Shown piece after piece: positions 1 through 64,000 of a DNA stretch of 64,000 nt (position 1 is its first letter; each line of letters starts with the position of its first letter). Below the pieces are notes generated by a model, which saw nothing but the letters and a program-made list of their open reading frames with translations, did not search any database and was not told where the DNA came from. Origin of the DNA: Streptomyces paludis (GTDB taxonomy: Bacteria > Actinomycetota > Actinomycetes > Streptomycetales > Streptomycetaceae); assembly GCF_003344965.1 (NCBI RefSeq), contig NZ_CP031194.1:4526001-4590000 (forward strand), read 5' to 3'. The translations under genes were made by a program, and so were the position numbers.

Positions 1-498
1 GCTCGGCGAGGGCTTGAGCAGGGTGGTCGACCACGCGGCGTCGAGGTCCGCGAGCCGGCTGATCAGCGGCAGGACGACCGCCTTCCGGCGCAGCAGTCCG
101 CACAGCACGCCGTCGACCAGCAGCCCCGCCAGCCACAGAGGCACCGCCAGCAACAGCAGCAGACCGTAGACGTAGTAGGCGGCCATCCACCGCAGATCCT
201 TGCGCGTACCGGGGTCGCGGACCGCCGTGCGCAGCCGCTCCCGGAGCGGACCCGTCAGGGGCGCGTACGCCTCGGGGATCTTCTTCCCCGTCCACGCCTC
301 CACCTGGGTCCGCTTCGCGCCCGCCACCCGGCGCACCAGGAGCACCGCCTCGGGCAGCAGCCCGGCACCCACCACCAGCAGGGTGCCGGCGGCCGAGAAC
401 AGCAGCACGGTGACGAACAGGTACGAGAAGAAGCCCAGGGCCGTGGCTCCCGCGAGCTGCACTGTGGCCCGAGCCGCCTGTCGCACTGTGTTTCGCAT
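1..498 (-). CDS. sensor histidine kinase, N-terminal part (runs off the left edge)
   Basis: Only the first 166 residues are in the window. The protein opens with a short basic leader (MRNTVRQAARATVQ) followed by a hydrophobic segment at about residues 18-48, a soluble loop, and another hydrophobic pair at about 118-145. This is the usual membrane 'sensor domain' layout at the N-terminus of Streptomyces NarL-type sensor kinases. The HisKA_3 and ATPase domains would lie to the left of position 1. A perfect 8+8 bp palindrome at 557-574 sits about 60 bp upstream of the start and recurs in front of the MMPL exporter gene, so the cognate LuxR-type regulator probably controls both. The kinase assignment rests on the N-terminal pattern plus the fused kinase/LuxR relic nearby, so another sensor-domain protein is possible. 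Confidence 0.6.
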   Translation of the reverse strand, partial: MRNTVRQAARATVQLAGATALGFFSYLFVTVLLFSAAGTLLVVGAGLLPEAVLLVRRVAGAKRTQVEAWTGKKIPEAYAPLTGPLRERLRTAVRDPGTRKDLRWMAAYYVYGLLLLLAVPLWLAGLLVDGVLCGLLRRKAVVLPLISRLADLDAAWSTTLLKPSPS

Positions 499-556
499 GC
501 TGATCAGGCTAATTCCTCGCTTCACCCGGGGGCGGGAGAGCGGGCACCCGGTTCGG

Positions 557-574
557 GGTGTAGCCCGCTACACC
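557..574. promoter_or_regulatory. palindromic operator GGTGTAGC-CC-GCTACACC
   Basis: Perfect inverted repeat with 8-bp arms and a 2-bp spacer between the divergent kinase and GtrA-like genes. The same arms with the same spacing occur at 4913-4930 upstream of the MMPL gene. Symmetric sites of this size are typical of dimeric LuxR/NarL-type response regulators. The binding protein is inferred, not shown. Confidence 0.6.
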
Positions 575-678
575 ATGGGTTCGGGAGTGACACTCCTCGT
601 ACCGGCGGGCGGGTGACGGCACCGTTGAACGCAGTTGATCCGCGAGGTTCACCGTTCATCGTGCCGGAAGGAAATCCC

Positions 679-1479
679 ATGAAGTCGCACCGGGCCACGG
701 CCACCCCGGCAGCCCCGGCCGCAGCTCTGGCCGCAGCCTCGGCAGCCCCGGCCGCGCCCGGTCCGTTCGCTTCCTTCGCCCGGTTCGTACTGTTCGGTGG
801 CGGCGTCGGTGTCGCCTCCAGCTTCGCCGTCTCCCCGCTCGCCGCGCTGATGCCCTGGGCGGTCGCGAACGCGCTGATCACGGTCGCCTCCACCGTCCTG
901 TGCACGGAACTCCACGCCCGCTTCACCTTCGGGGCCGGGCGCCGTGCCGGATGGCGGCAGCACCTTCAGTCGGCGGGATCGGCCTCGGCCGCGTACGGGG
1001 TGACCACCGTCGCGATGCTCATCCTGCACCTGATGCAGCCGTCGGCCGGAACGCTGCGCGAGCAGGCCGTCTACCTCGGCGCCTCCGGGCTCGCGGGCAT
1101 CGGACGCTTTCTGGTGCTGCGGCTGTACGTGTTCGCCGTCGGCCGGAGCCAGGCCCCGGCGGACGGTGAGAGGGCGGTTCCGTCCATCCCGGTTCAGCGA
1201 GGTGTCCCTGTCCGATCGGCCATGGCTACGGCTGTGGCTACGGCCACCGCTTGGCAGGTCCCCTTGCGGGGCGTACGGGTGAACTCCAGGCCGGTCTCCC
1301 GGTCCGGTCGGGCCTCGCAGGGGAACCCGAAGGCGACGGCCGGGTCGCGCCCGTGGAGGTCGACCACGGATTCCACGAGGTCCGCGAAGTCGCCCACAGT
1401 CAGGCGGCCTTGGCGCCAGGCGCCCGCCCAGGTGATCGGCACGATGAGCCCGGCCGGCGCCACCACAGCGCGGGTATGA
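679..1479 (+). CDS. GtrA-like small membrane protein, probable C-terminal read-through
   Basis: The ATG at 679 is preceded by GGAAGGA at a good distance; an in-frame start at 613 has no such site. Residues about 30-155 hold four hydrophobic segments with the GtrA-family pattern: FVLFGGGVG near the start, the charged turn LHARFTFG after the second helix, and a final helix RFLVLRLYVFA. GtrA proteins help flip polyprenyl-linked sugars or are membrane proteins of unknown role. The family is normally 130-170 residues, but this frame runs to 266. From about position 1170 the extra tail is low-complexity and shares its DNA with a better-looking antisense reading frame, so the original stop was probably lost and the true homologous part ends near 1170. 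Confidence 0.6.
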   Translation: MKSHRATATPAAPAAALAAASAAPAAPGPFASFARFVLFGGGVGVASSFAVSPLAALMPWAVANALITVASTVLCTELHARFTFGAGRRAGWRQHLQSAGSASAAYGVTTVAMLILHLMQPSAGTLREQAVYLGASGLAGIGRFLVLRLYVFAVGRSQAPADGERAVPSIPVQRGVPVRSAMATAVATATAWQVPLRGVRVNSRPVSRSGRASQGNPKATAGSRPWRSTTDSTRSAKSPTVRRPWRQAPAQVIGTMSPAGATTARV

Positions 1480-1500
1480 CGTAGAGCAGCCTCACATTCG
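1194..1500 (-). pseudogene. possible gene remnant, unrecognised
   Basis: On the minus strand this frame has protein-like composition (TWAGAWRQGRLTVGDFADLV, then DPAVAFGFPCEARPD) and ends at a stop at 1194, but upstream it dissolves into arginine-rich shadow sequence with no credible start. It overlaps the tail of the GtrA-like frame. It reads like the 3' end of a gene whose front was deleted. No family was recognised, and it could simply be chance coding-like sequence. Confidence 0.25.
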
Positions 1501-1528
1501 TCCGGGGAGCATCGGGCAGGAGGCCCGC

Positions 1529-1800
1529 GTGGTCTCCTCGTACGCCCCGACGCTGCGCGCCCCCGCTCGCGCTCCGGGCCCGGGCGCCGGGCGCGCCGCC
1601 CGCTTTCTGCTGTTCTCGGTCCCCGAAGCGCCCGGGACGCCGCCGCCGCCCGGCGCTGACGCCGAGGCCGGCCTGCTGCCCCGGATACTGCCCGACGCGC
1701 TCCTCCTGTACGGGGTACGGGCGAGCCGGGACGCCGTGTCCCAGGCCAGGGACCGACACCCCTGCCACGCCCTTGCCGTGGGCGGCCCATGTCCACATCG
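1529..1800 (+). pseudogene. decayed fragment of a CHAT-domain protein
   Basis: Plus-strand residues read LLFSVPEAPGTPPPPGADAE, then LLPDALLLYGVRASRDAV. This resembles the stretch just before the catalytic His of actinobacterial CHAT (caspase-like) proteins, where a VPEAPG..PLPGA.AEA element is followed by a strand and a TRDAV.AALP.H..HFACHG segment. Here the catalytic HFACHG region is replaced by HPCHALAVGG and the frame stops at 1822. No start or N-terminal repeat region remains. It is a small relic with the active site destroyed, recognised by motif memory only. Confidence 0.45.
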
Positions 1801-1822
1801 GACCGTGAACGCCCTTACCTGA

Positions 1823-2301
1823 TAGGCCCGTTGTTGCTCTATCGGCCCGTCCGTCCTCGCCTCTCGACCCCGCCACGGAGCGGCTGATCCTCGCGGTGTA
1901 CTACGGCGGCAGCCGAGGAGGCGGCGCGCTACCTGAGGCCGGTTGCGGAGATCGGGAACCCAGGGGCCTGCCAGGCACCTGACGAGTTACGTTTCCGCCG
2001 CACCCACGCCGTCCCTACGGCTGGAACCCGGCCCCCGTACGCCCAACCCCGTACCCCCAACTGCCGCCGCCCGAGCCCCGGTGTGGGGGAGACCTCCCCT
2101 GCGGCGGGCCCAACTCGGCCTCCTCCGCAGGCGAGTGGCTGGACCAGGAGCTGCTGTTCCACTTCGACGACCTCATCCACCCCCACGGGCACCGCCACTC
2201 CCAAGGGCACCGCCACCACCGCCGATGCCTGCCGTGGCCGCCCTCAAGCCGCTGGGGGAGCCGGCCGGCCGCCCGGTGTCCCCGCCCGCTGACACCCGTA
2301 A
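1823..2301. other. gene-poor decayed stretch
   Basis: No credible gene. Short plus-strand pieces look like scraps of coding sequence, for example AAEEAARYLRPVAEIG near 1910 and GEWLDQELLFHFDDLIHPHG near 2130, but they lie in different frames, lack starts and are separated by stops. This fits continuing decay next to the CHAT fragment. Confidence 0.4.
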
Positions 2302-2334
2302 GCCCGGCGGCGAGTCAAGTGCTCGCCGCCGGGC
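2302..2334 (-). terminator. hairpin terminator of the MMPL gene
   Basis: Perfect 13-bp GC-rich stem (arms 2302-2314 and 2322-2334) with a 7-nt loop. It lies 108 bp past the stop codon of the minus-strand MMPL gene, with no U-run, as is common in Streptomyces. Confidence 0.6.
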
Positions 2335-2441
2335 CTGGGGCTCGCCGTTCCCCGTCCCCACGGGTTCGGCGAGTGCGGGGCCGATACCGCCATGGTGGCC
2401 CCGGTCTGGGTGGTCAGTTGGTTACTGAGGTGGTCAGTCGG

Positions 2442-4700
2442 TCAGTGGGTCAGGGTGAGCGTGCGCTCAGGGTTGTCGTGGTCGTTGCCCCGACCCTGTC
2501 CGTCGCCCTGGTCGGTGGGGGCGGGGTGCTTGCGGGTGATTGCCTCGCCCTCGACGTCGATGCTGGGCAGGAGCCGGTCGAGCCAGCGCGGCAGGTGCCA
2601 GGCGCGGTCGCCGAGGAGGGCGAGTACGGCCGGGACGATGGCCATGCGGACCACGAAGGCGTCGAAGAGGACGGCGATGGCGAGACCGAAGCCGATCATC
2701 TTGATCATGGACTCGCTGGCGCCGATGAATCCGGAGAAGACCGCCACCATGATCAGTCCGGCGGCGACGACCACCCGGCCGCTGGTGCGGAACCCGGAGA
2801 CGATCGCCTCCGCGGGCCGCTCGCCGTGCACGTACGCCTCGCGGATACGGGAGACGAGGAAGACCTCGTAGTCCATGGCCAGTCCGAAGACGATCCCGAC
2901 GAGGAAGATCGGCATCATGCTCATGATCGGGCCGGTCTGTTCGACACCGAGGAGGCTCGCGCCGTGGCCGTTCTGGAAGACGGTGACGACCACGCCCAGG
3001 GCCGCCAGGACGGAGAGCAGATAGCCCACCGCCGCCTTCAGCGGGACGAGGATCGAGCGGAAGACCAGCATGAGCAGCACGATCGCGAGTCCGACGACGA
3101 CGATCAGATACGGGATCAGGGCGTCCTGGAACTTCTTCGCGACGTCGATGTTCATCGCCGTGCTGCCCGTGACCTCGTACGTCGCGCCGGCCTCGGCCTC
3201 GATGCCGCCGCGTTCGGCGCGGATGGACTTGACCAGGTCGATGGTCCTGGAGTCGGTGGGGCTGGTGGACGGGGTCGCGGAGATGATCGCCGTGTCACCG
3301 GCCGGGTTGAACTGCGCCGGCGATACGGAGACGATCCCGCTCGTTCCGGCGATGCGCTTGCCGACCGTGGCGGCGGCGGCCTTGGGGTCGTCCGCTCCCT
3401 TGGCGTCGACGACGATCACCAGCGGGCCGTTGAAGCCGGGCCCGAAGCCGTCGGCCAGCGCGTCGTAGGCACGGCGTTCGGTGGTGGAGGTGGGCTTGGC
3501 CTCGTCGCCCGGCATCCCGAGCTGGAGGTCGGCGGCCGGGACGGCGAGGGCGCCGAGGCCCACGACGCCGAGGATGAGGATGGGCAGGGGGCGGCGTACG
3601 ACCAGGCTCGCCCAGCGGCTGCTGGCGTTCTTGACGTTGCCCGCGCTGTCGGTCTTCGTACGGCGGGGCTTCTTGCCCTTGCGGACCCGGCGGGAGAGCA
3701 CGGCGTTGGGCCAGAAGCCGAGGAGCGCGGGGACCAGGGTGAGGCAGATGACGACGGAGACGAGAACGGCTCCGGCGGCGGTGAGGCCCATCTTGGTGAG
3801 CATGGGGATACCGACGACGGCCAGGCCGGCCAGCGCGATGACGACGGTCAGACCGGCGAAGACGACGGCGGATCCGGCCGTACCGACGGCCATGCCCACG
3901 GCTTCCCTCGGCGCGCGGCCCTTGGCGCGTTCCTCGCGGTAGCGGGAGACGACGAAGAGGGCGTAGTCGATGCCGCAGGCGAGGCCGAGCATCGAGGCGA
4001 GGGTGCCGCTGGTGAGGGAGAGCCCGAAGGTGGTGCCGAGGGCGATAATGGCGGTCATGCTGACGGCGACACCGATGACGGCGGTGAGCAGCGGCAGCCC
4101 GGCCGCGGCCATGGACCCGAAGGTGATCAGCAGGACCACCGCCGCGATCGCGATACCGATGGCCTCGGCGGAGCCGCCCGCGGCGGGCTGGGTCGCCAGG
4201 GCGTCCCCGCCTGTCTCGACCGTCAGACCCGCGTCCCGGGCCTGTTCGACGGCGCGTTCCAGATGCTCCTTGCCGGCGTCCGTCAGGTCGTCGGCGGCGG
4301 TCTTGAAGGAGACGGTGGCGTACGCGGTGGTGCCGTCCTCGCTGACCGCCTTCGCCTGGAAGGGGTTGACGGCTCCGGCGACCTGCGGGCCGTCCGCGGC
4401 GTCCTTGACCAGGTCGTTGATGACCGCCTTGTTCTTCGCGGCGGTGACCTTCTCCCCGTTCGGCGCGATGAACACGATCCGGGCGCTCGCCCCGTCCGCC
4501 CCCGATCCGGGGAAGCGCTCGTCGAGGAGGTCGAACGCCTTCTGCGACTCGATCCCCGGCATCGCGAACCCGTCGTCGGGCGCTTCGGACGCCTGGGTCG
4601 CCGCGAAACCGACGGCCCCCAGAACGGCCACCCACAGCAGGGTGACGAACCATCGCCACCGGAAAGCGATACGGCCTACGTGATACAGGACAGTAGCCAT
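2442..4700 (-). CDS. MMPL/RND-family membrane exporter
   Basis: 753-residue inner-membrane transporter of the MMPL type, a proton-driven exporter of lipids or drugs. One hydrophobic helix near the N-terminus is followed by an extracytoplasmic loop of about 150 residues and a block of helices, and the same arrangement then repeats. The two signature segments DYALFVVSRYREE and DYEVFLVSRIREAY occur at equivalent places in the halves and carry the proton-relay Asp residues. The ATG at 4700 follows GGAGG; the in-frame ATG at 4721 would place that site inside the gene. A palindrome shared with the kinase gene lies about 210 bp upstream, and the relic of a two-component system sits immediately upstream. 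This context suggests induction by a two-component system, probably in response to membrane-active compounds. Confidence 0.9.
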   Translation of the reverse strand: MATVLYHVGRIAFRWRWFVTLLWVAVLGAVGFAATQASEAPDDGFAMPGIESQKAFDLLDERFPGSGADGASARIVFIAPNGEKVTAAKNKAVINDLVKDAADGPQVAGAVNPFQAKAVSEDGTTAYATVSFKTAADDLTDAGKEHLERAVEQARDAGLTVETGGDALATQPAAGGSAEAIGIAIAAVVLLITFGSMAAAGLPLLTAVIGVAVSMTAIIALGTTFGLSLTSGTLASMLGLACGIDYALFVVSRYREERAKGRAPREAVGMAVGTAGSAVVFAGLTVVIALAGLAVVGIPMLTKMGLTAAGAVLVSVVICLTLVPALLGFWPNAVLSRRVRKGKKPRRTKTDSAGNVKNASSRWASLVVRRPLPILILGVVGLGALAVPAADLQLGMPGDEAKPTSTTERRAYDALADGFGPGFNGPLVIVVDAKGADDPKAAAATVGKRIAGTSGIVSVSPAQFNPAGDTAIISATPSTSPTDSRTIDLVKSIRAERGGIEAEAGATYEVTGSTAMNIDVAKKFQDALIPYLIVVVGLAIVLLMLVFRSILVPLKAAVGYLLSVLAALGVVVTVFQNGHGASLLGVEQTGPIMSMMPIFLVGIVFGLAMDYEVFLVSRIREAYVHGERPAEAIVSGFRTSGRVVVAAGLIMVAVFSGFIGASESMIKMIGFGLAIAVLFDAFVVRMAIVPAVLALLGDRAWHLPRWLDRLLPSIDVEGEAITRKHPAPTDQGDGQGRGNDHDNPERTLTLTH

Positions 4701-4889
4701 GGCGGTCAGGAGCCTCCACATCGGCGGAACAAGAACGGGGAAGGACAGCAACGGGGAAAGACAGCGCAGAAGAAGTCGGGGAGGCGCGTTCCGTCCGCCT
4801 CGGTCCAGGACCGGGGACGCCGTGCCTCACTGGTCTCTACGATCCCGTTCCGCGCGCTCCGCCACGAGGGACCACCCTCCCGAACCCGG

Positions 4890-4932
4890 GGTGTAGCCCA
4901 GCTCCGACGCGGGGTGTAGCCAGCTACACCCC
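4890..4932. promoter_or_regulatory. duplicated operator upstream of the MMPL gene
   Basis: A full palindrome occupies 4911-4932 (GGGGTGTAGC, 2-bp spacer, GCTACACCCC), identical in its inner 8-bp arms to the one at 557-574. A degenerate copy (GGTGTAGC then CCA then GCTCC) starts at 4890, 23 bp away, which is about two helical turns. The outer copy overlaps the stop codon of the kinase/LuxR relic. Tandem spacing on one DNA face fits cooperative binding of a response regulator. Confidence 0.6.
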
Positions 4933-5523
4933 GGGACGCCAGAGGTGACGACAGAAGCGGGTGAACCCCGTCTGATACGCGACCACGACGAGCTGCGCCC
5001 GGTCGCGCGCGCCCAGCTTGGTCATGATGCGGTTGACGTGCGTCTTCGCGGTGTGCGGCGATACGTACAGCCGCCGCGCGATGTCGTCGTTGGACAGCCC
5101 GCCGGCGACCAGCCCGAGCACCTCGCGCTCCCGCTTGGTGAGCCGGTCCATGCCGGGGTGCGCCGGGCGCGCCACCGCGGACAGGAAACCCCCGGTCGCA
5201 CGGGCGCGTTCCCGCATACCCGTCAGCCCCAGCCCGAGCCCGGTGCCGCCGGCAGGCGCCGGTCCGGCGCGCATCGCGTTGCGGACGGTGATGTCCAACG
5301 CGCCCGGACCGTACGCCGGCAGCAGCCGTACCTCGTGGTCCCGGCCGTGCTTGTGCGCGTTGGTGAGGCCCTCCTGGATGATCCGGTACGCGGCCGGATC
5401 CGTGGCGGGCGGCAGTGGGCGGGGCCGCCCGGCCGTCCGCTGCCGGATGGCCAGACCGGCCGAGGTGAACGATTCGAGCAGCTGGCCCAGCCGGGACAGA
5501 CCGGGGAGGGGCTCGGTCGGCAT
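4924..5523 (-). pseudogene. in-frame fusion relic: histidine-kinase ATPase domain joined to LuxR HTH
   Basis: Residues about 1-115 match the ATPase end of a NarL-type sensor kinase: the N-box region with EGLTNAHKH, then the G-box GTGLGLGLTGMRERA. Without a break, residues about 125-185 are the LuxR-type DNA-binding domain of a response regulator (LTKREREVLGLVAGG, SPHTAKTHVNRIMTKLGA). The sensor part, the phospho-accepting His domain and the whole receiver domain are missing. The simplest reading is one deletion that ran from the kinase gene into the downstream regulator gene and happened to keep the frame. It could still bind DNA or ATP, but phosphorelay is impossible. Listed as a pseudogene; an expressed chimera is the alternative. 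Confidence 0.7.
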
Positions 5524-5644
5524 GGCCTCGTCGCCGGAGCCGGTCCGGCGCGGTACGCCTCTCGGGGGCCCCTCGGGCGTCGCCTCACCGTGGACACCCG
5601 CCGTACCGCGATCGCGGTACGTTCCGGGGCCCGCTCCGCGCCGG

Positions 5645-6406
5645 TCAGACCTGGCCGGGGGCGGTGGGGTCGACAGCCGCCGGGTGGACGGCCGCGTCGG
5701 CCAGGGCCGCGACCCGCTCGGCGGGGACCGGCGTTCCGGGCGTCTTCACGTACCAGCCGTACATCTCCTCCTGGCTCAGCCCCGTGGCGGGCTTCGCGGT
5801 GAAGTACGGGTCGACGTGGACCGGGGTGCCCGGCCGGCTGCGCCAGCTGTCGGCGAGGGTGCCGATGTCGACCGAGTCGTAGCCGAGGACGTCCAGCAGC
5901 GCCGCCGCCTCCGCCTTGGCCGTGGCATCGTCACCCGCGATCGGCAGGGCGCTGCGGTCGGCGGCACCGGCGGGCCGGGCGAGGGTGAACAGCCGTACGA
6001 AGTCGATGTTGTTGAACGCCTTGACCACCTTCGCCCCGGCGAGGTGCCGCTGCACCAGCACGCTGGAGGCCGGGGCGGCCGGGCCGGCCTCGTCCAGCGC
6101 GGCGATGGGGCCGAAGCGGTCCGGGTAGTAGTTCATCGTGTCGATCACGGTCTTACCGGCCAGGGCGGCGGCCGGAAGCCTGTCGTAGGCGCTCAGCGGG
6201 ACGGTCGCCACCACCAGGTCGCCGGCTTCGGCGGCCTCGGCGGGGGTGGCCGCGCGGGCCCGCGGGCCGAGTTCGGTGACGAGGTCCGCGAGGGTCTCGG
6301 GGCCGCGGGAGTTGCTCAGGACGACGTCCAGTCCGGCGGCGACGGCGAGCCGGGCCAGCGCGCTGCCGATGTTGCCGGCGCCGATGAGTCCGAGGGTCTT
6401 GGTCAT
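5645..6406 (-). CDS. NADPH-dependent F420-reductase-like oxidoreductase
   Basis: Cytoplasmic Rossmann-fold protein of about 253 residues. The N-terminus TLGLIGAGNIGSALARLA carries the GxGxxG nucleotide-binding loop followed by the strand ending in SNSRGPE, as in the NADPH:F420 oxidoreductase-like family. NNIDF near residue 135 resembles the conserved FN element of that family. The start at 6406 has GGAGG 9 bp upstream; the longer frame to 6442 has none. It is divergent from a TetR gene with a short palindrome between them, so it is a likely TetR target. The substrate cannot be told from sequence. Confidence 0.75.
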   Translation of the reverse strand: MTKTLGLIGAGNIGSALARLAVAAGLDVVLSNSRGPETLADLVTELGPRARAATPAEAAEAGDLVVATVPLSAYDRLPAAALAGKTVIDTMNYYPDRFGPIAALDEAGPAAPASSVLVQRHLAGAKVVKAFNNIDFVRLFTLARPAGAADRSALPIAGDDATAKAEAAALLDVLGYDSVDIGTLADSWRSRPGTPVHVDPYFTAKPATGLSQEEMYGWYVKTPGTPVPAERVAALADAAVHPAAVDPTAPGQV

Positions 6407-6480
6407 GGCTTCATGCCTCCATTGCGATGGTGCCGATGACACCGACGGCGTACTGCGTCAGTGCTTCAGTAATGACTCAA

Positions 6481-6505
6481 TGACGATAACTGAAACTCAG
6501 TGTCA
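6481..6505. promoter_or_regulatory. candidate TetR operator
   Basis: Between the divergent reductase and TetR genes lies ACTGA-AAC-TCAGT (6489-6501), flanked by TGAC at 6481 and GTCA at 6502. The TCAGT element also recurs just to the left in this AT-richer intergenic patch. Position and symmetry suggest an autoregulatory operator. Confidence 0.4.
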
Positions 6506-6556
6506 TACTGGCTACTGTAGCTCACGTATGCGAGCCGGATCCGGGTGAGAGGTAGG

Positions 6557-7159
6557 ATGCGCGAGGTGAACGCTGGACCGCGTACGAGAACGAGAGACAT
6601 CGCACGGGCCGCCGTGCGGTCGGAGCTGGCGCAGGTCGCCTACGACCTGATCCGCCGCGAGGGCTTCGACAAGGTGACCGTCAGTGATCTGGCCGCGGCG
6701 GCGGGAGTGTCCCGCAGCACCTTCCTGCGGTACTTCGGTACGAAGGAGGACGCCGTCCTCGGCGCCCTCGACGCGCAGGGCGAGCAGCTCGCCGACGCCC
6801 TGCGGGACCGCCCGGCCGACGAGGACGACTGGACGGCGCTGCGGCGCTCGCTCGACGTCCTCGTCGAGCCGTACCGCCTGGACCCGGCCGAGGCGCTCGC
6901 CACCACCCGCCTCATCATGGGCACCCCGGCCCTGTGCACACGGCAGCGCGAGAAGCAGAACAGCTGGCGCCCGCTCCTTGTCGGCGCCCTCGCCGAACGC
7001 ACCGACCCGGCACGGCCGTTCACGGTGGCGCTGTCGGTACGGGCGGGTGCGGCGCTGGAGTGTCTGAACACGGCCCTCGACCACTGGATCGTGTCCGACG
7101 GCGACTTGGACCTCGTCGACCTCCTGGACGAGGCATTCGCCGCACTGACGATCGGGTAA
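6557..7159 (+). CDS. TetR-family transcriptional regulator
   Basis: About 200 residues. The N-terminal helix-turn-helix is clear (RREGFDKVTVSDLAAAAGVS then RSTFLRYFGTKEDAV at about residues 28-62), followed by a helical ligand-binding domain with no recognisable subfamily motif. Starts are possible at GTG 6545, ATG 6557 and GTG 6566. ATG 6557 was chosen because the purine-rich GAGAGG precedes it, though the spacing is short. It faces the F420-reductase-like gene across about 150 bp, so local autoregulation and control of that gene is the simplest model. Confidence 0.85.
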   Translation: MREVNAGPRTRTRDIARAAVRSELAQVAYDLIRREGFDKVTVSDLAAAAGVSRSTFLRYFGTKEDAVLGALDAQGEQLADALRDRPADEDDWTALRRSLDVLVEPYRLDPAEALATTRLIMGTPALCTRQREKQNSWRPLLVGALAERTDPARPFTVALSVRAGAALECLNTALDHWIVSDGDLDLVDLLDEAFAALTIG

Positions 7160-7279
7160 CCGGGCTTCCGGTGCGCACGAGCCTCGGACAGCACAGGTTC
7201 TGTCTCGAATCCCGGATTGCCTGTCTTGAATCACCTGTTCGGGAGTGGCAAGAGGGAGCGGGCGATTAGTCTGCTTCTC

Positions 7280-8929
7280 ATGGCGCACGAGAGCGATCAC
7301 CGCAACCACCGTTCCAGGAGTGACGCGTCGCGTTCCCGCCGTCGTCCCCTCATAGCGACGCTGGTGGCGGTCGCGGCGATCACGGGAGTCGGCTATGGCG
7401 GATACGTGGCCCTGGCGGGCGGTTCCGGCGAGGACCCCGAGGTCCGTGCGGCCACCGACCAGCTGACGAAGTTCCTCGGCGCGTGGGAGTCGGGCGACGC
7501 CGAGGCGGCCGGTTCCTTCACGGACACGCCCAGCAACGCGGAATCGCTCATCAAGTCCGTCATGACCAATCTGAAGCCGTCGAAGACCACCATCTCCGCG
7601 GGCTCGGGGAAGAAGATGGAAGGGGAGGTCTACATCCCCTTCACCGTCGAGATGGCCATCCCCGACGCCGGCGGCTACACATGGGAGTCCGAGGCCAAGG
7701 TCGTCCCCAAGCAGGGGAAATGGGAGGTCGAGTTCACCTCTCCCATGATCCATCCGAAGCTGACCTCCGGACAGACCCTCGCCCTCCAGTCCAAGAAGCG
7801 CGCCGCCGTGCTCGACACCAACGGCGACGAACTGCGGGCGCCCTCCCTGGTCGGCGCGGTCGACCCCGAGAGCGGCAAGGGGCTCTCCGGACTCCAGGCC
7901 CGGTACAACAAGCAGCTCACCGGCGGCGGAGGCGGCGCCAAGTCCGTCGCGATCGTGGACCGTCAGTCCGGGGAGGCCGTGCGGCGGCTCACCGAGGTCG
8001 GGGGCGCCGAGGCCAAGCCGGTGAAGACCACCATCGACCCGAAGGTCCAGGAAGCCGCCGCCGAGGCGCTGGACGGCGTCACGAAGAACGCCGCCATCGT
8101 CGCCATCCAGCCCTCCACCGGGCATGTCCTCGCCGCCGCCAACAACCCCGGCGGCATGAACCGCGCCCTCGAAGGCCGCTATCCGCCCGGCTCCACCTTC
8201 AAGGTCGTCACGGCCGCCGCGCTCCTCAAGGAGGGCCTGAGACCGGCCGACCCGGGCGACTGCCCCAAGTTCGCCGAGGTGAACGGCCAGAAGTTCGAGA
8301 ACCAGAACCAGTTCACGCTGCCCGACGGCGCCACTTTCAAGGACTCGTTCGCCAAGTCCTGCAACACCTTCTTCATCAACTCGCGCGCCAAGCTCTCGGA
8401 CGCGGCCCTCCACGACACGGCCGGGGCGTTCGGCATCGGCGGCGCGTGGGACGTCGGCATCAGCACGTACGACGGCAGCGTGCCCGTCGCCACGAGCGAC
8501 AACGACAAGGCCGCCTCCGCCATCGGCCAGGCACGCGTCCAGGCGTCCCCGCTGGTGATGGCCTCCATCGCGGCGACGGTCAAGGACGGCACGTTCAAGC
8601 AGCCCGTGCTCGTGCCCGACGGCGTGAAGAAGCCGTACGAGGCCCCCGCCGCCCTGGACGCGGCGGTCGTGGCGGATCTCCGCGAGATGATGCGCGCGAC
8701 GGTCACCTTTGGCTCGGGCGCGGCGCTGAAGGACCTCTCGGGCGAGCCGCACGCCAAGACCGGCACGGCCGAGTTCGGCGAGGAGACCCCGCCGCGCACC
8801 CACGCCTGGATGATCGGCTACCAGGGCGAGCAGGACATCGCGTGGGCGGTGCTGCTGGAGGACGGCGGCTCGGGCGGCAAGGACGCCGGACCGATCGCGG
8901 CGAAGTTCCTGAAGGGCGTCATCGACTGA
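7280..8929 (+). CDS. penicillin-binding protein (transpeptidase) with MecR1-type N-terminal domain
   Basis: Membrane-anchored cell-wall DD-transpeptidase of 549 residues. A basic cytoplasmic tail is followed by one transmembrane helix (about residues 22-45). Next come an NTF2-like penicillin-binding domain (about 50-170), a dimerisation region and the transpeptidase domain. All three active-site motifs are present and in order: SxxK as STFK near residue 305, SxN as SCN near 360, and KTG as KTGTAEF near 493. This is the layout of class B PBPs related to PbpA/Pbp2a. The ATG at 7280 has only a weak ribosome site, so a leaderless or near-leaderless transcript is possible. It ends 3 bp before a strong bidirectional terminator facing the metalloprotease gene. 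Confidence 0.9.
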   Translation: MAHESDHRNHRSRSDASRSRRRPLIATLVAVAAITGVGYGGYVALAGGSGEDPEVRAATDQLTKFLGAWESGDAEAAGSFTDTPSNAESLIKSVMTNLKPSKTTISAGSGKKMEGEVYIPFTVEMAIPDAGGYTWESEAKVVPKQGKWEVEFTSPMIHPKLTSGQTLALQSKKRAAVLDTNGDELRAPSLVGAVDPESGKGLSGLQARYNKQLTGGGGGAKSVAIVDRQSGEAVRRLTEVGGAEAKPVKTTIDPKVQEAAAEALDGVTKNAAIVAIQPSTGHVLAAANNPGGMNRALEGRYPPGSTFKVVTAAALLKEGLRPADPGDCPKFAEVNGQKFENQNQFTLPDGATFKDSFAKSCNTFFINSRAKLSDAALHDTAGAFGIGGAWDVGISTYDGSVPVATSDNDKAASAIGQARVQASPLVMASIAATVKDGTFKQPVLVPDGVKKPYEAPAALDAAVVADLREMMRATVTFGSGAALKDLSGEPHAKTGTAEFGEETPPRTHAWMIGYQGEQDIAWAVLLEDGGSGGKDAGPIAAKFLKGVID

Positions 8930-8932
8930 CGG

Positions 8933-8968
8933 CCACGGCCCTCCGAGCGGCCGGACGGAGGGCCGTGG
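8933..8968. terminator. bidirectional terminator between convergent genes
   Basis: Perfect 13-bp stem (8933-8945 with 8956-8968) and a 10-nt loop between the PBP gene and the convergent metalloprotease gene. It is followed by short CTCAGGAACG-type direct repeats at about 8970-9010. Confidence 0.8.
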
Positions 8969-9001
8969 ATCCCTCAGGATCGCTCAGGCACTCAGGAACG
9001 C

Positions 9002-10366
9002 TCAGGAACGCTCCACCCGTACCAGGAAGTTGTCGTCCGGCTCCCGCGAAAGCACCGAGATCCGCACCCGGTTCTCCTTGTCGGTGAAGGACGTCCCGGG
9101 ACCGTACGGCGCGTCCGACAGCTCCGCGTGCACGTTGGGCCGCCGCGTACAGCCGCCGCTGTTCTCCCTGCTGTCCGAGACCGTCACCGGGCCGCGCCCG
9201 GTGTCCACGCCCGAATCGACGCGGTAGATGAGGACGCCCGGCGCGCAGACCGCCTCGTCGTTGCCCGCCCGGGTCCGTACCTCGACCGCGTACCCCGACT
9301 CCTTGGAGACCGGTACGAAGACGATCTTCGGGCCGTCGGGAAGCGCCAGCGGGGAGAGCAGGAAGTCGCTCGAACCCCGCTCCGAGGCGCAGCCGATCTG
9401 CTCGTCGTCGAGCCAGCCGAGCTTCCACTTGTGCCAGCCCAGCAGATCGTTGTTGGCGCCCCAGTCCTCGGACATGATGTCCCAGTGCCCGACCGCGCCG
9501 CCGCCCTCCGCCGTGTAGAGGTCGGGGAGGCCGAAGACATGGCCGTTCTCGTGCGGCAGCACCCGGTAGCCGGTGTCGACGTACGAGCCGGAGCCGTCGT
9601 CCTGGCGGCTGTAGACGAAGGACGTGTTGGCGAGCGGCACCCCGTCCGCGTGCGGCGCGTCGGCGTTGCCGGAGAACGTCACGGACAGGACGGTGTCCAG
9701 CGCCGACGGCCCGGCGTTGGGTGTGACCAGGATGTTCACCAGGTCGTACGCGCTGAAGTCCACGTCCGTGTCGGTGGCGGCCACGATGTCCTCGACGAGC
9801 CGCCGGTAGCCGGGCTCGTACGGTGACCCGCGCTCGATCCCGTACTCCGCGAACGGCATCGGCATCCGCAGCCAGTCCCGGACCGGGGCCTCGGCGCGGT
9901 AGTCGAGCCGCCCGTACGAGCTGGTCCTGAACCACTCGGACGTCTGCGGGAAGAACTCGGCGAGCCGCTCCGTCGCCTTCACCGGGCCCACCGCGTCCGG
10001 GAAGTCGATCATGAGGTTGAGGGCGCGGATCCGCCCGGTGGAGCGGGAGTAGCCGGCCGGGGTGGGCAGCCCCTCCGACATCTGGACGGCGGTGGCGGCG
10101 GCGATACGGCACGGGCCGAGCGCCGAGCCGGTGCTGCCTCCGGGGCCCGCGGAGGCGCGGGTGGGGTGCGGGAGGGTGCCGCTCGCCGAGGTCAGGGCGG
10201 CGAGGGCGAGCGCGGTGAGGCCGGCGAGGGCGCCGAGCCTGCGGGTGGTGTGCGTACTGCGGGTGCTGCGCGTACTGCCCGCGCTGTGGCTGTCGTGGTC
10301 ACTTCTCTTGGTCCACTCGCCGCCGGCACGTCCGCCGGCTCTGCCTATCCCACGCCTCTGCTGCAT
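9002..10366 (-). CDS. secreted M6-family (immune inhibitor A-like) metalloprotease
   Basis: 454 residues. A long basic N-region precedes a hydrophobic stretch with small residues ending in ASA near residue 70, giving a plausible secretion signal. The zinc site is HENGHVFGLPDLY near residue 270: HExxH followed by G and D at the positions typical of M6 domain proteases. The downstream SEDWGANNDLLGWHKWKLGW segment, rich in Trp, is also characteristic of the family. M6 proteases are extracellular and degrade host or environmental peptides. The ATG at 10366 follows GAAGG; the frame continues upstream but with non-protein-like composition. It is divergent from a TetR gene with a near-ideal operator between them. 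Confidence 0.85.
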   Translation of the reverse strand: MQQRRGIGRAGGRAGGEWTKRSDHDSHSAGSTRSTRSTHTTRRLGALAGLTALALAALTSASGTLPHPTRASAGPGGSTGSALGPCRIAAATAVQMSEGLPTPAGYSRSTGRIRALNLMIDFPDAVGPVKATERLAEFFPQTSEWFRTSSYGRLDYRAEAPVRDWLRMPMPFAEYGIERGSPYEPGYRRLVEDIVAATDTDVDFSAYDLVNILVTPNAGPSALDTVLSVTFSGNADAPHADGVPLANTSFVYSRQDDGSGSYVDTGYRVLPHENGHVFGLPDLYTAEGGGAVGHWDIMSEDWGANNDLLGWHKWKLGWLDDEQIGCASERGSSDFLLSPLALPDGPKIVFVPVSKESGYAVEVRTRAGNDEAVCAPGVLIYRVDSGVDTGRGPVTVSDSRENSGGCTRRPNVHAELSDAPYGPGTSFTDKENRVRISVLSREPDDNFLVRVERS

Positions 10367-10527
10367 CCGGCCGCCTTCGGTCGCGCGGCAGTCGGCGGTT
10401 CTGACTGCTCTCCGTTCGATCACCCTCCGTCGGTCGGCGTGTCGGCGCCCGCTGGGTGCGCCGATCGTGGGTTCTTCCACCCTTGTGATCCAGATCACAT
10501 GAGGGCGTGAAATATCCGGGGAGGGGC

Positions 10528-10576
10528 TCCCCGTTTGCACCTGTGTCCCCGAGAAACGGGGAGGTGTTCCCCGTTT
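10528..10576. promoter_or_regulatory. TetR-type operator cluster, three TCCCCGTTT boxes
   Basis: TCCCCGTTT occurs at 10528-10536 and 10568-10576 and inverted at 10554-10562. The last two form a perfect 23-bp palindrome (AAACGGGGA, 5-bp spacer, TCCCCGTTT). It ends 67 bp before the TetR start and about 190 bp from the divergent protease start, so it could control both. Confidence 0.6.
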
Positions 10577-10643
10577 ACCTGGGCATTGCCAAGGGTTCAC
10601 CGAAGCTTGACGAAGACTCCGAAGGATGAAGGAAGCGCGACAC

Positions 10644-11378
10644 GTGACCACCGTCAGCGACACCACGGCAGCCGGAACGGCGTCCAAAGAGGCGGCGTCC
10701 GGAGCGGCGTCCCAGGCGGCGGCGCCCGCCGCGGCCCGCCGCGTCACCCGGCCGCGCGCGGACGCCCTGCGCAACCGGGAGCGGATCGTCGCGGCGGCAC
10801 GCGAGATGTTCGTGGAGTACGGTTCAGAGGCGCCGCTGGACGAGATCGCCCGGCGCGCCGGCATCGGCAACGCCACCCTGTACCGCCACTTCCCCGACCG
10901 TCGTGCCCTCATCCACGGCGTCGTCCGGTCGGTCATGTCCCGTACGGCCGACATCGCGGAGCGGCTCCTCGCCGAGGACGCGGCGTCCGAGCGGCCCGAC
11001 CCGTTCGGCGCGCTGTGCCGCTTCGTGCACGCGTCGGCCGACGAGCGGATCGGGGCGCTCTGCCCGATGCTCTCGGAGACCTTCGAGCAGGACCGCCCGG
11101 ATACGCGAGCCGAGCGGGAGCGGCTCGAAGGGCTCGCCGAGCGTCTGATGGAGCGGGCGCGCGTGGCCGGCCAGCTGCGTACGGATGTCACCGTCACCGA
11201 CGTGATGATGGCGCTGTCCCAGCTCACCCGCCCGCTGCCGGACTCGGCGTGCCTGAACCTGGACCGGTTCACCCACCGGCACATCCAGCTGCTTCTCGAC
11301 GGTATGGCGGCCCCCGCCCGCTCCGTACTGCCGGGAACCGCCGCGACCACGGAGGACCTGCTGCCCACCGCCCGGTGA
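10644..11378 (+). CDS. TetR-family transcriptional regulator
   Basis: About 244 residues with an alanine-rich N-terminal tail (about 40 residues) before the HTH: REMFVEYGSEAPLDEIARRA and GIGNATLYRHFPDRRALI. The GTG at 10644 is preceded by GGAAG at 9 bp. The in-frame ATG at 10626 has its purine run touching the start codon and is less likely. The C-terminal domain has the pattern of SCO-type regulators that sit next to EmrB/QacA pumps (CPMLSETFEQ, DRFTHRHIQLLLDG). An MFS pump follows 229 bp downstream on the same strand, and a 23-bp palindrome lies upstream. Likely an autoregulated repressor of the pump, the protease, or both. Confidence 0.85.
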   Translation: MTTVSDTTAAGTASKEAASGAASQAAAPAAARRVTRPRADALRNRERIVAAAREMFVEYGSEAPLDEIARRAGIGNATLYRHFPDRRALIHGVVRSVMSRTADIAERLLAEDAASERPDPFGALCRFVHASADERIGALCPMLSETFEQDRPDTRAERERLEGLAERLMERARVAGQLRTDVTVTDVMMALSQLTRPLPDSACLNLDRFTHRHIQLLLDGMAAPARSVLPGTAATTEDLLPTAR

Positions 11379-11530
11379 GGTGAGCCCATGAGCCACACGA
11401 AACACACGAGCACGCACAAGTGTGCGAGCCCCGTAGAGAACCCGCGCGGCTGAGTCGACGAGCTGACGAATCGACGAGTCGATGAGCGCGGGTTCCATGA
11501 CCCGTCACGGCCTCGACACGGCCCCGCCAT

Positions 11531-11572
11531 GACTTCGTAAGTCCCGCAGCGTCGCCTGTACTTACGTACCTA
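11531..11572. promoter_or_regulatory. paired ACTTACG boxes upstream of the MFS gene
   Basis: GACTT-CGT-AAGTC (palindrome, 11531-11543) contains ACTTACG on the minus strand. GTACTTACGTACC at 11558-11570 carries the same core on the plus strand. The two boxes lie 35-75 bp before the MFS start, a suitable place for an operator or an activator site. They are unlike the boxes in front of the TetR gene. Confidence 0.4.
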
Positions 11573-11606
11573 TTTCGCCCTTCCGTACCCTTAGGTGGCT
11601 ACCTCC

Positions 11607-13148
11607 ATGTCAGAAACAGCCGAGAAGAGGCTCCCCGACGCGGGAGCCGCGCTTCCCGATCCGAACCGCTGGAAGGCGCTGGTGTTCATCGCCGTCGCCC
11701 AGCTGATGGTCGTGCTCGACGCGACGATCGTGAACATCGCGCTGCCCTCCGCCCAGCAGGACCTGGGGATATCGGACGGCAACAAGCAGTGGGTCATCAC
11801 CGCGTACGCCCTCGCCTTCGGCGGTCTGCTGCTCTTCGGCGGCCGTATCGCCGACCTGTGGGGCCGTAAGCGCGCCTTCGTCGTCGGCCTGATCGGCTTC
11901 GCCGCCGCGTCCGCCATCGGCGGCGCCGCCAACGGCGAGGCGGTGCTGCTCGGCGCCCGCGCGCTCCAGGGTGTCTTCGGCGCGCTGCTCGCGCCGGCCG
12001 CGCTGTCGCTGCTCGCGGTGACCTTCACCGACGCCAAGGAGCGGGCGAAGGCGTTCGGCATCTTCGGTGCGATCGCCGGTGGCGGTGGCGCCGTCGGTCT
12101 GATCCTCGGTGGCTTCCTCACCGAGTACCTGGACTGGCGCTGGACGTTCTTCGTCAACATCCCGTTCGCCGTCGTGGCCGCGCTCGGCGCGTACTTCGTG
12201 ATCCGGGAGCCCGCGGGCGGCCGGAACCGCTCCGCGCTGGACATCCCCGGTGTCGTCCTGTCGACGCTGGGTCTGGTCTCGCTGGTGTACGGCTTCACGC
12301 GCGCCGAGTCCGACGGCTGGGGCGACATCACGACCATCTCGCTCTTCGTCGCCTCCGCGGTCCTGCTGGGCCTCTTCGTCGCCGTCGAGTCGCGGGTCAA
12401 GAACCCGCTGCTGCCGCTGCGCGTGGTCACCAACCGGAACCGCGCCGGTGTCTACCTCTCGCTGGGCCTCGCCATCATCGGCATGTTCGGCCTGTTCCTC
12501 TTCCTGACCTACTACCTCCAGGTCGTCGAGGGATACTCGCCGGTCAAGACGGGCTTCGCGTTCCTGCCGATGATCGTCGGCATGATCACGGGCTCGACCC
12601 AGATCGGCGCCCGGCTGATGACCCGCGTCCCGCCGCGGCTGCTGATGGGCCCCGGCTTCCTGGTCGCCGCCGTCGGCATGCTGCTGCTCACCCAGCTGGA
12701 GATCGGCTCCTCGTACACGACCCTGATCCTGCCGGCGGAGCTGCTGCTCGGACTGGGCATGGGTACGGCGTTCATGCCGGCCATGTCGCTGGCCACGCAC
12801 GGCATCGAGCCGCGCGACGCGGGCGTCGCCTCCGCGATGGTGAACACCTCGCAGCAGGTGGGCGGCGCGATCGGGACGGCGCTGCTGAACACGATCGCCG
12901 CGTCCGCCACGACCTCGTACCTCGCCTCGCACGCGGCGGGTGCGAACGATCAGAAGCTGCTCGCCCTCCAGGGCCTGGTGGCCGGCTTCTCCAGCGCGAT
13001 CTGGTGGGCCGTCGGCATCCTGGTCGTCGCCTCGGCGATCGCGGTCACCTTCATCAACACCGGTCGCCCCGGCACCTCCCCGGCCGCTTCGGGCGGAGCG
13101 GGCGACGGCGCCGAGGACGAGTTGGTGCTGCCGGTGGCGATGCACTGA
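11607..13148 (+). CDS. MFS multidrug efflux pump, DHA2 (EmrB/QacA) type
   Basis: 513 residues with 14 predicted membrane helices. Signature motif C-like and D1 elements are visible: LDATIVNIALPSAQQDLG in the first helix and loop, and GGRIADLWGRKR in the first cytoplasmic loop. These define the 14-TMS drug:H+ antiporter group. The ATG at 11607 has AGGTGG at 9 bp; the GTG at 11595 lies inside that site. It follows a TetR gene, suggesting drug-inducible efflux. It ends in a strong terminator shared with the convergent MarR gene. The substrate is not predictable. Confidence 0.9.
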   Translation: MSETAEKRLPDAGAALPDPNRWKALVFIAVAQLMVVLDATIVNIALPSAQQDLGISDGNKQWVITAYALAFGGLLLFGGRIADLWGRKRAFVVGLIGFAAASAIGGAANGEAVLLGARALQGVFGALLAPAALSLLAVTFTDAKERAKAFGIFGAIAGGGGAVGLILGGFLTEYLDWRWTFFVNIPFAVVAALGAYFVIREPAGGRNRSALDIPGVVLSTLGLVSLVYGFTRAESDGWGDITTISLFVASAVLLGLFVAVESRVKNPLLPLRVVTNRNRAGVYLSLGLAIIGMFGLFLFLTYYLQVVEGYSPVKTGFAFLPMIVGMITGSTQIGARLMTRVPPRLLMGPGFLVAAVGMLLLTQLEIGSSYTTLILPAELLLGLGMGTAFMPAMSLATHGIEPRDAGVASAMVNTSQQVGGAIGTALLNTIAASATTSYLASHAAGANDQKLLALQGLVAGFSSAIWWAVGILVVASAIAVTFINTGRPGTSPAASGGAGDGAEDELVLPVAMH

Positions 13149-13230
13149 CGGCGACGGCGGCACGGCGGACGGGCACCGTACGTACGTAACTGAACAGCAC
13201 GGCACAACAGAACAACAACAGAACAGAAAC

Positions 13231-13280
13231 CGGATCTGCCCTGGTACGGCCGCGAACTCAGCGGCGCCAGGGCAGATCCG
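13231..13280. terminator. bidirectional terminator, MFS / MarR
   Basis: 14-bp perfect stem (13231-13244 with 13267-13280) around a 22-nt loop that contains the stop codon of the convergent MarR gene at 13258. Confidence 0.7.
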
Positions 13281-13770
13281 CGCCCGTACCCTCCGGCTGG
13301 AGCCCGTCGGCCATCACGCGCATGATCTCCCCGAGCTGCCCCAGCTGCTCCGGCGAGAGCCGGTCGAAGAGCGCCTGCCGTACGGCGGCCACATGGCCGG
13401 GCGCGGCGCGCTGGAGCACCTTCTCGCCCTCGTCCGTCAGGAACGCGTTCTGGCCGCGCTTGTCGGAGGGACAGTCCTCGCGCTGCACCCAGCCGTGCTT
13501 CTCCAGCCGCGCGATCGCGTGCGAGAGCCGCGATCTGGTGATCTTCGCGTCCATCGCCAGCTGCGTCATCCGCATCCGACGCCGCGGCGCCTGCGCGAGA
13601 TGCACGAGCAGTGCGTAGTAGATGTGCGGCATACCGGAGTCCCTTTGGAGCTGCCGGTCGAGATGGTCCTCCAGCAGCGTGGTCGCGTGGAGGTATACGC
13701 GCCAGACACGCTGTTCCTCGTCGCTGAGCCAGCGCGGCTCCTGGTCGCTGTCGCTGCCGGTGGATGCCAT
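13258..13770 (-). CDS. MarR-family transcriptional regulator
   Basis: About 170 residues with the winged helix of the MarR family. The recognition-helix region MTQLAMDAKITRSRLSHAIA is followed by the wing segment GWVQREDCPSDKRGQNAFLT, with the usual D.R motif. The start at 13770 (MASTGSD) has GGAGAG at a spacing of 7 bp; alternative starts at 13776 and 13797 are worse. The gene is divergent from a DODA-type dioxygenase across about 170 bp of AT-rich DNA carrying a TTGA/TCAA palindrome. The pairing suggests that it senses an aromatic compound or oxidant and controls the dioxygenase. Confidence 0.88.
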   Translation of the reverse strand: MASTGSDSDQEPRWLSDEEQRVWRVYLHATTLLEDHLDRQLQRDSGMPHIYYALLVHLAQAPRRRMRMTQLAMDAKITRSRLSHAIARLEKHGWVQREDCPSDKRGQNAFLTDEGEKVLQRAAPGHVAAVRQALFDRLSPEQLGQLGEIMRVMADGLQPEGTGADLPWRR

Positions 13771-13840
13771 GGTCATGCTCTCCACTCTACTCGTCATTGA
13801 AAGTTAAATTAAATGCGGATAGGGTGAGCGCGGGGCAATG

Positions 13841-13854
13841 CTTGAGGATTCAAG
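13841..13854. promoter_or_regulatory. MarR-type operator CTTGA-GGAT-TCAAG
   Basis: Perfect 5-bp inverted repeat with a 4-bp spacer, of the TTGA/TCAA kind bound by many MarR dimers. It lies in the divergent promoter region and is followed by TATAGG, a possible -10 element for the dioxygenase gene. Confidence 0.5.
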
Positions 13855-13942
13855 TATAGGCCCCGTCAACAGCTGCCCATAGCTGTCTACAGCCATTGAG
13901 GGCCGTGACAGCAGGGCCGAGAATCCGGACCGGGGAGTCGCC

Positions 13943-14761
13943 ATGACCGCCATGAGTACCGCCACCGCGCGCACCGACGCCGAGCCCGCGCCGACGCGCA
14001 TGCCGGCCCTCTATCTCTCCCACGGCGCCCCGCCGCTCGCGGACGACCCGGTCTGGCCCGGCGAACTGGCCGCCTGGTCCGCGGACCTGCCCCGCCCCAA
14101 GGCGATCCTGATGGTCTCCGCGCACTGGGAGGAGGCCCCGCTCGCACTCGGCGCGACCGTGCCCGTACCGCTGGTGTACGACTTCTGGGGCTTCCCGGAG
14201 CACTACTACCGGGTGCGGTACGACGCGCCCGGCGCGCCCGGGCTCGCGGACTCCGTGCGCAAGCTGCTGCGCGTCCCGGGGACGCCCGTACAGGACGTGC
14301 CGGACCGGGGGCTCGACCACGGGGCGTACGTACCGCTCGTGGAGATGTTCCCCGACGCGGACATCCCCGTGCTCCAGATATCCCTGCCCACGCTGGACCC
14401 GCGCAAGCTGCTTGAGGTCGGGCGGCGGCTGGCGCCGCTGCGGGACGAGGGCGTGCTGATCGTCGGCAGCGGTTTCTTCACCCACAACCTGGCCGCGCTG
14501 CGGCACACCGGCGGAGGGGTGCCCGGCTGGTCCTCGGAGTTCGACGACTGGGGCGCGCGGGCGCTGGCGGACCAGGACATCGACGCGCTGCTCGACTTCG
14601 AGCACAAGTCCCCGGCCGGCCGGCTGGCCCATCCGCGCACGGAGCACTTCGCCCCCCTCTTCGTCACGCTCGGCGCGTCGCAGGACGAGCTGGGCAGCGG
14701 GCGGAGCGTCATCGACGGATTCTGGATGGGGATGGCGAAGAGATCAGTGCAGTTCGGCTGA
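13943..14761 (+). CDS. class III extradiol ring-cleavage dioxygenase (DODA/LigB type)
   Basis: 272 residues, the family's usual length. Fe/Zn-binding histidines of the DODA group are visible: LYLSHGAPP (His about 27), VSAHWEE (about 61), GLDHGAYVPL (about 124) and RTEHFAPLF (about 233). The family opens catechol-type rings, including DOPA, by inserting O2, and acts in the cytosol. GGGGAG precedes the first ATG at 13943. The divergent MarR gene and the operator between them suggest substrate-responsive control. Its 3' end abuts the remnant of a GNAT gene on the other strand. The physiological substrate is unknown. Confidence 0.88.
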   Translation: MTAMSTATARTDAEPAPTRMPALYLSHGAPPLADDPVWPGELAAWSADLPRPKAILMVSAHWEEAPLALGATVPVPLVYDFWGFPEHYYRVRYDAPGAPGLADSVRKLLRVPGTPVQDVPDRGLDHGAYVPLVEMFPDADIPVLQISLPTLDPRKLLEVGRRLAPLRDEGVLIVGSGFFTHNLAALRHTGGGVPGWSSEFDDWGARALADQDIDALLDFEHKSPAGRLAHPRTEHFAPLFVTLGASQDELGSGRSVIDGFWMGMAKRSVQFG

Positions 14762-15148
14762 CCGGCGCGGCGGCGCCGGGGCGCTTCCCGTACCACGCCG
14801 CATCCCCGTACCCGTCGAATTTCCGCCCCGCCTCGTCGTACGTGCCGATGTGACGGACGCGGGGACGGCGCCTCCGGAACTGAGAGCGGCGCCGCCGGGG
14901 CCGGGGAAGGCGCTGCTGGTCGCGTATCCCGGAATGCGGGCAGACGCGACATCCTGAGCAACCAAAAGCCGGTGCGGCCCGTCTTCCGGGTGAGAGCGCA
15001 GCCGGCCAAGCCGCTGATCGGGGGTGAAAGGGGTGGTGTCAAAGGTGATGGCAGTCTCACGCACGTAGTGGTTGTAGAGGTCGGTCAGCGCCTCAAGATC
15101 GGCTTCCTCGCCCGGCCTGACCTGCACTTCTGTACGTACGTACGACAC
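14762..15148 (-). pseudogene. broken GNAT acetyltransferase (phosphinothricin acetyltransferase-like)
   Basis: The GTG at 15148 has GGGGAGAACAG upstream and begins a normal Pat-like N-terminus (VRPGEEADLEALTDLYNHYV, then ETAITFDTTPFT, then GYATSSAF near residue 75). After that point the reading frame becomes meaningless. The expected C-terminal end of the family (GRKF..Y.DAAWY.K) is still readable in a different minus-strand frame at about 14770-14855 as EAGRKFDGYGDAAWYGK. The acetyl-CoA-binding centre between them is gone. About 70 residues have therefore been deleted and the frame shifted, and the product cannot be functional. Confidence 0.75.
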
Positions 15149-15208
15149 CTGTTCTCCCCGGTTCGCGGCACAGGGTACTGCATGATCAGAAAATCTCCGC
15201 ACCGGAGG

Positions 15209-15234
15209 GGAATTCTGTCCGGATTCCAGTCGTT
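15209..15234 (+). promoter_or_regulatory. SigR-type promoter of hrdD (GGAAT-N18-GTT)
   Basis: GGAAT at 15209-15213 and GTT at 15232-15234 are separated by exactly 18 bp, the consensus of the disulfide-stress sigma factor SigR. It lies about 67 bp before the hrdD start. hrdD is a known SigR target in Streptomyces coelicolor, which supports this call. Confidence 0.7.
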
Positions 15235-15300
15235 GTTTCCAACGGATGCAGGGCACCCGGGAGGGTGTCGCGACTACTCAGTTCAGCAAGGGAGCTCAGC

Positions 15301-16323
15301 ATGGCAACCCGTGCCGTCGCCCGTCGTTCCACCTCTGCCTCCGGTGCCTCCGGTTCCGGCTCCCGTGGGACGAAAGCGGCAAGCAGTGTTCGCGCTGGAG
15401 GCGGGGAGATCGCCGACCGCGACCTGGTCGGCATGTACCTCGACGAGATAGCGCGCACACCGCTGCTCGACGCCGCGAAGGAAGTCGAGCTGTCCCAGAC
15501 CATCGAGGCCGGGGTCTACGCCCGGAAGATACTCGACGGGGAGGTCGAGAGCGGTTCGGCCGGTGCCTCGAAGGAGGAGCTGGAGGCGCTGTACGAGGCG
15601 GGGGAGCGTGCCAAGGACGTCTTCATCCGCTCCAACCTCCGCCTTGTGGTGGCCGTCGCCCGGCGCTATCCGCGCAGCGGCCTGCCCCTGCTCGACCTGA
15701 TCCAGGAGGGGAACGCGGGCCTGGTGCGCGCGGTCGAGAAGTTCGACTACGCCAAGGGCTTCAAGTTCTCCACGTACGCGACCTGGTGGATCCGCCAGGC
15801 CATCACCCGCTCCATAGCCGACCAGTCGCGCACGATCCGGCTCCCCGTCCACCTGGTGGAGGAGCTGGGCAGGATCCGCCGTGTGCAGCGCGAGTTCAAC
15901 CGGGAGCACGGCCGGGACCCGGAGCCCGCCGAGGTCGCCGCCGAGCTGGACTCGAATCCGGCGCGCGTCCTGGACGTCCTCGACTGGGCCCGTGACCCGG
16001 TCAGCCTGAACATGTCGGTGGACGACGACGGCGACACGCAGTTCGGTGACCTGCTGGAGGACACCTCCGCCGTCTCGCCCGAGCAGTCCGTCCTCACGCT
16101 GCTGCGCAGCGAGGAGCTGGAGGATCTGATCGGCAAGCTCGACCAGCGCACCGCCTCGATCATCAAGATGCGGTACGGAATCGTCGACGGCCGCGAGCGC
16201 ACCCTGACCGAGGTCGGCAAGCAGCACGGCCTGACGCGCGAGCGGATCCGGCAGATCGAGAAGCATGCTCTGATGGAGCTGAAAAAGATGGCTCGGGACA
16301 CAGGTTTCGACGCGGCGGCGTGA
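15301..16323 (+). CDS. hrdD: RNA polymerase sigma factor HrdD (group 2 sigma-70)
   Basis: 340 residues, close to HrdD's usual 332. All sigma-70 core regions are present: region 1.2 (DLVGMYLDEIARTPLLD), region 2 with the core-binding LIQEGNAGLVRAVEKFDY and the -10-reading FSTYATWWIRQAITRSI, region 3, and region 4.2 (TLTEVGKQHGLTRERIRQIE). The short, basic N-terminus MATRAVARR, lacking the long region 1.1 of HrdB, points to HrdD rather than the principal factor. AAGGGAG precedes ATG 15301. HrdD is non-essential and shares promoter preference with HrdB. A SigR-type promoter lies upstream and a terminator follows. Confidence 0.9.
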   Translation: MATRAVARRSTSASGASGSGSRGTKAASSVRAGGGEIADRDLVGMYLDEIARTPLLDAAKEVELSQTIEAGVYARKILDGEVESGSAGASKEELEALYEAGERAKDVFIRSNLRLVVAVARRYPRSGLPLLDLIQEGNAGLVRAVEKFDYAKGFKFSTYATWWIRQAITRSIADQSRTIRLPVHLVEELGRIRRVQREFNREHGRDPEPAEVAAELDSNPARVLDVLDWARDPVSLNMSVDDDGDTQFGDLLEDTSAVSPEQSVLTLLRSEELEDLIGKLDQRTASIIKMRYGIVDGRERTLTEVGKQHGLTRERIRQIEKHALMELKKMARDTGFDAAA

Positions 16324-16420
16324 CGTCAGCGCCCGAGAGCCGTAGTGTCCCCCTTAGCCCGTATCGAAGCGCTCCCCGTGAGCGCGGTACGGGACGGCCG
16401 ATACGTCGGCCCCCGAAGAC

Positions 16421-16457
16421 GAGCCCCGGCACCAACCCCCCCCAGGTGCCGGGGCTC
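16421..16457. terminator. bidirectional terminator, hrdD / WYL regulator
   Basis: Perfect 13-bp stem (16421-16433 with 16445-16457) and an 11-nt loop. It overlaps the stop codon of the convergent WYL gene. Confidence 0.75.
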
Positions 16458-17541
16458 ACCTCTGCCCCGGATCGTGCTCGGGGCTCTGTGCCGGGCTTCG
16501 CGCCTGGCCCTGTTCCTGGCTTCGCGCCTGGCTCTGCTCCGGGCTCTGTTCAGGACTCCGCTCCGGGCTTCGCTCCCAGCGGGTCGCCGCGCGGGTCAGC
16601 CGCTGGCCCAGCTCGCTCAGGTAGTCGGTGAGCCCGGCCGGCGCGTGGACAGTGAACTCGCAGTCCACCAGCGCCAGTCGCAGCGCCAGCCACTCCAGCG
16701 AATCGTGCACCGTGCCGCGCAGCCGGCAGGAGTCCGGCCCCGTCTCCTCCGGCGCGCCGAGGTGGCGCGGCAGCCGGGCCGTGACGAACGCCGCCGGTGC
16801 CCGGAAGACCACGTCCAGCTCCAGCCGGGGCTTCATCCCCGACATCGACCTGCTCAGATACTCCGCCGCGTCCCCGCCCGTCGGCAGCTCACGCGGCGCG
16901 AAACGGGCGCCGGTCGCGAACGGCTCGCCCACGCGGTCGACCCGGAACGTACGCCAGTCGCTCCGCCCCAGGTCGTACGCGACCAGATACCAGCGCCGGC
17001 CGGTCGAGACCAGGCGGTACGGCTCGACCTGGCGCTTGGTCTCCGTACCGTCCCCCGAGCGGTAGCCGAAGCGCAGCCGCTCGGTGCCCGTGACGGCGCC
17101 GGCCAGGACGGTCAGGGTGCGCGGATCGATGGTCGCGCCGTCGCCGCGCGTGAGGGGGACGGTCGCGGCCTGGAGGGTCGACACCCGGTGCCGCAGCCGG
17201 GCCGGCAGCACCTGCTCCAGCTTGGCGAGGGCCCGTACGGACGCCTCGTCGACGCCCTCGATGGCATGGCCCGCGCCCGCCCGCAGCCCGACGGCGATGG
17301 CCACGGCCTCCTCGTCGTCCAGGAGCAGCGGCGGCATCGCCGTCCCCGCGACCAGCCGGTAGCCGCCGACCGCGCCCATCGTGGCCTCGACGGGATAGCC
17401 GAGGGCGCGCAGCCGGTCGATGTCGCGGCGGATGGTGCGGGGGCTGACCCCGAGACGCCCGGCCAACTCGCTGCCGGGCCATTCGCGCGGGGTCTGAAGG
17501 AGCGAGAGCAGGCTGAGCAGCCGGGCCGGGGTATCGGTCAT
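16456..17541 (-). CDS. YafY-type HTH/WYL-domain transcriptional regulator
   Basis: About 361 residues. N-terminal winged HTH (ELAGRLGVSPRTIRRDIDRL, about residues 24-43) with the GGY-containing wing (MGAVGGYRL), then a WYL domain around residues 140-240. That domain includes RWYLVAYD, the W-Y-L signature variant, and DWRTFRVDRV. WYL domains bind ligands or nucleic acids. The last 38 residues are a tail of imperfect S-P-E-Q/S-Q-A-R repeats absent from ordinary family members. The start at 17541 (MTDTPARLL) was chosen as the first residue of the HTH; the longer frame to 17667 overlaps the divergent MFS gene. It probably regulates that pump. Confidence 0.85.
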   Translation of the reverse strand: MTDTPARLLSLLSLLQTPREWPGSELAGRLGVSPRTIRRDIDRLRALGYPVEATMGAVGGYRLVAGTAMPPLLLDDEEAVAIAVGLRAGAGHAIEGVDEASVRALAKLEQVLPARLRHRVSTLQAATVPLTRGDGATIDPRTLTVLAGAVTGTERLRFGYRSGDGTETKRQVEPYRLVSTGRRWYLVAYDLGRSDWRTFRVDRVGEPFATGARFAPRELPTGGDAAEYLSRSMSGMKPRLELDVVFRAPAAFVTARLPRHLGAPEETGPDSCRLRGTVHDSLEWLALRLALVDCEFTVHAPAGLTDYLSELGQRLTRAATRWERSPERSPEQSPEQSQARSQEQGQARSPAQSPEHDPGQR

Positions 17542-17603
17542 AGGACCATCGTGCGCGCCATTGAGGACACGTTCTGGCCTAGATGGGTCATAACTTCTGC
17601 CGC

Positions 17604-19172
17604 ATGAGTTCTTCCGCCACCGCCGAACCCGCCCTGGAACCGACACCGCCCCGGCCCGCGTCACCACGCGCGGAGCCGGGCGCCACGCCCGACAGCTCCA
17701 CGCCTGAATCGGCGCCCGACAAGCGGCGCTGGTTGGCGTTGGCCATCGTCATGACGGCCGCCTTCATGGACCTGGTCGATGTGACCATCGTCAATATCGC
17801 CGTCCCGAGCATGGAACGGGACCTGGGGGCCTCGTTCGGGGCGATCCAGTGGATCACCGCCGGATACGCGCTGGCGTTCGCCGCCGGCCTGATCACTGGT
17901 GGCCGACTCGGCGACATTTACGGCCGTAAAAGGCTCTTCCTGATAGGTATCACCGGCTTCACTATCGCCTCCGCCCTCTGCGGTTTTGCTGCCAACCCGG
18001 AGATGCTCGTCGGCTCCCGGCTGCTCCAGGGCGCGATGGCCGCGATGATGGTGCCGCAGGTGCTCGCGATCATCCATGTCACCTTCCCGGCGCACGAACG
18101 GGGCAAGGTCTTCGGGATGTTCGGCGCGATCGTCGGGCTGGGCGCCGTCTCGGGGCCGCTGCTCGGCGCGCTGCTCACGCAGTGGAACCTCTTCGGCCTC
18201 GAATGGCGCCCGATCTTCCTGATCAACCTGCCGGTCGGTATCGCGGGTGTGCTGCTGGGCCGGCGGTTCATCACCGAGTCCCGGGCCCCCAAGGCGCTCC
18301 GGCTCGACCTGGTCGGTGTGGTGCTGGTGACGGCCGCGATGCTGATGCTGGTCTATCCGCTGACGCGCGGGCGCGAGCTGGGCTGGCCGCTGTGGGGGCA
18401 CCTCTGCATGATCGGCAGCGTCGGTGTGGTGGCGGTGCTCGTGGCGTACGAGCGGCGGAAGGCGCGGGTGGACGGTTCGCCGCTGATCGAGCTGTCGCTG
18501 TTCCGCGTGAAGAGCTTCGCCGCGGGCATCGCCGTCCAGCTCACCTTCGGTGTCGCGCTGGGCATCTTCTTCCTGGTCTGGACGCTCTACATGCAGACCG
18601 GACTCGGCTGGAGCCCGCTGCGCGCGGGGCTGACCGGGGTGCCGTTCTCGATCGCTGTGTCGGTGGCGGCGGGTCTCTCCGTACAGAAACTCGTACCGCG
18701 CTTCGGCCGGAAGGTGCTCCAGGCGGGCGCGCTCACGATGATCGCCGGACTGCTGCTCTACATCGCGGAGGCCGACCGGTACGGCCTGGACATCCGCCCG
18801 TGGCAGATGGCCGCGCCGCTGGTGGTGATGGGCCTCGGGATGGGCCTGATCGTGGCGCCGCTGACGGACGCGGTCCTGTCGGGGGTGCCGCGCGAGCACT
18901 CGGGGTCGGCGTCCGGCCTGATCAACACCGTGCAGCAGATGGGCAACGCGCTCGGGCTCGGGCTGGTGTCGGTGGTGTTCTTCGGGGTGGTCGACGACCG
19001 GCTCGCGGGCGGGTCCGGCGCGGTGGGCGGGGCCTTCGCGGCCGGTTTCGAGCACGCGATGTGGTGGGTGGTGGCGGTGCTCGCGGTCATCTTCGCGGTG
19101 ATGTTCGCACTGCCGGGCCGGCCGAAGCCGCACGAGGACCAGGCGGATCACCAGGAGGCGGCGGCGGTCTGA
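17604..19172 (+). CDS. MFS multidrug efflux pump, DHA2 (EmrB/QacA) type
   Basis: 522 residues with a proline-rich cytosolic N-terminus (about 45 residues) and 14 hydrophobic segments. The diagnostic pattern VDVTIVNIAVPSMERDLG lies in the first helix, followed by GGRLGDIYGRKR in the first loop. It is a paralogue of the pump at 11607. The start at 17604 (MSSS) is preferred, but ATG 17583 is in frame and neither has a strong ribosome site. The closely divergent WYL gene leaves about 60 bp for two promoters, so transcripts may be leaderless. Terminates in a shared hairpin. Confidence 0.85.
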   Translation: MSSSATAEPALEPTPPRPASPRAEPGATPDSSTPESAPDKRRWLALAIVMTAAFMDLVDVTIVNIAVPSMERDLGASFGAIQWITAGYALAFAAGLITGGRLGDIYGRKRLFLIGITGFTIASALCGFAANPEMLVGSRLLQGAMAAMMVPQVLAIIHVTFPAHERGKVFGMFGAIVGLGAVSGPLLGALLTQWNLFGLEWRPIFLINLPVGIAGVLLGRRFITESRAPKALRLDLVGVVLVTAAMLMLVYPLTRGRELGWPLWGHLCMIGSVGVVAVLVAYERRKARVDGSPLIELSLFRVKSFAAGIAVQLTFGVALGIFFLVWTLYMQTGLGWSPLRAGLTGVPFSIAVSVAAGLSVQKLVPRFGRKVLQAGALTMIAGLLLYIAEADRYGLDIRPWQMAAPLVVMGLGMGLIVAPLTDAVLSGVPREHSGSASGLINTVQQMGNALGLGLVSVVFFGVVDDRLAGGSGAVGGAFAAGFEHAMWWVVAVLAVIFAVMFALPGRPKPHEDQADHQEAAAV

Positions 19173-19183
19173 CCGCGCCGGGG

Positions 19184-19235
19184 CGGAGGTCTCCGGTTCC
19201 GTATGGGAAATCCTGTACGGCGCCGGAGACCTCCG
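19184..19235. terminator. bidirectional terminator
   Basis: 13-bp perfect stem (19184-19196 with 19223-19235) around a 26-nt loop between the MFS gene and the convergent small membrane protein gene. Confidence 0.65.
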
Positions 19236-19247
19236 CTCCCGGATACC

Positions 19248-19547
19248 TCAGCGCCGGCGCGGCGCGATCTGCGCGAAGACCGTCAGCCCCAGACCGGCCA
19301 CCAGGCCGACCGCGGTCGGAATGGTGAAGAAACTCAGCTCCGTGGCCTGGTCGTCGACCAGCAGCCCGCCGGCCAGCTGGAGCGCGAAGGCCGCCGCCAC
19401 GACCAGCAGCCCATAGCCGTACAACTGCGGCCGGACCAACCGCTTGCGCAACGGCGGGAACACCCAGCCGGTCGCGAGCGCGGCCACTCCGCCCGCTCCC
19501 GCGAGCACCATCACGGTCGCGTTCAGCGCTATCGCGTACCCATTCAC
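19248..19547 (-). CDS. small membrane protein, unknown function
   Basis: 99 residues from GTG 19547. Three hydrophobic segments are visible (about residues 4-27, 40-60 and 70-92), with a basic loop FPPLRKRLVRPQ between the first two and the C-terminal RRR inside. The pattern suggests a small three-helix integral membrane protein. No family motif was recognised. It lies divergent to the fructose regulator, but nothing links it to sugar uptake. The ribosome site (AGGGGG 12 bp upstream) is only fair, so the start is uncertain. Confidence 0.6.
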   Translation of the reverse strand: MNGYAIALNATVMVLAGAGGVAALATGWVFPPLRKRLVRPQLYGYGLLVVAAAFALQLAGGLLVDDQATELSFFTIPTAVGLVAGLGLTVFAQIAPRRR

Positions 19548-19574
19548 GTTCTGCTCTACCCCCTGTCTCGTGGA

Positions 19575-19711
19575 CCACATGTCCACCGAACGTCCACATG
19601 ATGCCTGATCATGTCCGCACCATGCCCGGATCTGTTTACTTTGTGGAAATGTCGGCGTAGCCTTCCGTCGAAACCACAGGTTCGGGCACGGAACGGACGT
19701 AAAACCACATG
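19575..19711. promoter_or_regulatory. three CCACATG boxes in the fructose-operon promoter region
   Basis: CCACATG occurs exactly at 19575-19581, 19594-19600 and 19705-19711, the last overlapping the DeoR start codon. Related TGTGGAAATGT lies at about 19640. Repeated heptamers upstream of and across a DeoR-type regulator start are good candidates for its autoregulatory operators. Confidence 0.4.
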
Positions 19712-20470
19712 TACGCACCGGAGCGTCAGCAGGAGATCCTGCGCCTGGCCCGCGAGGACGGCCGGGTCGATGTGCTGTCGCTGGCCGAGGAGTTCCAGGT
19801 CACCGCCGAGACCGTGCGGCGCGATCTCAAGGCGCTGGACCGCGCGGGGCTCGTCCGGCGGGTGCACGGCGGGGCCATACCCGCGGGCCGGCTGGACTTC
19901 GAGCCGGATCTCGCCGAGCGCGAGTCCACCGCCGCCGACGAGAAGGACCGGATCGCCCACGCGGCGCTCGCGGAACTGCCGCACGACGGCAGCGTGATCC
20001 TCGACGCCGGTTCGACCGTGGCGCGGCTCGCGGCGGCGCTGCCGCTGGACTGCGGGCTCACCGTCGTCACGCACGGGCTGCCCGTCGCCGCCCGCCTCGC
20101 GGACCACCCGGGGATCGATCTGCACCTGGTCGGGGGCAGGGTCCGGCACCGTACGCGTGCGGCCGTCGACGCCTGGGCGCTGCGGGCGTACAGCGAGATC
20201 CGCGCCGATGTCCTCTTCCTCGGCACCAACGGATTCTCGGCCGAGAGCGGCCTCACCACCCCGGACCTCGCCGAAGCCGCCGTCAAGCGCGCGCTCGTCG
20301 GCGCCGCCCGGCGGGTGGTGCTGCTCGCCGACTCGGCCAAGCACGGCCAGGAGCACTTCGCGCGCTTCGGCAGCCTCGCCGATGTCGACCTGCTCATCAC
20401 CGACAGCGGGCTCAGCCCTTCGGATGTCGCGGCGGTCGAGGCCGCGGGCACCGAAGTGCTGAGTGTTTAG
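19709..20470 (+). CDS. DeoR-family regulator of the fructose operon
   Basis: 253 residues. The N-terminal DeoR HTH is clear (MYAPERQQEILRLARE, then LAEEFQVTAETVRRDLKALD), followed by the RRVHGGA turn that ends the domain. The C-terminal sensor domain is of the phosphosugar-isomerase-like type (DAGSTVARLA, LGTNGFS, DSAKHG). Members respond to phosphorylated sugars, fructose-1-phosphate being the likely effector here. It is the first gene of a tight three-gene unit: fruK begins 12 bp after its stop and fruA follows. Repeated CCACATG boxes lie in its promoter. Confidence 0.92.
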   Translation: MYAPERQQEILRLAREDGRVDVLSLAEEFQVTAETVRRDLKALDRAGLVRRVHGGAIPAGRLDFEPDLAERESTAADEKDRIAHAALAELPHDGSVILDAGSTVARLAAALPLDCGLTVVTHGLPVAARLADHPGIDLHLVGGRVRHRTRAAVDAWALRAYSEIRADVLFLGTNGFSAESGLTTPDLAEAAVKRALVGAARRVVLLADSAKHGQEHFARFGSLADVDLLITDSGLSPSDVAAVEAAGTEVLSV

Positions 20471-20482
20471 GAGCGCCGCCGC

Positions 20483-21472
20483 ATGATCCTCACCGTCACC
20501 CCGAACCCCAGTCTCGACCGTACGTACGAGGTCCCGGCGCTGGACCGCGGCGAAGTGCTGCGCGCCACGGCCGAGCGCATGGACCCGGGCGGCAAGGGCG
20601 TCAATGTCTCGCGGGCCGTCGCGGCGGCCGGCCGGCGCACCGTCGCCGTACTGCCGCTCGGCGGCGCGCCGGGCGCCCTCGTCGCCGAACTCCTCGCCCA
20701 GCAGGGCATCGAGGTCGCACCGGTGCCGGTCGCGGGGGCGACCCGGTCCAATATCGCGCTCGCCGAGCCGGACGGCACCCTGACGAAGATCAACGCGCCG
20801 GGTCCGGAGCTGACCGGCGCCGAGTCGGAGGCGCTGCTCGCCACCGTCCGCGCCCGGATCGGCGCCCACGCGGGCGCCGGGGCGGGGACCGGCCGGGACG
20901 GCGACGCCGTGACATGGATCGCCTGCTGCGGCAGCCTGCCGCGCGGGCTGGCCCCGGAGTGGTACGCCGAACTGGTCGCCCGCGCCCACGAGGCCGGGGC
21001 CCGGATCGCGCTGGACACCTCGGGACCCTCGCTGCTGGCCGCGCTCCGCGAGCGCCCGGACGTCGTGAAGCCGAACGCCGAAGAGCTGGCCCAGGCCGTC
21101 GGCCGCCCCCTCGCCACGGTGGGGGACGCGGTCAAGGCGGCGGAGGAGCTGCGGACGTACGGCGCCGCGGCGGTCCTCGCCAGCCTCGGCGCGGACGGCC
21201 AGCTGCTGGTCACGGAGACCGGCACCTACTTCGGCTCCGCCACGGTCACCTCGGTCCGCAGCAATGTGGGCGCGGGGGACGCCTCGCTCGCCGGGTTCCT
21301 GGCGGCGGGCGGCGAAGGCCCGGCGGCGCTCGCGTCCGCCGTCGCGCACGGTGCGGCGGCCGTACAGCTGCCGGGCAGCGTGATGCCGTCACCGGGAGAC
21401 CTGGACCTGTCGGCGGTCACGGTGACCGCGGATGTCCCGCTGGACCGCCTTCTCACGGAGCCCGCCTCATGA
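20483..21472 (+). CDS. fruK: 1-phosphofructokinase
   Basis: 329 residues, PfkB/ribokinase fold. It phosphorylates fructose-1-phosphate, made by the FruA transporter, to fructose-1,6-bisphosphate. Visible motifs are the N-terminal ILTVTPNPSLDRTYEV, the PfkB glycine motif GGKGVNVSRA at about residue 36, VKPNAEEL, and the catalytic VGAGDASLAGF near residue 262 with the base Asp. AGGAG lies 8 bp before ATG 20483. A C-terminal LTEPAS ends the frame 100 bp before fruA, and the gap is a striking pyrimidine tract. Confidence 0.93.
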   Translation: MILTVTPNPSLDRTYEVPALDRGEVLRATAERMDPGGKGVNVSRAVAAAGRRTVAVLPLGGAPGALVAELLAQQGIEVAPVPVAGATRSNIALAEPDGTLTKINAPGPELTGAESEALLATVRARIGAHAGAGAGTGRDGDAVTWIACCGSLPRGLAPEWYAELVARAHEAGARIALDTSGPSLLAALRERPDVVKPNAEELAQAVGRPLATVGDAVKAAEELRTYGAAAVLASLGADGQLLVTETGTYFGSATVTSVRSNVGAGDASLAGFLAAGGEGPAALASAVAHGAAAVQLPGSVMPSPGDLDLSAVTVTADVPLDRLLTEPAS

Positions 21473-21479
21473 GCCCGAG

Positions 21480-21541
21480 CTTCAGTTCCCTTCCCCTCCC
21501 GTACCCCCTTTCCCTTTCTCCCCTCCTTCCCCTTCCTCCCC
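21480..21541 (+). repeat. polypyrimidine tract in the fruK-fruA gap
   Basis: About 60 bp made almost only of C and T (runs such as CCCTTTCCCTTTCTCCCC), broken by one GTA near 21503. It is followed by the fruA ribosome site. It could form a triplex in DNA or leave the mRNA unstructured ahead of fruA. No known regulatory RNA matches it. Confidence 0.6.
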
Positions 21542-21572
21542 ACCGCGCGATAAGCGAGCAAAGGAGCCCGCG

Positions 21573-23708
21573 ATGAGCGACATGATCACCGCGGACCTGG
21601 TCGACCTCGACCTGGCCGCCGAGACAAAGGAAGCAGCGGCCCGTTCGCTGGCCGAGCGCATGGTGACCCTGGGCCGGGTCACCGATCTGGACGGCTTCCT
21701 GGCCGATGTGGCGGCGCGCGAGGCGCAGATGCCGACCGGCCTCGACGGCGGCATCGGGATCCCGCACTGCCGTAGCGCGCATGTCAGCGAGCCGACGCTC
21801 GCCTTCGGCCGATCGGCCCGGGGCATCGACTTCGGCGCCCCCGACGGCCCGGCGGACCTGATCTTCCTGATCGCCGCCCCGGCCGGTGCGGACGACGCGC
21901 ATCTGACGATCCTCTCGGCGCTGGCCCGCCGGCTGATGAACGAGGAGTTCACGACGGCGCTGCGGTCCGCGACCGACGCGTCGTCGGCGGCGGCCCTCAT
22001 CCGCGGCGAGGAGCCCGAGGAGACCCCGGCGGCTACCGCTGGACCTGCCACCGCCGAAACGGCCTCAGAGGCGCGTTCCGAGACGCCCTCGGCGGTGTCC
22101 TCGGAGACGCCCGGAACCCCGAAGAGCGCCGAGAAGAGCGCCCCGAAGAGCGCCGTGCCCGCGCCGGAGGAGCCGCCCGCTCCCGCGGCCGCCGGCTCCA
22201 CCGAGCCGTTCCGTATCGTCGCCGTCACCTCCTGCCCTACGGGCATCGCCCACACCTATATGGCCGCCGAGGCCCTGGAGCAGGCGGGGGAGCGGGCGGG
22301 CGTCGAGCTGACCGTCGAGCCGCAGGGCTCCTCCGGATTCAACCGCCTCGACCCCGCCGTCATCGCCGCCGCCGACGCCGTGATCTTCGCCCACGACGTG
22401 CCGGTACGGGAGAAGGAGCGCTTCGCCGGGAAGCCCACCGTCGACGTCGGCGTCAAGGCCGGCATCAACCGCCCCGACGAACTGATCACCGAAGTACGCG
22501 GCAAGGCGGCCCGCGGCGAGGCCACCGCTCCCGCCGGCCACCCCACGCCCGTCGAGAGCGCCGGCGAGGCCGGTGAGGGCTATGGCACCAAGCTGCGCAA
22601 GTGGCTGATGTCCGGGGTGAGTTACATGGTCCCGTTCGTCGCGGCGGGCGGCCTCCTCATCGCCCTCGGCTTCGCCATCGGCGGCTACACCATCGACAAG
22701 GCGCCGTCGGTCGCCGAGCACTTCGTCTGGACGGACCACGTCAGCTGGGCGGCCCTGCTCTTCCAGATCGGCGGCCTGGCCTTCGACTTCCTGGTGCCCG
22801 TCCTGGCGGGTTACATCGCGTACGGCATGGCCGACCGTCCCGGACTGGTGCCCGGCTTTGTCGGCGGCATGATCGCTTCCACCATCGAAGCGGGCTTCCT
22901 TGGCGGCCTGGCCGCCGGTCTGATCGCCGGTGGCACCGTGATGGCCATTCAACGAGTCCGGGTGCCCGCCGTACTGCGCGGGATCATGCCCGTGGTCATA
23001 ATTCCCCTCCTCTCGTCCATCGCCGTCGGCTTCCTGATGTTCCTGGTGGTCGGCAAACCGATCGCCGAGCTACAGAAGGCCCTGACCGACTGGCTGTCCG
23101 GTCTCTCCGGCGCCAACGCGATCGTTCTCGGCGTCATCCTCGGGCTGATGATGTGCTTCGACCTGGGCGGCCCGCTGAACAAGGTCGCCTACGCCTTCGC
23201 CGTCGGCGGCCTCGCGGACCCCAACCCGGGCAGCCTCAAGGTCATGGCCGCCGTCATGGCCGCGGGCATGGTCCCGCCGCTCGCGATGGCGCTCGCCACC
23301 ACCGTGCGCGGCAAGCTGTTCACCCGTACCGAACGGGAGAACGGCAAGGCCGCCTGGGTGCTCGGCGCCTCCTTCATCACCGAGGGGGCCATCCCGTTCG
23401 CGGCGGCCGACCCGCTGCGGGTCATCCCGTCCGCCATGGCGGGCGGGGCTGTCACCGGCGCGCTCTCGATGCTCTTCGAGTGCACCCTGCGCGCCCCGCA
23501 CGGTGGCGCCTTCGTGATCCTGCTGATCGGTCACCCGGTCCTCTACGTGATCGCCATCGCGGCGGGTACGGCCGTCAGCGCCGGGCTGGTCATCCTGCTG
23601 AAGGGCGCCCGCAGGACGGGCGGTCCCGCCCGGTCGGAGGAGCCGATAGCCGCCGGTGACACCGAGGCCGCGGCCCCGTCCGGGACCAAGGTGCCGGTGG
23701 CCGTCTGA
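21573..23708 (+). CDS. fruA: fructose-specific PTS permease, EIIABC
   Basis: 711 residues combining three PTS domains in the order A-B-C. The IIA domain has its phospho-histidine in GIGIPHC (His about 65). An Ala/Glu/Pro-rich linker (about 150-210) leads to the IIB domain with phospho-cysteine in VTSCPTGIAHTYMAAEAL (Cys about 220). The IIC domain (about 345-690) has roughly eight membrane segments and the conserved GGPLNKVAYAF and ITEGAIPFAAADP motifs. It imports fructose as fructose-1-phosphate. AAGGAG lies before ATG 21573. Third gene of the DeoR-fruK-fruA unit, closed by a 12-bp hairpin. Confidence 0.95.
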   Translation: MSDMITADLVDLDLAAETKEAAARSLAERMVTLGRVTDLDGFLADVAAREAQMPTGLDGGIGIPHCRSAHVSEPTLAFGRSARGIDFGAPDGPADLIFLIAAPAGADDAHLTILSALARRLMNEEFTTALRSATDASSAAALIRGEEPEETPAATAGPATAETASEARSETPSAVSSETPGTPKSAEKSAPKSAVPAPEEPPAPAAAGSTEPFRIVAVTSCPTGIAHTYMAAEALEQAGERAGVELTVEPQGSSGFNRLDPAVIAAADAVIFAHDVPVREKERFAGKPTVDVGVKAGINRPDELITEVRGKAARGEATAPAGHPTPVESAGEAGEGYGTKLRKWLMSGVSYMVPFVAAGGLLIALGFAIGGYTIDKAPSVAEHFVWTDHVSWAALLFQIGGLAFDFLVPVLAGYIAYGMADRPGLVPGFVGGMIASTIEAGFLGGLAAGLIAGGTVMAIQRVRVPAVLRGIMPVVIIPLLSSIAVGFLMFLVVGKPIAELQKALTDWLSGLSGANAIVLGVILGLMMCFDLGGPLNKVAYAFAVGGLADPNPGSLKVMAAVMAAGMVPPLAMALATTVRGKLFTRTERENGKAAWVLGASFITEGAIPFAAADPLRVIPSAMAGGAVTGALSMLFECTLRAPHGGAFVILLIGHPVLYVIAIAAGTAVSAGLVILLKGARRTGGPARSEEPIAAGDTEAAAPSGTKVPVAV

Positions 23709-23722
23709 CCGCCGTCCACCCC

Positions 23723-23765
23723 GTGGGTCGTACGCCCGTCCACCCCTGGCGGCCGTACGACCCAC
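23723..23765 (+). terminator. terminator of the fructose operon
   Basis: Perfect 12-bp stem (23723-23734 with 23754-23765) and a 19-nt loop, 14 bp after the fruA stop. It also faces the end of the convergent DUF6227 gene. Confidence 0.75.
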
Positions 23766-23783
23766 ACCCATGTCTTCCCGGCC

Positions 23784-24668
23784 TCATCTCACCTGCGCGC
23801 GGAGTTCCATGGCCTCGCGCGCCGCGCTCTCCGTCTCGTAGACCTCGCACATATGGCGGCCGTCCCGCGTCGCCGTGTGCTCGACCTCCCAGAGGCTTGT
23901 CTCACTGCCGTCGATCAGCAGGAACGCGTGCTCGTACAGCATGAACCCGGCGTCCTTGCCCTCGACCTGGCACTGCCGGCCGAAGACCTGCGTGATGTGG
24001 TGCGCGAACGCCGTTTTCAGCATCCGTCCGGTCTCCTCGCCCGGCCGGTCCTCGTTCTCCGCCCGGCGCAGCACCCGGCGCGCGTGGTCGGGGGAGTTGT
24101 CCGGTGAGTACATCCGGTGCCGTGTCGCGGGCGCCGGCGCGGGCAGCGCCCGCAGCGCGCGGAGCAGGGCGAGATGGGCGTCGATCTCCGCCGTACGCTC
24201 CGACTCCAGCTCCGCGAGCAGTCCGGCCGCGAGATCGTCCGTGGCCGGATCGCCGGTATGGGACTCCGCCTCGGGGACGGCCGGATACGCCGCGTCCGCC
24301 GGCCCCTCCCCGCCTTCCCCGGCGAACGGGGAGCACAGCGGCCCCTCCCCGCCGATGCGGCCGAGCCGGGCCGCGGCGAGCTGGGCGTCGGACTCCTCCC
24401 CGTACAGCTCGTGCAGCCGCGCGCCGTCCCGGCCGGTGTTGTGCACCAGCTCCCAGAGGCTGATCGCGCTGCCGTCGTCGAGCAGATAGGTGTGCCGGTA
24501 CGTCTCGCGGTGCAGCCCCGCACTGTGGTGCGCGGAACACAGCGAGCTGGCGTGCGCCAGCGCACGGTCGAGTCCCTCGACCAACGTGTCAGGCAGGTCG
24601 AAGGAGTTGAGTGCCCGACCCAGGAGTCGCTCGAGGTGCGTCTCGGTTGTCTCGTAGGGATCGTTCAA
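23784..24668 (-). CDS. DUF6227-like Streptomyces protein
   Basis: About 294 soluble residues, opening with NDPYETTETHLERLLGRALN, typical of this Streptomyces-restricted family of unknown function. The two ends of the protein carry copies of the same module, YxHxxLLxDGSxxSLWExxHxxxRDGxxxxExY. One lies near residues 55-95 and the other near 245-285, separated by a variable Gly/Glu/Pro-rich middle. The TTG at 24668 has GGAGA at 7 bp; the GTG at 24692 is in frame but lacks a site. No signal peptide or membrane segment, so probably cytosolic. The internal duplication suggests a pseudo-dimer with two equivalent binding surfaces. Confidence 0.75.
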   Translation of the reverse strand: MNDPYETTETHLERLLGRALNSFDLPDTLVEGLDRALAHASSLCSAHHSAGLHRETYRHTYLLDDGSAISLWELVHNTGRDGARLHELYGEESDAQLAAARLGRIGGEGPLCSPFAGEGGEGPADAAYPAVPEAESHTGDPATDDLAAGLLAELESERTAEIDAHLALLRALRALPAPAPATRHRMYSPDNSPDHARRVLRRAENEDRPGEETGRMLKTAFAHHITQVFGRQCQVEGKDAGFMLYEHAFLLIDGSETSLWEVEHTATRDGRHMCEVYETESAAREAMELRAQVR

Positions 24669-24760
24669 GATGGGTCTCCAGGCCGTCGCCACATGTCACT
24701 TGGTGATTGCATAACGTAGTGCCTAGGGCTGACATCGCGTCCCCCCTTTGGGAAAACGAA

Positions 24761-24791
24761 GGGGGCGCACACAAAGTTCTTCCGCGCCCCC
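24761..24791 (-). terminator. terminator of the P1 peptidase gene
   Basis: 8-bp GC stem (24761-24768 with 24784-24791), 15-nt loop, 24 bp beyond the stop of the minus-strand peptidase gene and upstream of the DUF6227 start. Confidence 0.5.
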
Positions 24792-24814
24792 GGTCAACCC
24801 GCCGTCCGCGCCCC

Positions 24815-25846
24815 TCAGTCGAGTCCGTACAAATCATGGTACGAAGGAAACGTCCCGCCGGGCCCGTCCACGCCCTTCGCCGCGCGGACGGCCGAGACTA
24901 TTGCCCTGGTCACCACGTCCGCACCGGCCGCCAGCACCTCATTGAGCGCCAGTTGATCCGTCGCGTCGAGCGGGCGAAGACCGGTCGACAGAGCGAATAC
25001 CGTATCGCCGTCATTGAGAAGATGCACCGGACGGACGGCGCGCGCTATGCCGTCGTGCGCCGTCCCCGCGAGCTTCTGCGCCTGGGCACGGGACAGTTCG
25101 GCGTCGGTGGCGACGACGGCCAGCGTGGTGTTCAGCGGAGCGGGCCCGTTCCGCTCGCTCAGTCCGGCCAGCCGCTCGCACGCCGCCCGGTGGACCTCGG
25201 GCGCCGGATACTCCGCCCGGCCGTCGAAGTAGCGCCCGTACAGCACCCCCGTCAGCGGATCGACCACCGAACCCGCCGCGTTGGCCACGACCAGGGCGGC
25301 CACCGTCGCCCCGGAGGCCAGCACCGCGCTCGCCGTCCCCGTCCCGCCCTTCAGCGGGCCGACCAGCGCGCCCGTCCCCGCGCCCACCGCGCCCTCCTCG
25401 ACAGGCGCCCCGACGGCCGTCCCGGCGGCGGCCTCCACCGCCGCCCGCCCCGTCGCCGCGTCCGGCCGTATCCGCCAGTCGCCACCGCGCCCCAGATCGA
25501 AGACGCCCGCGGCCGGCACGACCGGCACCACCTGCTCGGGCTCAGGACCCACCCGCACCCCGCGCCCGCGCTCCTCCAGCCACGCCACCACCCCGGCCGC
25601 CGCGTCAAGCCCGAACGCGCTGCCGCCCGTCAGGACGACGGCCTCGATCCGCTGGACGACATTGCGAGGATCGAGCGCCTCGGTCTCCCTCGTCGCCGGA
25701 CCGCCGCCCCGCACATCCACGGCCGCGACCACGCCGCCCTCCGGCGCCAGGACGACCGTGGTCCCCGTCAGCGCCCGGTCCCCGGCCACCCGCGCGTGAC
25801 CCACCCGCAGCCCCGCCACATCGGTCAGTGCGTCATTCCTCGTCAT
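24815..25846 (-). CDS. P1-family peptidase (DmpA/L-aminopeptidase-D-esterase type)
   Basis: 343 residues of the self-processing Ntn-like P1 family. Typical landmarks are the N-terminal LTDVAGLRVGHA, the mid-protein VVLTGGSAFGLDAAAGV and the late NTTLAVVATDA. In the last, a Thr after the Asn is the expected cleavage site and nucleophile of the processed beta chain. Members remove N-terminal D- or beta-amino acids from small peptides and amides. The start at 25846 (MTRNDAL) fits the family; its purine tract (GGGAAG) is very close to the ATG, and 25855 is an alternative. Confidence 0.88.
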   Translation of the reverse strand: MTRNDALTDVAGLRVGHARVAGDRALTGTTVVLAPEGGVVAAVDVRGGGPATRETEALDPRNVVQRIEAVVLTGGSAFGLDAAAGVVAWLEERGRGVRVGPEPEQVVPVVPAAGVFDLGRGGDWRIRPDAATGRAAVEAAAGTAVGAPVEEGAVGAGTGALVGPLKGGTGTASAVLASGATVAALVVANAAGSVVDPLTGVLYGRYFDGRAEYPAPEVHRAACERLAGLSERNGPAPLNTTLAVVATDAELSRAQAQKLAGTAHDGIARAVRPVHLLNDGDTVFALSTGLRPLDATDQLALNEVLAAGADVVTRAIVSAVRAAKGVDGPGGTFPSYHDLYGLD

Positions 25847-25982
25847 ACTTCCCATGCGTACCACGCGGGTACGACAACTCCCGGCGCCGAGAGGCCGCCT
25901 CGGCTCGGCCGGCGACCAGCGCCCCGGGCCCCGGCCGCCGGGACAGCGCCCGGCCGGCCGCGCGCGCCCGTACCCTGGACTG

Positions 25983-26165
25983 ATGAGCACCGCCCCCACC
26001 CCCGAGCCGCCGCGCCCCAGTCCGGCGCTGATCTTCGACGACCCGCTGGACCAGCCGTCCTCGGACGACACCGACCGGGGCTGGGGCGAGCGGCCCGCCG
26101 CGAGCGGCGACAGCGCCGCCGACCTCGCGCGCTTCCTCGACGAGAAGCCGCCCCACCACCTCTGA
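25983..26165 (+). CDS. small conserved acidic protein, unknown function
   Basis: 60 residues, acidic and proline-rich at the start, ending in an amphipathic segment DLARFLDEKPPHHL. The ATG is only a few bases after TACCCT, a Streptomyces-like -10, so the message may be leaderless. It is convergent with mscL and sits divergent to the P1 peptidase. The composition and the tidy C-terminus look like a real small gene, but no family or function was recognised. Confidence 0.5.
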   Translation: MSTAPTPEPPRPSPALIFDDPLDQPSSDDTDRGWGERPAASGDSAADLARFLDEKPPHHL

Positions 26166-26187
26166 CCCCGCCGGGCCGGCACCGCCG

Positions 26188-26676
26188 TTACGGAGCGGCC
26201 CGTCCCGGCCCGCCCGGCCCCGGCGCCCCGCGCTGGGCGACCAGGGCGTCCCGGATCTCCTTCAGCACCTCCAGCTCGCTGACCTCCAGCACCTCCTTGA
26301 CCTCTTCCTTGGCCGCCTGGAGCCTGGCCCGCCGGGCGAGGTACTTCGACATCGGCAGCACCATCAGGAAATAGACGACGGCGGCTGTGATCAGGAAGGT
26401 CAGCACGGCGCTGAGCACCGATCCCCACATGATCGGGATGCCGCTGACCGCCTCGCCGCCCTTCGTCACGCACGGCGCCTTCAGACAGGAGCTGTAGTGA
26501 TCCAGGTCCTTCGTGCCGAAGGCGCCCACCAGCGGGTTGATCACGCCCTTCACCAGCGAGTTCACCACGTTGGTGAAAGCCGCGCCGATGACGACCGCGA
26601 CCGCGAGGTCGATCACGTTGCCGCGCATCAGGAAGGCTTTGAAGCCCGCCAGCACGCTTTCCTTCTCTTTGCTCAC
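26188..26676 (-). CDS. mscL: large-conductance mechanosensitive channel
   Basis: 162 residues. The first helix region GFKAFLMRGNVIDLAVAVVIG, with the pore-lining glycine/alanine face, is diagnostic for MscL. It is followed by a periplasmic loop containing CLKAPC (two cysteines, unusual) and a second helix near residue 90-115. The C-terminal helical bundle (AAKEEVKEVLEVSELEVLKE) forms the cytoplasmic cage. It opens under hypo-osmotic shock to release solutes. The GTG at 26676 has AAAGG at 7 bp; the upstream GTG at 26694 would consume that site. Confidence 0.95.
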   Translation of the reverse strand: MSKEKESVLAGFKAFLMRGNVIDLAVAVVIGAAFTNVVNSLVKGVINPLVGAFGTKDLDHYSSCLKAPCVTKGGEAVSGIPIMWGSVLSAVLTFLITAAVVYFLMVLPMSKYLARRARLQAAKEEVKEVLEVSELEVLKEIRDALVAQRGAPGPGGPGRAAP

Positions 26677-26814
26677 GAGTGAGCCTTTCTTCACATGTGC
26701 CGTAGGAATGACAAACTGCTGCGAAACCTACGGCAGCGAGTGCCCGCGCTGTCCAATCCGCGTACGCGATCAGGCGACGCGACAGCTCACCCGTTCGACC
26801 CGGCGCGGCACGTC

Positions 26815-27414
26815 TCAGCACAGCGTCACCGCCAGCCGGGACATGGCCCCCGCGCCCGCCAGCGCCACCGCGGTATCGCGCGGCACGGACAGCACGATCA
26901 GCGCCCCGTCGTCCGCGAGGCCCTCCCGCACCCGGGGGATCTCCGCCACCCGGGCACCCTCGGCCACCACCCGGGCCTCGGACTCACCGTCCGCCCCGGC
27001 GATCACATCGACGCGGTCGCCCCGGCGCAGCAGCCGCACCGTCGCCGCGTCCGCGATACGTACGGGAGCGGACACCATCCCCGCCGGCCGGTGCGCACGG
27101 CGCCGGGCGGGCGGCGGGCCCGCCGCGATGGCGCGGGCGGCGGCCTCCGCCCGGGCGTCGCTCCCGGGCTCGGCCCCGGCCCCGGCCGCGCCCACCGCCC
27201 CGCCGGCCCCGGTGGCGGCCAGCGCCGCCGCGGTCATGGCCAGCCCGGCCGCCGTAGCCCGGCGCCGCCGGAGCAGCGCGCGGCGCAGCCGCTGTCCGGA
27301 GCCGCGCACCCGCAGCGGGGCGAACGGAGGCACTCCGCGCGGCTCCGGCGCGGGCACGGGAAGGGGAGGGGACGGAGTGGGGGAGGAGGGATCGTGCGGG
27401 AAGGAACGGGCCAT
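26815..27414 (-). CDS. SAF-domain / RcpC-CpaB-like membrane-anchored protein
   Basis: 199 residues. A proline-rich cytosolic N-terminus (about 45 residues) and an Arg-rich stop-transfer region precede a short Ala/Gly-rich hydrophobic helix (about residues 55-78). The C-terminal domain begins with RRRAHRPAGMVSAPVRIADA and has LLRRGDRVDVIAGA, the turn typical of the RcpC/CpaB domain following a SAF domain. CpaB-type proteins help assemble tight-adherence pili, but the short form here is common in Streptomyces without a pilus cluster. It lies between mscL and mtnP on the same strand. Function unassigned. Confidence 0.65.
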   Translation of the reverse strand: MARSFPHDPSSPTPSPPLPVPAPEPRGVPPFAPLRVRGSGQRLRRALLRRRRATAAGLAMTAAALAATGAGGAVGAAGAGAEPGSDARAEAAARAIAAGPPPARRRAHRPAGMVSAPVRIADAATVRLLRRGDRVDVIAGADGESEARVVAEGARVAEIPRVREGLADDGALIVLSVPRDTAVALAGAGAMSRLAVTLC

Positions 27415-27566
27415 GCTGACCACCGCCTGACGTGAGGAATCGCTGCTTTCGCTCCTCACGATCCACGGTCCGCCACGATCCCGCCGGGGCCTGTGGGTCA
27501 ACTCCCGATTGTGGACAACTCCCTCACCCGCGCGAGTGGTTCAGGGCGCTGCCGGGGAAATTCCGA

Positions 27567-27593
27567 GGCCCCGGCGCATGGCACGCCGGGGCC
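27567..27593 (-). terminator. terminator of mtnP
   Basis: Perfect 10-bp stem (27567-27576 with 27584-27593), 7-nt loop, 16 bp past the mtnP stop. Confidence 0.75.
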
Positions 27594-27608
27594 GGGGGCA
27601 ACTCGTGA

Positions 27609-28442
27609 TCAGGGCAGTTCGAGCCCGGTATCGATTCCGTCCAGCGCGTGCGAGCACAGACAGTCCCGTGTCTCGCTCGGCTGCAAACCGCCCACCGCGT
27701 CGAACAGCACGGTGCGCAGCCGGCCGACATTGGCGGCGAAGACCTTGAGGACCTCTTCGTGGGAGACCCCCTCACCGGTCTCCGCGCCCGCGTCCAGATC
27801 CGTCACGAGTGCCATGGAGGTGTAGCAGAGACCCAGTTCACGAGCGAGCACGGCCTCGGGATGACCGGTCATCCCGACCACCGACCAGCCCATCGCCGCA
27901 TGCCACCGGGACTCCGCGCGTGTCGAGAAGCGCGGTCCCTCGATCACCACCAGCGTTCCGCCGTCCACCGGCTCCCAGCCGTGCCCGCGCGCCGCGGCGA
28001 GGGTCGTGCTCCGCCCCTCGGGGCAGTACGGGTCGGCGAGCGAGATGTGCACGACTTCGGAGGCGCTGCCGTCGGGCAGCGGCAGTCCGTCGTAGAAGGT
28101 CTGCGTCCGGGCCTTTGTGCGGTCCACCAGCTGGTCGGGCACGAGCAGCGTGCCCGGTCCGTACTCGGGCCGCAGACCGCCCACGGCGCACGGTCCCAGG
28201 ACCTGCCGCACTCCGACGGAGCGCAGTGCCCACAGATTGGCCCGGTAGTTGATGCGGTGCGGCGGCAGGCCGTGCGCGCGTCCGTGCCGGGGCAGGAACG
28301 CCACCCGACGGCCGGCGATCTCGCCGAGGAAGAGGGAGTCACTGGGCGGCCCGTAGGGGGTCTCCACCTGGACCTCGGTCACATCGTCGAGGAAGGAGTA
28401 GAAGCCCGAGCCACCGATCACACCGATCTCTGCGTTCGCCAT
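27609..28442 (-). CDS. mtnP: S-methyl-5'-thioadenosine phosphorylase
   Basis: 277 residues of the trimeric purine nucleoside phosphorylase family. The N-terminal phosphate loop IGVIGGSGFYSF is followed by LPRHGRAHGLPPHRINYRAN, IEGPRFSTRAESR and the catalytic-loop segment MTGHPEAVLARELGLCY. It cleaves methylthioadenosine to adenine and methylthioribose-1-phosphate in methionine salvage. The ATG at 28442 fits the family N-terminus exactly. It lies downstream of the fmdB-like gene, but a strong hairpin between them argues for at least partly separate transcription. Confidence 0.92.
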   Translation of the reverse strand: MANAEIGVIGGSGFYSFLDDVTEVQVETPYGPPSDSLFLGEIAGRRVAFLPRHGRAHGLPPHRINYRANLWALRSVGVRQVLGPCAVGGLRPEYGPGTLLVPDQLVDRTKARTQTFYDGLPLPDGSASEVVHISLADPYCPEGRSTTLAAARGHGWEPVDGGTLVVIEGPRFSTRAESRWHAAMGWSVVGMTGHPEAVLARELGLCYTSMALVTDLDAGAETGEGVSHEEVLKVFAANVGRLRTVLFDAVGGLQPSETRDCLCSHALDGIDTGLELP

Positions 28443-28480
28443 CCGATCACAGTAGCCGCAGTCGCACGGTCGCACGCGAA

Positions 28481-28509
28481 GGACCCCGACCGTGAAAACG
28501 GCGGGGTCC
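28481..28509 (-). terminator. terminator between the FmdB-like gene and mtnP
   Basis: Stem GGACCCCG/CGGGGTCC (28481-28488 with 28502-28509), extended by an inner CCG/CGG around a TGAAAA loop, about 30 bp after the FmdB-like stop. Confidence 0.65.
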
Positions 28510-28540
28510 CGGCGGACAGAGAGCGGGGAGGACGAGAAGG

Positions 28541-28924
28541 TCAGGCGGCCGAAGAGCCGCTGGACGATCCGGCGCTCGCGCCGGATCCCGAGCCCGACCC
28601 GGTGCTCGAACCACCCGAGGAGGAGGAACCGGAGCCTGAGGACGAGGAGGACGAGGACGCGGCGGACGCGCCGGCCTTGGCCTCGGACGACGAGGACGGC
28701 TTGGCGGCCGAGGAGCTTGCCGTGGCGGGGGCACTGCTCGACGACGAACCGCGGCTGTCGTTGCGATAGAAGCCGGAGCCCTTGAAGACGACACCGACCG
28801 CGGAGAACACCTTCTTCAGGCGGCCCTCGCAATTCGGGCACACAGTGAGGGCGTCATCGGTGAACTTCTGCACCGCTTCGAGGCCCTCGCCGCACTCGGT
28901 GCACTTGTACTGGTAGGTCGGCAC
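28541..28924 (-). CDS. FmdB-family zinc-ribbon protein with serine-rich tail
   Basis: 127 residues. The first 55 are the FmdB putative regulatory zinc ribbon: MPTYQYKCTECGEGLE and VCPNCEGRLKKVFSAVGVVF give two CxxC metal-binding pairs. The remaining 70 residues are almost entirely Ser, Gly and Ala. The GTG at 28924 follows a full AGGAGG. A CIRCE-like inverted repeat overlaps the region just upstream, so HrcA could block ribosome access and transcription. The function of FmdB proteins is not settled. The heat-shock-type operator suggests a role in protein or metal stress. Confidence 0.85.
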   Translation of the reverse strand: MPTYQYKCTECGEGLEAVQKFTDDALTVCPNCEGRLKKVFSAVGVVFKGSGFYRNDSRGSSSSSAPATASSSAAKPSSSSEAKAGASAASSSSSSSGSGSSSSGGSSTGSGSGSGASAGSSSGSSAA

Positions 28925-28934
28925 TGATTCCTCC

Positions 28935-28975
28935 TGGCACTCTGACTCGATGAGTGCTAACGATCGTCCATACTA
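28935..28975 (-). promoter_or_regulatory. CIRCE-like element and -10 box of the FmdB-like gene
   Basis: On the minus strand TTAGCACTC, 9 bp, GAGTGCCAG (28934-28960) matches the HrcA operator CIRCE (TTAGCACTC-N9-GAGTGCTAA) at 16 of 18 arm positions. Its right arm runs directly into the AGGAGG of the gene. A perfect -10 (TAGTAT) lies at 28970-28975. Confidence 0.75.
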
Positions 28976-29135
28976 ACCTGTGTCACCTGCGATTGGAGTA
29001 GCCTCCATGACCATGCTCACAGGCATCGGTCAGGGCTTGACCGCCATGAGGGCCTCCGCGTCCGGGTGAGAAGCCGCTCGGGCGGCCGGGTCACAGCGAC
29101 CCGTTCCGCGCCGAACGAAGCGATATTCCAGCACG

Positions 29136-30479
29136 TCACGTCCTTCCGACCGCGACAGGTTCGCGTTGCGCCGGACCGTGGGTGACCGTTCTGGCCGCAC
29201 GCGGCGCCGCCAGCCGCGAACGCAGCGCCAGCAGGACGACCAGAGCCAGCGCCGTGCCCGCGAGGGGCACCACGAATCCGGCGCGCGCACCGTAGGTGTC
29301 GGCCAGCTGCCCGGCGACGGTGACCGCCGCGGCCTGGCCGAGCGCGACGGCGCCGGTCAGCCAGGTGAACGCCTCGGTACGGGCCGACGCGGGCACCAGC
29401 GATTCGACCAGCGTGTAGCCCGTGATCAGCGCGGGCGCGATACAGAGCCCCACCAGCAGGCCGAGACCGGCGAGCAGGGGCACCGAGTGCACGGCCCAGA
29501 GAGCGGAGGTGGCCAGGGTCAGCGCGACATAGCCGTACAGCAGCCTGTGGCGGGGCCCGGTCTTCCAGGCGAGGGTGCCGCACACGATCCCGGCGAGCAT
29601 GTTGCCCGCCGCGAAGATCCCGTACAGCAGACCGTTCACGCCGGGGTTGCCCATCTCCGCGGCGAAGGCAGTGAGGGAGACCTGCATGCCACCGAAGACC
29701 GAACCGATGCCCAGGAAGGCCACCACGAGCACCTTCACCCCGGGAACGGACAGCGCGGAGCCGCGCCGCTCGGCGGGGGTGCCGGCGCCGCGCGGGTGGC
29801 GGGGGCTCGGCAGGCCGCTGCGTTGCGCGGCGAAGAGCAGACCGCCGACGAGGGTCAGCGTGGCCTCGGCGAGCAGCCCCGCCGCCGGGTGCACCCCGGT
29901 GCACAGCGCCGTCGCGAGCACCGGCCCGATGACGAAGGTGAACTCGTCCGTCACGGATTCGAAGGCCGCCGCCGTGGGGAGCAGTGATGCCCGGGGGCCG
30001 GATCCGTCACCCAGTACCGTCGCCCAGCGGGAGCGGACCATGGGGCCGATCTGGGGGACCGAGGCGCCCGTCGGGACGGCGGCGGCGAACAGCGCCCACA
30101 GCGGGGCGCCGGCCAGCGCCAGCGCGACCAGGGCGCCCACGGACACGGTGTGCAGCAGCACGCCCGGCACCAGCACGGCGCGCTGCCCGAACCGGTCGGC
30201 GAGCCTGCCGCCCTGCGGGGCGCACAGCGCCATCGAGACGCCGGTGACCGCCGCGACGGCGCCTGCGCTGCCGTACGAGCCGGTGGTGTGCTGGACGAGA
30301 AGCACGATGCCGATCGTCAGCATCGCGAAGGGCTGCCTGGCGGCGAACCCGGGGAGCAGGAAGGACCGGACGCCGGGGGTGCGCAGCAGCCGCCCGTATC
30401 CGGGGCGGGGAGCCTGCTGGGCGGTGTTCTTCTGGTGGGTGCCGGCCTTATGGGCCTTGCTGACCGTGTTGCGGGACAC
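29136..30479 (-). CDS. MFS transporter, 12-helix type
   Basis: 447 residues with 12 hydrophobic segments arranged as 6+6 around a central cytoplasmic loop (SPRHPRGAGTPAERRGSA). The first loop has GGRLADRFGQRAVLV, a variant of the MFS motif A. Start GTG 30479, with AAAGGCAAGG upstream. This group resembles Streptomyces transporters often labelled sugar- or drug-efflux MFS. No adjacent regulator or enzyme hints at a substrate. About 240 bp upstream separate it from the antiporter gene on the same strand, so it has its own promoter. Confidence 0.85.
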   Translation of the reverse strand: MSRNTVSKAHKAGTHQKNTAQQAPRPGYGRLLRTPGVRSFLLPGFAARQPFAMLTIGIVLLVQHTTGSYGSAGAVAAVTGVSMALCAPQGGRLADRFGQRAVLVPGVLLHTVSVGALVALALAGAPLWALFAAAVPTGASVPQIGPMVRSRWATVLGDGSGPRASLLPTAAAFESVTDEFTFVIGPVLATALCTGVHPAAGLLAEATLTLVGGLLFAAQRSGLPSPRHPRGAGTPAERRGSALSVPGVKVLVVAFLGIGSVFGGMQVSLTAFAAEMGNPGVNGLLYGIFAAGNMLAGIVCGTLAWKTGPRHRLLYGYVALTLATSALWAVHSVPLLAGLGLLVGLCIAPALITGYTLVESLVPASARTEAFTWLTGAVALGQAAAVTVAGQLADTYGARAGFVVPLAGTALALVVLLALRSRLAAPRAARTVTHGPAQREPVAVGRT

Positions 30480-30720
30480 GGCCTTGCCTTTCCGCCGCCT
30501 GGTAGCGCGTCCCGGGGATCCGGGCAGGGCCGAGAGCTGTCCTCTTGCGCGGAACTGCGGTAGATGCCGGGGCCCACTGAAAGGAGCGCCACGGCCGCCA
30601 TACGGGTCGCGCCAGCACTGCGTCAGGCAGAGTTGGTTCGATCAAGTGCGCCTTTATCGTACAGGCACAGAAGCGCATCCCGCCTGGGAAAGGCCGAGCG
30701 CGGTGGCTGCCCGCCTCCGA

Positions 30721-32250
30721 TCAGGAGAGCTTGCCACCGACGCCCACACCGCGGTCCTTCCTTCTGCCCGTGCCGAGCCAGTCGGCCAGCTTGCCGCCCT
30801 GCGCCACCGCGCGCAGCCGCCGCTCGGCCGCGTCCCGTACCGGATCCGTCGCCACCACCAGCAGTTCGTCACCGCGGCGCAGCACGGTCGCGGGCAGGGG
30901 CACGAAGCTCTTGTCGTCCCGTACGACCAGGGTCACGGCGGACCCCGCGGGAAGCCGCAGTTCCGCGACCTCCACGCCGTGCATCTTGGACCCCTCGGGG
31001 ATGGCCACGGAGAGCAGATGCCCGCGCAGCCGTTCCAGCGGCGCCGACTCGATGCCCAGATCGGCGGCGTCGGAGGAGGAGCCGAGCTTCAGCGCCCGTG
31101 CCAGCCAGGGCAGTGTCGGGCCCTGGATCAGCGTGTAGACCACGACCAGGAGGAAGACGATATTGAAGATCCGCAGGCTGCCCTCGACACCGGAGACCAT
31201 CGGGATGGTCGCCAGGATGATGGGCACCGCGCCGCGCAGCCCGGCCCAGGACATCAGCGCCTGCTCCTGCCAGGGGATACGGAACGGCAGCAGACTGACC
31301 AGGACCGCCAGCGGCCGGGCCACCACGGTCAGGACGAGTCCGACGATCAGCGCGGGCAGGAAGTCGTCCCCCAGTTGGTGCGGGGTGACCAGCAGCCCGA
31401 GCAGGACGAACATGCCGATCTGCGCGATCCAGCCCAGCCCCTCCGCGAACCCGCGGTTGGCCGGGGCGTGCGGCAGCTTGGAGTTCCCGAGGATCATCGA
31501 GGCGAGATAGACGGCGAGGAAGCCACTGCCGTGGGCGGTGGCGCCGATCGCGTACGCGGCGACCGCGATGGCCATCACGGCGATCGGATAGAGCCCGGAG
31601 GCAGGCAGGGCGACCCGCCGCAGCCCGAAGGCGCCCGCCCAGCCGACGGCGAGCCCCACACAGGCGCCGATCGCCAGCTCCAGCGTGATCTCGCCGAGCA
31701 GTACGTACCAGTGCTCGACCGGGCCGGACGCGGAGAGCGCGACCACCATGATCACCACGGGCGCGTCATTGAACCCGGACTCGGCCTCCAGCGCCCCGGT
31801 CACCCGGGACGGCAGCGGCACCTTGCGCAGGACGGAGAAGACGGCGGCCGCGTCCGTCGAGGAGACGACCGCACCGATGATCAGCGCCTGCCGCCAGTCC
31901 AGACCGATCAGATAGTGCGCGGCGGTGGCCGTCACACCCACACTCACCGCGACGCCGACCGTCGACAGCACAGCTGCCGCCGGCAGCGTCGGCCGGACTT
32001 CCTTCCACTTGGTGCCCAGGCCGCCCTCGGCCAGGATCACCACCAGCGCGGCATAGCCGATGACCTGGGTGAGTTCGACGTTGTCGAACTTGACGTGGAA
32101 GAGACCGTCCTGCCCTATGACGACCCCGATGCCGAGATAGAGCAGCAGGCTGGGAAGGCCGCTGCGCGAGGAGATCCGGACAGCGGCGACCGCGATCAGC
32201 AGGACGAGGGAGCTGATCAGCAGGAGTTCATTGAGATGGTGGACAGTCAG
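30721..32250 (-). CDS. K+/H+ (CPA1) antiporter with TrkA-C domain, apparent CTG start
   Basis: 509 residues if translation begins at CTG 32250. The membrane domain has the CPA1 Na+/H+-exchanger pattern, including VVSSTDAAAVFSVL with the ion-binding Asp and SGFNDAPVVIMVV. The last 90 residues form a TrkA-C (RCK C) ligand-binding domain, giving the NhaP2/CvrA-type potassium/proton antiporter layout. No ATG, GTG or TTG exists in frame before residue 70, yet the missing first helices (HHLNELLLISSLVLLIAVAA) are perfectly coded upstream. GGGGAAGGA sits 7 bp before CTG ACT GTC. A CTG initiator is therefore the best reading. Confidence 0.85.
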   Translation of the reverse strand: MTVHHLNELLLISSLVLLIAVAAVRISSRSGLPSLLLYLGIGVVIGQDGLFHVKFDNVELTQVIGYAALVVILAEGGLGTKWKEVRPTLPAAAVLSTVGVAVSVGVTATAAHYLIGLDWRQALIIGAVVSSTDAAAVFSVLRKVPLPSRVTGALEAESGFNDAPVVIMVVALSASGPVEHWYVLLGEITLELAIGACVGLAVGWAGAFGLRRVALPASGLYPIAVMAIAVAAYAIGATAHGSGFLAVYLASMILGNSKLPHAPANRGFAEGLGWIAQIGMFVLLGLLVTPHQLGDDFLPALIVGLVLTVVARPLAVLVSLLPFRIPWQEQALMSWAGLRGAVPIILATIPMVSGVEGSLRIFNIVFLLVVVYTLIQGPTLPWLARALKLGSSSDAADLGIESAPLERLRGHLLSVAIPEGSKMHGVEVAELRLPAGSAVTLVVRDDKSFVPLPATVLRRGDELLVVATDPVRDAAERRLRAVAQGGKLADWLGTGRRKDRGVGVGGKLS

Positions 32251-32595
32251 CGGCCGATCCTTCCCCTCGCGCGCGTCCCGGATCGTTTCTCCGGTAGCCG
32301 GTACTTCATTACCTTACCTAATCTTTAACGCTTCCTTGACGCTTTCGAGTGCCAGTACGAGCCGAACTTCCGGCTGAACTGCGGCCCTGGTCACGAGGGA
32401 TGAGCGCCTTCCGGTGAGGAGGTGATGTGATTTCCGTCGCGGTCAAGGTGCGAATCGGCCCATAAAGACCGGTGTGAATCGCGATGTGATCGACTGATGA
32501 GTCGTACTGCATGACACCGCGTCCGGCGCGGTGAAGTGCTGCGCCTATGGTTGCTCCAGCATTCCCAGGACCACCCTGCCCCTCGAAGGACAGCG
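32251..32595. other. divergent intergenic region, antiporter / penicillin acylase
   Basis: No gene seen. It contains an AT-rich patch (about 32300-32345) that reads TTAGGTAAGGTAATG on the minus strand and probably carries the antiporter promoter. Only the left half resembles an iron-box. The penicillin acylase promoter should lie near 32500-32580, but no clear box was found. Confidence 0.4.
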
Positions 32596-35481
32596 ATGCC
32601 CGCCAATACAGCCCCCCCTTCCGGCAAAAAGAAGGGGCGACGCGCCCGTCTGATCGTGATCGTCCTGGTGCTGGCGCTCGTCGCGGGTGTCGGATACGGC
32701 GCGTTCTGGGGCGTCAGTACGGTCCGTGCCTCCTTCCCCCAGACCACGGGGACGATCAAACTCGCGGGCCTGTCCGGCTCCGTGGAGGTCCGGCGCGACA
32801 GTTACGGAATCCCGCAGATCTACGCGGACACCGACCAGGACCTCTTCCGCGCCCAGGGCTTCGTCCAGGCGCAGGACCGCTTCTGGGAGATGGACGTCCG
32901 CCGCCATCTCACCGCCGGGCGGCTCTCCGAGATGTTCGGGAAGGGGCAGGTCAAGACCGACACCTTCCTGCGCACCCTGGACTGGCGCGGAGTCGCGCAG
33001 AAGGAGTACGACACCCAGCTCTCGGCGGAGACCAAGAAGAACCTCCAGGCGTACGCGGACGGGGTGAACGCCTACCTCGAAGGCCGTGACGGCAAGGACA
33101 TCTCCGTCGAGTACGCCGCGCTGAAACTCACCAACGACTACAAGCCCGAGAAGTGGAGCCCGGTCGACTCCGTGGCCTGGCTCAAGGCGATGGCCTGGGA
33201 CCTGCGCGGCAACATGCAGGACGAGATCGACCGTTCGCTGATGACCAGCCGGCTGAGCCAGAAGCAGATCGACGAGCTGTACCCGTCGTATCCGTACAGC
33301 CGCAACGAGCCCATCGTCAGCGCGGGCGGGATAGACCCGGCCACCGGCAAGTACGACCCCGCGGCGGAGCCCTCCAGCGAGGCGCCGGGTGACACGAGCG
33401 GCGACACCGGCACGGGCGACTCCACCGAACAGGGGCAGGGCCAGGGCCAGGGCACGAACCCGAGCACGGACACCGGCACGGGAACAGGCACCGGTACGGG
33501 CTTCGGTACCGAGACCGGTACCGAAACCGGCACGGGCACCGGCACCAACGTCGGTTACAGCCCCTCCGAAGCCACCGAGGGCCTCGCCTCCCAGCTCGCC
33601 GCCCTCACCAGCACCCTGGACGAGATGCCCGCCCTGCTCGGTCCGAGCGGCAGCGGCATCGGTTCCAACTCCTGGGTCGTCGCCGGCCAGTACACGACGA
33701 CGGACAAGCCCCTCCTCGCCAACGACCCGCACCTCGCGCCCCAGCTGCCCTCGCTCTGGTACCAGATGGGCCTGCACTGCCGGACGGTCTCCGCGTCCTG
33801 CCAGTACGACGTCGCCGGCTACACCTTCTCCGGAATGCCCGGTGTGATCATCGGTCACAACCAGAACATCGCCTGGGGCTTCACCAACCTCGGCGCCGAC
33901 GTGACCGACCTCTACCTGGAGAAGGTCAGCGGCGACACGTACCTGTACGGCGACAAGGAAGTGAAGTTCAAGACCCGCGAGGAGACCATCAAGGTCGCGG
34001 GCGGCGCCAGCCGGAAGATCACCGTCCGCTCCACCGGGCACGGCCCGGTGGTCTCCGACCGCAACAGCGAGCTGAAGAAGGTCGGCGAGAAGGCCCCGGT
34101 CGGCGATGTCGCCCCGGACCGCGGTGACGGTTACGCCGTATCGCTCCAGTGGACCGCGCTCGAACCCGGCAAGTCCATGGACGCCGTCTTCGAGATCAAC
34201 AAGGCGGCGGACTTCGACCAGTTCCGCAAGGGCGCCGAGCACTTCGAGGTCCCCTCGCAGAACCTGATCTACGCCGACACCAAGGGCAACATCGGCTACC
34301 AGGCCCCCGGGAAGATCCCGGTCCGCTCCAAGGGCTTCGACGGCCGCACCCCGGCCCCCGGCTGGGACCCCGCGTACAAGTGGGACCGGTACATCCCCTT
34401 CGACCAGCTGCCCTACGAGTACAACCCGAAGCGCGGCTACATCGTCACCGCCAACCAGGCCGTCATCGACGCCAAGAAGTACCCGTACACGCTGACCGAG
34501 GACTGGGGCTACGGCGCCCGCAGCCAGCGGATCGTCGACCTGATCGATTCGAAGATCAAGGACGGCGGGAAGATCTCGACCGACGACATGCAGTCCATGC
34601 AGATGGACAACAGCAGTCAGATCGCCAAGCTGCTGATGCCCCATCTGCTGAAGGCGGACATCACGGAGCCGTCCGTCCGCGAGGCCCAGAAGCTCCTCGA
34701 AGGCTGGGACTACACCCAGGACTCCGACTCGGGGGCCGCCGCCTACTTCAACGCGGTCTGGCGCAACATCCTTATGCTCGCTTTCGGAAATAAACTCCCC
34801 AAGGAGCTGCGGGTCAAGGGCGAGTGCCTCAACGTACGGCCGGCCAACGGCTCGGGACCGGTGGACGACAATCAGCGGCTGGTGCGCGAATGCGGCCAGC
34901 GCGCCGCCGACCAGGCCCAGCCGGACGGCGGGGACCGCTGGATCCAGGTCGTCCAGAACATCATCAAGGACGAGAACAGCCCCTGGTGGACCTCCCCGGC
35001 CACCCGCAAGGACGAGGCGACCCAGACCCGTGACCAGCTCTTCGCCCGCGCCATGGCGGACGCGCGCTGGGAGCTGACCGCCAAGCTCGGCAAGGACGTC
35101 TCCAGCTGGAGCTGGGGCCGTCTCCACCAGCTGCAACTGGAGAACCAGACCCTCGGCACCAGCGGCCCCGGCATCCTCAAGCAGATGCTCAACCGCGGTC
35201 CGTGGAACCTCGGCGGCGGCGAGGCCACGGTCAACGCGACGGGCTGGAACGCCGCGGGTGGCTACCACGTGGTGTGGGTGCCCTCGATGCGGATGGTCGT
35301 CAACGTCGGCGACTGGGACAAGTCCCGCTGGATCAACCTCACCGGCGCCTCGGGGCACGCCTACAACGCGCATTACACCGATCAGACGGACAAGTGGGCC
35401 AACGGCGAGCTGCTCGACTGGTCCTTCGGCGACGACGCGGTGAAGAGCGCCACGACGGACACGCTGACGCTGACGAAGTAG
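32596..35481 (+). CDS. secreted penicillin-acylase family Ntn hydrolase
   Basis: 961 residues. A basic start (GKKKGRRAR) and one hydrophobic helix (about 19-42) form a signal or anchor. The alpha-chain part contains SYGIPQIYADTDQDLFRAQG, typical of penicillin G acylase relatives. The autocleavage site is GIGSNSWVV, making Ser about 357 the N-terminal nucleophile of the beta chain; NDPHLAPQLPSLWYQ follows as in the family. Between the chains lies an inserted spacer of about 60 residues rich in Thr-Gly and Gln-Gly repeats, where the linker peptide is normally excised. Substrates in this family include acyl-homoserine lactones, penicillins and lipopeptides. GAAGGA precedes ATG 32596. Confidence 0.92.
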   Translation: MPANTAPPSGKKKGRRARLIVIVLVLALVAGVGYGAFWGVSTVRASFPQTTGTIKLAGLSGSVEVRRDSYGIPQIYADTDQDLFRAQGFVQAQDRFWEMDVRRHLTAGRLSEMFGKGQVKTDTFLRTLDWRGVAQKEYDTQLSAETKKNLQAYADGVNAYLEGRDGKDISVEYAALKLTNDYKPEKWSPVDSVAWLKAMAWDLRGNMQDEIDRSLMTSRLSQKQIDELYPSYPYSRNEPIVSAGGIDPATGKYDPAAEPSSEAPGDTSGDTGTGDSTEQGQGQGQGTNPSTDTGTGTGTGTGFGTETGTETGTGTGTNVGYSPSEATEGLASQLAALTSTLDEMPALLGPSGSGIGSNSWVVAGQYTTTDKPLLANDPHLAPQLPSLWYQMGLHCRTVSASCQYDVAGYTFSGMPGVIIGHNQNIAWGFTNLGADVTDLYLEKVSGDTYLYGDKEVKFKTREETIKVAGGASRKITVRSTGHGPVVSDRNSELKKVGEKAPVGDVAPDRGDGYAVSLQWTALEPGKSMDAVFEINKAADFDQFRKGAEHFEVPSQNLIYADTKGNIGYQAPGKIPVRSKGFDGRTPAPGWDPAYKWDRYIPFDQLPYEYNPKRGYIVTANQAVIDAKKYPYTLTEDWGYGARSQRIVDLIDSKIKDGGKISTDDMQSMQMDNSSQIAKLLMPHLLKADITEPSVREAQKLLEGWDYTQDSDSGAAAYFNAVWRNILMLAFGNKLPKELRVKGECLNVRPANGSGPVDDNQRLVRECGQRAADQAQPDGGDRWIQVVQNIIKDENSPWWTSPATRKDEATQTRDQLFARAMADARWELTAKLGKDVSSWSWGRLHQLQLENQTLGTSGPGILKQMLNRGPWNLGGGEATVNATGWNAAGGYHVVWVPSMRMVVNVGDWDKSRWINLTGASGHAYNAHYTDQTDKWANGELLDWSFGDDAVKSATTDTLTLTK

Positions 35482-35509
35482 GCGAAGTAGACAGCGGACG
35501 CGGTAAGCG

Positions 35510-36100
35510 CTACGCGAAGCGCGTGACGCCCTCGGGCGTCACCACCGCCCGTACGGGGTGGTCGTGCGGTTCCTCCGGGACCCGCGCGACCACCTCGTTC
35601 GCGTACAGCAGCACCACCAGCGCCGGCGTCGCGCCGGCCGCCGCCAGCCGCGCCAGGACGCGGTCGTACGAGCCGCCGCCGCGCCCCAGCCGCATCCCCC
35701 GCGCGTCCACCGCGAGACCGGGCAGCAGGACCGTACGCGCCGTCAGGACGGCCTCCGGGCCCTGTCGCGCACCGGCGGGCTCCAGCAGGCCGCGCGCGGC
35801 CCGTACGAGCCGTTCGGCGCCCTCGTACTTCGCCCAGTCCAGGTCGTTGTCCGCGAGCAGCACCGGCAGCAGCACCCGTACCCCCCGCGCCCGCAGCGCG
35901 TCGAGCAACGCGCGCGTGCCCGGCTCCCGCCCGACCGACACATACGCGGCGACCGTGCCGACGCCGGTCAGCTCCGGCAGATCCAGTGCGTGCCGCGCGA
36001 GAACCGATCCGGCCCGCCGCGCGTCTTCATCGGACAGCAGGGCTCTCGCCGCGAGGAGTTCACGGCGCAGGGCCGCCTTGCCGGACGTGTGCTGACTCAC
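35510..36100 (-). CDS. 5-formyltetrahydrofolate cyclo-ligase
   Basis: 196 residues, the usual size. Family landmarks include KAALRRELLAARALLSDEDA at the N-terminus, AAYVSVGREPGTRALLDALR, and the nucleotide-binding RLGRGGGSYDRVLARL near the C-terminus. It converts 5-formyl-THF to methenyl-THF with ATP, recycling the storage folate. Start GTG 36100. It faces galU across 138 bp. In actinobacteria this gene commonly stands next to galU and the moeA/glp gene, as here. A 13-bp palindrome (CGACA-GAG-TGTCG, 36142-36154) lies in the shared promoter region. Confidence 0.9.
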   Translation of the reverse strand: MSQHTSGKAALRRELLAARALLSDEDARRAGSVLARHALDLPELTGVGTVAAYVSVGREPGTRALLDALRARGVRVLLPVLLADNDLDWAKYEGAERLVRAARGLLEPAGARQGPEAVLTARTVLLPGLAVDARGMRLGRGGGSYDRVLARLAAAGATPALVVLLYANEVVARVPEEPHDHPVRAVVTPEGVTRFA

Positions 36101-36238
36101 CTGGCGGCCCGCTTTCTGACTGACGACGGCTCAATTCAGGCCGACAGAGTGTCGTAAACCTCACACATGAGAGTTTATGAGCCGAAAGTTAACCGGAGTA
36201 TCATCTTCCGCCCATTCCTGATGGATAGGGTTCGTCGT

Positions 36239-37141
36239 ATGACTCACTCGCCCTCCAGGATCACCAAGGCTGTCATCCCCGCCGCGGGCCTCGGCACCCG
36301 GTTCCTGCCCGCCACCAAGGCAACCCCGAAAGAGATGCTGCCGGTCGTCGACAAGCCGGCGATCCAGTACGTGGTCGAGGAGGCGGTGGCCGCCGGCCTC
36401 TCCGACGTCCTCATGGTCACCGGCCGCAACAAGCGCCCTCTTGAGGACCACTTCGACCGGAACTACGAGCTGGAGCAGGCGCTCACCCTCAAGGGCGACA
36501 CCGAACGCCTCGCCAAGGTCCAGGAGTCCAGCGACCTCGCCACCATGCACTACGTGCGTCAGGGCGACCCCCGGGGTCTCGGCCACGCCGTGCTGTGCGC
36601 CGCCCCGCACGTCGGCCAGGAGCCCTTCGCGGTCCTGCTCGGTGACGACCTGATCGACCCGCGCGACCCGCTGCTCGCCCGCATGGTCGAGATCCAGGAG
36701 CGCGAGGGCGGCAGCGTCATCGCCCTCATGGAGGTCGACCCGGCACAGATCCACCTCTACGGATGCGCCGCCGTCGAGCCCACCGCCGACGCGGACGTCT
36801 TCAAGGTCCACGACCTCGTGGAGAAGCCCGAGCCGGCCGACGCCCCCAGCAACTACGCCATCATCGGCCGCTATGTGCTGGACCCCGCCGTCTTCGAGAT
36901 ACTGCGCAGGACCGAGCCCGGCCGCGGCGGCGAGATCCAGCTGACCGACGCGCTCCAGCAGCTCTCGGCGGACGAGAAGGTCGGCGGGCCCGTCCACGGC
37001 GTCATTTTCAAGGGCCGCCGCTATGACACCGGGGACCGCGGTGACTATCTGCGTGCCATTGTCAGACTCGCATGCGAACGTGAAGACCTGGGCCCGGACT
37101 TCCGGACCTGGCTCCGCGGTTACGTCAGCGAGGAGATGTAG
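36239..37141 (+). CDS. galU: UTP-glucose-1-phosphate uridylyltransferase
   Basis: 300 residues. The nucleotidyltransferase start KAVIPAAGLGTRFLPATKA is followed by PKEMLPVVDKPAIQYVVEEA, which is diagnostic for GalU. VLLGDDLI carries the metal-binding Asp, and EKP appears in the sugar-binding region. It makes UDP-glucose for cell-wall polymers, trehalose and exopolysaccharide, so it may feed the polysaccharide locus 10 kb downstream. ATG 36239 was chosen over in-frame 36221 because the family begins at this point. The moeA/glp-like gene starts 3 bp after its stop, implying co-transcription. Confidence 0.93.
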   Translation: MTHSPSRITKAVIPAAGLGTRFLPATKATPKEMLPVVDKPAIQYVVEEAVAAGLSDVLMVTGRNKRPLEDHFDRNYELEQALTLKGDTERLAKVQESSDLATMHYVRQGDPRGLGHAVLCAAPHVGQEPFAVLLGDDLIDPRDPLLARMVEIQEREGGSVIALMEVDPAQIHLYGCAAVEPTADADVFKVHDLVEKPEPADAPSNYAIIGRYVLDPAVFEILRRTEPGRGGEIQLTDALQQLSADEKVGGPVHGVIFKGRRYDTGDRGDYLRAIVRLACEREDLGPDFRTWLRGYVSEEM

Positions 37142-37144
37142 CAC

Positions 37145-38572
37145 TTGAGCAGCACGGCAGACCCGGCACCGGACCAGTCGGCGACAGCGGCCACAGCGGC
37201 GGCGCCACCTGAGGCAGCGACACCTGCGACGACGGCGGCAGCGGCGACAACGACGGCCGAGGCGACGGCAGGTCCCGGCCGGCTCTGGTCGGTGGACGAG
37301 CACCTGGCGGACATCCTCGCGGCCGTCCGCCCGCTCGACCCCATCGAGCTGCAACTGCCCGACGCCCAGGGCTGCGTCCTCGTCGAGGACGTTACGGTGC
37401 CGGTGGCCCTGCCGCCGTTCGACAACAGCTCCATGGACGGCTACGCGGTCCGTACGGCCGATCTCGCCGGAGCCACCGAGCGGTTTCCGGCCGTGCTGAC
37501 CGTCATCGGCGATGTCGCGGCCGGCAGCGGCGCCCTGCCCGAGGTCGGCCCCGGGCAGGCGGCCCGCATCATGACCGGCGCGCCGCTGCCGCCCGGCGCC
37601 GAGGCCGTCGTCCCGGTGGAGTGGACCGACGGCGGTACGGGCGGCGGCGCCGTCACCTCGATGCGCCCCGCCGGCCCCGGCCGGGACGGCTCCGACGGCG
37701 AGGTGCGGGTCTACCGCTCGGCGGAGCCCCGCGCCCATGTCCGCGCCGGCGGCAGCGACGTACGCGCCGGCGATCTGGCCCTGGCGGCCGGTACGGTCCT
37801 GGGCCCGCCCCAGATCGGCCTGCTGGCCGCCATCGGCCGGGACAGGGTGCGGGTCCACCCGCGCCCGCGCGTGGTCGTGCTCTCCACCGGCAGCGAGCTG
37901 GTCCAGCCCGGCGAGCCGCTGGGCGCCGGCCAGATCTACGACTCCAACAGCTTCGCCCTCACCGCCGCCGCCCGGGACGCCGGCGCCATCGCCTACCGCG
38001 TCGGCGCCGTCACCGACGACGCGGACACCCTCCGCGCCACCATCGAGGACCAGCTGATCCGCGCCGACATGGTCGTCACCACGGGCGGCGTCAGCGTCGG
38101 GGCGTACGACGTGGTCAAGGAGGCGCTCTCGTCCGTAGGGGACGAGGACGAGGAGGGCAGCGGCATCGACTTCCGTACGCTCGCGATGCAGCCCGGCAAG
38201 CCGCAGGGCTTCGGCTCGATCGGCCCGGACCACACCCCGCTGCTCGCCCTCCCGGGCAACCCGGTGTCGTCGTACGTCTCCTTCGAGCTGTTCGTACGGC
38301 CCGCGATCCGGGTGCTGATGGGCCTGGAGGACGTGCACCGGCCCGTCGTCCGGGCGACGCTGACGGCCGACGGGCCGCTGTCGTCCCCGGCGGGGCGGCG
38401 GCAGTTCCTGCGCGGCGCGTACGACGCGGAGGCGGGCGCGATCACCCCGGTCGGCGGCGCCGGCTCGCACCTGGTCGCCGCCCTCGCCCAGGCCGACGCG
38501 CTGATCGTCGTCCCGGAGGAGACCGTCTCCCTGGCGCCCGGCGCGGAGGTCGACGTGGTCCTGATCGGCTGA
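37145..38572 (+). CDS. MoeA-family protein, possible Glp (gephyrin-like)
   Basis: 475 residues. After an Ala/Thr-rich tail of about 45 residues come the MoeA domains: FDNSSMDGYAVRTAD, GQAARIMTGAPLPPGA, VLSTGSELV, TTGGVSVGAYDVV and LALPGNPVSS. MoeA inserts molybdate into adenylated molybdopterin. In this actinobacterial neighbourhood (galU, this gene, rimJ, SepX/GlpR-like) the protein may instead be the Glp paralogue that pairs with a membrane receptor in cell division. The presence of moaC and mog immediately downstream favours a genuine molybdenum role as well. TTG start at 37145 with GAGGAG 9 bp upstream, 3 bp after galU. Confidence 0.85.
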   Translation: MSSTADPAPDQSATAATAAAPPEAATPATTAAAATTTAEATAGPGRLWSVDEHLADILAAVRPLDPIELQLPDAQGCVLVEDVTVPVALPPFDNSSMDGYAVRTADLAGATERFPAVLTVIGDVAAGSGALPEVGPGQAARIMTGAPLPPGAEAVVPVEWTDGGTGGGAVTSMRPAGPGRDGSDGEVRVYRSAEPRAHVRAGGSDVRAGDLALAAGTVLGPPQIGLLAAIGRDRVRVHPRPRVVVLSTGSELVQPGEPLGAGQIYDSNSFALTAAARDAGAIAYRVGAVTDDADTLRATIEDQLIRADMVVTTGGVSVGAYDVVKEALSSVGDEDEEGSGIDFRTLAMQPGKPQGFGSIGPDHTPLLALPGNPVSSYVSFELFVRPAIRVLMGLEDVHRPVVRATLTADGPLSSPAGRRQFLRGAYDAEAGAITPVGGAGSHLVAALAQADALIVVPEETVSLAPGAEVDVVLIG

Positions 38573-38645
38573 GAGCCGCCCGGTGGCGGTACCGTGTCTG
38601 CCCACACAGGCCCTGTCGGGCCCGGACCGGGAGCGCCAGCAGCGA

Positions 38646-39242
38646 ATGACCGTGTTTTCCCGGGGGGAGACCCCCGGATCCCAGCCCCCTCAGCCCCCCG
38701 ACGAGCGGGGCGGTGACCGTCTGACGCACCTCGACGGGTCGGGCGCGGCCCGTATGGTCGATGTCTCGGCCAAGGAGATCACCGCGCGCGTGGCGCGCGC
38801 GTCCGGCCGGGTGCTCGTCTCGGCCGCAGTCGTGGAGCTGCTCAGGGGCGGGGGAGTGCCCAAGGGGGACGCCCTTGCCACGGCCCGTATCGCCGGCATC
38901 ATGGGCGCCAAGCGGACCCCCGACCTGATCCCCCTCTGCCACCCGCTGGCGGTCTCGGGCGTGACGCTCGACCTCCGGGTGGCCGACGACGCCGTCGAGA
39001 TCCTGGCGACGGTGAAGACCACCGACCGCACGGGCGTCGAGATGGAGGCGCTGACCGCCGTCTCGGTCGCCGCGCTGACGGTCGTCGACATGGTCAAGGC
39101 CGTCGACAAGGGCGCCGTCATCACGGACGTACGGGTCGAGGAGAAGACCGGCGGCAAGTCCGGCACCTGGACCCGCCCGGGGACGGCGGCGGACGCGGCG
39201 GACACAGAGGGCGCGGCGGACGCGGCGGGAGGCGCGGCATGA
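38646..39242 (+). CDS. moaC: cyclic pyranopterin monophosphate synthase
   Basis: 198 residues, longer than the usual 160 because of short extensions at both ends. The core has all MoaC signatures: LTHLDGSGAARMVDVSAKEI, GIMGAKRTPDLIPLCHPLA with the catalytic His-Pro, KTTDRTGVEMEALTAVSVAAL and the catalytic Lys in DMVKAVDKG. It forms cyclic pyranopterin in molybdenum-cofactor synthesis. The C-terminal tail is a low-complexity Ala/Asp/Gly stretch. ATG 38646 precedes the core by about 30 residues. Its stop overlaps the mog start (ATGA). Confidence 0.93.
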   Translation: MTVFSRGETPGSQPPQPPDERGGDRLTHLDGSGAARMVDVSAKEITARVARASGRVLVSAAVVELLRGGGVPKGDALATARIAGIMGAKRTPDLIPLCHPLAVSGVTLDLRVADDAVEILATVKTTDRTGVEMEALTAVSVAALTVVDMVKAVDKGAVITDVRVEEKTGGKSGTWTRPGTAADAADTEGAADAAGGAA

Positions 39243-39826
39243 GCACGCCACCCGCACGGGACGGCGCGGGCCACAGACCGCCGGACACCGGTACGGACGC
39301 CCATACGGCCCCGAGTACGGACGCCGCGCCCGCCCCCGTTCCCCGCCGCGCCCTGGTGATCACCGCGTCCCAGCGCGCCGCGGCCGGGGTCTACGCCGAC
39401 ACCGGCGGCCCGATCCTCGCCGCCGGTCTGGCCGCGCTCGGCTTCGCGGTCGACGGGCCGACGGTCGTCCCCGACGGCGATCCGGTCGAACGGGCGCTGC
39501 GCGCGGGCGTGGCCGCCGCGTACGACGTGATCCTGACCACCGGCGGCACCGGCCTCTCGCCGACGGACCGCACCCCGGAGGCCACCCGGCGCGTGCTCGA
39601 CCAGGAGATCCCGGGCATCCCGGAGGCGATCCGCGCGCAGGGCACCGCGAAGGTCCCCACCGCCGCGCTCTCCCGGGGCCTGGCGGGCGTGGCCGGCCGG
39701 ACGCTGATCGTGAACCTGCCCGGCTCCACCGGCGGCGTACGCGACGGCCTCGCCGTCCTCGACCGGCTGCTCGTCCACGCCGTGGACCAGATCCACGGCG
39801 GCGATCACCCGCGTACCGCCGGATGA
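39239..39826 (+). CDS. mog: molybdopterin adenylyltransferase, Mog/MoaB type
   Basis: 195 residues. After a 35-residue disordered tail comes the MoCF-binding domain, with RRALVITASQRAAAGVYADTGG, VILTTGGTGLSPTDRTPEAT and IVNLPGSTGGVRDGL, the molybdopterin-binding motifs. It adenylates molybdopterin before MoeA action. Translationally coupled both ways: its ATG overlaps the moaC stop, and its TGA overlaps the ATG of the acetyltransferase gene. The MoaB and Mog subfamilies cannot be separated by eye. Confidence 0.88.
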   Translation: MSTPPARDGAGHRPPDTGTDAHTAPSTDAAPAPVPRRALVITASQRAAAGVYADTGGPILAAGLAALGFAVDGPTVVPDGDPVERALRAGVAAAYDVILTTGGTGLSPTDRTPEATRRVLDQEIPGIPEAIRAQGTAKVPTAALSRGLAGVAGRTLIVNLPGSTGGVRDGLAVLDRLLVHAVDQIHGGDHPRTAG

Positions 39827-40452
39827 CCCCGGCCTGGCCCGCGACCCTGGCGTACGGCGATGTCGTCCTGCGCCCGATAAAACTGCGCGACCAGCGCGCC
39901 TGGCGCGAGGTGAACCGGCGCAACCGCGACTGGCTGCGCCCTTGGGAGGCGACGATTCCGCCCCCGCCGCCGGGCTCCCCGGCCGCGCAGCGCCCCACGT
40001 ACCGTCAGATGGTCCGGCATCTGCGCGCCGAGGCGCACGCGGGCCGGATGCTGCCGTTCGTCATCGAGTACCAGGGGCGGCTGGTGGGCCAGTTGACGGT
40101 CGCCGGGATCACCTGGGGCTCGATGTGCGCGGGGCATGTCGGGTACTGGGTGGACCGCGAGGTGGCGGGGCGCGGCGTGGTGCCGACGGCCGTCGCGCTC
40201 GCCGTCGACCACTGCTTCCGGATGGTCGGGCTGCACCGTATCGAGGTCTGCATCCGGCCGGAGAACGGGCCCAGCCGCCGGGTCGTCGACAAGCTGGGCT
40301 TCCGCGAGGAGGGGCTGCGCCCGCGCTACCTCCATATCGACGGGGCCTGGCGGGACCATCTCGTCTATGTGCTCACGGCCGAGGAGGTGCCGGAGGGACT
40401 GCTGCACCGCTGGCAGCGGACACGGCCCGGGAACAACCAGAAAATGAAATAA
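39823..40452 (+). CDS. rimJ: RimJ-like GNAT N-acetyltransferase
   Basis: 209 residues. The N-terminus DVVLRPIKLRDQRAWREVN and the acetyl-CoA loop WVDREVAGRGVVPTAVALAV are typical of ribosomal-protein alanine acetyltransferases. LHRIEVCIRPENGPSRRVVDKLGFREEG is the late family segment. The predicted reaction is acetylation of protein N-termini, with S5 as the classical target. It is coupled by ATGA to mog. The order galU, moeA/glp, rimJ, sepX/glpR is conserved in actinobacteria, so its link to the division protein downstream is more than accidental, though the mechanism is unknown. Confidence 0.85.
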   Translation: MTPAWPATLAYGDVVLRPIKLRDQRAWREVNRRNRDWLRPWEATIPPPPPGSPAAQRPTYRQMVRHLRAEAHAGRMLPFVIEYQGRLVGQLTVAGITWGSMCAGHVGYWVDREVAGRGVVPTAVALAVDHCFRMVGLHRIEVCIRPENGPSRRVVDKLGFREEGLRPRYLHIDGAWRDHLVYVLTAEEVPEGLLHRWQRTRPGNNQKMK

Positions 40453-40589
40453 GTGTTCGATATTGGTTTCCATAAGGTCATAAACTGATCCGAAAGATCA
40501 TAAAAAAAGTCCGTGATATCAGCTAGATCGTGCGACACACCGGCCCAATTGGCGTATGCCGTCGTGCGAACCCCTCTACGGTGTGAACC

Positions 40590-41762
40590 GTGAGCAGCAG
40601 CGGCCTCATCTACGCAGTCATCGTCGGGGCTTGGGCCGCCTACTTGGTGCCGATGTGGCTCCGCAGGCAGGACGAGCTGAACGAGGCGCGTCCGACGGAA
40701 CGCTTCAGCACCGCCATCCGGCTGCTGTCCGGAAGGGCGGCCATGGAGCGCCGTTACGCCAAGGAGCTTCAGGGACGCGCCGAGGAGGCGGGAACCGACG
40801 CGGAGCCGGACCGTCACGCGGAGTCGATCAGCTCCGTCGACGTCCGGGCCTTCTCCGCGCCTCGGGAGCACACAGAGGTACGGATGGAGATCCCCGTGGC
40901 CCCGGCCCCGCGCCCCGCACCCCGCGCGGAACCCGCACCCGAACCGGAGCGCGGCCCCGAGCGGCGCGATACGCGAGAGACGCTTCGGCGGCCTGAGCGT
41001 CGCGACCGGCGTGACCGCCGCGACCGGCGTGAGCGCCCCACCGGCGCATCGGCCGAACGCGCCCGGCGCGCACAGCGCTCGCAGGTCCTGGCGCGCCGTC
41101 GCCGTACGACCGTGGTCCTCTTCCTCGCCTTCACCCTCGGCGCCGTCGTCGCCGCGGTCGGCGGCCTCGGCTTCCTCTGGGCCCCCGCTGTGCCGGCTGT
41201 CCTGCTGAGCACGTACATCGTGCATCTGCGCGGCCAGGAGCGGCGCCGCTTCGCGTTCACGATGGACCGGCGCAGGGCCGAGGCCGCCGCCCAGCGCCTG
41301 CGCGAGAACCGTCCCCGCCGCCACCAGCCCGCCGCGTCGGCGGCCGGCGAGCCCGCAGAGGAGCCCGACCCCGCCGCGTGCCCCGGCCCCGCCGCCGAGC
41401 CGGTCGCCGCGGTCTCCCCACAGGAGGCCGGGCGCCGGGCCCTGGTCGAGCAGACCGACCACGCGGAGTGGGTCGACCAGCAGCGCGAACGCGGCCCGGC
41501 CCGCGGCGACAGCTGGGAACCGGTCCCGGTCCCCCTCCCCACCTACGTCACGGCCCCGGTCGCCCCCCGCGCCACCGGCGGCGTGGACGTCACCGACCCG
41601 GAGACCTGGAGCGCGGCCCGCTCCTCCACAGCGGAACCCGCCCCGGAACCGGCCCCCCCGGCCACGGCCCCCCCGCCCCCGCGCCGCCACCGCGACCGCG
41701 GCCGGACCCCCCTCTTCGACCAGTACGACGACACCACCCGCCCCCGCGCCGCCAACGAATGA
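40590..41762 (+). CDS. sepX: SepX/GlpR-like membrane protein of the division machinery
   Basis: 390 residues. The N-terminal helix (SSSGLIYAVIVGAWAAYLVP) is followed at once by MWLRRQDELNEARPTERFS. A long charged Arg/Glu/Pro-rich loop then leads to a tight two-helix hairpin at about residues 170-208, and a disordered Pro/Ala-rich C-terminal half follows. This architecture, and the location at the end of the galU-glp-rimJ block, match SepX of Streptomyces, needed for hyphal septation, and its corynebacterial counterpart GlpR, receptor for the gephyrin-like Glp. The start is GTG 40590, inside an AT-rich promoter region. The assignment combines topology and synteny rather than residue-level motifs. 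Confidence 0.72.
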   Translation: MSSSGLIYAVIVGAWAAYLVPMWLRRQDELNEARPTERFSTAIRLLSGRAAMERRYAKELQGRAEEAGTDAEPDRHAESISSVDVRAFSAPREHTEVRMEIPVAPAPRPAPRAEPAPEPERGPERRDTRETLRRPERRDRRDRRDRRERPTGASAERARRAQRSQVLARRRRTTVVLFLAFTLGAVVAAVGGLGFLWAPAVPAVLLSTYIVHLRGQERRRFAFTMDRRRAEAAAQRLRENRPRRHQPAASAAGEPAEEPDPAACPGPAAEPVAAVSPQEAGRRALVEQTDHAEWVDQQRERGPARGDSWEPVPVPLPTYVTAPVAPRATGGVDVTDPETWSAARSSTAEPAPEPAPPATAPPPPRRHRDRGRTPLFDQYDDTTRPRAANE

Positions 41763-41858
41763 CCGCCCCCTCCACACCGAGCCCCCCCCGGCCCGTGACC
41801 AGCACCCAACGGATTTCCGAGCACGGCCCCGAGGGTGCTAAAGTTTCACTCGTTGCAA

Positions 41859-41932
41859 GGGCCTGTGGCGCAGACTGGTAGCGCACCTCGTTCGCATCGA
41901 GGGGGTCAGGGGTTCAAATCCCCTCAGGTCCA
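41859..41932 (+). tRNA. tRNA-Ala(CGC)
   Basis: The full cloverleaf is readable. The acceptor stem GGGCCTG pairs with CAGGTCC and includes the alanine-identity G3:U70 pair. The anticodon arm is CCTCG-TTCGCAT-CGAGG with anticodon CGC, and the T arm has GGTTCAAATCC. CCA is not encoded; CACAAC follows the discriminator A. It reads GCG alanine codons, common in this GC-rich genome. Confidence 0.95.
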
Positions 41933-41937
41933 CAACA

Positions 41938-41989
41938 ACAACAGCGAAGTCCCGTCCGATCGGTTGATCGGGCGGGACTTCGCTGTTGT
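41938..41989. terminator. very long terminator hairpin after the tRNA
   Basis: Left arm from 41938 and right arm ending 41989 pair over about 22 bp with a single mismatch (ACAACAGCGAAGTCCCG with CGGGACTTCGCTGTTGT as the outer part) around a short loop. It serves the tRNA and the convergent reductase gene that ends at 42032. Confidence 0.85.
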
Positions 41990-42031
41990 GGCGCTCGGCA
42001 ACGCGAGTGGGGCGCGGGTGGCCCCGTTGGG

Positions 42032-42925
42032 TCAGTGGTGGGGGAGTGACTCGCGCAGTGCCGTCAGGGCTGTTACCGGGAGGTTCCGTGATGTGCCCTC
42101 CGTGATCCAGGTGTCGAGCATTTTCCGTGTCTGGGTGCCCACTTTGGTGAAGTGGGTTCGCAGGTAGCGGGGCAGGTCGAACGGGGCCAGGGCGGGGAGG
42201 GCCCGCAGGATCAGGTTCGCGGCGGGGGCCGGGACGTTGAGGCGGGGTGGGGGGCGGTGGAGGAGGGCGGCGGTCACGGTGACCGCCTCGCGGGTGGCCG
42301 TGGCGGGGGTGGTCAGGTCGGCGCGGAGTGCGGGCAGGGACCAGTCGGCGGCTTCCAGGGCGGCCAGGTACGGGATCATCCGCGCGGCGCCCAGTTCGGC
42401 GGTGCCGGGGCGCCGGGCGCGGCGTACCCGTACGCCCGCCGCGCGCAGCGCCGTGACGACGGGGCGGGCCCGGTCGTCCGTGCCGTGGACGGTGTGCGCG
42501 GTGCCGGGCGGCGACCAGTAGGCGATGCCCGCCGGTGTCCGGTGGGCCAGGACGGACGGGACCAGCTGGACGATCTGCTCGGCCGGCCAGATCCCGGCGA
42601 GGGCGGGCAGATCGCGCGGGTCCTGGCCGATGGTGACGACGGTCGCGGCGCCGACGCGCTCGCGGAGGTCCCGTACCCACGGCTCGTGCAGGGCGGGGGA
42701 GGGCACGCACAGCCACACCGCGTCCCAGACCCCGTCAGCCGGGTACGGTCGCGCGCGGAGTTCTTCGGGCACCGGGCGGGCGAACCTTCGCAGGCGATAA
42801 AGGGTTTTTATGTCACTGTTGGTCGTTTTCTGTCTTGCCTCGTACGTTACGGACGCGCCGGCCTTGGTCAGCCACAAGCCGAAGACCTGTCCCAAAGCTC
42901 CCGCACCGACCATCAGAATTCTCAT
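42032..42925 (-). CDS. ketopantoate-reductase-like (ApbA/PanE) protein
   Basis: 297 residues. The N-terminus MRILMVGAGALGQVFGLWL is the NAD(P) loop of the PanE family, and the C-terminal helical half contains ARMIPYLAALEAADWSLPAL. The gene lacks the usual full catalytic Lys/Asn/Glu spacing as far as can be judged, so the substrate is uncertain and it may be a divergent oxidoreductase. The first 45 codons are AT-richer and use rarer codons (KTTNSDIKTLYR) than the rest. It terminates against the tRNA hairpin. The start at 42925 has only a weak ribosome site. Confidence 0.7.
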   Translation of the reverse strand: MRILMVGAGALGQVFGLWLTKAGASVTYEARQKTTNSDIKTLYRLRRFARPVPEELRARPYPADGVWDAVWLCVPSPALHEPWVRDLRERVGAATVVTIGQDPRDLPALAGIWPAEQIVQLVPSVLAHRTPAGIAYWSPPGTAHTVHGTDDRARPVVTALRAAGVRVRRARRPGTAELGAARMIPYLAALEAADWSLPALRADLTTPATATREAVTVTAALLHRPPPRLNVPAPAANLILRALPALAPFDLPRYLRTHFTKVGTQTRKMLDTWITEGTSRNLPVTALTALRESLPHH

Positions 42926-43053
42926 TCAGGCATCTTATATTCATTATGAGAAAGCGGATTGGACGCATGAAGAAGTGAAGTCGCCCCAGTGGTAACCCGG
43001 TCGGGTGAACGGGGCTCACGGATATACGACGCGGGCCAGTACTGTGCCGGAGT

Positions 43054-43560
43054 ATGACCACTACCAACGCCGCGTCGAACAGCGCCCAGTACATCTCCCA
43101 ATTGGGCACTCTCTCGGTGATTCCCTGGACCAGCGACCCCACCGACAGTGAACGCAACTCTCCTTATCTGCTCGCCTATTCGCTCGGTGACGGCCGGGGC
43201 GGGCCCGGGGTCGTCGAGGAGACCATGCGTGCGGTTCTCGGTGAGGTCGGGCTGCGGCCCGGTGAGGTGGTCGACCTCACGGAGGAGCCCGGCGGTGTCT
43301 CGGTCAAGCTGCTCGTGGAGGCGGGCCGGGCCGTGCTGACCATGCCGTATCTGAACGCGCAGTGCCCCGTGCCCCCGGAGTGGGAGCGGGACGCCCGCGA
43401 GACCGGGAAGGTCTACTTCGTGGTCGCCACCCGGCCGTGGGCCGAGGCGGTTCCGGGCCGGCCGGTGGACGAGGAGCGGCTGCGGGCCTTCGCCGGGGAC
43501 CCGGAGATGCTCGCCGCCGCCGCGCACTGTGTGGTGCCCGTACGCAGCCTGCGAGGCTGA
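43054..43560 (+). CDS. DUF5949-like Streptomyces protein
   Basis: 168 residues, soluble, no signal peptide. The pattern LGTLSVIPWTSDP, PYLLAYSLGDG, LNAQCPVPPEWERDARETGK, YFVVATRPWAEAVPG and a final AAHCVVPVRSLRG is that of a Streptomyces-restricted family of unknown function that I recall as DUF5949. It is followed 8 bp later by the VKOR-family gene, so the two are probably co-transcribed. No catalytic motif is evident. The family number is from memory and should be treated as tentative. Confidence 0.65.
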   Translation: MTTTNAASNSAQYISQLGTLSVIPWTSDPTDSERNSPYLLAYSLGDGRGGPGVVEETMRAVLGEVGLRPGEVVDLTEEPGGVSVKLLVEAGRAVLTMPYLNAQCPVPPEWERDARETGKVYFVVATRPWAEAVPGRPVDEERLRAFAGDPEMLAAAAHCVVPVRSLRG

Positions 43561-43568
43561 GACGGGAC

Positions 43569-44216
43569 ATGGCAACCACCTTGGCGCAGCAGGACGCGAC
43601 GGCTCTGGACGGCGCCGGCCGGGCCGGCGGCGACGGCGAAGTGCGCGGTGACGGCGGGGCGCTGGCGCTGCTGCTGGTGATCACGGGCGCGGCGGGGGCG
43701 CTCGCGGCGTGGGTCATCACCCTCGACAAGTTCAAGCTGCTGGAGGATCCGGGGTTCACTCCGGGGTGCAGTCTGAACCCGGTGGTCTCGTGCGGCAACA
43801 TCATGAAGAGCGCGCAGGCATCGGTCTTCGGCTTCCCGAATCCGATGCTGGGGCTTGTCACCTACGCGGTGGTGATCGCCGCCGGGGCGGGGCTGCTGGC
43901 CGGGGCGCGCTACCGGCCGTGGTTCTGGCTCGGGCTGAACGGCGGAATGCTGTTCGGGGTCGGCTTCTGCACCTGGCTCCAGTATCAGTCGCTGTACAGC
44001 ATCGGCTCGCTCTGCCTCTGGTGCAGTCTGGCCTGGGCGGCGACCATCGTCATGTTCTGGTACGTGACTTCGCGCAATGTGCGGGCCGGGCTGCTGCCCG
44101 CGCCGGCCGTTGTGCGCGGGCTCCTCGGGGAGTTCACCTGGGTGCTGCCGGTGCTGCACATCGGCATCATCGGGATGCTCGTCCTGACCCGGTGGTGGGA
44201 CTTCTGGACCGGCTGA
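43569..44216 (+). CDS. vitamin K epoxide reductase-family thiol oxidoreductase
   Basis: 215 residues with five membrane helices (about 33-52, 92-112, 118-136, 146-166 and 185-207). The two cysteine pairs of bacterial VKOR are present: CSLNPVVSCG after the first helix and SLCLWC, the quinone-reducing CxxC, before the fourth. Bacterial VKORs reoxidise the DsbA-like proteins that form disulfides outside the membrane, passing electrons to quinone. This is relevant next to chaplins, whose mature domains have a conserved cysteine pair. The ATG at 43569 lies 8 bp after the previous stop. Confidence 0.92.
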   Translation: MATTLAQQDATALDGAGRAGGDGEVRGDGGALALLLVITGAAGALAAWVITLDKFKLLEDPGFTPGCSLNPVVSCGNIMKSAQASVFGFPNPMLGLVTYAVVIAAGAGLLAGARYRPWFWLGLNGGMLFGVGFCTWLQYQSLYSIGSLCLWCSLAWAATIVMFWYVTSRNVRAGLLPAPAVVRGLLGEFTWVLPVLHIGIIGMLVLTRWWDFWTG

Positions 44217-44258
44217 GCGGTCTTGTTCCGGTCCGGCCGCTCGCCTCTCGACCCCTCT

Positions 44259-44296
44259 CCGCCCCTCTCGGCTTCTTTCTCGGCCGTGAGGGGCGG
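44259..44296. terminator. bidirectional terminator
   Basis: 9-bp stem CCGCCCCTC/GAGGGGCGG (44259-44267 with 44288-44296) with a partly paired loop, between the VKOR gene and the convergent small secreted-protein gene. Confidence 0.6.
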
Positions 44297-44328
44297 CGGC
44301 TGTTCCGGGTGCGGTACGGGCGGAGGGG

Positions 44329-44655
44329 CTACTTGCCGAGCGGCATGCCGCCGAGGAGCTGGCCGCCGCCGCTGCCGCCCTGGCGGGGCTTGTTCAGCTC
44401 CTGCGTCACCTGATTCACCGCGTGCAGCACCGAGCCCGGCCGCTCCGTGTCCAGCGCGTTGCTGTGCAGCGGCTGGGGGTCGCGCAGGCCCTGGGCCAGG
44501 ATGTCCTCCACGCCGCCGTTCAGGCTGAGCGAGGTGGTGGGGGCCGGTCCGGCGGCGGGCGCGGCGGCGGCGAGGGCCGGGGTGACGGCTCCGGCCAGCG
44601 CCAGCACGGAACCGGCGGTGGCGACGACAGTGGCGGTGATCTTGGTGGGCTTCAT
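44329..44655 (-). CDS. small secreted protein of unknown function
   Basis: 108 residues. A clear signal peptide (MKPTKITATVVATAGSVLAL, cleavage near ALA-AAAP at about residue 30) precedes a mature part of about 78 residues. Contents are an Ala/Pro-rich start, a mixed helical middle (GGVEDILAQGLRDPQPL and VNQVTQELNK), and a glycine-rich end GGSGGGQLLGGMPLGK. No cysteines, so it is not a chaplin, and no SapB or rodlin features. It lies 250 bp downstream of a chaplin gene on the same strand. The start at 44655 is preceded by AGAAGG. Possibly another component of the aerial-hypha surface, inferred only from context. Confidence 0.65.
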   Translation of the reverse strand: MKPTKITATVVATAGSVLALAGAVTPALAAAAPAAGPAPTTSLSLNGGVEDILAQGLRDPQPLHSNALDTERPGSVLHAVNQVTQELNKPRQGGSGGGQLLGGMPLGK

Positions 44656-44854
44656 CGGTGAATCCTTCTCTGGTGATTCCGCTTTCCCCGCGCGGCGCAA
44701 CTCACTTCTCACGCCCGGGCTTTGGGGATCTCCCCTCTTCCGGTGGCGATCCCGCTATCGTTAACGACTTCTCGGCGCGGCGGAAACTCCGTACCGGTCG
44801 AATTCTGCGCGGGCCACCCGAACGAGCGGCCAACGAAGCCGTGGAAACGCGGAA

Positions 44855-44886
44855 AGCCGTCCTTTCCCCTGGGGGAAAGGACGGCT
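44855..44886 (-). terminator. terminator of the short chaplin gene
   Basis: Near-perfect hairpin of about 14 bp (AGCCGTCCTTTCCCC with its complement, 44855-44869 and 44872-44886) and a very small loop, 16 bp past the chaplin stop. Confidence 0.8.
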
Positions 44887-44902
44887 CTTCGATACGACGA
44901 CG

Positions 44903-45142
44903 TCAGTTGTTGACGCAGACGTTCCCGAACGCCGGGTTCAGGATGCCGATGACGTCGATCGTGTTGCCGCACAGGTTGATCGGGACGTGCAGCGGGATCT
45001 GGATGACGTTGCCGGAGATGACGCCCGGGGAGCCGACAGCCGCGGCCGACGCGTCGGAGTCGGCGAAGGCGGCGCCGGAGGCACCGGCGACAGCGGCGGC
45101 GGCCGCGGCGGAGAGGACGACGGCCTTGGCGATACGCGACAT
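44903..45142 (-). CDS. short chaplin (hydrophobic amyloid surface protein)
   Basis: 79 residues with a Sec signal peptide (about 1-28, ending AFA) and a single chaplin domain. AAVGSPGVISGNVIQIPLHV is followed by PINLCGNTIDVIGILNPAFG and NVCVNN. The two cysteines form the disulfide of short chaplins. These self-assemble into amyloid fibrils at the air-water interface and coat aerial hyphae and spores. AGGAG lies 11 bp before ATG 45142. A BldN-type promoter (45209-45236) and a strong terminator make it a single-gene transcript. Lacks a sorting signal. The exact ChpD-H orthologue is not assigned. Confidence 0.93.
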   Translation of the reverse strand: MSRIAKAVVLSAAAAAAVAGASGAAFADSDASAAAVGSPGVISGNVIQIPLHVPINLCGNTIDVIGILNPAFGNVCVNN

Positions 45143-45208
45143 AGGGGAAAGGCTCCTCGGTCGTATGAAGATGACGTAAGCGCCGGGCGCGATTGCCCGA
45201 CTCATGCA

Positions 45209-45236
45209 TCAACGCCGAGGACCCCCGGAGGTTGCG
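45209..45236 (-). promoter_or_regulatory. BldN-type promoter CGCAAC-N16-CGTTGA
   Basis: On the minus strand CGCAAC (45231-45236), 16 bp, CGTTGA (45209-45214). The consensus for the developmental sigma factor BldN is CGTAAC-N16-CGTTGA, so 11 of 12 bases match with the right spacing. It lies about 70 bp before the chaplin start. BldN controls chaplin and rodlin genes in Streptomyces. Confidence 0.75.
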
Positions 45237-45442
45237 GGCCCGAACGGGTGAATCCACGTTCGGTGCGCTGCTCGTGGGGGTTCGCGAGGATCGCGAGAGT
45301 TCATCGGGGAGGGATTCTTCCGGTCACCCCTTCATATACGTGCAACTGTACGTTCAGCAGCTTTCAGCGCGTCTGGCGTGATTTTCAGTCCGCGCTCTGT
45401 AATGGTGCGTTCTGGTTTCGGACTTGGAGGCGGAGAGCCCGT

Positions 45443-46558
45443 ATGCGGAATTCTGCGGTTCGTGCGGTGGGGCGTGGCGTGCTGTGCGGTCTGGCCGTAC
45501 TCTCGCTGTCCGCAGCGGTATACCCACCGGTGGTCCCTTCATACTTCGCTCCGCGCGCCGGTGCGAGGGAAGACCCCCGTATTCCGTTCGCCGCCCGCTG
45601 GTACGCCGTGCAGCACGGCGGGATCGTACGGGCGGCCAACGCGGCCATCAGCTGCCGGGCCGAGGAGGGCGACCGTACGTCGGCCTGTGCGGCCGCGCGG
45701 GCCGGCGGGGACGCGGCCAATCAGCAATTCGACATGTTCTATTCGGATGTCGACGACGATCCCAACACCTACAACTCGACCCGCGCCGAACTGCGGCTGC
45801 CGGACCGCGCCCGGGTCAGCTACGCGCGCCTCTACTGGGGCGGCAATCTGCTGGTCGGCGAGCAGAAACCGGCCGCGGACAACGGGCGGGTGCTGATCGC
45901 CGAGCCGGGCGGCCGGTACAAGGAGATCCTGGCCGACACCGTGATCGGCCACCGGATCGCGGGCGGGGCCGACGCCTACCAGGCGTCCGCGGATGTGACG
46001 ACGCTGGTGAAGGACAGCGGTCCCGGGATGTACACCGTGGCGCAGCTCAATGTGGCCATGGGGCGCTCCGGCGCGGGTGCCTGGGGCGGCTGGACGCTGG
46101 TCGTCGCGTACAAGAAGGACGACGATCCGCTGCGGCATCTGTCGATCTGGGACGGTTTCGATCTGCTCGACGCGCGCCATGAGGAAGAGCGCGTCGACCT
46201 GGGCGCGATGCCCATTCCCGAACGGGCCTCCGGGCGGCTGGGAGTTGTCGCGTACGACGGTGACCGCGGGGTCACCGGGGACACGCTCGCCGTGGAAACG
46301 GGGAAGGGGAAAGGCGTTCTTCTCAGTAATAAAGATAACCCTTCCGATGATGTGATGAATTCCAGCATCACGGACTTCGATTCCCGTGCGATGAAGCGCG
46401 AGCCGGACTATGCGAACACCCTTGGGTATGACTCCGACGTGTTCGACCTGCGTGGTGCACTGGCATCCGGCGCCGACCGGCTTAGCGTTCGATTCGGCAC
46501 CGAGCGTGACTCCTTCTGGATCGGTGCGTTTTTCGTAGAGGCCGACGCGCAGTTCTGA
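45443..46558 (+). CDS. secreted protein of unknown function at the head of the polysaccharide locus
   Basis: 371 residues. A signal peptide is likely (GRGVLCGLAVLSLSAAVYPP, about 10-32). The rest is a beta-rich domain with VSYARLYWGGNLLVGE, GWTLVVAYKKDDDPLRHLSIW and a C-terminal SFWIGAFFVEADAQF. This pattern occurs in Streptomyces extracellular proteins annotated as DUF3344/DUF11-like; the family link is from memory. GGAG sits before ATG 45443. The last codons lie in a 15-bp repeat that continues past the stop. It precedes the glycosyltransferase gene by about 90 bp on the same strand, so it may belong to the same transcription unit. Confidence 0.7.
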   Translation: MRNSAVRAVGRGVLCGLAVLSLSAAVYPPVVPSYFAPRAGAREDPRIPFAARWYAVQHGGIVRAANAAISCRAEEGDRTSACAAARAGGDAANQQFDMFYSDVDDDPNTYNSTRAELRLPDRARVSYARLYWGGNLLVGEQKPAADNGRVLIAEPGGRYKEILADTVIGHRIAGGADAYQASADVTTLVKDSGPGMYTVAQLNVAMGRSGAGAWGGWTLVVAYKKDDDPLRHLSIWDGFDLLDARHEEERVDLGAMPIPERASGRLGVVAYDGDRGVTGDTLAVETGKGKGVLLSNKDNPSDDVMNSSITDFDSRAMKREPDYANTLGYDSDVFDLRGALASGADRLSVRFGTERDSFWIGAFFVEADAQF

Positions 46559-46588
46559 GCGACGCAGTTCTGATTGACGCAGTTCTGA
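46548..46588 (+). repeat. three tandem 15-bp repeats across a stop codon
   Basis: CGCAGTTCTGA occurs at 46548-46558, 46563-46573 and 46578-46588, with a period of exactly 15 bp. The first copy encodes the C-terminal Gln-Phe-stop of the secreted protein, so the end of the gene has been duplicated twice in frame behind its own stop. Confidence 0.85.
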
Positions 46589-46645
46589 ACGGTCCGCGTG
46601 CTCTGCGTCTCGATTTCCGATGTCCACGAGTGGAAAGAGTTGCGC

Positions 46646-47881
46646 GTGCAGCCAGAACGGCACCGGCCAGGGACCGGCTTCACCGCGCTCCACCTCGTCC
46701 AGCCGGTCGACGGCGGAGTGGCCCGCGTGGTCCTGGACCTGGTCGCGGCACAAGTCGCCGCGGGGGTACGGGCGGTCGTCGGCTGCCCGGCGGAGGGACC
46801 GCTCGCCGCCGCCGCGGCCCGCCGGGGCGCCGAGGTCCATGTCTGGCGGGCCACCCGCGCCCCCGGGCCGGCGCTGCCGCGGGAGATCGCGGACGCGGCC
46901 CGGCTGGTCCGCCTCGTACGGCCCGATCTCGTCCACGCCCACAGCGCCAAGGCCGGACTCGCCGGCCGGCTGGCCGTACGGGGCCGTGTCCCGACCGTCT
47001 TCCAGCCGCACGCCTGGTCGTTCGAGGCGGTCGGCGGGGTGACCGCGCGGCTGGCCGGGCGCTGGGAGCGGTGGGCGGTGCGGTGGACCGACCGGATCGT
47101 GTGCGTCAGCGACGCCGAGCGGCGCACCGGCGAGCGGGCGGGCATCGAGGCCGTCTGGTCGGTCGTCCGCAACGGGGTCGAGGTCGATCGGTTCGGCGAC
47201 CGGGGCGACTTCGGAGGCGCGGCGGGGACCCGGCGGGCGGACGGCCGGGCCAGGGCCGACGCTCGGGCCGCCCTGCCGCTGCTCGCCGGGCGCCCGCCGG
47301 TCCTTCCTGATGTCCCCGACGCTCCCGTCGTCGTCTGTGTCGGCCGGCTCTGCCGTCAGAAGGGCCAGGACATCCTGCTCCGCGCCTGGCCGTCCGTCGT
47401 ACGGCGGTTCCCGGGGGCCCGTCTCGTCCTCGTCGGCGACGGGCCCGACGCAGGTGCCCTGCGCGCCGCCGCGCCGCCCTCCGTGCTCTTCGCCGGTGCC
47501 GTACCGGACACCGCGCCCTGGTACCGGGCGGCCGATCTGGTCGTTCTGCCCTCCCGTTGGGAGGGGATGGCCGTAGCACCCCTGGAGGCCATGGCGAGCG
47601 GCCGGGCCGTCGTCCTCAGCGATGTGGACGGCGCGCGCGAGTCCCTGCCGCCCGGCCGGGAAGCGCTCTGTCTCGCCCCGCCCGAGGACCCGGCCGCGCT
47701 GGCGGCGGCCATCAACACGCTGCTCGACGACGGGCCGCTGCGCGAAGCCATCGGCCGCCAGGGCCACCAGCACGTACTCGACACCCACGACGTGCGGCAG
47801 ACCGCGCGGGCCATCGCGGACGTGTACCGCGCCGTGGCCGCGGTGCCGCGCCCCGAGCGCAGGGAGCCGATTCCCCAGTGA
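46646..47881 (+). CDS. GT4-family glycosyltransferase
   Basis: 411 residues, GT-B fold. The N-terminal domain has LHLVQPVDGGVARVVLDLV and VHAHSAKAGLAGRLA. The nucleotide-sugar domain has VVCVGRLCRQKGQDILLRA, LVGDGPDAGALR and the GT4 signature PSRWEGMAVAPLEAMASGRA with its catalytic-site Glu pair. It transfers a sugar to a lipid-linked acceptor at the cytosolic membrane face. GTG 46646 has GGAAAG upstream; an upstream GTG at 46598 is in frame. First of eight plus-strand genes with overlapping stops and starts (46646-56843). Confidence 0.85.
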   Translation: MQPERHRPGTGFTALHLVQPVDGGVARVVLDLVAAQVAAGVRAVVGCPAEGPLAAAAARRGAEVHVWRATRAPGPALPREIADAARLVRLVRPDLVHAHSAKAGLAGRLAVRGRVPTVFQPHAWSFEAVGGVTARLAGRWERWAVRWTDRIVCVSDAERRTGERAGIEAVWSVVRNGVEVDRFGDRGDFGGAAGTRRADGRARADARAALPLLAGRPPVLPDVPDAPVVVCVGRLCRQKGQDILLRAWPSVVRRFPGARLVLVGDGPDAGALRAAAPPSVLFAGAVPDTAPWYRAADLVVLPSRWEGMAVAPLEAMASGRAVVLSDVDGARESLPPGREALCLAPPEDPAALAAAINTLLDDGPLREAIGRQGHQHVLDTHDVRQTARAIADVYRAVAAVPRPERREPIPQ

Positions 47882-49563
47882 CCACGGAAAGCACCAGCGT
47901 CCCTCCGCCGTCCGGGCGTGAGCGGACGGCGACGACGGCACGGCGCCCGGACGGTACGGCGGCCACCGGCCGGCCCACCGCCGTGAGCCAGGCGGTACGC
48001 GGGCGGACCGCCCCGGGGCGCGTGCCGATCGCGCCGCCCCGCGACACCCGTGGCGTACGCGAACTCCCCGACCGCCTCGCGCCACCGGCCCGCCGCCGGC
48101 CGCGGCGCTCCGCGCTCCGCTTCGCCCTGCCGCTGCTCGCGACGGATGTGCTCGCCGCGCTGCTGGCCACCGCCGTCCGCACCGACGGGCAGCCGGACGC
48201 CGTCCTGCCGCTCCAGCTCCTGACCCTCCTCCTCTGCGTCACCGCGCTGAACGCGCTCGCCGGGCTGTACCGGCACGGTGTCGTCCTCTCCGGCCTCGAC
48301 CAACTGCCCGCGCTGGCCGCGCGGATCGCGGTGGCCTGGTGCGCGGCGGCAGCGGTGTGCGCCGCGGTGTTCCCGGCCAACGCCCTTGGTTTCACCGCCC
48401 TGTTGAGCGCCGGAGCCGTACAGCTCGCCGTCGCCTGCGGCGGCCGTTCGCTCCTCCACACGCACCGCCGCTCGGCGGCCCGCAACCGGCTGCGCTCGGC
48501 GCTCGTCGTCGGCGCGGGCCCGGCCGTACGGCGGATCACCGCGCTGCTCGCCCAGCACCCGGAGTACGGCCTGCGGCCCGTCGGCGTCGCCTCCCCCACG
48601 GCCTGCGCGCCGGGGGAGCCCGCGAAGGACGACGGCGTCGGCGTCGGCACCGTACGGGAGAAGCGGGAGAAGGAGGGGACGCGCGACGGTGGGGGCAGCG
48701 GTGCCGGCCTGAGCGCGGACGCGCCCGCGCTGCCCGTTCTCACCACCCCCGAGGACATCCACCGCGCCGTCATCCAGAACGGCGTCCAGGAAGCCCTGTT
48801 CACCGAAGGCGGCGACCCCGGCGCCCGGGCAGGCATGGTCGCGCTCTTCCACACGTACGGCTGCGCCACCTGGTTCGTCGGCGCCGGGCCCTGGGACCTC
48901 GTCGCCCCGCGCGCCGTCATGGAGCGGCACCTGTGGGGATTCGGCTACCACCGCGTGGAGCCGCCCGCCACCGCCCGGCGCCGCCGGGGCGCCCTCGCCA
49001 AAAGGCTGCTGGACCTGCTGCTCACCGCGCCCGTCCTGGTGGCCGTCTCGCCGCTGCTGCTGCTCTGCGCGCTCGCCGTCAGGCTCGGCGACGGGCCGGG
49101 GGTGCTCTTCCGCCAGGAGCGCGTCGGGCAGCACGGCCGCCCGTTCACCCTGCTGAAGTTCCGTACGCTGCGCCCCTCCGACGACCAGGAGTCGGCCACC
49201 CGCTGGAACATCGCCAACGACCGCCGTATGAGCCCGGTCGGCAATCTGCTGCGCCGCACCTCCCTGGACGAGCTGCCGCAGCTGTGGAACGTGCTGCGCG
49301 GGGACATGAGCCTCGTCGGCCCCCGGCCCGAACGCCCCTACTTCGTCGCCAACTTCAGCAAGACCCACCCGGGTTACGCGGCCCGCCACCGGATGCCCGT
49401 CGGTATCACCGGCCTGGCGCAGGTCCACGGGCTGCGCGGGGACACCTCCATCGAGGAGCGGTCCCGGTTCGACAACCACTACATCGACCACTGGTCGCTC
49501 TGGCAGGACGTGTGCATCATCGTGCGGACCGCGGTGTCCCTCGTCCGGCCGGCGGGCAGCTGA
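47878..49563 (+). CDS. polyprenyl glycosylphosphotransferase (initiating sugar transferase)
   Basis: 561 residues. After a disordered N-terminus of about 75 residues come membrane helices and a Rossmann-like middle domain (LVVGAGPAVRRITALLAQHP). The C-terminal bacterial sugar transferase domain follows the last helix (LAKRLLDLLLTAPVLVAV), with VLFRQERVGQHGRPFTLLKF, SLDELPQLWNVLRGDMSLVG and PRPERPYF. It starts the repeat unit by moving a sugar-1-phosphate onto undecaprenyl phosphate, as WbaP/CpsE do. GTG 47878 overlaps the upstream stop. Present in one copy, so it defines this as a Wzx/Wzy-style pathway. Confidence 0.92.
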   Translation: MTTESTSVPPPSGRERTATTARRPDGTAATGRPTAVSQAVRGRTAPGRVPIAPPRDTRGVRELPDRLAPPARRRPRRSALRFALPLLATDVLAALLATAVRTDGQPDAVLPLQLLTLLLCVTALNALAGLYRHGVVLSGLDQLPALAARIAVAWCAAAAVCAAVFPANALGFTALLSAGAVQLAVACGGRSLLHTHRRSAARNRLRSALVVGAGPAVRRITALLAQHPEYGLRPVGVASPTACAPGEPAKDDGVGVGTVREKREKEGTRDGGGSGAGLSADAPALPVLTTPEDIHRAVIQNGVQEALFTEGGDPGARAGMVALFHTYGCATWFVGAGPWDLVAPRAVMERHLWGFGYHRVEPPATARRRRGALAKRLLDLLLTAPVLVAVSPLLLLCALAVRLGDGPGVLFRQERVGQHGRPFTLLKFRTLRPSDDQESATRWNIANDRRMSPVGNLLRRTSLDELPQLWNVLRGDMSLVGPRPERPYFVANFSKTHPGYAARHRMPVGITGLAQVHGLRGDTSIEERSRFDNHYIDHWSLWQDVCIIVRTAVSLVRPAGS

Positions 49564-51068
49564 TGGCCACGGCCGTGGTCCTGGATACGGCTGCCGCCGT
49601 GTCCGACGCGCCCGTACGGCCCGCTGCCCGGCCGCCCCTCCCGTGGCGCCGGGCCGCCCCGCTGCTCCCCGCGATCGCCGTCGTCGTCCTGCTCGCCGTA
49701 CCGGTGGCGCCCGCCGGGGACGGTACGGCCGGCTCCGGGAGCCCGGCGGACGTGGCGTCCGCGCTGCTCGTCCTCCACTGCCTCGTCCGCGTACTGCGCG
49801 ACCGGGCCCGCCCGTTGACCCGTACGGCGGCGTTCGTCCTCGGACTCCCGGTGCTCGGGGTGACCGTCGCGTCCCTCACCGCCCAGGACCCGGCGGTGAG
49901 CCTGCCCGGCCTGGCGCGCTACCTCCAGATCTTCGTGCTGGTGCCCGCCGCGCTGCTGCTGCTCCTGCGCGACCGCTGGGACTTCCGGCTGCTGGCCGGG
50001 TCCGTGGTCGCGGTCGCGCTCGTCCAGGGCGCGGTCGGCGTCGGCCAGTACCTGACCGGTACGGGCGCCTCGTACAAGGGCGAGGACGTCCGCGCGGTCG
50101 GCACCTTCGGACCGACCGATGTGATGGGGATGGCCACCGTCGTCGCGTACGGGCTGGTCATCGCGGTCGGCTTCGCCGTCGGCGGGAAGGGCGGGAAGGG
50201 CGGCAAGGGCGGCAAGGGCGGTACTGGGGCCGGTCGGCCGGGCGCGTGGACGGGGGCGCGCCTCGCCGCCCTCGGCTGCGCCGGGCTGCTGGCCGTACCC
50301 CTCCTCCTCTCCTTCAGCCGCGGCGCCTGGATCGCCACGGCGGTCGCGGTCGTCTGCCAGCTCGTGCTCTCCGGGCCGCGCCGCGCCGCCGCGGCGCTGC
50401 TCGCGGCCGGCGCGCTCGGGGTCGTGCTCGTCGGCGGGCTCGGCATCGGCTCGCAGCTCGTCACCGAGCGCGTCGACTCCATCGCGCGCGTGGCCGACGC
50501 GCCGGACCAGTCCGTCACCGACCGGTACACGATGTGGGCCGCCGCCGCCGACATGTGGCGTACGCGACCGCTGACCGGCGTCGGGCTGAAGGGTTTCCCC
50601 GAACACCGCGACAGCCACGCCTCGCTGGCCCTCTCCTCCGGCAGCGATACGGCGGGCGCCGGGCTGGGCTTCCAGCGTCAGCCGCTGCTCTCCCCGCACA
50701 ACATGTACCTGCTGGTCCTCAGCGAACAGGGGCTGCTCGGCGTTCTCGCGCTGGTCGGCAGCTGGGCCGCGCTGCTTCTGCTGGGGCTGCGGGCGCTGTG
50801 GCGCTCCCGTACCGGCCGCCGTGCGGGTGGCGGGGGGTGTGGTCTTGTCGTCATCGGGCTGCTGGTCTGGCAGTTGGTGGACTTCGGGTACGCGGACATC
50901 GGCGGGCCCTCGACCGTGCTGACGGCCGTGATGCTGGGACTGGCGGCCTGGTGGGCGCTCGGGGCCGGGCCGGACGGTGACGCGTTTGACGGTGCTGTGC
51001 CGGAGGGTGCTGTGCCGGGTGGAGCCACGCCGGGCGGGGTCGTCTCGGACGGGGTCGCCCGCGCATGA
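49563..51068 (+). CDS. O-antigen ligase/polymerase-like (Wzy/WaaL) membrane protein
   Basis: 501 residues with about 11-12 hydrophobic segments and one large outer loop near residues 290-390. That loop contains RYTMWAAAADMWRTRPLTGV, PEHRDSHASLA and SPHNMYLLVLSEQGLLGVLA. The H-N-x-Y/L-L-x-x-x-x-E-x-G-L/G pattern is the hallmark of the Wzy_C domain. A cytosolic GGKGGKGGKGGKGG spacer lies near residue 205. It joins preassembled repeat units (Wzy) or transfers the chain to an acceptor (WaaL). Overlap TGATG with the previous gene. Start ATG 49563. Confidence 0.88.
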   Translation: MATAVVLDTAAAVSDAPVRPAARPPLPWRRAAPLLPAIAVVVLLAVPVAPAGDGTAGSGSPADVASALLVLHCLVRVLRDRARPLTRTAAFVLGLPVLGVTVASLTAQDPAVSLPGLARYLQIFVLVPAALLLLLRDRWDFRLLAGSVVAVALVQGAVGVGQYLTGTGASYKGEDVRAVGTFGPTDVMGMATVVAYGLVIAVGFAVGGKGGKGGKGGKGGTGAGRPGAWTGARLAALGCAGLLAVPLLLSFSRGAWIATAVAVVCQLVLSGPRRAAAALLAAGALGVVLVGGLGIGSQLVTERVDSIARVADAPDQSVTDRYTMWAAAADMWRTRPLTGVGLKGFPEHRDSHASLALSSGSDTAGAGLGFQRQPLLSPHNMYLLVLSEQGLLGVLALVGSWAALLLLGLRALWRSRTGRRAGGGGCGLVVIGLLVWQLVDFGYADIGGPSTVLTAVMLGLAAWWALGAGPDGDAFDGAVPEGAVPGGATPGGVVSDGVARA

Positions 51069-52873
51069 CCGATACCCGGCGGTCCGCCCTCCCGGCGCCC
51101 CCCGCCACCGTCGTCCCCGCGCAGACTCCGCCTCCGGAGGTGGAGAGCGGCACCGGCTCGCTCACCTCCGGCCCCGCCGGGCGCTTCCTCGCGCGCGCCG
51201 CGCTCGTCACCGCCCTGCTGACGGCGGCCGGTTCGGTCCTCGGGCTGGTCCGGGACCAGACCATCGCGCATCTGTACGGTGCCGGGCCCGGCACCGACGC
51301 CTTCCTCGTCGCCTGGACCATCCCCGAGGTCTCCGCCACGCTGCTCATCGAGGACGCCATGGCGCTCATCCTCGTACCGGCGTTCAGCTTCGCCCTCGCC
51401 CGCCGGGCCGCCGCCGTACCCGGGACGGCCGCTGATCCCGTACGGCTGCTCACGCGGTCGACGCTGCCCCGGCTCTTCCTCGCGCTCAGCGCCGCCGCGG
51501 CGCTGCTGGCGGTGGCCGCGCCCTGGGTGGTGGCGCTGCTGGCGCCGGGGCTGCCGGAGACACAACTCGCCGTGGACTGCACTCGGTTGACCGCCACATC
51601 GGTCTTCACGTACGGGCTCGCCGGATATTGCAGCGCCGTGCTCCGCGCGCACGGCAGCTTTGTGGCGCCCGCCGCGATCTATGTGGCGTCCAACGTCGGG
51701 ATCATCGGCACGATGCTGGTCGTACGGGACCGGTGGGGCGTCGAGGTGGCCGCGGGCGGGGTCGCGGTCGGCGGCGTCCTGATGGTGCTGATCCAACTGC
51801 CGTGCCTGTGGCGGCGGCTGGCGGAGGGACGGCAGACGGCCGGTGCGGGGGCCGACTCCGTGGGCGGAACCGCCGCCGTCGCTCAGGGCACTCCCGCGAC
51901 GGCGACCGCGACGGCGTCCGTAACTGCGACTGCGACTGCGACTGCGACTGCGACCGCTACCACTACCGCAGCCGCCACCGCGCCCGTCGCTCTCGGTCTT
52001 CTCGCGCCCGTCATCGTCTTCGCGCTCAGCCGCCAGTCACAGGTCCTCATCGAGCGCTTCCTCGCCGCGCCGCTGCCCGCCGGGGCCATCTCGCATCTCA
52101 ACTACGCGCAGAAGGTCGCGCAGATCCCGATGACGCTCTCCCTGATGCTCTGCACAGTCACCTTCCCCGTCGTCGCCCGCGCGATGGCGGCGGGGGAGAC
52201 CGACCGGGCGCGGCGGCGCGTCGAGCGGGATCTCGCGCTGGCCGGGGCGATCGTGCTGGTGGGCGCCGCGACGATCATCGCCTGTGCCCCGCAGTTCATC
52301 GAAGTCCTCTTCCAGCGGGGCGAGTTCACCGCCGCCGACACGGCCGCGACCGCCGCCGTCATGCGGGTGTACGCGCTCGGGCTGCTCGGCCACACCCTGG
52401 TCGGGGCGCTCGTACGCTGCTACTTCTCGGCCGCGCGCCCGCTGTGGTTCCCGGCGGTCGCCATGATCGCGGGGCTCGGGCTGACCACCGTCGCGGGCTC
52501 GCTGCTCGTACAGGTCTGGGGGGTACGCGGCATCGCCGCCGCCAACGCCCTCGGCATCACCCTCACCGCCGCCCTCATGCTGGCCGGCCTCGCCCGCCAC
52601 AGTGTGCCCCTCGACGCCCGGTTCATGGCCGGCGGCCTCACCAAACTCAGCGCCGCCGCCGCCGCGGCGACCGGCGCCGGCTGGCTCTGCGGAGCCCTTG
52701 TCGCCTCCCCCGCGCCCGCCGCTACCGCCGCCTGCGCGGTGATCGCCGCGGTGTTCCTCGTCCTCGCCCGGGCCCTCCGGGCACCCGAGATCGACAGTCT
52801 TCTCGACCCCGTACTCCGCGTACTCCGCACCCTCCTCCGCCCCGCCTCACGAAAGCCGCCGCATGTCCGCTGA
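51065..52873 (+). CDS. MurJ/MviN-like flippase (Wzx role)
   Basis: 602 residues with 14 predicted helices. The first helix region GSVLGLVRDQTIAHLYGAGP and the segments ALVRCYFSAARP and QVLIERFLAAPLPAGAISHLNYAQK are typical of the MurJ/MviN/MOP superfamily. A low-complexity Ala/Thr loop (TATATAT) around residues 285-300 is coded by hexamer repeats. Because it is embedded in the glycosyltransferase operon, it probably flips the polysaccharide repeat unit rather than lipid II, whose own MurJ should be elsewhere. ATG 51065 overlaps the upstream stop (ATGA). Confidence 0.85.
   Translation: MTDTRRSALPAPPATVVPAQTPPPEVESGTGSLTSGPAGRFLARAALVTALLTAAGSVLGLVRDQTIAHLYGAGPGTDAFLVAWTIPEVSATLLIEDAMALILVPAFSFALARRAAAVPGTAADPVRLLTRSTLPRLFLALSAAAALLAVAAPWVVALLAPGLPETQLAVDCTRLTATSVFTYGLAGYCSAVLRAHGSFVAPAAIYVASNVGIIGTMLVVRDRWGVEVAAGGVAVGGVLMVLIQLPCLWRRLAEGRQTAGAGADSVGGTAAVAQGTPATATATASVTATATATATATATTTAAATAPVALGLLAPVIVFALSRQSQVLIERFLAAPLPAGAISHLNYAQKVAQIPMTLSLMLCTVTFPVVARAMAAGETDRARRRVERDLALAGAIVLVGAATIIACAPQFIEVLFQRGEFTAADTAATAAVMRVYALGLLGHTLVGALVRCYFSAARPLWFPAVAMIAGLGLTTVAGSLLVQVWGVRGIAAANALGITLTAALMLAGLARHSVPLDARFMAGGLTKLSAAAAAATGAGWLCGALVASPAPAATAACAVIAAVFLVLARALRAPEIDSLLDPVLRVLRTLLRPASRKPPHVR
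51923..51952 (+). repeat. ACTGCG hexamer repeat inside the flippase gene
   Basis: Five perfect tandem copies of ACTGCG (51923-51952), with degenerate copies on both sides, encode a Thr-Ala run. Hexamer changes keep the frame, so length variation would not inactivate the gene. Confidence 0.85.
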
Positions 52874-53750
52874 CACGGTCTCCCCGTCCGCCGCCGCCCG
52901 TCCGGGTCCCCTGTGGGCCTTCATGTACCACTCGGTCGCCGATGTCACCGGCCCGGCCGACGACCCCTACCAGGTGACGGTCACCCCCGCCCGGCTCGAA
53001 CGGCAGCTGAGCTGGCTCCGCCACCGGGGCCTGCGGGGCGTCTCCATGGACGAACTGCTGCGCGCCCGCGCCGCCGGCCGGGGCGCCCGGCTCGTCGCGC
53101 TCACCTTCGACGACGGCTACGCCGACTTCGTGGAGCGGGCCGTACCGCTGCTGCGGCGGCACGGCTGCACCGCGACCCTCTTCGTCCTGCCCGGCCGTCT
53201 CGGCGGTACGAACGAATGGGACCCCCTCGGCCCCCGCAAGCCCCTCCTCACGGAGGACGGCATCCGGGCGGCCGCCGACGCCGGCATGGAGATCGGCTCG
53301 CACGGACTGCGCCACACCGACCTCACCACCGCCAACAACGAGGACCTCGCGCGCGACACCGCGCACAGCCGCGAGCTGCTGCGCTCCATCACCGGCCGCG
53401 AGGTGGCGGGCTACTGCTACCCGTACGGGACGGTCGACGCGCGCGCCGTCGAAGCCGTCCGCGCCGCCGGTTACGGATACGCCTGCGCCATCAGCCCCGG
53501 CCCGCTCACCGGGGTGCTCGCCCTGCCCCGTATCCATGTCGGCCAGTCCGACACGGGGGCGCGGCTGTTCCTCAAGCAGCTGCTGCACCGGCGGCGCCGC
53601 GAGCCCGTACCGACGGCCGCCTACACGCAGTACGCGGCGTACGTGGCCGCGCAGAGCAAGACCGCTCCGGACGCGACCATGCCCGGCACAACCGCTCCCG
53701 GCACGGCCGCTCCGGACTCCGCCGCTCCGGACACGGCGGTCCCGTCATGA
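52863..53750 (+). CDS. polysaccharide deacetylase (CE4, NodB-like)
   Basis: 295 residues. NodB motifs are clear: motif 1 TFDDGYADF with the metal-binding Asp pair (about residue 82), motif 2 IGSHGLRHTDL (SHxxxH, about 142) and motif 3 CYPYGTVD near 181. It removes N-acetyl groups from amino sugars. No signal peptide or membrane helix is visible, so it probably acts in the cytosol on lipid-linked units before export, unlike ordinary secreted CE4 enzymes. The last 30 residues are a repetitive P-G-T-A-A-P tail. ATG 52863 lies 11 bp inside the flippase gene end, so translation is coupled. Confidence 0.9.
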   Translation: MSADTVSPSAAARPGPLWAFMYHSVADVTGPADDPYQVTVTPARLERQLSWLRHRGLRGVSMDELLRARAAGRGARLVALTFDDGYADFVERAVPLLRRHGCTATLFVLPGRLGGTNEWDPLGPRKPLLTEDGIRAAADAGMEIGSHGLRHTDLTTANNEDLARDTAHSRELLRSITGREVAGYCYPYGTVDARAVEAVRAAGYGYACAISPGPLTGVLALPRIHVGQSDTGARLFLKQLLHRRRREPVPTAAYTQYAAYVAAQSKTAPDATMPGTTAPGTAAPDSAAPDTAVPS

Positions 53751-54928
53751 AGGTGCTGCACATCATCACCGGTCTCGGCATCGGCGGCGCCGAGCAGCAA
53801 CTGCGGCTCCTGCTGCGCCAGTTGCCCACCGATGGCGATGTCATCACGCTCACCAACCCCGGCGCCGTCGCGGACGGCATCGTCGCCGACGGCGGCTCCG
53901 TCCGAAACCTCGCCATGGCCGGCAACCGCGACCTCGGCGCGCTGCCCCGGCTCACCGGACTGATCCGCCAGGGCCGGTACGACCTGGTGCACACGCACCT
54001 CTACCGCGCCTGCCTGTACGGGCGGTTCGCGGCCCGGCTCGCGGGCGTCCGGGCCATCGTCGCCACCGAACACTCCCTCGGCGAGGCCCAGATCGAGGGC
54101 CGGCCGCTGACCCCCGGCGCCCGCGCCCTCTATCTCGCGGGCGAGCGCGCGGGAACGGCGACCGTCGCCGTCTCCGCCACGGTCGCGCGGCGGCTGGAGC
54201 GCTGGGGGGTACGGCGCGACCGTATCCACGTCGTCCCCAACGGCATCGAGGCCGGGCGCTTCGCCTTCGATCCGGCCGCCCGCCGCGCCGCCCGCGCGCA
54301 CCTGGGGCTGCCGGCCGGCGCCTTCGTGGCCGGCGGGGTGGGCCGGCTGACCCCCGGCAAGCGCTTCGACCGGCTGGTACGGGCCGTCGCGCGGCTGCCC
54401 GAGGCGCGCTTCCTCCTGGTCGGGGACGGCCCGGAGCGCGCGCGGCTGCGGCGGCTCGCCGAGGAGCTGGGCGCGGCGGACCGGGTGCTGCTGTACGGCG
54501 CGTGCGAGGACCCGCCGCCGTACAAGGATCTGTCCCGTACGGGAGGGTCTCCGGCCGGTGGCCTCGGGCTGCCCGCGCTGCTCGCCGCCATGGACGTCGC
54601 CGTATCCACCTCCCACGACGAGGCGTTCGGACTCGCGGCGGTCGAGGCGCTCGCCGCCGGGCTGCCGGTGCTCTACGTCACCTGCCCCGCCCTCCAGGAC
54701 CTGCCCCCCGAGTCCGCGCCGGAGGCCCGCCGGATCAGCGGCTCCGTACCCGGACTCGCGGATGAGCTGCGGCGGTTCCAGGAGACGCCCGCCGCGCGAG
54801 CGCCCCGGGCGGTGGCTCCCGCCGCACTCCACTACGACATCTCCCGCAGCGCAGCCCAGCTCATGGCCGTCTACGAGCACGCCGCCCGAGGCCGGTCGGC
54901 CTCCCTCCGAGAAGTGAGTTGCCCATGA
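53747..54928 (+). CDS. GT4-family glycosyltransferase
   Basis: 393 residues, GT-B fold. The start VLHIITGLGIGGAEQQLRLL and the mid segment LVHTHLYRACLYGRFAARLA are typical. VVPNGIEAGRF, VGRLTPGKRFDRLVRAVARL and LLVGDGPERARLRRLAEELG mark the donor domain. The usual GT4 loop is present as STSHDEAFGLAAVEALAAGLP. Overlaps the deacetylase stop by ATGA. Together with the gene at 46646 there are only two separate glycosyltransferases, suggesting a repeat unit of about three sugars. Confidence 0.88.
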   Translation: MKVLHIITGLGIGGAEQQLRLLLRQLPTDGDVITLTNPGAVADGIVADGGSVRNLAMAGNRDLGALPRLTGLIRQGRYDLVHTHLYRACLYGRFAARLAGVRAIVATEHSLGEAQIEGRPLTPGARALYLAGERAGTATVAVSATVARRLERWGVRRDRIHVVPNGIEAGRFAFDPAARRAARAHLGLPAGAFVAGGVGRLTPGKRFDRLVRAVARLPEARFLLVGDGPERARLRRLAEELGAADRVLLYGACEDPPPYKDLSRTGGSPAGGLGLPALLAAMDVAVSTSHDEAFGLAAVEALAAGLPVLYVTCPALQDLPPESAPEARRISGSVPGLADELRRFQETPAARAPRAVAPAALHYDISRSAAQLMAVYEHAARGRSASLREVSCP

Positions 54929-55626
54929 CCCCGCAGAACCGGCTCCGAGCCCCGAAGACCCTCCGCAAGTCCGGCGTCAGGGCCCTGCCCGTGCGCTGGA
55001 TCGTGCCGCTGGCCGTCACGGCCGGGGCGCTGGCGGGCGGCGCGTACGGGATGCTCCGTACGCCCGAGTACGCGGCGACCAGCTATGTCGTCGTCGTCCC
55101 GCTCGACACCACGGAACCGGCCGCCGCGCAGGGGTTCGCGACGGCGTTCGGCCGGGTCGCGCCCCAGCTCGCGCTGGTCGGTGACGCGCCGACCTGGGCC
55201 GGGGTGCCCGCCGCCACGCTCAAGCGCGATGTACGGACGGCGACCTCGCCCGACGCGCCGATGATCTCCGTGACGGCGACCTCGGCCAAGGCGTCGACGG
55301 CGGTGGACATGGCGAACGGGGTCGCGCGCTCGCTGGTCGTCAGCGGCACACAGATGCAGGGCAGTACGAACGTACGGGTGCTCCAGTTCTCCCGGGCGAT
55401 CGCGCCCACCGGCCCGGTCACCCCGTCGGCCGGGCTGTCCGCCCTCGTCGGCGGCTGCGCGGGCGGGCTGCTGGGCGGGCTCGGGCTGCTCGTACGCCCG
55501 AAGCGCCGCCGGGAGGACGCGCCCGCCGGGTCCGCGTCCGTCCCGGGACCGGCGTCCGGCTCCGGTGCCTCCGTAACCTCCTCCTCCGCCTCCGCTGCCG
55601 CCAAACCGCACCCGGAAACGGTCTGA
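54925..55626 (+). CDS. Wzz-like chain-length / co-polymerase membrane protein
   Basis: 233 residues. A basic N-terminus is followed by a first helix (IVPLAVTAGALAGGAYGML) and an extracytoplasmic region beginning RTPEYAATSYVVVVPLDTTE, the Wzz/Wzc-N pattern. The second helix is ALVGGCAGGLLGGLGLLVRP, followed by a disordered Ser/Ala tail. No Walker motifs or tyrosine cluster occur, so it is the membrane part without the BY-kinase domain. Such proteins set polymer length with Wzy. ATG 54925 overlaps the previous stop. Confidence 0.8.
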   Translation: MTPQNRLRAPKTLRKSGVRALPVRWIVPLAVTAGALAGGAYGMLRTPEYAATSYVVVVPLDTTEPAAAQGFATAFGRVAPQLALVGDAPTWAGVPAATLKRDVRTATSPDAPMISVTATSAKASTAVDMANGVARSLVVSGTQMQGSTNVRVLQFSRAIAPTGPVTPSAGLSALVGGCAGGLLGGLGLLVRPKRRREDAPAGSASVPGPASGSGASVTSSSASAAAKPHPETV

Positions 55627-56843
55627 TGGGATCCCCCACGCGGTCGCGGACCGCCCCGGCCCTCCGCGCGCCGGTCTCCTCCGTACCGGTGGCCGCCCTG
55701 CTCACCGTCTCCCGGTCCGGCAGGGCCTTCACCACGGAGATCTGCGCGGACGCCGCGCGGTTCGGCGCGATCGCCCCGGAGTGGGACGCCCTCTACCGCG
55801 CCTCCCGTACGGCCACCCCGTTCCAGAGCCACGCCTGGCTGCACTCCTGGTGGCAGTCGTACGGGACGGGCGGCGGCGGCAGGCTGCGGGTCGTCCTGGT
55901 CCGCCGGGGCGGGGAACTCGTCGCCGCCGCGCCGCTGATGCTGCTGTTCCGGCCGCTTCCCGTCCTCGTACCGCTCGGTGGCACCATCACCGACTTCTCC
56001 GATGTCCTGCTGGACGAGTCCCGTACCGACGAGGAGACCGAGGCCGCCGTCACCGCGCTGGCGAGGGCCTTCGCCGAACTGGCGGGCACGGCCGTGATCG
56101 ATCTCCGCGAGGTACGCCCCGGAGCCGCCGCCGAGCGCGTCTACGCCCGCTGGACCGGCCCGCGCCGCCGGCTCGCCGACTCGCCCTGCCTCGAACTGCC
56201 CGCCGTACCGATGGAAGGGCTGCTCGCCCGGCTCCCCGCGTCCCGCGCCCAGCGCGTCCGCGCGAAGCTGCGCAAGCTCGACGCGCTCGGTATCGAGGAG
56301 CGCGAGGTCCCGGCGGACGAGGTGCCGGTCGCGGTCGGCCGGCTGCTGGAGCTGCACCGGCTCCAGTGGGAGGGGCGCGGTGTCACCCCCGAGCACCTCA
56401 GCGCCCGCTTCGCCGAGCATCTGACCAGGGCCGCGCGGACCATGGTCGCGAGCGGCGACGCCCGGCTGACGGAGTTCCGGCTCGCGGGGGCGGTGGTCGC
56501 GGCCGATCTCACCCTGATGTCCGGCGCGCTGGCGGGCGGTTATCTGTACGGGGCCGATCCCGTGCTGCGCGCGCGGAAGGCGGACGTGGCCACGATGCTG
56601 CTGCGCGCCGGGGCCCGGGACAGCGGCGCGCACGGGCGCGCGACGCTGAGCATGCTGCGCGGCGACGAACCGTACAAGCACCACTGGCGCCCGGAGACCG
56701 TCCGCAACCAGCGGCTGCTGCTGGCCCGGCCCCATCTCGCGCCGTCCCTGTGGCTGCTGCTGGCGCGGGCGGCGGGGCGGGAGCGGGCGGCGACGCTGGT
56801 CAAGCGGGCGCGGAAGACGGAGGAAGGCGGCGACAAGGGATGA
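55626..56843 (+). CDS. CelD/FemAB-like GNAT acyltransferase
   Basis: 405 residues of the acetyltransferase-6 (CelD/BcsL, FemAB-like) group. TPFQSHAWLHSWWQSYGTG at about residue 60 is the diagnostic N-terminal segment. GGYLYGADPVLRARKADVAT and the late RGDEPYKHHWRPET are typical of the C-terminal GNAT domain. Relatives attach acyl or amino-acyl groups to cellulose-like polymers or peptidoglycan. It is the last gene of the coupled run, its ATG overlapping the upstream stop (TGATG). The predicted role is acyl modification of the polysaccharide; the donor is unknown. Confidence 0.85.
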   Translation: MGSPTRSRTAPALRAPVSSVPVAALLTVSRSGRAFTTEICADAARFGAIAPEWDALYRASRTATPFQSHAWLHSWWQSYGTGGGGRLRVVLVRRGGELVAAAPLMLLFRPLPVLVPLGGTITDFSDVLLDESRTDEETEAAVTALARAFAELAGTAVIDLREVRPGAAAERVYARWTGPRRRLADSPCLELPAVPMEGLLARLPASRAQRVRAKLRKLDALGIEEREVPADEVPVAVGRLLELHRLQWEGRGVTPEHLSARFAEHLTRAARTMVASGDARLTEFRLAGAVVAADLTLMSGALAGGYLYGADPVLRARKADVATMLLRAGARDSGAHGRATLSMLRGDEPYKHHWRPETVRNQRLLLARPHLAPSLWLLLARAAGRERAATLVKRARKTEEGGDKG

Positions 56844-56931
56844 CAGGGACGACGACGCTCGTGACCTCGACCGTCACCTCGACCGTGCCTCTCTCCTTGA
56901 CGCCGCCGTCCTCCGGGCGCGCCGCGCCGCG

Positions 56932-58284
56932 TCACTTCCGCAGGCGCTCCCCCCACCAGTCGAGCCGCAGACAGAGCTTGCCGCCGAGCCACTTCTCGAC
57001 CAGCGGGCCGAGGTTGAGCGGGGTGCAGTTCTGCGGGCGGCTGGGCGGGGGAGTGGGAGCGGGCGTCGACTCGGGTTCGGGCGTCGGGTCCGGCGTCGGG
57101 TCGGGCGTCGGCTTCGGCGTCGACTCGGGGTCGGGTGCCGGCGGCGGAGTCGGGTCCGGCGTGGAATCCGGCGTGGGAATCGGCGTGGGAACCGGCGGCG
57201 TCGGATCCGGTGTCGGCTCCGGTGTCGGCGTCGGGGTGGGATCCGGCTCGCGTGCGGAGAGCATGGACCGGAACACCTTCGACGACTCGGGATTCTTCTC
57301 GCACTGCCAGATGCCGTGCGGACAGTAATCCGTGACCGTGTTGTACAGCGGCTTGTACGTGTCGATCCACTGGAGCATGCGCCGCATGTATTCGGGGTTG
57401 TCTCCGTTGCGGAAGAGGCCCCACTCCGGATAGGAGATAACCTTTCCGTGTGCAGCGGCGAAGTCCACGTGTTCCTGAAGCCCGAGAGGCTCATTCACCT
57501 GTTCGTCAAAAGTCCGGCCGGGCGGCTGATCGTACGAATCCATGCCGATGACATCCACGACATCGTCACCGGGATAGCACGCGGTCCACGGAACGGCGTC
57601 CCGTCCGCGATTCGGCGCGAAGTCGAAACGGAACTTCTGCCCGGGAACGGCACGCATGGCGGTGACAATGCGGTTCCAGTATCTCTTCCACGCCTGTGGG
57701 TCGGGCCCGCAACGATGGGTGTACGTCGTGCCGTTCATCTCCCAGCCGAGCACGATCACCGTGTCCGGGACGCCGAGGTCCACCAGCCGCCGGGCCAGCG
57801 CCGTGAAGTGGCCGTCGTACTGTCCGTACGCGCCTCTGCGCAGCTCACGGCGGACGAGCCGGTCGGGCACCCGCCCCTCGGTGCGCTCCAGCATCGGTAC
57901 GTTGAGGACGAACAGCCGGTCGTCCTTGGCCTTGCGCCAGGCCGCCCAGTCCTCCAGGAAACCCGGGCTTCCCTCGATGTTGGACCACACGTCCCCGGGG
58001 AGATAGGTGTGGCCCACGCGCAGCTCCGTACCGCCGAGCCATTTCTCCATGGCGGCGATGCGCTGGACGCCACTGGGACCGAAATCCAGATACGCGCCGA
58101 GCGCGGGCGAGGCGGCCTGGGGCGGTTTCCGCTTCTCCGCGCTTTCGGGGCCGTTCAGTGCTCCCGCGCTCTCCTGTCCCTCCGCCGTACCGGCCGGAGT
58201 CGGAAGCGCCGCGCCGGAGACAAGGAGACCGGCTGTGACCGCCCCCAGGCAGGTGGTCGTCAGCCTTCGACGTCTGGATGGCAT
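56932..58284 (-). CDS. secreted GH26-like glycoside hydrolase with PT-repeat linker
   Basis: 450 residues. The signal peptide [19 protein letters not shown] precedes a (beta/alpha)8-type domain (about 60-340). It has [18 protein letters not shown] (acid/base Glu in WEMNG) and [11 protein letters not shown] (candidate nucleophile Glu), as in GH26 mannanase relatives. A linker of about 65 residues made of (D/E)-P-T-P repeats leads to a C-terminal 30-residue segment with two cysteines and a Trp pair ([23 protein letters not shown]). GAGGAG lies before ATG 58284. Reversed relative to the synthesis genes, it could trim or release the polymer outside the cell. Confidence 0.85.
57040..57245 (-). repeat. 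GGCGTCGG-type minisatellite coding the Pro-Thr linker
   Basis: About 200 bp of imperfect 6-, 9- and 12-bp repeats of GGCGTCGGNTCC type on the plus strand encode the P-T-P-D-P linker of the secreted hydrolase. Such arrays often vary in length between strains without breaking the frame. Confidence 0.8.
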
Positions 58285-58455
58285 GTCAGCTCCTCGTGAT
58301 TCGAACCCGTTTCCGCGGTCGCGACCCGGAATCGTGCAGCCACGTTGAGCGTAAAAGTATTTCTAATAAGCCGATCGGGAACCTGGCCCGGCGCTCCAGT
58401 AGTCCATCCGTGAATTTCATCCCCCGCATGGGGTATCGATCTGAAGGACCCCACC

Positions 58456-59877
58456 GTGCCGAGCTTCGACACCCGTGTCCCCGCCGTCCTGCTGCGGCTC
58501 GACCGGAACCCGTTCCACCACGGCACGCTGGGCGCCGTCCGGTCGCTGGGCCGGGCCGGGATCGAGGTGCACGCGGTCGTCGAGTCCGCGCGCAGCCCCG
58601 TCGGACGCTCCCGCTATCTGCACCGGGCCCATCTACGGCCGCTCCGGGGACCGGATCTGACACCCGCTCCGGACTTCGACGGGACCGCGCGGCTGCTGCT
58701 CGGGATCGCGGACGGGCTCGCCGGGCCGGCCGTGCTGGTGCCGATGGACGATCTGAGCGCGATCGCCGTGGCGCGCCTCCGCGAGCGCCTGACCGGGCGT
58801 TATCTCCTGCCTGAGCAGCCGTCAGGGCTGCCCGAGCGGGTCGCCGACAAGGCGGAGCTGGCCGGGATCTGCCGCGAGCTGGACATCCCCCACCCCCGGA
58901 CGGTGGTGCCCGGCTGCGCGGCGGAGGCGGCTGCCGCCGCCTGGTCGCTCGGGCTGCCGGTGGTGGCGAAGTGGAGCCGGCCCTGGCTGCTGCCCGAGGG
59001 CACGGGGCTGCGCAGTACGCAGGTGGTCCGCTCCCCGCGGGAGGCGCGGGAGCTGTACGGGCGGGCGGCGGAGGCGGGCAGCGGGCTGCTGCTCCAGGAG
59101 TTCCTGGCGCCGGGGCCCGACCTGGACTGGTTCTTCCACGGTTACGGCGGCGGTCCCGGCCGCCGCTTCCTGGGCGCCGCCGGGCGCAAGGAGCGGGCCT
59201 GGCCGGTGGGGGCGGGGCTGACGGCGGTGGGCCGGTGGCTGCCCAATCCGGAGGTGGAGCGGACGGCGCGTCAGCTCGTCTCGGCGCTCGGCTACCGGGG
59301 CATCCTCGATCTCGACTTCCGCCGCGACGCCGCCTCCGGCGCGTACCACCTGCTCGACTTCAACCCCCGGCCCGGAGCGCAGTTCCGGCTCTTCACCGAC
59401 CGGGCGGGCGTCGATGTCGTCCGCGCGCTCCATCTGGACCTCACGGGCCGGACCGTACCGGCGCAGGAGGCGGCGCACGGGCGGACGTTCGTCGTGGAGA
59501 ACTACGCGCTGCTCTCCGTCCTCGCCTCGGCGCGCTCGGCCGCCCCCAGGCCGTCCCCGTCCGGGGCGCGGGCCGCGGCGGCGGGGACCGAGACCGCGTG
59601 GTGCGCGCTGGACGACCCGTGGCCCGCCGGCGCGATGGCCGTGGCCTGGGCGCTGCACGCCGTACGGCGCGGCTGGCGCCGGCTCCGGCGCGCGCTGCCG
59701 TCGCGGCGGCGTGCGGGCGGCGGCGGGCGGTCGCGGACGCCCCCGGTACGGCAGCGACGGGGCAGCCCCGACCGGCCCGACCGGCCGCACCGCCCGGATC
59801 GCGCCGACCGCCCCGACCGCCCGGATCGCTCGGACCGTACGACGCCGGGTGGGCCCGTACCGAGGCGGACCCGATGA
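58456..59877 (+). CDS. ATP-grasp ligase with D-R-P repeat tail
   Basis: 473 residues. The pre-ATP-grasp domain has VPMDDLSAIAVARLRERL and the ATP-grasp domain begins LADK-like at PERVADKAELAGICRELDIP. VVAKWSRPW carries the ATP-binding Lys, and the metal-binding end GILDLDFRRDA, LLDFNPRPGAQFRL holds the Asp/Asn/Arg set. It joins a carboxylate to an amine or similar nucleophile through an acyl phosphate. The C-terminal 45 residues are a cationic-acidic (D-R-P-D-R-P) repeat. GAAGGA precedes GTG 58456. Its stop overlaps the FAD-enzyme start, so the two are coupled. Confidence 0.85.
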   Translation: MPSFDTRVPAVLLRLDRNPFHHGTLGAVRSLGRAGIEVHAVVESARSPVGRSRYLHRAHLRPLRGPDLTPAPDFDGTARLLLGIADGLAGPAVLVPMDDLSAIAVARLRERLTGRYLLPEQPSGLPERVADKAELAGICRELDIPHPRTVVPGCAAEAAAAAWSLGLPVVAKWSRPWLLPEGTGLRSTQVVRSPREARELYGRAAEAGSGLLLQEFLAPGPDLDWFFHGYGGGPGRRFLGAAGRKERAWPVGAGLTAVGRWLPNPEVERTARQLVSALGYRGILDLDFRRDAASGAYHLLDFNPRPGAQFRLFTDRAGVDVVRALHLDLTGRTVPAQEAAHGRTFVVENYALLSVLASARSAAPRPSPSGARAAAAGTETAWCALDDPWPAGAMAVAWALHAVRRGWRRLRRALPSRRRAGGGGRSRTPPVRQRRGSPDRPDRPHRPDRADRPDRPDRSDRTTPGGPVPRRTR

Positions 59878-61277
59878 GCCGCACCGGCGACACGAACCCC
59901 GTGCCCCTCGGCGGCCCCGGCAGCCCCGGCGTCTTCGGCACGACAACGACTACACGCTCCACGCCCCATACCTCCGGAACAGAGAGCGGGACAGACACGA
60001 TGCACGACCTGGTAGTGGTGGGCGCCGGCCCCTACGGACTCTCCATCGCGGCACACGCCGCCGCGGCCGGCCTCGATCTGCGGGTGTTCGGCCGGCCGAT
60101 GGCCTCGTGGCGGGACCACATGCCGCCCGGGATGTTCCTCAAGTCCGAGCCCTGGGCCTCGAACCTCTCCGACCCGAAGCGCTCCTTCGGCCTGGCCTCC
60201 TACGCCGCCACGCGCGGGGTCGAGGCCCGGCACGGGGTGCCGCTGCCGGTGGGCTTCTTCGCCGCGTACGGACTCTGGTTCGCGGAGCGGGCCGCGCCGC
60301 CGGTCGACGAGCGGACGATCACCTCCGTACGGCCCTGCCCGGGCGGGTTCCGGCTCACCGCGGAGGACGGCGAGACCGTCCTCGCCCGTACGGTGGCGCT
60401 CGCGATCGGGGTCATGCCGTTCATCGACATCCCCGCCCCGCTGCGCGGACTGGCGCCCGAGCAGGCGACGCACAGCAGCCACCACGCGGATCTGACCCGC
60501 TTCGCCGGGCAGGACGTGACCGTCATCGGCGCGGGCCAGGCGGCGCTGGAGACGGCCGCGCTCCTCGCCGAACAGGGCACCACCGTACGGGTGGTGGCCC
60601 GGTCGGGCCGGCTGAACTGGAACACCCTGCCGCCGCCCCGGCAGCGCCCCTTCGGCCAGTCGGCGCGCGCCCCGCACACCGGTCTGGGCTGCGGCTGGAA
60701 GAACTGGCTGTACGCGGAGACCCCCGGCCTCTTCCGCCGGCTGCCGGAGGAGACCCGGGCCCGGGTCTTCACCTCGGCGCTCGGCCCGGCGGGCGCCTGG
60801 TGGCTGCGGGAGCGCTTCGAGCCGGCGGTGGAGGTTCGGCTCGGTGAGAGCGTGGCGGCGGCGGTCCCGGCGAACGGGCGGCTGCGGCTGGAGCTGATCG
60901 CGAACACCGGGCGGGTGGAGACCCTGGAGACGGACCATGTCATCGCCGCCACCGGCTTCACGCCCGGCCTCGAACGGCTGGGGCTGCTCGACGGTGAACT
61001 GGCGGGCTCGCTGCGGACGGTGGGGCCCACGAGCGCGCCCGAGGCGAGCGCGGTCTTCGAGTCGTCGCACCCCGGGCTGTTCCTCGCGGGGCTGCTGAGC
61101 GCTCCGTCGTTCGGCCCGTCGATGCGCTTCGTGTACGGCGCCTCGTACACGGCGGAGCGGCTGGTACGAGGGGTACGGCGGCGGCTCGGCGCGGGCGGCG
61201 GCGGCAGCGGGCCGCGGGTGACGGTCCGGCAGCGGCGGGGCGAGGGGGAGACCGTACCGACGTCGGCGGTGTCCTGA
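59874..61277 (+). CDS. FAD/NAD(P)-dependent monooxygenase-like protein
   Basis: 467 residues from ATG 59874, or 425 from ATG 60000, which begins just before the FAD motif. The FAD loop is LVVVGAGPYGLSIAAHA, followed by WRDHMPPGMFLKSEPWASNL, and the NAD(P) loop is VTVIGAGQAALETAALLAEQ. HVIAATGFTPGLERLG is the ATG motif linking the domains. This arrangement is that of flavin N-hydroxylases and Baeyer-Villiger-like monooxygenases, but no standard subclass fingerprint was seen. Coupled by ATGA to the ATP-grasp gene, suggesting they act on the same substrate. Confidence 0.85.
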   Translation: MSRTGDTNPVPLGGPGSPGVFGTTTTTRSTPHTSGTESGTDTMHDLVVVGAGPYGLSIAAHAAAAGLDLRVFGRPMASWRDHMPPGMFLKSEPWASNLSDPKRSFGLASYAATRGVEARHGVPLPVGFFAAYGLWFAERAAPPVDERTITSVRPCPGGFRLTAEDGETVLARTVALAIGVMPFIDIPAPLRGLAPEQATHSSHHADLTRFAGQDVTVIGAGQAALETAALLAEQGTTVRVVARSGRLNWNTLPPPRQRPFGQSARAPHTGLGCGWKNWLYAETPGLFRRLPEETRARVFTSALGPAGAWWLRERFEPAVEVRLGESVAAAVPANGRLRLELIANTGRVETLETDHVIAATGFTPGLERLGLLDGELAGSLRTVGPTSAPEASAVFESSHPGLFLAGLLSAPSFGPSMRFVYGASYTAERLVRGVRRRLGAGGGGSGPRVTVRQRRGEGETVPTSAVS

Positions 61278-61278
61278 G

Positions 61279-61312
61279 CGGCACGGCACGGCACGGCACG
61301 CACGGCACGGCG
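61279..61312 (+). repeat. GGCAC pentamer repeat
   Basis: About six GGCAC units, one of them shortened, follow the FAD-enzyme stop. Simple repeat with no evident role. Confidence 0.7.
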
Positions 61313-61346
61313 ACGGAACTGATCGGTTCTGATGCGGATCGGTGCA

Positions 61347-61378
61347 GCCGGGAGGATCCCCCGTGGTTTTCTCCCGGC
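61347..61378. terminator. bidirectional terminator, FAD enzyme / long chaplin
   Basis: 8-bp stem GCCGGGAG/CTCCCGGC (61347-61354 with 61371-61378), a 16-nt loop with a T-run (TTTT), between convergent genes. Confidence 0.6.
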
Positions 61379-61388
61379 CGGTTCGGTG

Positions 61389-62309
61389 TCAGACGCGCGC
61401 GGCGGGCCTGTTGCGGCGGTAGAGGACGCCGCCCGCGATCAGCAGGCCGGCGCTGAGCGCACCGGTGGTGAGCAGGTGGGAGCCGGCGCCGGTGGCGGCC
61501 AGCTCGTCGGTGCGCGCGGGCGTCGACGCCTCGGGGGCGGTGGGCGCCGCGGCGACCGGCTTGACGACGGGCTTGACGGCCTCGGTCTGGGGCACGGGGT
61601 TGTTCGGGGTGCCGGGGGTGCCGGGGGTCTCGGGGGTGTTCGGGGTGTGCGGCGGGACGGAGGTGGACGGCGGGTTTCCGGTGCGGCCGTCGGTCGGGGG
61701 CGAGACCGGGGGCACCTCCTTCTCCTCGTCGGGGGAGCCGGGGGTCACGGGCCGGACCGGGGGCCGGCCGGGGGCGGCCGGCGTACCGTTCACACAGGTG
61801 TTGCCGAAGGCCGGGTTGAGCAGACCGACCACGTCGATGGAGTCGCCGCAGACGTTGAGCGGGACGGCGACGGGCACTTCGAGGCCGTTGCCCGCGAGGA
61901 CGCCCGGCGAACCGGTCACGAGGGCGGTGGAGCTGGCGCCCTCGCTGTGGCTGCCGCGCCCGCCTCCGTATCCGTCGGGGGAGCCGTACGCGTCGGTGGA
62001 TCCGTGACCGCCGTGCGAGCCGTAACCGCCGTGCGAGCCGTAACCGCTGTGGTGCGCCTTCGGTGAGCCCGACGAGTTGACGCAGGTGTTGCCGAAGACG
62101 GGGTTGAGCAGACCGATGACGTCGATGGTGTTGCCACAGAGGTTGACGGGGATGTCGACGGGCACCTGGACGCCGTTGCCCGAGAGGACGCCGGGGGAGC
62201 CGGCGACTACGGCGTCGGCGTCCGCCGCCTGGGCGGATCCGCCGCTCAGGGACAGCACACTCGACGCCGCGGCGGCGGTGAGCAGCCCTTTGCTGATGAG
62301 GTCTCGCAC
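61389..62309 (-). CDS. chpC: long chaplin with two chaplin domains and sortase signal
   Basis: 306 residues. The signal peptide ends in GSAQA at about residue 28. Chaplin domain 1 (about 35-80) has SPGVLSGNGVQVPVDIPVNL and LLNPVFGNTCVNS. A Gly/Ser/Tyr/His spacer (GYGSHGGYGSHGG) leads to domain 2 (about 115-160) with NAFGNTCVNG-like end and a Pro-rich wall-spanning stretch. LAATG, a membrane helix and a basic tail form the class E sortase signal. Long chaplins are covalently anchored to peptidoglycan and hold the short ones. GTG 62309 has AGGAG at a good distance. The ChpC label rests on adjacency to the ChpH-like gene and is otherwise interchangeable with ChpA/B. Confidence 0.9.
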   Translation of the reverse strand: MRDLISKGLLTAAAASSVLSLSGGSAQAADADAVVAGSPGVLSGNGVQVPVDIPVNLCGNTIDVIGLLNPVFGNTCVNSSGSPKAHHSGYGSHGGYGSHGGHGSTDAYGSPDGYGGGRGSHSEGASSTALVTGSPGVLAGNGLEVPVAVPLNVCGDSIDVVGLLNPAFGNTCVNGTPAAPGRPPVRPVTPGSPDEEKEVPPVSPPTDGRTGNPPSTSVPPHTPNTPETPGTPGTPNNPVPQTEAVKPVVKPVAAAPTAPEASTPARTDELAATGAGSHLLTTGALSAGLLIAGGVLYRRNRPAARV

Positions 62310-62350
62310 GTGGTTCTCCTGATTGATCGCCACGACGGCCGAGGCCGGCC

Positions 62351-62377
62351 CCGGAGCGCGGAGATACCGCGCTCCGG
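62351..62377 (-). terminator. terminator between the two chaplin genes
   Basis: Perfect 11-bp stem (62351-62361 with 62367-62377), AGATA loop, 20 bp after the short chaplin stop. Some read-through to the long chaplin is possible because no separate promoter is apparent. Confidence 0.75.
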
Positions 62378-62397
62378 AACCGGCCCGGGACACCGTG

Positions 62398-62631
62398 TTA
62401 CTTGTTGATACAGGTGTTGCCGAAGGCCGGGTTGAGCAGCGAGATGATGCCGATGCTGTTGCCGCAGATGTTGATCGGGATGTGGAGCGGCACCTGGACG
62501 ACGTTGCCCGAGAGGACGCCGGGTGAGCCGACGGCGACGGCACCGGCGTCCGAGTCGGCCATGGCCGGGGCCGCGGCGCCCAGCGCCAGGACCAGTCCCG
62601 CGGCGACGGCCGCGGCCTTCATGCTCTTCAT
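62398..62631 (-). CDS. chpH: short chaplin, ChpH-like
   Basis: 77 residues. Signal peptide of about 25 residues ending AMA, then one chaplin domain: AVGSPGVLSGNVVQVPLHIP, INICGNSIGIISLLNPAFG and NTCINK, with the cysteine pair. Two substitutions differ from the usual pattern (GNSIGIIS for GNTIDVIG), removing the usual Asp. It forms surface amyloid with the other chaplins. ATG 62631 follows AAAGGG. It lies immediately upstream of the long chaplin, the chpC-chpH arrangement known from Streptomyces. No clear BldN promoter was found for it. Confidence 0.92.
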   Translation of the reverse strand: MKSMKAAAVAAGLVLALGAAAPAMADSDAGAVAVGSPGVLSGNVVQVPLHIPINICGNSIGIISLLNPAFGNTCINK

Positions 62632-62813
62632 GGTGTAGCCCTTTCCGCAGCGGCGAATACGTCCGCACGACGGTCGTGGCACGTGAGCATCCGCTTTCTC
62701 AGCTCTTTACGTCCGCTGCGAAAAGTCCAACGAATGTGACGTTACGAGGAAACTGCCCCGAATTGGGTGGTACGTCGGGTTCACTCAATTGACGCAGTCG
62801 CCGGGAAACGCGA

Positions 62814-62845
62814 ACCGGCCCGGTGCGTCATTGCGCCGGGCCGGT
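62814..62845 (-). terminator. terminator of the minus-strand rodlin gene
   Basis: 10-bp stem ACCGGCCCGG/CCGGGCCGGT (62814-62823 with 62836-62845), 12-nt loop, 21 bp beyond the rodlin stop. Confidence 0.75.
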
Positions 62846-62866
62846 CCGTCGGCCGGGGAGCCCCGG

Positions 62867-63280
62867 TCAGCCGTTGGCCACACCGTTGCCCGAGAGCACC
62901 GGGATGTTGTTGACGAGGTGCGACAGCGGCTCGTCCTGCTTGGCCTGCGTGGAGTTGTCCGCGCACTGCTGGTTCTGCGGGTTGGCGAGGACGTTGACGT
63001 CCTGGACGGCGACCGGCACGAGGATGCCGACCAGCGCGCCGACGTTGGCCTTGACCGGGACGCCGAGGCAGAGCTTGTTCAGCGAGCCCTGGATCAGCTC
63101 GGCCTGGGGGCTCTGGTCGCCCTTGGTCGTCGAGTTGCCGAAGGCGCTCTCGGCGCCGTTCCCGCTGAGGGAGATCGGGCCGTCGTCGTTGCCGATGGCG
63201 AGAGCGGGGGCCGCGGCGGCAGCGGTAACGCCGACTACGGAGGCGGCCACGGCCGCGCCGGCCATAATCTTCTTGATCAC
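62867..63280 (-). CDS. rdlA/rdlB: rodlin (rodlet-layer protein)
   Basis: 137 residues. The signal peptide [20 protein letters not shown] ends near ALA-IGND. The mature protein has the rodlin features: [60 protein letters not shown] and the C-terminal [15 protein letters not shown], with two cysteines. Rodlins pack chaplin fibrils into the paired rodlets on aerial hyphae and spores. GTG 63280 has AAAGGAACAC upstream. It is divergent from the second rodlin gene, as in S. coelicolor. Which is RdlA and which RdlB cannot be decided here. Confidence 0.93.
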
Positions 63281-63342
63281 GGTGTGTTCCTTTGATGGTG
63301 AAGAAAAAGCAGATCCAGCGATGCAGCAATGCAGCGACCTGA

Positions 63343-63370
63343 ACAACCATCCATTCGCTGTTTGGTTCCG
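63343..63370 (-). promoter_or_regulatory. putative BldN-like promoter of the minus-strand rodlin
   Basis: On the minus strand CGGAAC (63365-63370), 16 bp, GGTTGT (63343-63348). This matches the BldN consensus CGTAAC-N16-CGTTGA at 9 of 12 bases with correct spacing. The surrounding sequence GAACCAAACAG closely resembles that at the opposite promoter. Confidence 0.5.
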
Positions 63371-63461
63371 ATGCTTCACCCGAACGGCTTGCGGGTCGGC
63401 GTGGCATTGCCGCGCGACCGGAGTGAGTAATAGGCCATTGGAGTGAAGAGGGGGGTCCCGT

Positions 63462-63490
63462 CAGAACCAAAGAGGCGGGTGGGGAGTTGC
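63462..63490 (+). promoter_or_regulatory. putative promoter of the plus-strand rodlin
   Basis: CAGAAC (63462-63467) and AGTTGC (63485-63490) with 17 bp between them. The stretch GAACCAAAGAGGCG...GTTGCTCAG aligns base by base with the minus-strand promoter, implying the same sigma factor despite a weaker match to the consensus. Confidence 0.45.
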
Positions 63491-63540
63491 TCAGAGGGCT
63501 CCGGGAACTTAGGGGCATCCGTCAGAAGGGGACTCAGATC

Positions 63541-63951
63541 GTGATCAAGAAGGTTATGGCCGGCGCGGCCGTCGCCGCCTCCGTCGTCGGCGTCTCCGCC
63601 GCCGCGGCGGCCCCGGCGCTCGCCATCGGCAACGACGGTGGACCCACGTCCGCGAGCGGCAACTTCGCCACCCAGCAGTACGGGAACATGTCGACGTACG
63701 GCGACATGAGCCCGCAGATCGCCCTCATCCAGGGCTCTTTCAACAAGCCCTGCATCGCGCTGCCGGCCAAGGCGAACCTCGGCTCCCTCATCGGCCTCGT
63801 GCCGATCGGTCTCCAGGACATCAACGTCCTGTCCTCGCCGCAGAACCAGCAGTGTGTCGAGAACTCGACGCAGACGAAGGGCGACGAGCCCCTGTCGCAC
63901 ATCCTGGACAACATCCCGATCCTGTCCGGGAACGGTGTGGCCAACCGCTGA
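63541..63951 (+). CDS. rdlA/rdlB: rodlin (rodlet-layer protein)
   Basis: 136 residues, clearly a paralogue of its divergent neighbour. Signal peptide [20 protein letters not shown] ends near ALA-IGND. The mature part has SGNFATQQYGNMSTYGDMSP, LIQGSFNKPCIALPAKANLG, LQDINVLSSPQNQQCVENST and [14 protein letters not shown], with the same two cysteines. GTG 63541 follows AAGGGG. The two rodlins differ most in the 20 residues after the first SGN, where this one is Tyr/Met-rich. The pair arose by local duplication and inversion, or both genes were kept from an ancestral divergent pair. Confidence 0.93.
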   Translation: MIKKVMAGAAVAASVVGVSAAAAAPALAIGNDGGPTSASGNFATQQYGNMSTYGDMSPQIALIQGSFNKPCIALPAKANLGSLIGLVPIGLQDINVLSSPQNQQCVENSTQTKGDEPLSHILDNIPILSGNGVANR

Positions 63952-63968
63952 GAAGCCGGCCGACCGGG

Positions 63969-64000
63969 CCGGCCCACCGCTGAATTCCGCGGTGGGCCGG
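63969..64000 (+). terminator. terminator of the plus-strand rodlin gene
   Basis: Perfect 12-bp stem CCGGCCCACCGC/GCGGTGGGCCGG (63969-63980 with 63989-64000), 8-nt loop, 18 bp after the stop and ending at the window edge. Confidence 0.8.

Follow-up and report, generated by a model that had tools for sequence, protein, structure and literature searches.

A putative surface polysaccharide operon set among the chaplin and rodlin genes of Streptomyces

Related systems and layout of the locus

Chaplins and rodlins are the textbook coat proteins of Streptomyces, whose amyloid coat is water-repellent. Surface polysaccharides of the genus also include those of CslA/GlxA and MatAB, synthase-type enzymes encoded elsewhere, whereas the operon described here is predicted to follow a lipid-linked Wzy-type route. 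In the Caulobacter holdfast (Hfs) system a phosphotransferase, glycosyltransferases, a deacetylase and an acyltransferase produce an adhesive polymer that is de-acetylated and found together with amyloid-like anchor proteins, presumably unrelated to chaplins and rodlins; on paper it works alike, although the HfsE and HfsH models score far below cut-off here (152.6 of 750 and 45.4 of 400). The XrtA/PEP-CTERM EPS set of Gram-negative bacteria comprises the same kinds of enzyme as our operon, and XrtA-type models are the best NCBIfam matches of both GT4 glycosyltransferases and of the Wzy_C protein, and stand lower among those of the phosphotransferase and deacetylase. All XrtA-specific models nevertheless remain below cut-off: TIGR04063 for GT_A (100.1 of 442.05 bits), TIGR03088 for GT_B (102.5 of 409.05 bits), TIGR03097, and TIGR03006 (42.6 of 276.2 bits). 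No exosortase was found among the NCBIfam matches listed, at most 25 per protein, for the 17 distinct proteins scanned and, unlike in the XrtA/PEP-CTERM system, it is chaplins and rodlins that are encoded nearby as surface proteins. The best reading of these profiles is a gene set resembling that of XrtA/PEP-CTERM EPS, lodged in a chaplin-rodlin cluster.

According to the available text of PMC5972031, the CslA polysaccharide anchors fimbriae working with chaplins. The Ebosin (ste) cluster of Streptomyces sp. 139 is a multi-gene heteropolysaccharide cluster that, unlike our operon, carries regulators and nucleotide-sugar genes; in the available text chaplins appear in the reference list only (PMC11078827). 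In S. coelicolor, chpF is SCO2705 and chpA/chpD are SCO2716/2717 (PMC5650626, available text); the flanking chaplins and their order match those of our locus. Because the chpF-chpA interval holds ten locus tags there and twelve genes here, two optional genes are probably missing in S. coelicolor, judging the correspondence by locus tags. The literature searched contained no study of the genes between chpF and chpA/chpD and described no such unit.

The window analysed is a 64,000-nt stretch of Streptomyces paludis (GCF_003344965.1, NZ_CP031194.1, 4,526,001-4,590,000, forward strand) in which chaplin and rodlin genes flank an eight-gene polysaccharide operon, a GH26-like secreted enzyme, an ATP-grasp protein and a flavoenzyme (Table 1). 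All genes named in the original prediction are present in the sequence. The three chaplin genes scored at least 90 bits with PF03777 (cut-off 21). An N-terminal signal-like segment was clear in both short chaplins and read by eye in the long one, which carries a LAATG sortase-like C-terminus and a C-terminal hydrophobic segment. A third rodlin begins about 120 bases past the right edge. Of the 20 stretches retrieved from rodlin neighbourhoods, 18 had a match to the DUF5949 gene and 7 one to the 108-aa secreted protein, which was also matched in 9 of the 60 loci with the operon and had no Pfam or NCBIfam match at E 0.01 itself.

Table 1 Features of the chaplin-rodlin locus in the window.
Feature	Position	Strand	Evidence
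DUF5949 protein (HYP43)	43054..43560	+	PF19374 1.1e-70; often beside chaplin-rodlin clusters
Small secreted protein, 108 aa	44329..44655	-	hydrophobic N-terminal segment
Short chaplin, position of chpF	44903..45142	-	PF03777 4.6e-27, one domain
BldM-like site, chaplin/DUF3344 interval	45236..45251	.	GGGCCCGAACGGGTGA, 11/14
Secreted DUF3344 protein, heads operon	45443..46558	+	PF11824 3e-07
GT4 glycosyltransferase A (GT_A)	46646..47881	+	PF13692 1.2e-38
Undecaprenyl-phosphate sugar phosphotransferase	47878..49563	+	PF02397 1.3e-62
Wzy_C polymerase or ligase	49563..51068	+	PF04932 2.2e-19; nine hydrophobic segments
MurJ-family flippase (Wzx role)	51065..52873	+	PF03023 7.8e-59
CE4 polysaccharide deacetylase, predicted cytoplasmic	52863..53750	+	PF01522 1.9e-28
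GT4 glycosyltransferase B (GT_B)	53747..54928	+	PF13439 6e-26
Wzz-like chain-length protein, weak	54925..55626	+	PF02706 0.0076, TIGR01006 3.6e-04
FemAB/GNAT-type acyltransferase	55626..56843	+	PF13480 3.4e-21
Secreted GH26-like glycoside hydrolase	56932..58284	-	PF02156 8.9e-06
Degenerate BldM-like site upstream of ATP-grasp gene	58420..58435	.	TCCCCCGCATGGGGTA, 10/14
ATP-grasp protein	58456..59877	+	AlphaFold2 model mean pLDDT 81.7
FAD/NAD(P)-dependent oxidoreductase (flavoenzyme)	59874..61277	+	PF07992 2.9e-16; start 59874 or 60000
Long chaplin, position of chpA	61389..62309	-	PF03777 2.7e-46, two chaplin domains
Short chaplin, position of chpD	62398..62628	-	PF03777 5.6e-26, one domain
Rodlin	62867..63280	-	NF041022 208.3 bits, cut-off 75
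BldM-like site between divergent rodlins	63376..63391	.	TCACCCGAACGGCTTG, 11/14
Rodlin, divergent	63541..63951	+	matched by rodlin 62867-63280 at E 6.7e-57

Predicted polysaccharide pathway

On balance, the operon (46646-56843, + strand) probably encodes a Wzx/Wzy-type surface heteropolysaccharide that is accessory to the chaplin-rodlin coat and does not underlie it, with a tailoring unit that is developmentally timed in many species. The best reading of the gene families, from which we infer both chemistry and surface location, is a partly de-acetylated, Wzy-type product. The phosphotransferase, of the polyprenyl-phosphate sugar type (TIGR03025, 327.5 bits, above the cut-off of 295.55), would put the first sugar onto undecaprenyl phosphate, and the two GT4 enzymes would lengthen it to a short lipid-linked repeat unit. 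The CE4 enzyme, with D83, D84, H147 and H151 invariant across 25 aligned sequences and no hydrophobic segment found, would strip an N-acetyl group in the cytoplasm, and the FemAB/GNAT-type enzyme may acylate the freed amine. The latter had no NCBIfam match in the window, and 8 of 27 aligned members of its type matched TIGR03019 pepcterm_femAB (E up to 1; best 8.7e-04). By its profiles the flippase is a MurJ-family protein rather than a classical Wzx (PF03023, 199.9 bits, over cut-off; murJ_mviN, 207.6 of 235.55, below) and would flip the repeat unit. The Wzy_C protein would then polymerise the flipped units and the Wzz-like protein set their length, the latter being a weak call below both cut-offs (PF02706, 17 of 25.5 bits; TIGR01006, 20 of 296 bits).

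The Wzy_C profile (PF04932, 70.2 bits over 31.7) fits polymerases and ligases alike. A ligase would attach the glycan carried on undecaprenyl to the wall or to surface proteins, yielding a glycoprotein or wall glycan and not a free polymer. The best NCBIfam match points that way (TIGR03097, putative O-glycosylation ligase, 44.8 of 188.1 bits, with TfpM also listed), as do the single Wzy_C gene in the operon and the secreted DUF3344 protein at its head. However, the TIGR03097 and TfpM matches lie far below cut-off, the Wzz-like gene, itself weak, favours polymerisation, and mature chaplins were reportedly unmodified in a mass spectrometry study, all of which makes a ligase very improbable. The possibility of a ligase and the weak Wzz-like call count against an accessory polysaccharide.

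The DUF3344 protein, whose structure model is beta-rich and of low confidence, and the GH26-like enzyme would work outside, on the product. Assignment of the latter to GH26 follows from its profile (PF02156, 25.7 bits over 20.2) and from E182 (WEMNG) and E287 (PEWG), invariant in 21 aligned sequences, which we take to be the two catalytic glutamates; its PDB matches were GH26 mannanases (best 1.6e-06), the aligned stretch covering E287 only. The ATP-grasp protein had no Pfam match at E 0.01 and only a weak, carbamoyl-phosphate-synthase-like NCBIfam match (0.0045); its model has a predicted ATP-grasp fold, retrieving ATP-grasp enzymes with Foldseek (2vpq, E 5.6e-16, TM 0.54; also PurK). Together with the flavoenzyme it may perform an optional modification. 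Genes for the GH26-like enzyme, DUF3344, ATP-grasp protein and flavoenzyme were present in 58, 32, 35 and 28 of the 60 loci, respectively.

Distribution of the operon and of the coat genes

Among 121 Streptomyces genomes, our own included, the flippase was matched in 90 at E 1e-20 or better. In 60 loci fetched from other genomes (stretches up to 20 kb), one order and direction of the eight operon genes was kept in 57, the exceptions being L068 (contig ends), L057 (no FemAB match) and L051 (phosphotransferase matched twice). A chaplin lay within the same stretch in 48 of the 60, at a median distance of 1.5 kb from the operon, against a chance expectation of about 1% for a random 20-kb window (hand estimate from about five chaplin clusters in our 8.45-Mb genome), the loci being related by descent and not independent trials. 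A second count gave adjacency in 56 of 65 loci. Mapped on the operon tree, chaplin adjacency took three geometries, which argues for a tie closer than accessory. The arrangement is thus common in the genus, and strain-specific adjacency, which would have spoken against the original prediction, was not what we observed.

Adjacency was also present in L095, from another genus of Streptomycetaceae. No chaplin was found in the fetched stretches of L096, L097, L098 and L105, all of which hold the operon module. L105, which belongs to another family, keeps seven of the eight operon genes in order, with one GT4 after the FemAB gene, together with the GH26, ATP-grasp and flavoenzyme genes and no chaplin in 20 kb, suggesting that the last three may travel with the operon where chaplins are not near.

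These adjacencies favour the original prediction, in which the operon makes a dedicated polymer organising or anchoring the chaplin-rodlin amyloid as an integrated sheath-assembly system. So does the reported need of chaplin fimbriae for a polysaccharide anchor, but in the available text that anchor is the polymer of CslA (PMC5972031). The loci holding the module without chaplins count against it too, as does the fate of the coat genes where the operon is missing: flippase and FemAB-type gene were both absent in 30 of 121 genomes, chaplins were present in 121 of 121, and rodlins were no rarer without a flippase match (25 of 31 genomes) than with one (67 of 90; Fisher p 0.63). Compact operon-free chaplin-rodlin clusters (L129, L130, L136) were found, and operon-free clusters are also adjoined by the DUF5949 gene and the 108-aa secreted protein; absence of the operon would mostly reflect loss. 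Because a quarter of the sampled species keep coat genes without the sugar genes, the polysaccharide can be no more than an optional coat component. The product is probably not an essential anchor of the amyloid layer; of the original prediction the genus-wide association with chaplins stands, and the anchoring role appears quite unlikely.

Candidate promoters and developmental sites

Scored against a sigma-BldN-like consensus, at least 10/12 positions were matched before 36% of chaplins (shuffles 4%) and 60% of rodlins (shuffles 3%), but before 0 of 81 operons at DUF3344 and 0 of 54 with GT_A as first gene, a further point against a dedicated anchor. The core operon promoter would accordingly be unlike those of chaplins and rodlins. 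In the window, CGCAAC-N16-CGTTGA upstream of chaplin 44903-45142 reaches 11/12, and stretches upstream of the ATP-grasp and FemAB genes reach 10/12. A chaplin directly 3' of the operon had its own sigma-BldN-like pattern in 13 of 13 loci.

The BldM consensus palindrome is TCACcCgnncGgGTGA (PMC4125116). Sites of this type matching at least 12/14 lay upstream of the ATP-grasp gene in 33 of 87 de-duplicated stretches and in 0 shuffles, a comparison that makes the site look weightier than it is, the loci being related by descent; of 47 sites at 11/14 or better, 41 fell within one 20-base position window. Some coding-stretch controls were as high at 11/14 (GT_A after DUF3344, 21 of 74; GT_B, 24 of 138), and at the core operon start 12/14 sites were rare (4/74, 3/53). 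The candidate site upstream of ATP-grasp suggests a partial developmental link, through which we infer that the tailoring unit may be timed in many species. It also lends something to the dedicated anchor. The window's own site is degenerate (10/14), which counts against the accessory reading.

A capsule operon may instead have landed in an ancestral chaplin-rodlin cluster and been kept by descent, with no functional link. The relatives lacking chaplins in the fetched stretch, the compact operon-free clusters and the core operon start, devoid of the sigma-BldN-like pattern and poor in 12/14 BldM-type sites, all agree with this. We nevertheless think it unlikely: in one clade of the operon tree with the operon apart from the rodlins a chaplin still lies 109-192 bases downstream in 9 of 10 loci (not L033), as in four further named loci, and the BldM-type site upstream of ATP-grasp holds a fixed position. 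On a separate and more far-reaching reading, the locus would be a genus-wide developmental surface island, its BldM-timed, de-acetylated and trimmed polysaccharide being co-deposited with the amyloid. The polymer would then adjust properties of the coat such as adhesion, wetting and dispersal of spores without being needed for its formation, and lineages with a different ecology would lose the sugar genes but retain those for the amyloid. We consider this unlikely, and its odds are slightly lowered by the limited contrast of rodlin BldM-type sites to coding-sequence controls.

The genes between chaplins and rodlins, assigned no function in the literature searched, are read here as one polysaccharide pathway, accessory to a coat whose genes many sampled species keep without it. 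Since coat genes occur without the operon in many species and the pathway is read as one unit, natural pairs are available in which one partner has the operon and the other lacks it, chaplins and rodlins being present in both, and one candidate regulatory site, of BldM type and upstream of ATP-grasp, may serve as a handle on the link between polymer and amyloid.

Gene content and predicted enzymes

The island consists of chaplin and rodlin genes enclosing an eight-gene polysaccharide operon (in order, GT_A (GT4), phosphotransferase, Wzy_C, MurJ-family flippase, CE4 deacetylase, GT_B (GT4), Wzz-like and FemAB/GNAT-type) together with the DUF3344, GH26-like, ATP-grasp and flavoenzyme genes.

Coordinates of island genes in the window and of selected genes in loci fetched from other genomes (L numbers)
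Feature	Position	Strand	Remark
Short chaplin	44903-45142		left of operon
Secreted DUF3344 protein			precedes operon
Eight polysaccharide genes	46646-56843	all +	neighbouring ends overlap by 1 to 11 bases
Secreted GH26-like enzyme		-	after operon
ATP-grasp protein and flavoenzyme			follow the GH26-like gene
Long chaplin, short chaplin and rodlins	61389-63951		right of operon
Tyrosinase (PF00264)	L040:13375-14235	-	also at edges of other loci
Tyrosinase (PF00264)	L095:3295-4164	-
Cytochrome P450	L040:14427-16205	+	between tyrosinase and GH26 gene
GT_A-like gene	L135:12479-13567	-	between two chaplin groups
GEVED-domain protein	L105:18132-19307	+	after flavoenzyme

The GH26-like family matched GH26 mannanases of the PDB, and the glutamates of its WEMNG and PEWG motifs were invariant in an alignment of 21 sequences. 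At its C-terminus (window 56932-57130), a Pro/Thr-rich linker leads into a short tail whose two cysteines recur in most of the 21 sequences; this is possibly a wall- or polymer-binding piece. Residues D83, D84, H147 and H151 of the deacetylase were kept in all of 25 sequences; as this protein has no hydrophobic segment, it should be cytoplasmic and act on a lipid-linked intermediate. Structure prediction and structure comparison gave an ATP-grasp fold for the 473-residue protein lacking a Pfam match. The modelled fold of DUF3344 was set aside (mean pLDDT 65.7, weak Foldseek matches), and the FemAB-type alignment found no match among PDB sequences at E 0.1.

An XrtA/PEP-CTERM-type model was the top NCBIfam match for both GT4 proteins and Wzy_C, stood among the lower matches for the phosphotransferase and the deacetylase, and was matched by 8 of 27 FemAB-type proteins but not by that of the window. 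All island matches to XrtA-specific models were below cut-off; the operon resembles this set and is not assigned to it.

Distribution of the operon and of the coat genes

Conservation across Streptomyces, a check proposed with the original prediction, revealed an arrangement not confined to one strain and ruled out a strain-specific accident. A flippase match (E 1e-20 or better) was detected in 90 of 121 Streptomyces genomes, the window's own included, and chaplins in all 121. Loci of up to 20 kb (L015 and L068 being shorter) were fetched for 60 of the 89 other flippase-positive genomes, mostly those with long contigs; 57 kept gene order and direction of the operon, 48 contained a chaplin and 34 a rodlin. 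When 11 of the 12 loci without a chaplin were lengthened by 20 kb on each side, chaplins appeared in two (L107, L120). A named set, the 65 loci of at least 19 kb among the best 80 of more than 557, contained a chaplin in 56 and a rodlin match in 35, some strains being common to both sets. Outside the order, the FemAB-type profile matched in one of 246 genomes of a class sample.

Three geometries were found. The first, as in the window, has a chaplin to the left and a chaplin-rodlin block to the right of the operon, and the second has chaplins and a rodlin all to its left. In the third, also seen in S. globisporus, S. microflavus and strain SirexAA-E of the named set, a single chaplin follows the final operon gene 109-192 bases downstream, and such rodlin loci as were fetched lay elsewhere; L033 falls within the clade of this geometry yet lacks a chaplin at that place. 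L095, from another genus of the same family, has chaplins on both sides of the operon, plus rodlins.

Many loci have a tyrosinase gene close to the island (tblastn matches in 42 of 171, some strains counted twice). In S. coelicolor, melC (SCO2700/2701) sits between chpG and chpF. The cytochrome P450 gene was observed in L040, a locus of the third geometry.

Among the 31 genomes lacking a flippase match, 30 also lacked the FemAB-type gene. Rodlins occurred in 25 of these 31 genomes versus 67 of the 90 with a match (p 0.63), and an obligate partnership of operon and rodlins was thus not borne out. On a midpoint-rooted tree of a single gene, rpoB, covering 59 of the 121 genomes (31 without and 28 with a flippase match), operon presence or absence required at least 14 changes (Fitch), or 13 with genome G010 recoded from operon-less; shuffled labels gave a mean of 19.9 and as few changes in 3 of 500 trials. 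Operon absence is therefore partly inherited and partly recurrent; the change count alone cannot tell loss from gain. Loss is favoured because G010 retains an incomplete operon (GT_A, phosphotransferase, deacetylase, GT_B and a FemAB fragment, with Wzy, flippase and Wzz matches missing) and because L135, from a genome in which neither the flippase nor the FemAB-type gene found a match, carries a lone GT_A-like gene.

In operon-less loci L129, L130 and L136 the chaplin-rodlin clusters are compact: their gaps measure about 1 kb or less, and operon matches are missing. Conversely, no chaplin accompanied the operon genes in the fetched stretches of L096, L097 and L098, which represent two genera of the same family (in L097 the contig start truncates the operon), or of L105, from another family, which also has the GH26, ATP-grasp and flavoenzyme genes and whose source genome (G507) gave only weak, repeated PF03777 matches elsewhere. 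The polysaccharide module is therefore a separate unit that usually, though not always, lies with the coat genes.

The GEVED-domain gene of L105 occupies the place of the window's long chaplin. Genomes G125, G127 and G132, of another family of the order, encode several PF03777 domains per open frame, in frames of up to 688 residues.

Candidate developmental promoters

Upstream stretches were scored out of 12 against a sigma-BldN-like pattern, in motif sets that include duplicates, or a WhiG pattern, and out of 14, after de-duplication, against the published BldM Group I palindrome (PMC4125116); all motif figures are non-independent, since the loci share ancestry. Sigma-BldN-like matches of at least 10/12 preceded 36% of 282 chaplins (shuffles 4%) and 60% of 121 rodlins (shuffles 3%), and AACC-N16-GTTG was found in 73 of 105 rodlin upstreams when no preset consensus was used. 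All 13 loci with a chaplin 3' of the operon showed such a pattern (10/12 or 11/12) before that chaplin itself. At the operon start, 10/12 was reached by none of 81 stretches before DUF3344 and, where GT_A is the first gene, by none of the 54 before it; a sigma-BldN promoter common to coat genes and operon was rejected on these figures. Frequencies before GH26 and ATP-grasp (2-4%) equalled the shuffled level; in the window, the stretches upstream of ATP-grasp and FemAB scored 10/12. A WhiG promoter in the GH26/ATP-grasp region was also rejected: the window has one 10/12 site, yet only 3 of 94 loci reached 10/12 and none 11.

BldM-type sites of at least 12/14 were located upstream of the ATP-grasp gene in 33 of 87 loci (shuffles 0), and 41 of the 47 sites there of at least 11/14 fell inside one 20-base window. 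Elsewhere, 12/14 was reached less often: before GH26 (12/122), chaplins (10/256), rodlins (4/105), DUF3344 (4/74), GT_A as first gene (3/53) and operon-internal genes (0 to 4 of 120-138). Sites of 11/14 before rodlins (36 of 105 stretches, or 21 of 70 loci, divergent pairs sharing one site) are only suggestive, because some coding stretches score as high (21 of 74 before GT_A after DUF3344). Candidate sites in the window scored 10/14 (ATP-grasp), 11/14 (chaplin/DUF3344) and 11/14 (rodlins).

A further conserved stretch, TGACACTCAGTCATAT, lies between GH26 and ATP-grasp in many loci (e.g. L014, L046, L070). A TGAC-N5-GTCA inverted repeat makes up its first part; the window has no clear copy of the stretch.

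Role of the polymer

The literature search found, among the papers covered, neither a description of the island nor an experiment on its genes; SCO2713 served as control RNA in one study. The proposal that the operon's polymer anchors or organises the chaplin-rodlin amyloid layer is weakened by the frequent absence of the operon, by the separate promoters and by the role as anchor polymer reported for CslA (PMC5972031). The product of the operon is most likely an accessory surface heteropolysaccharide, and in many species its tailoring unit is probably developmentally controlled.
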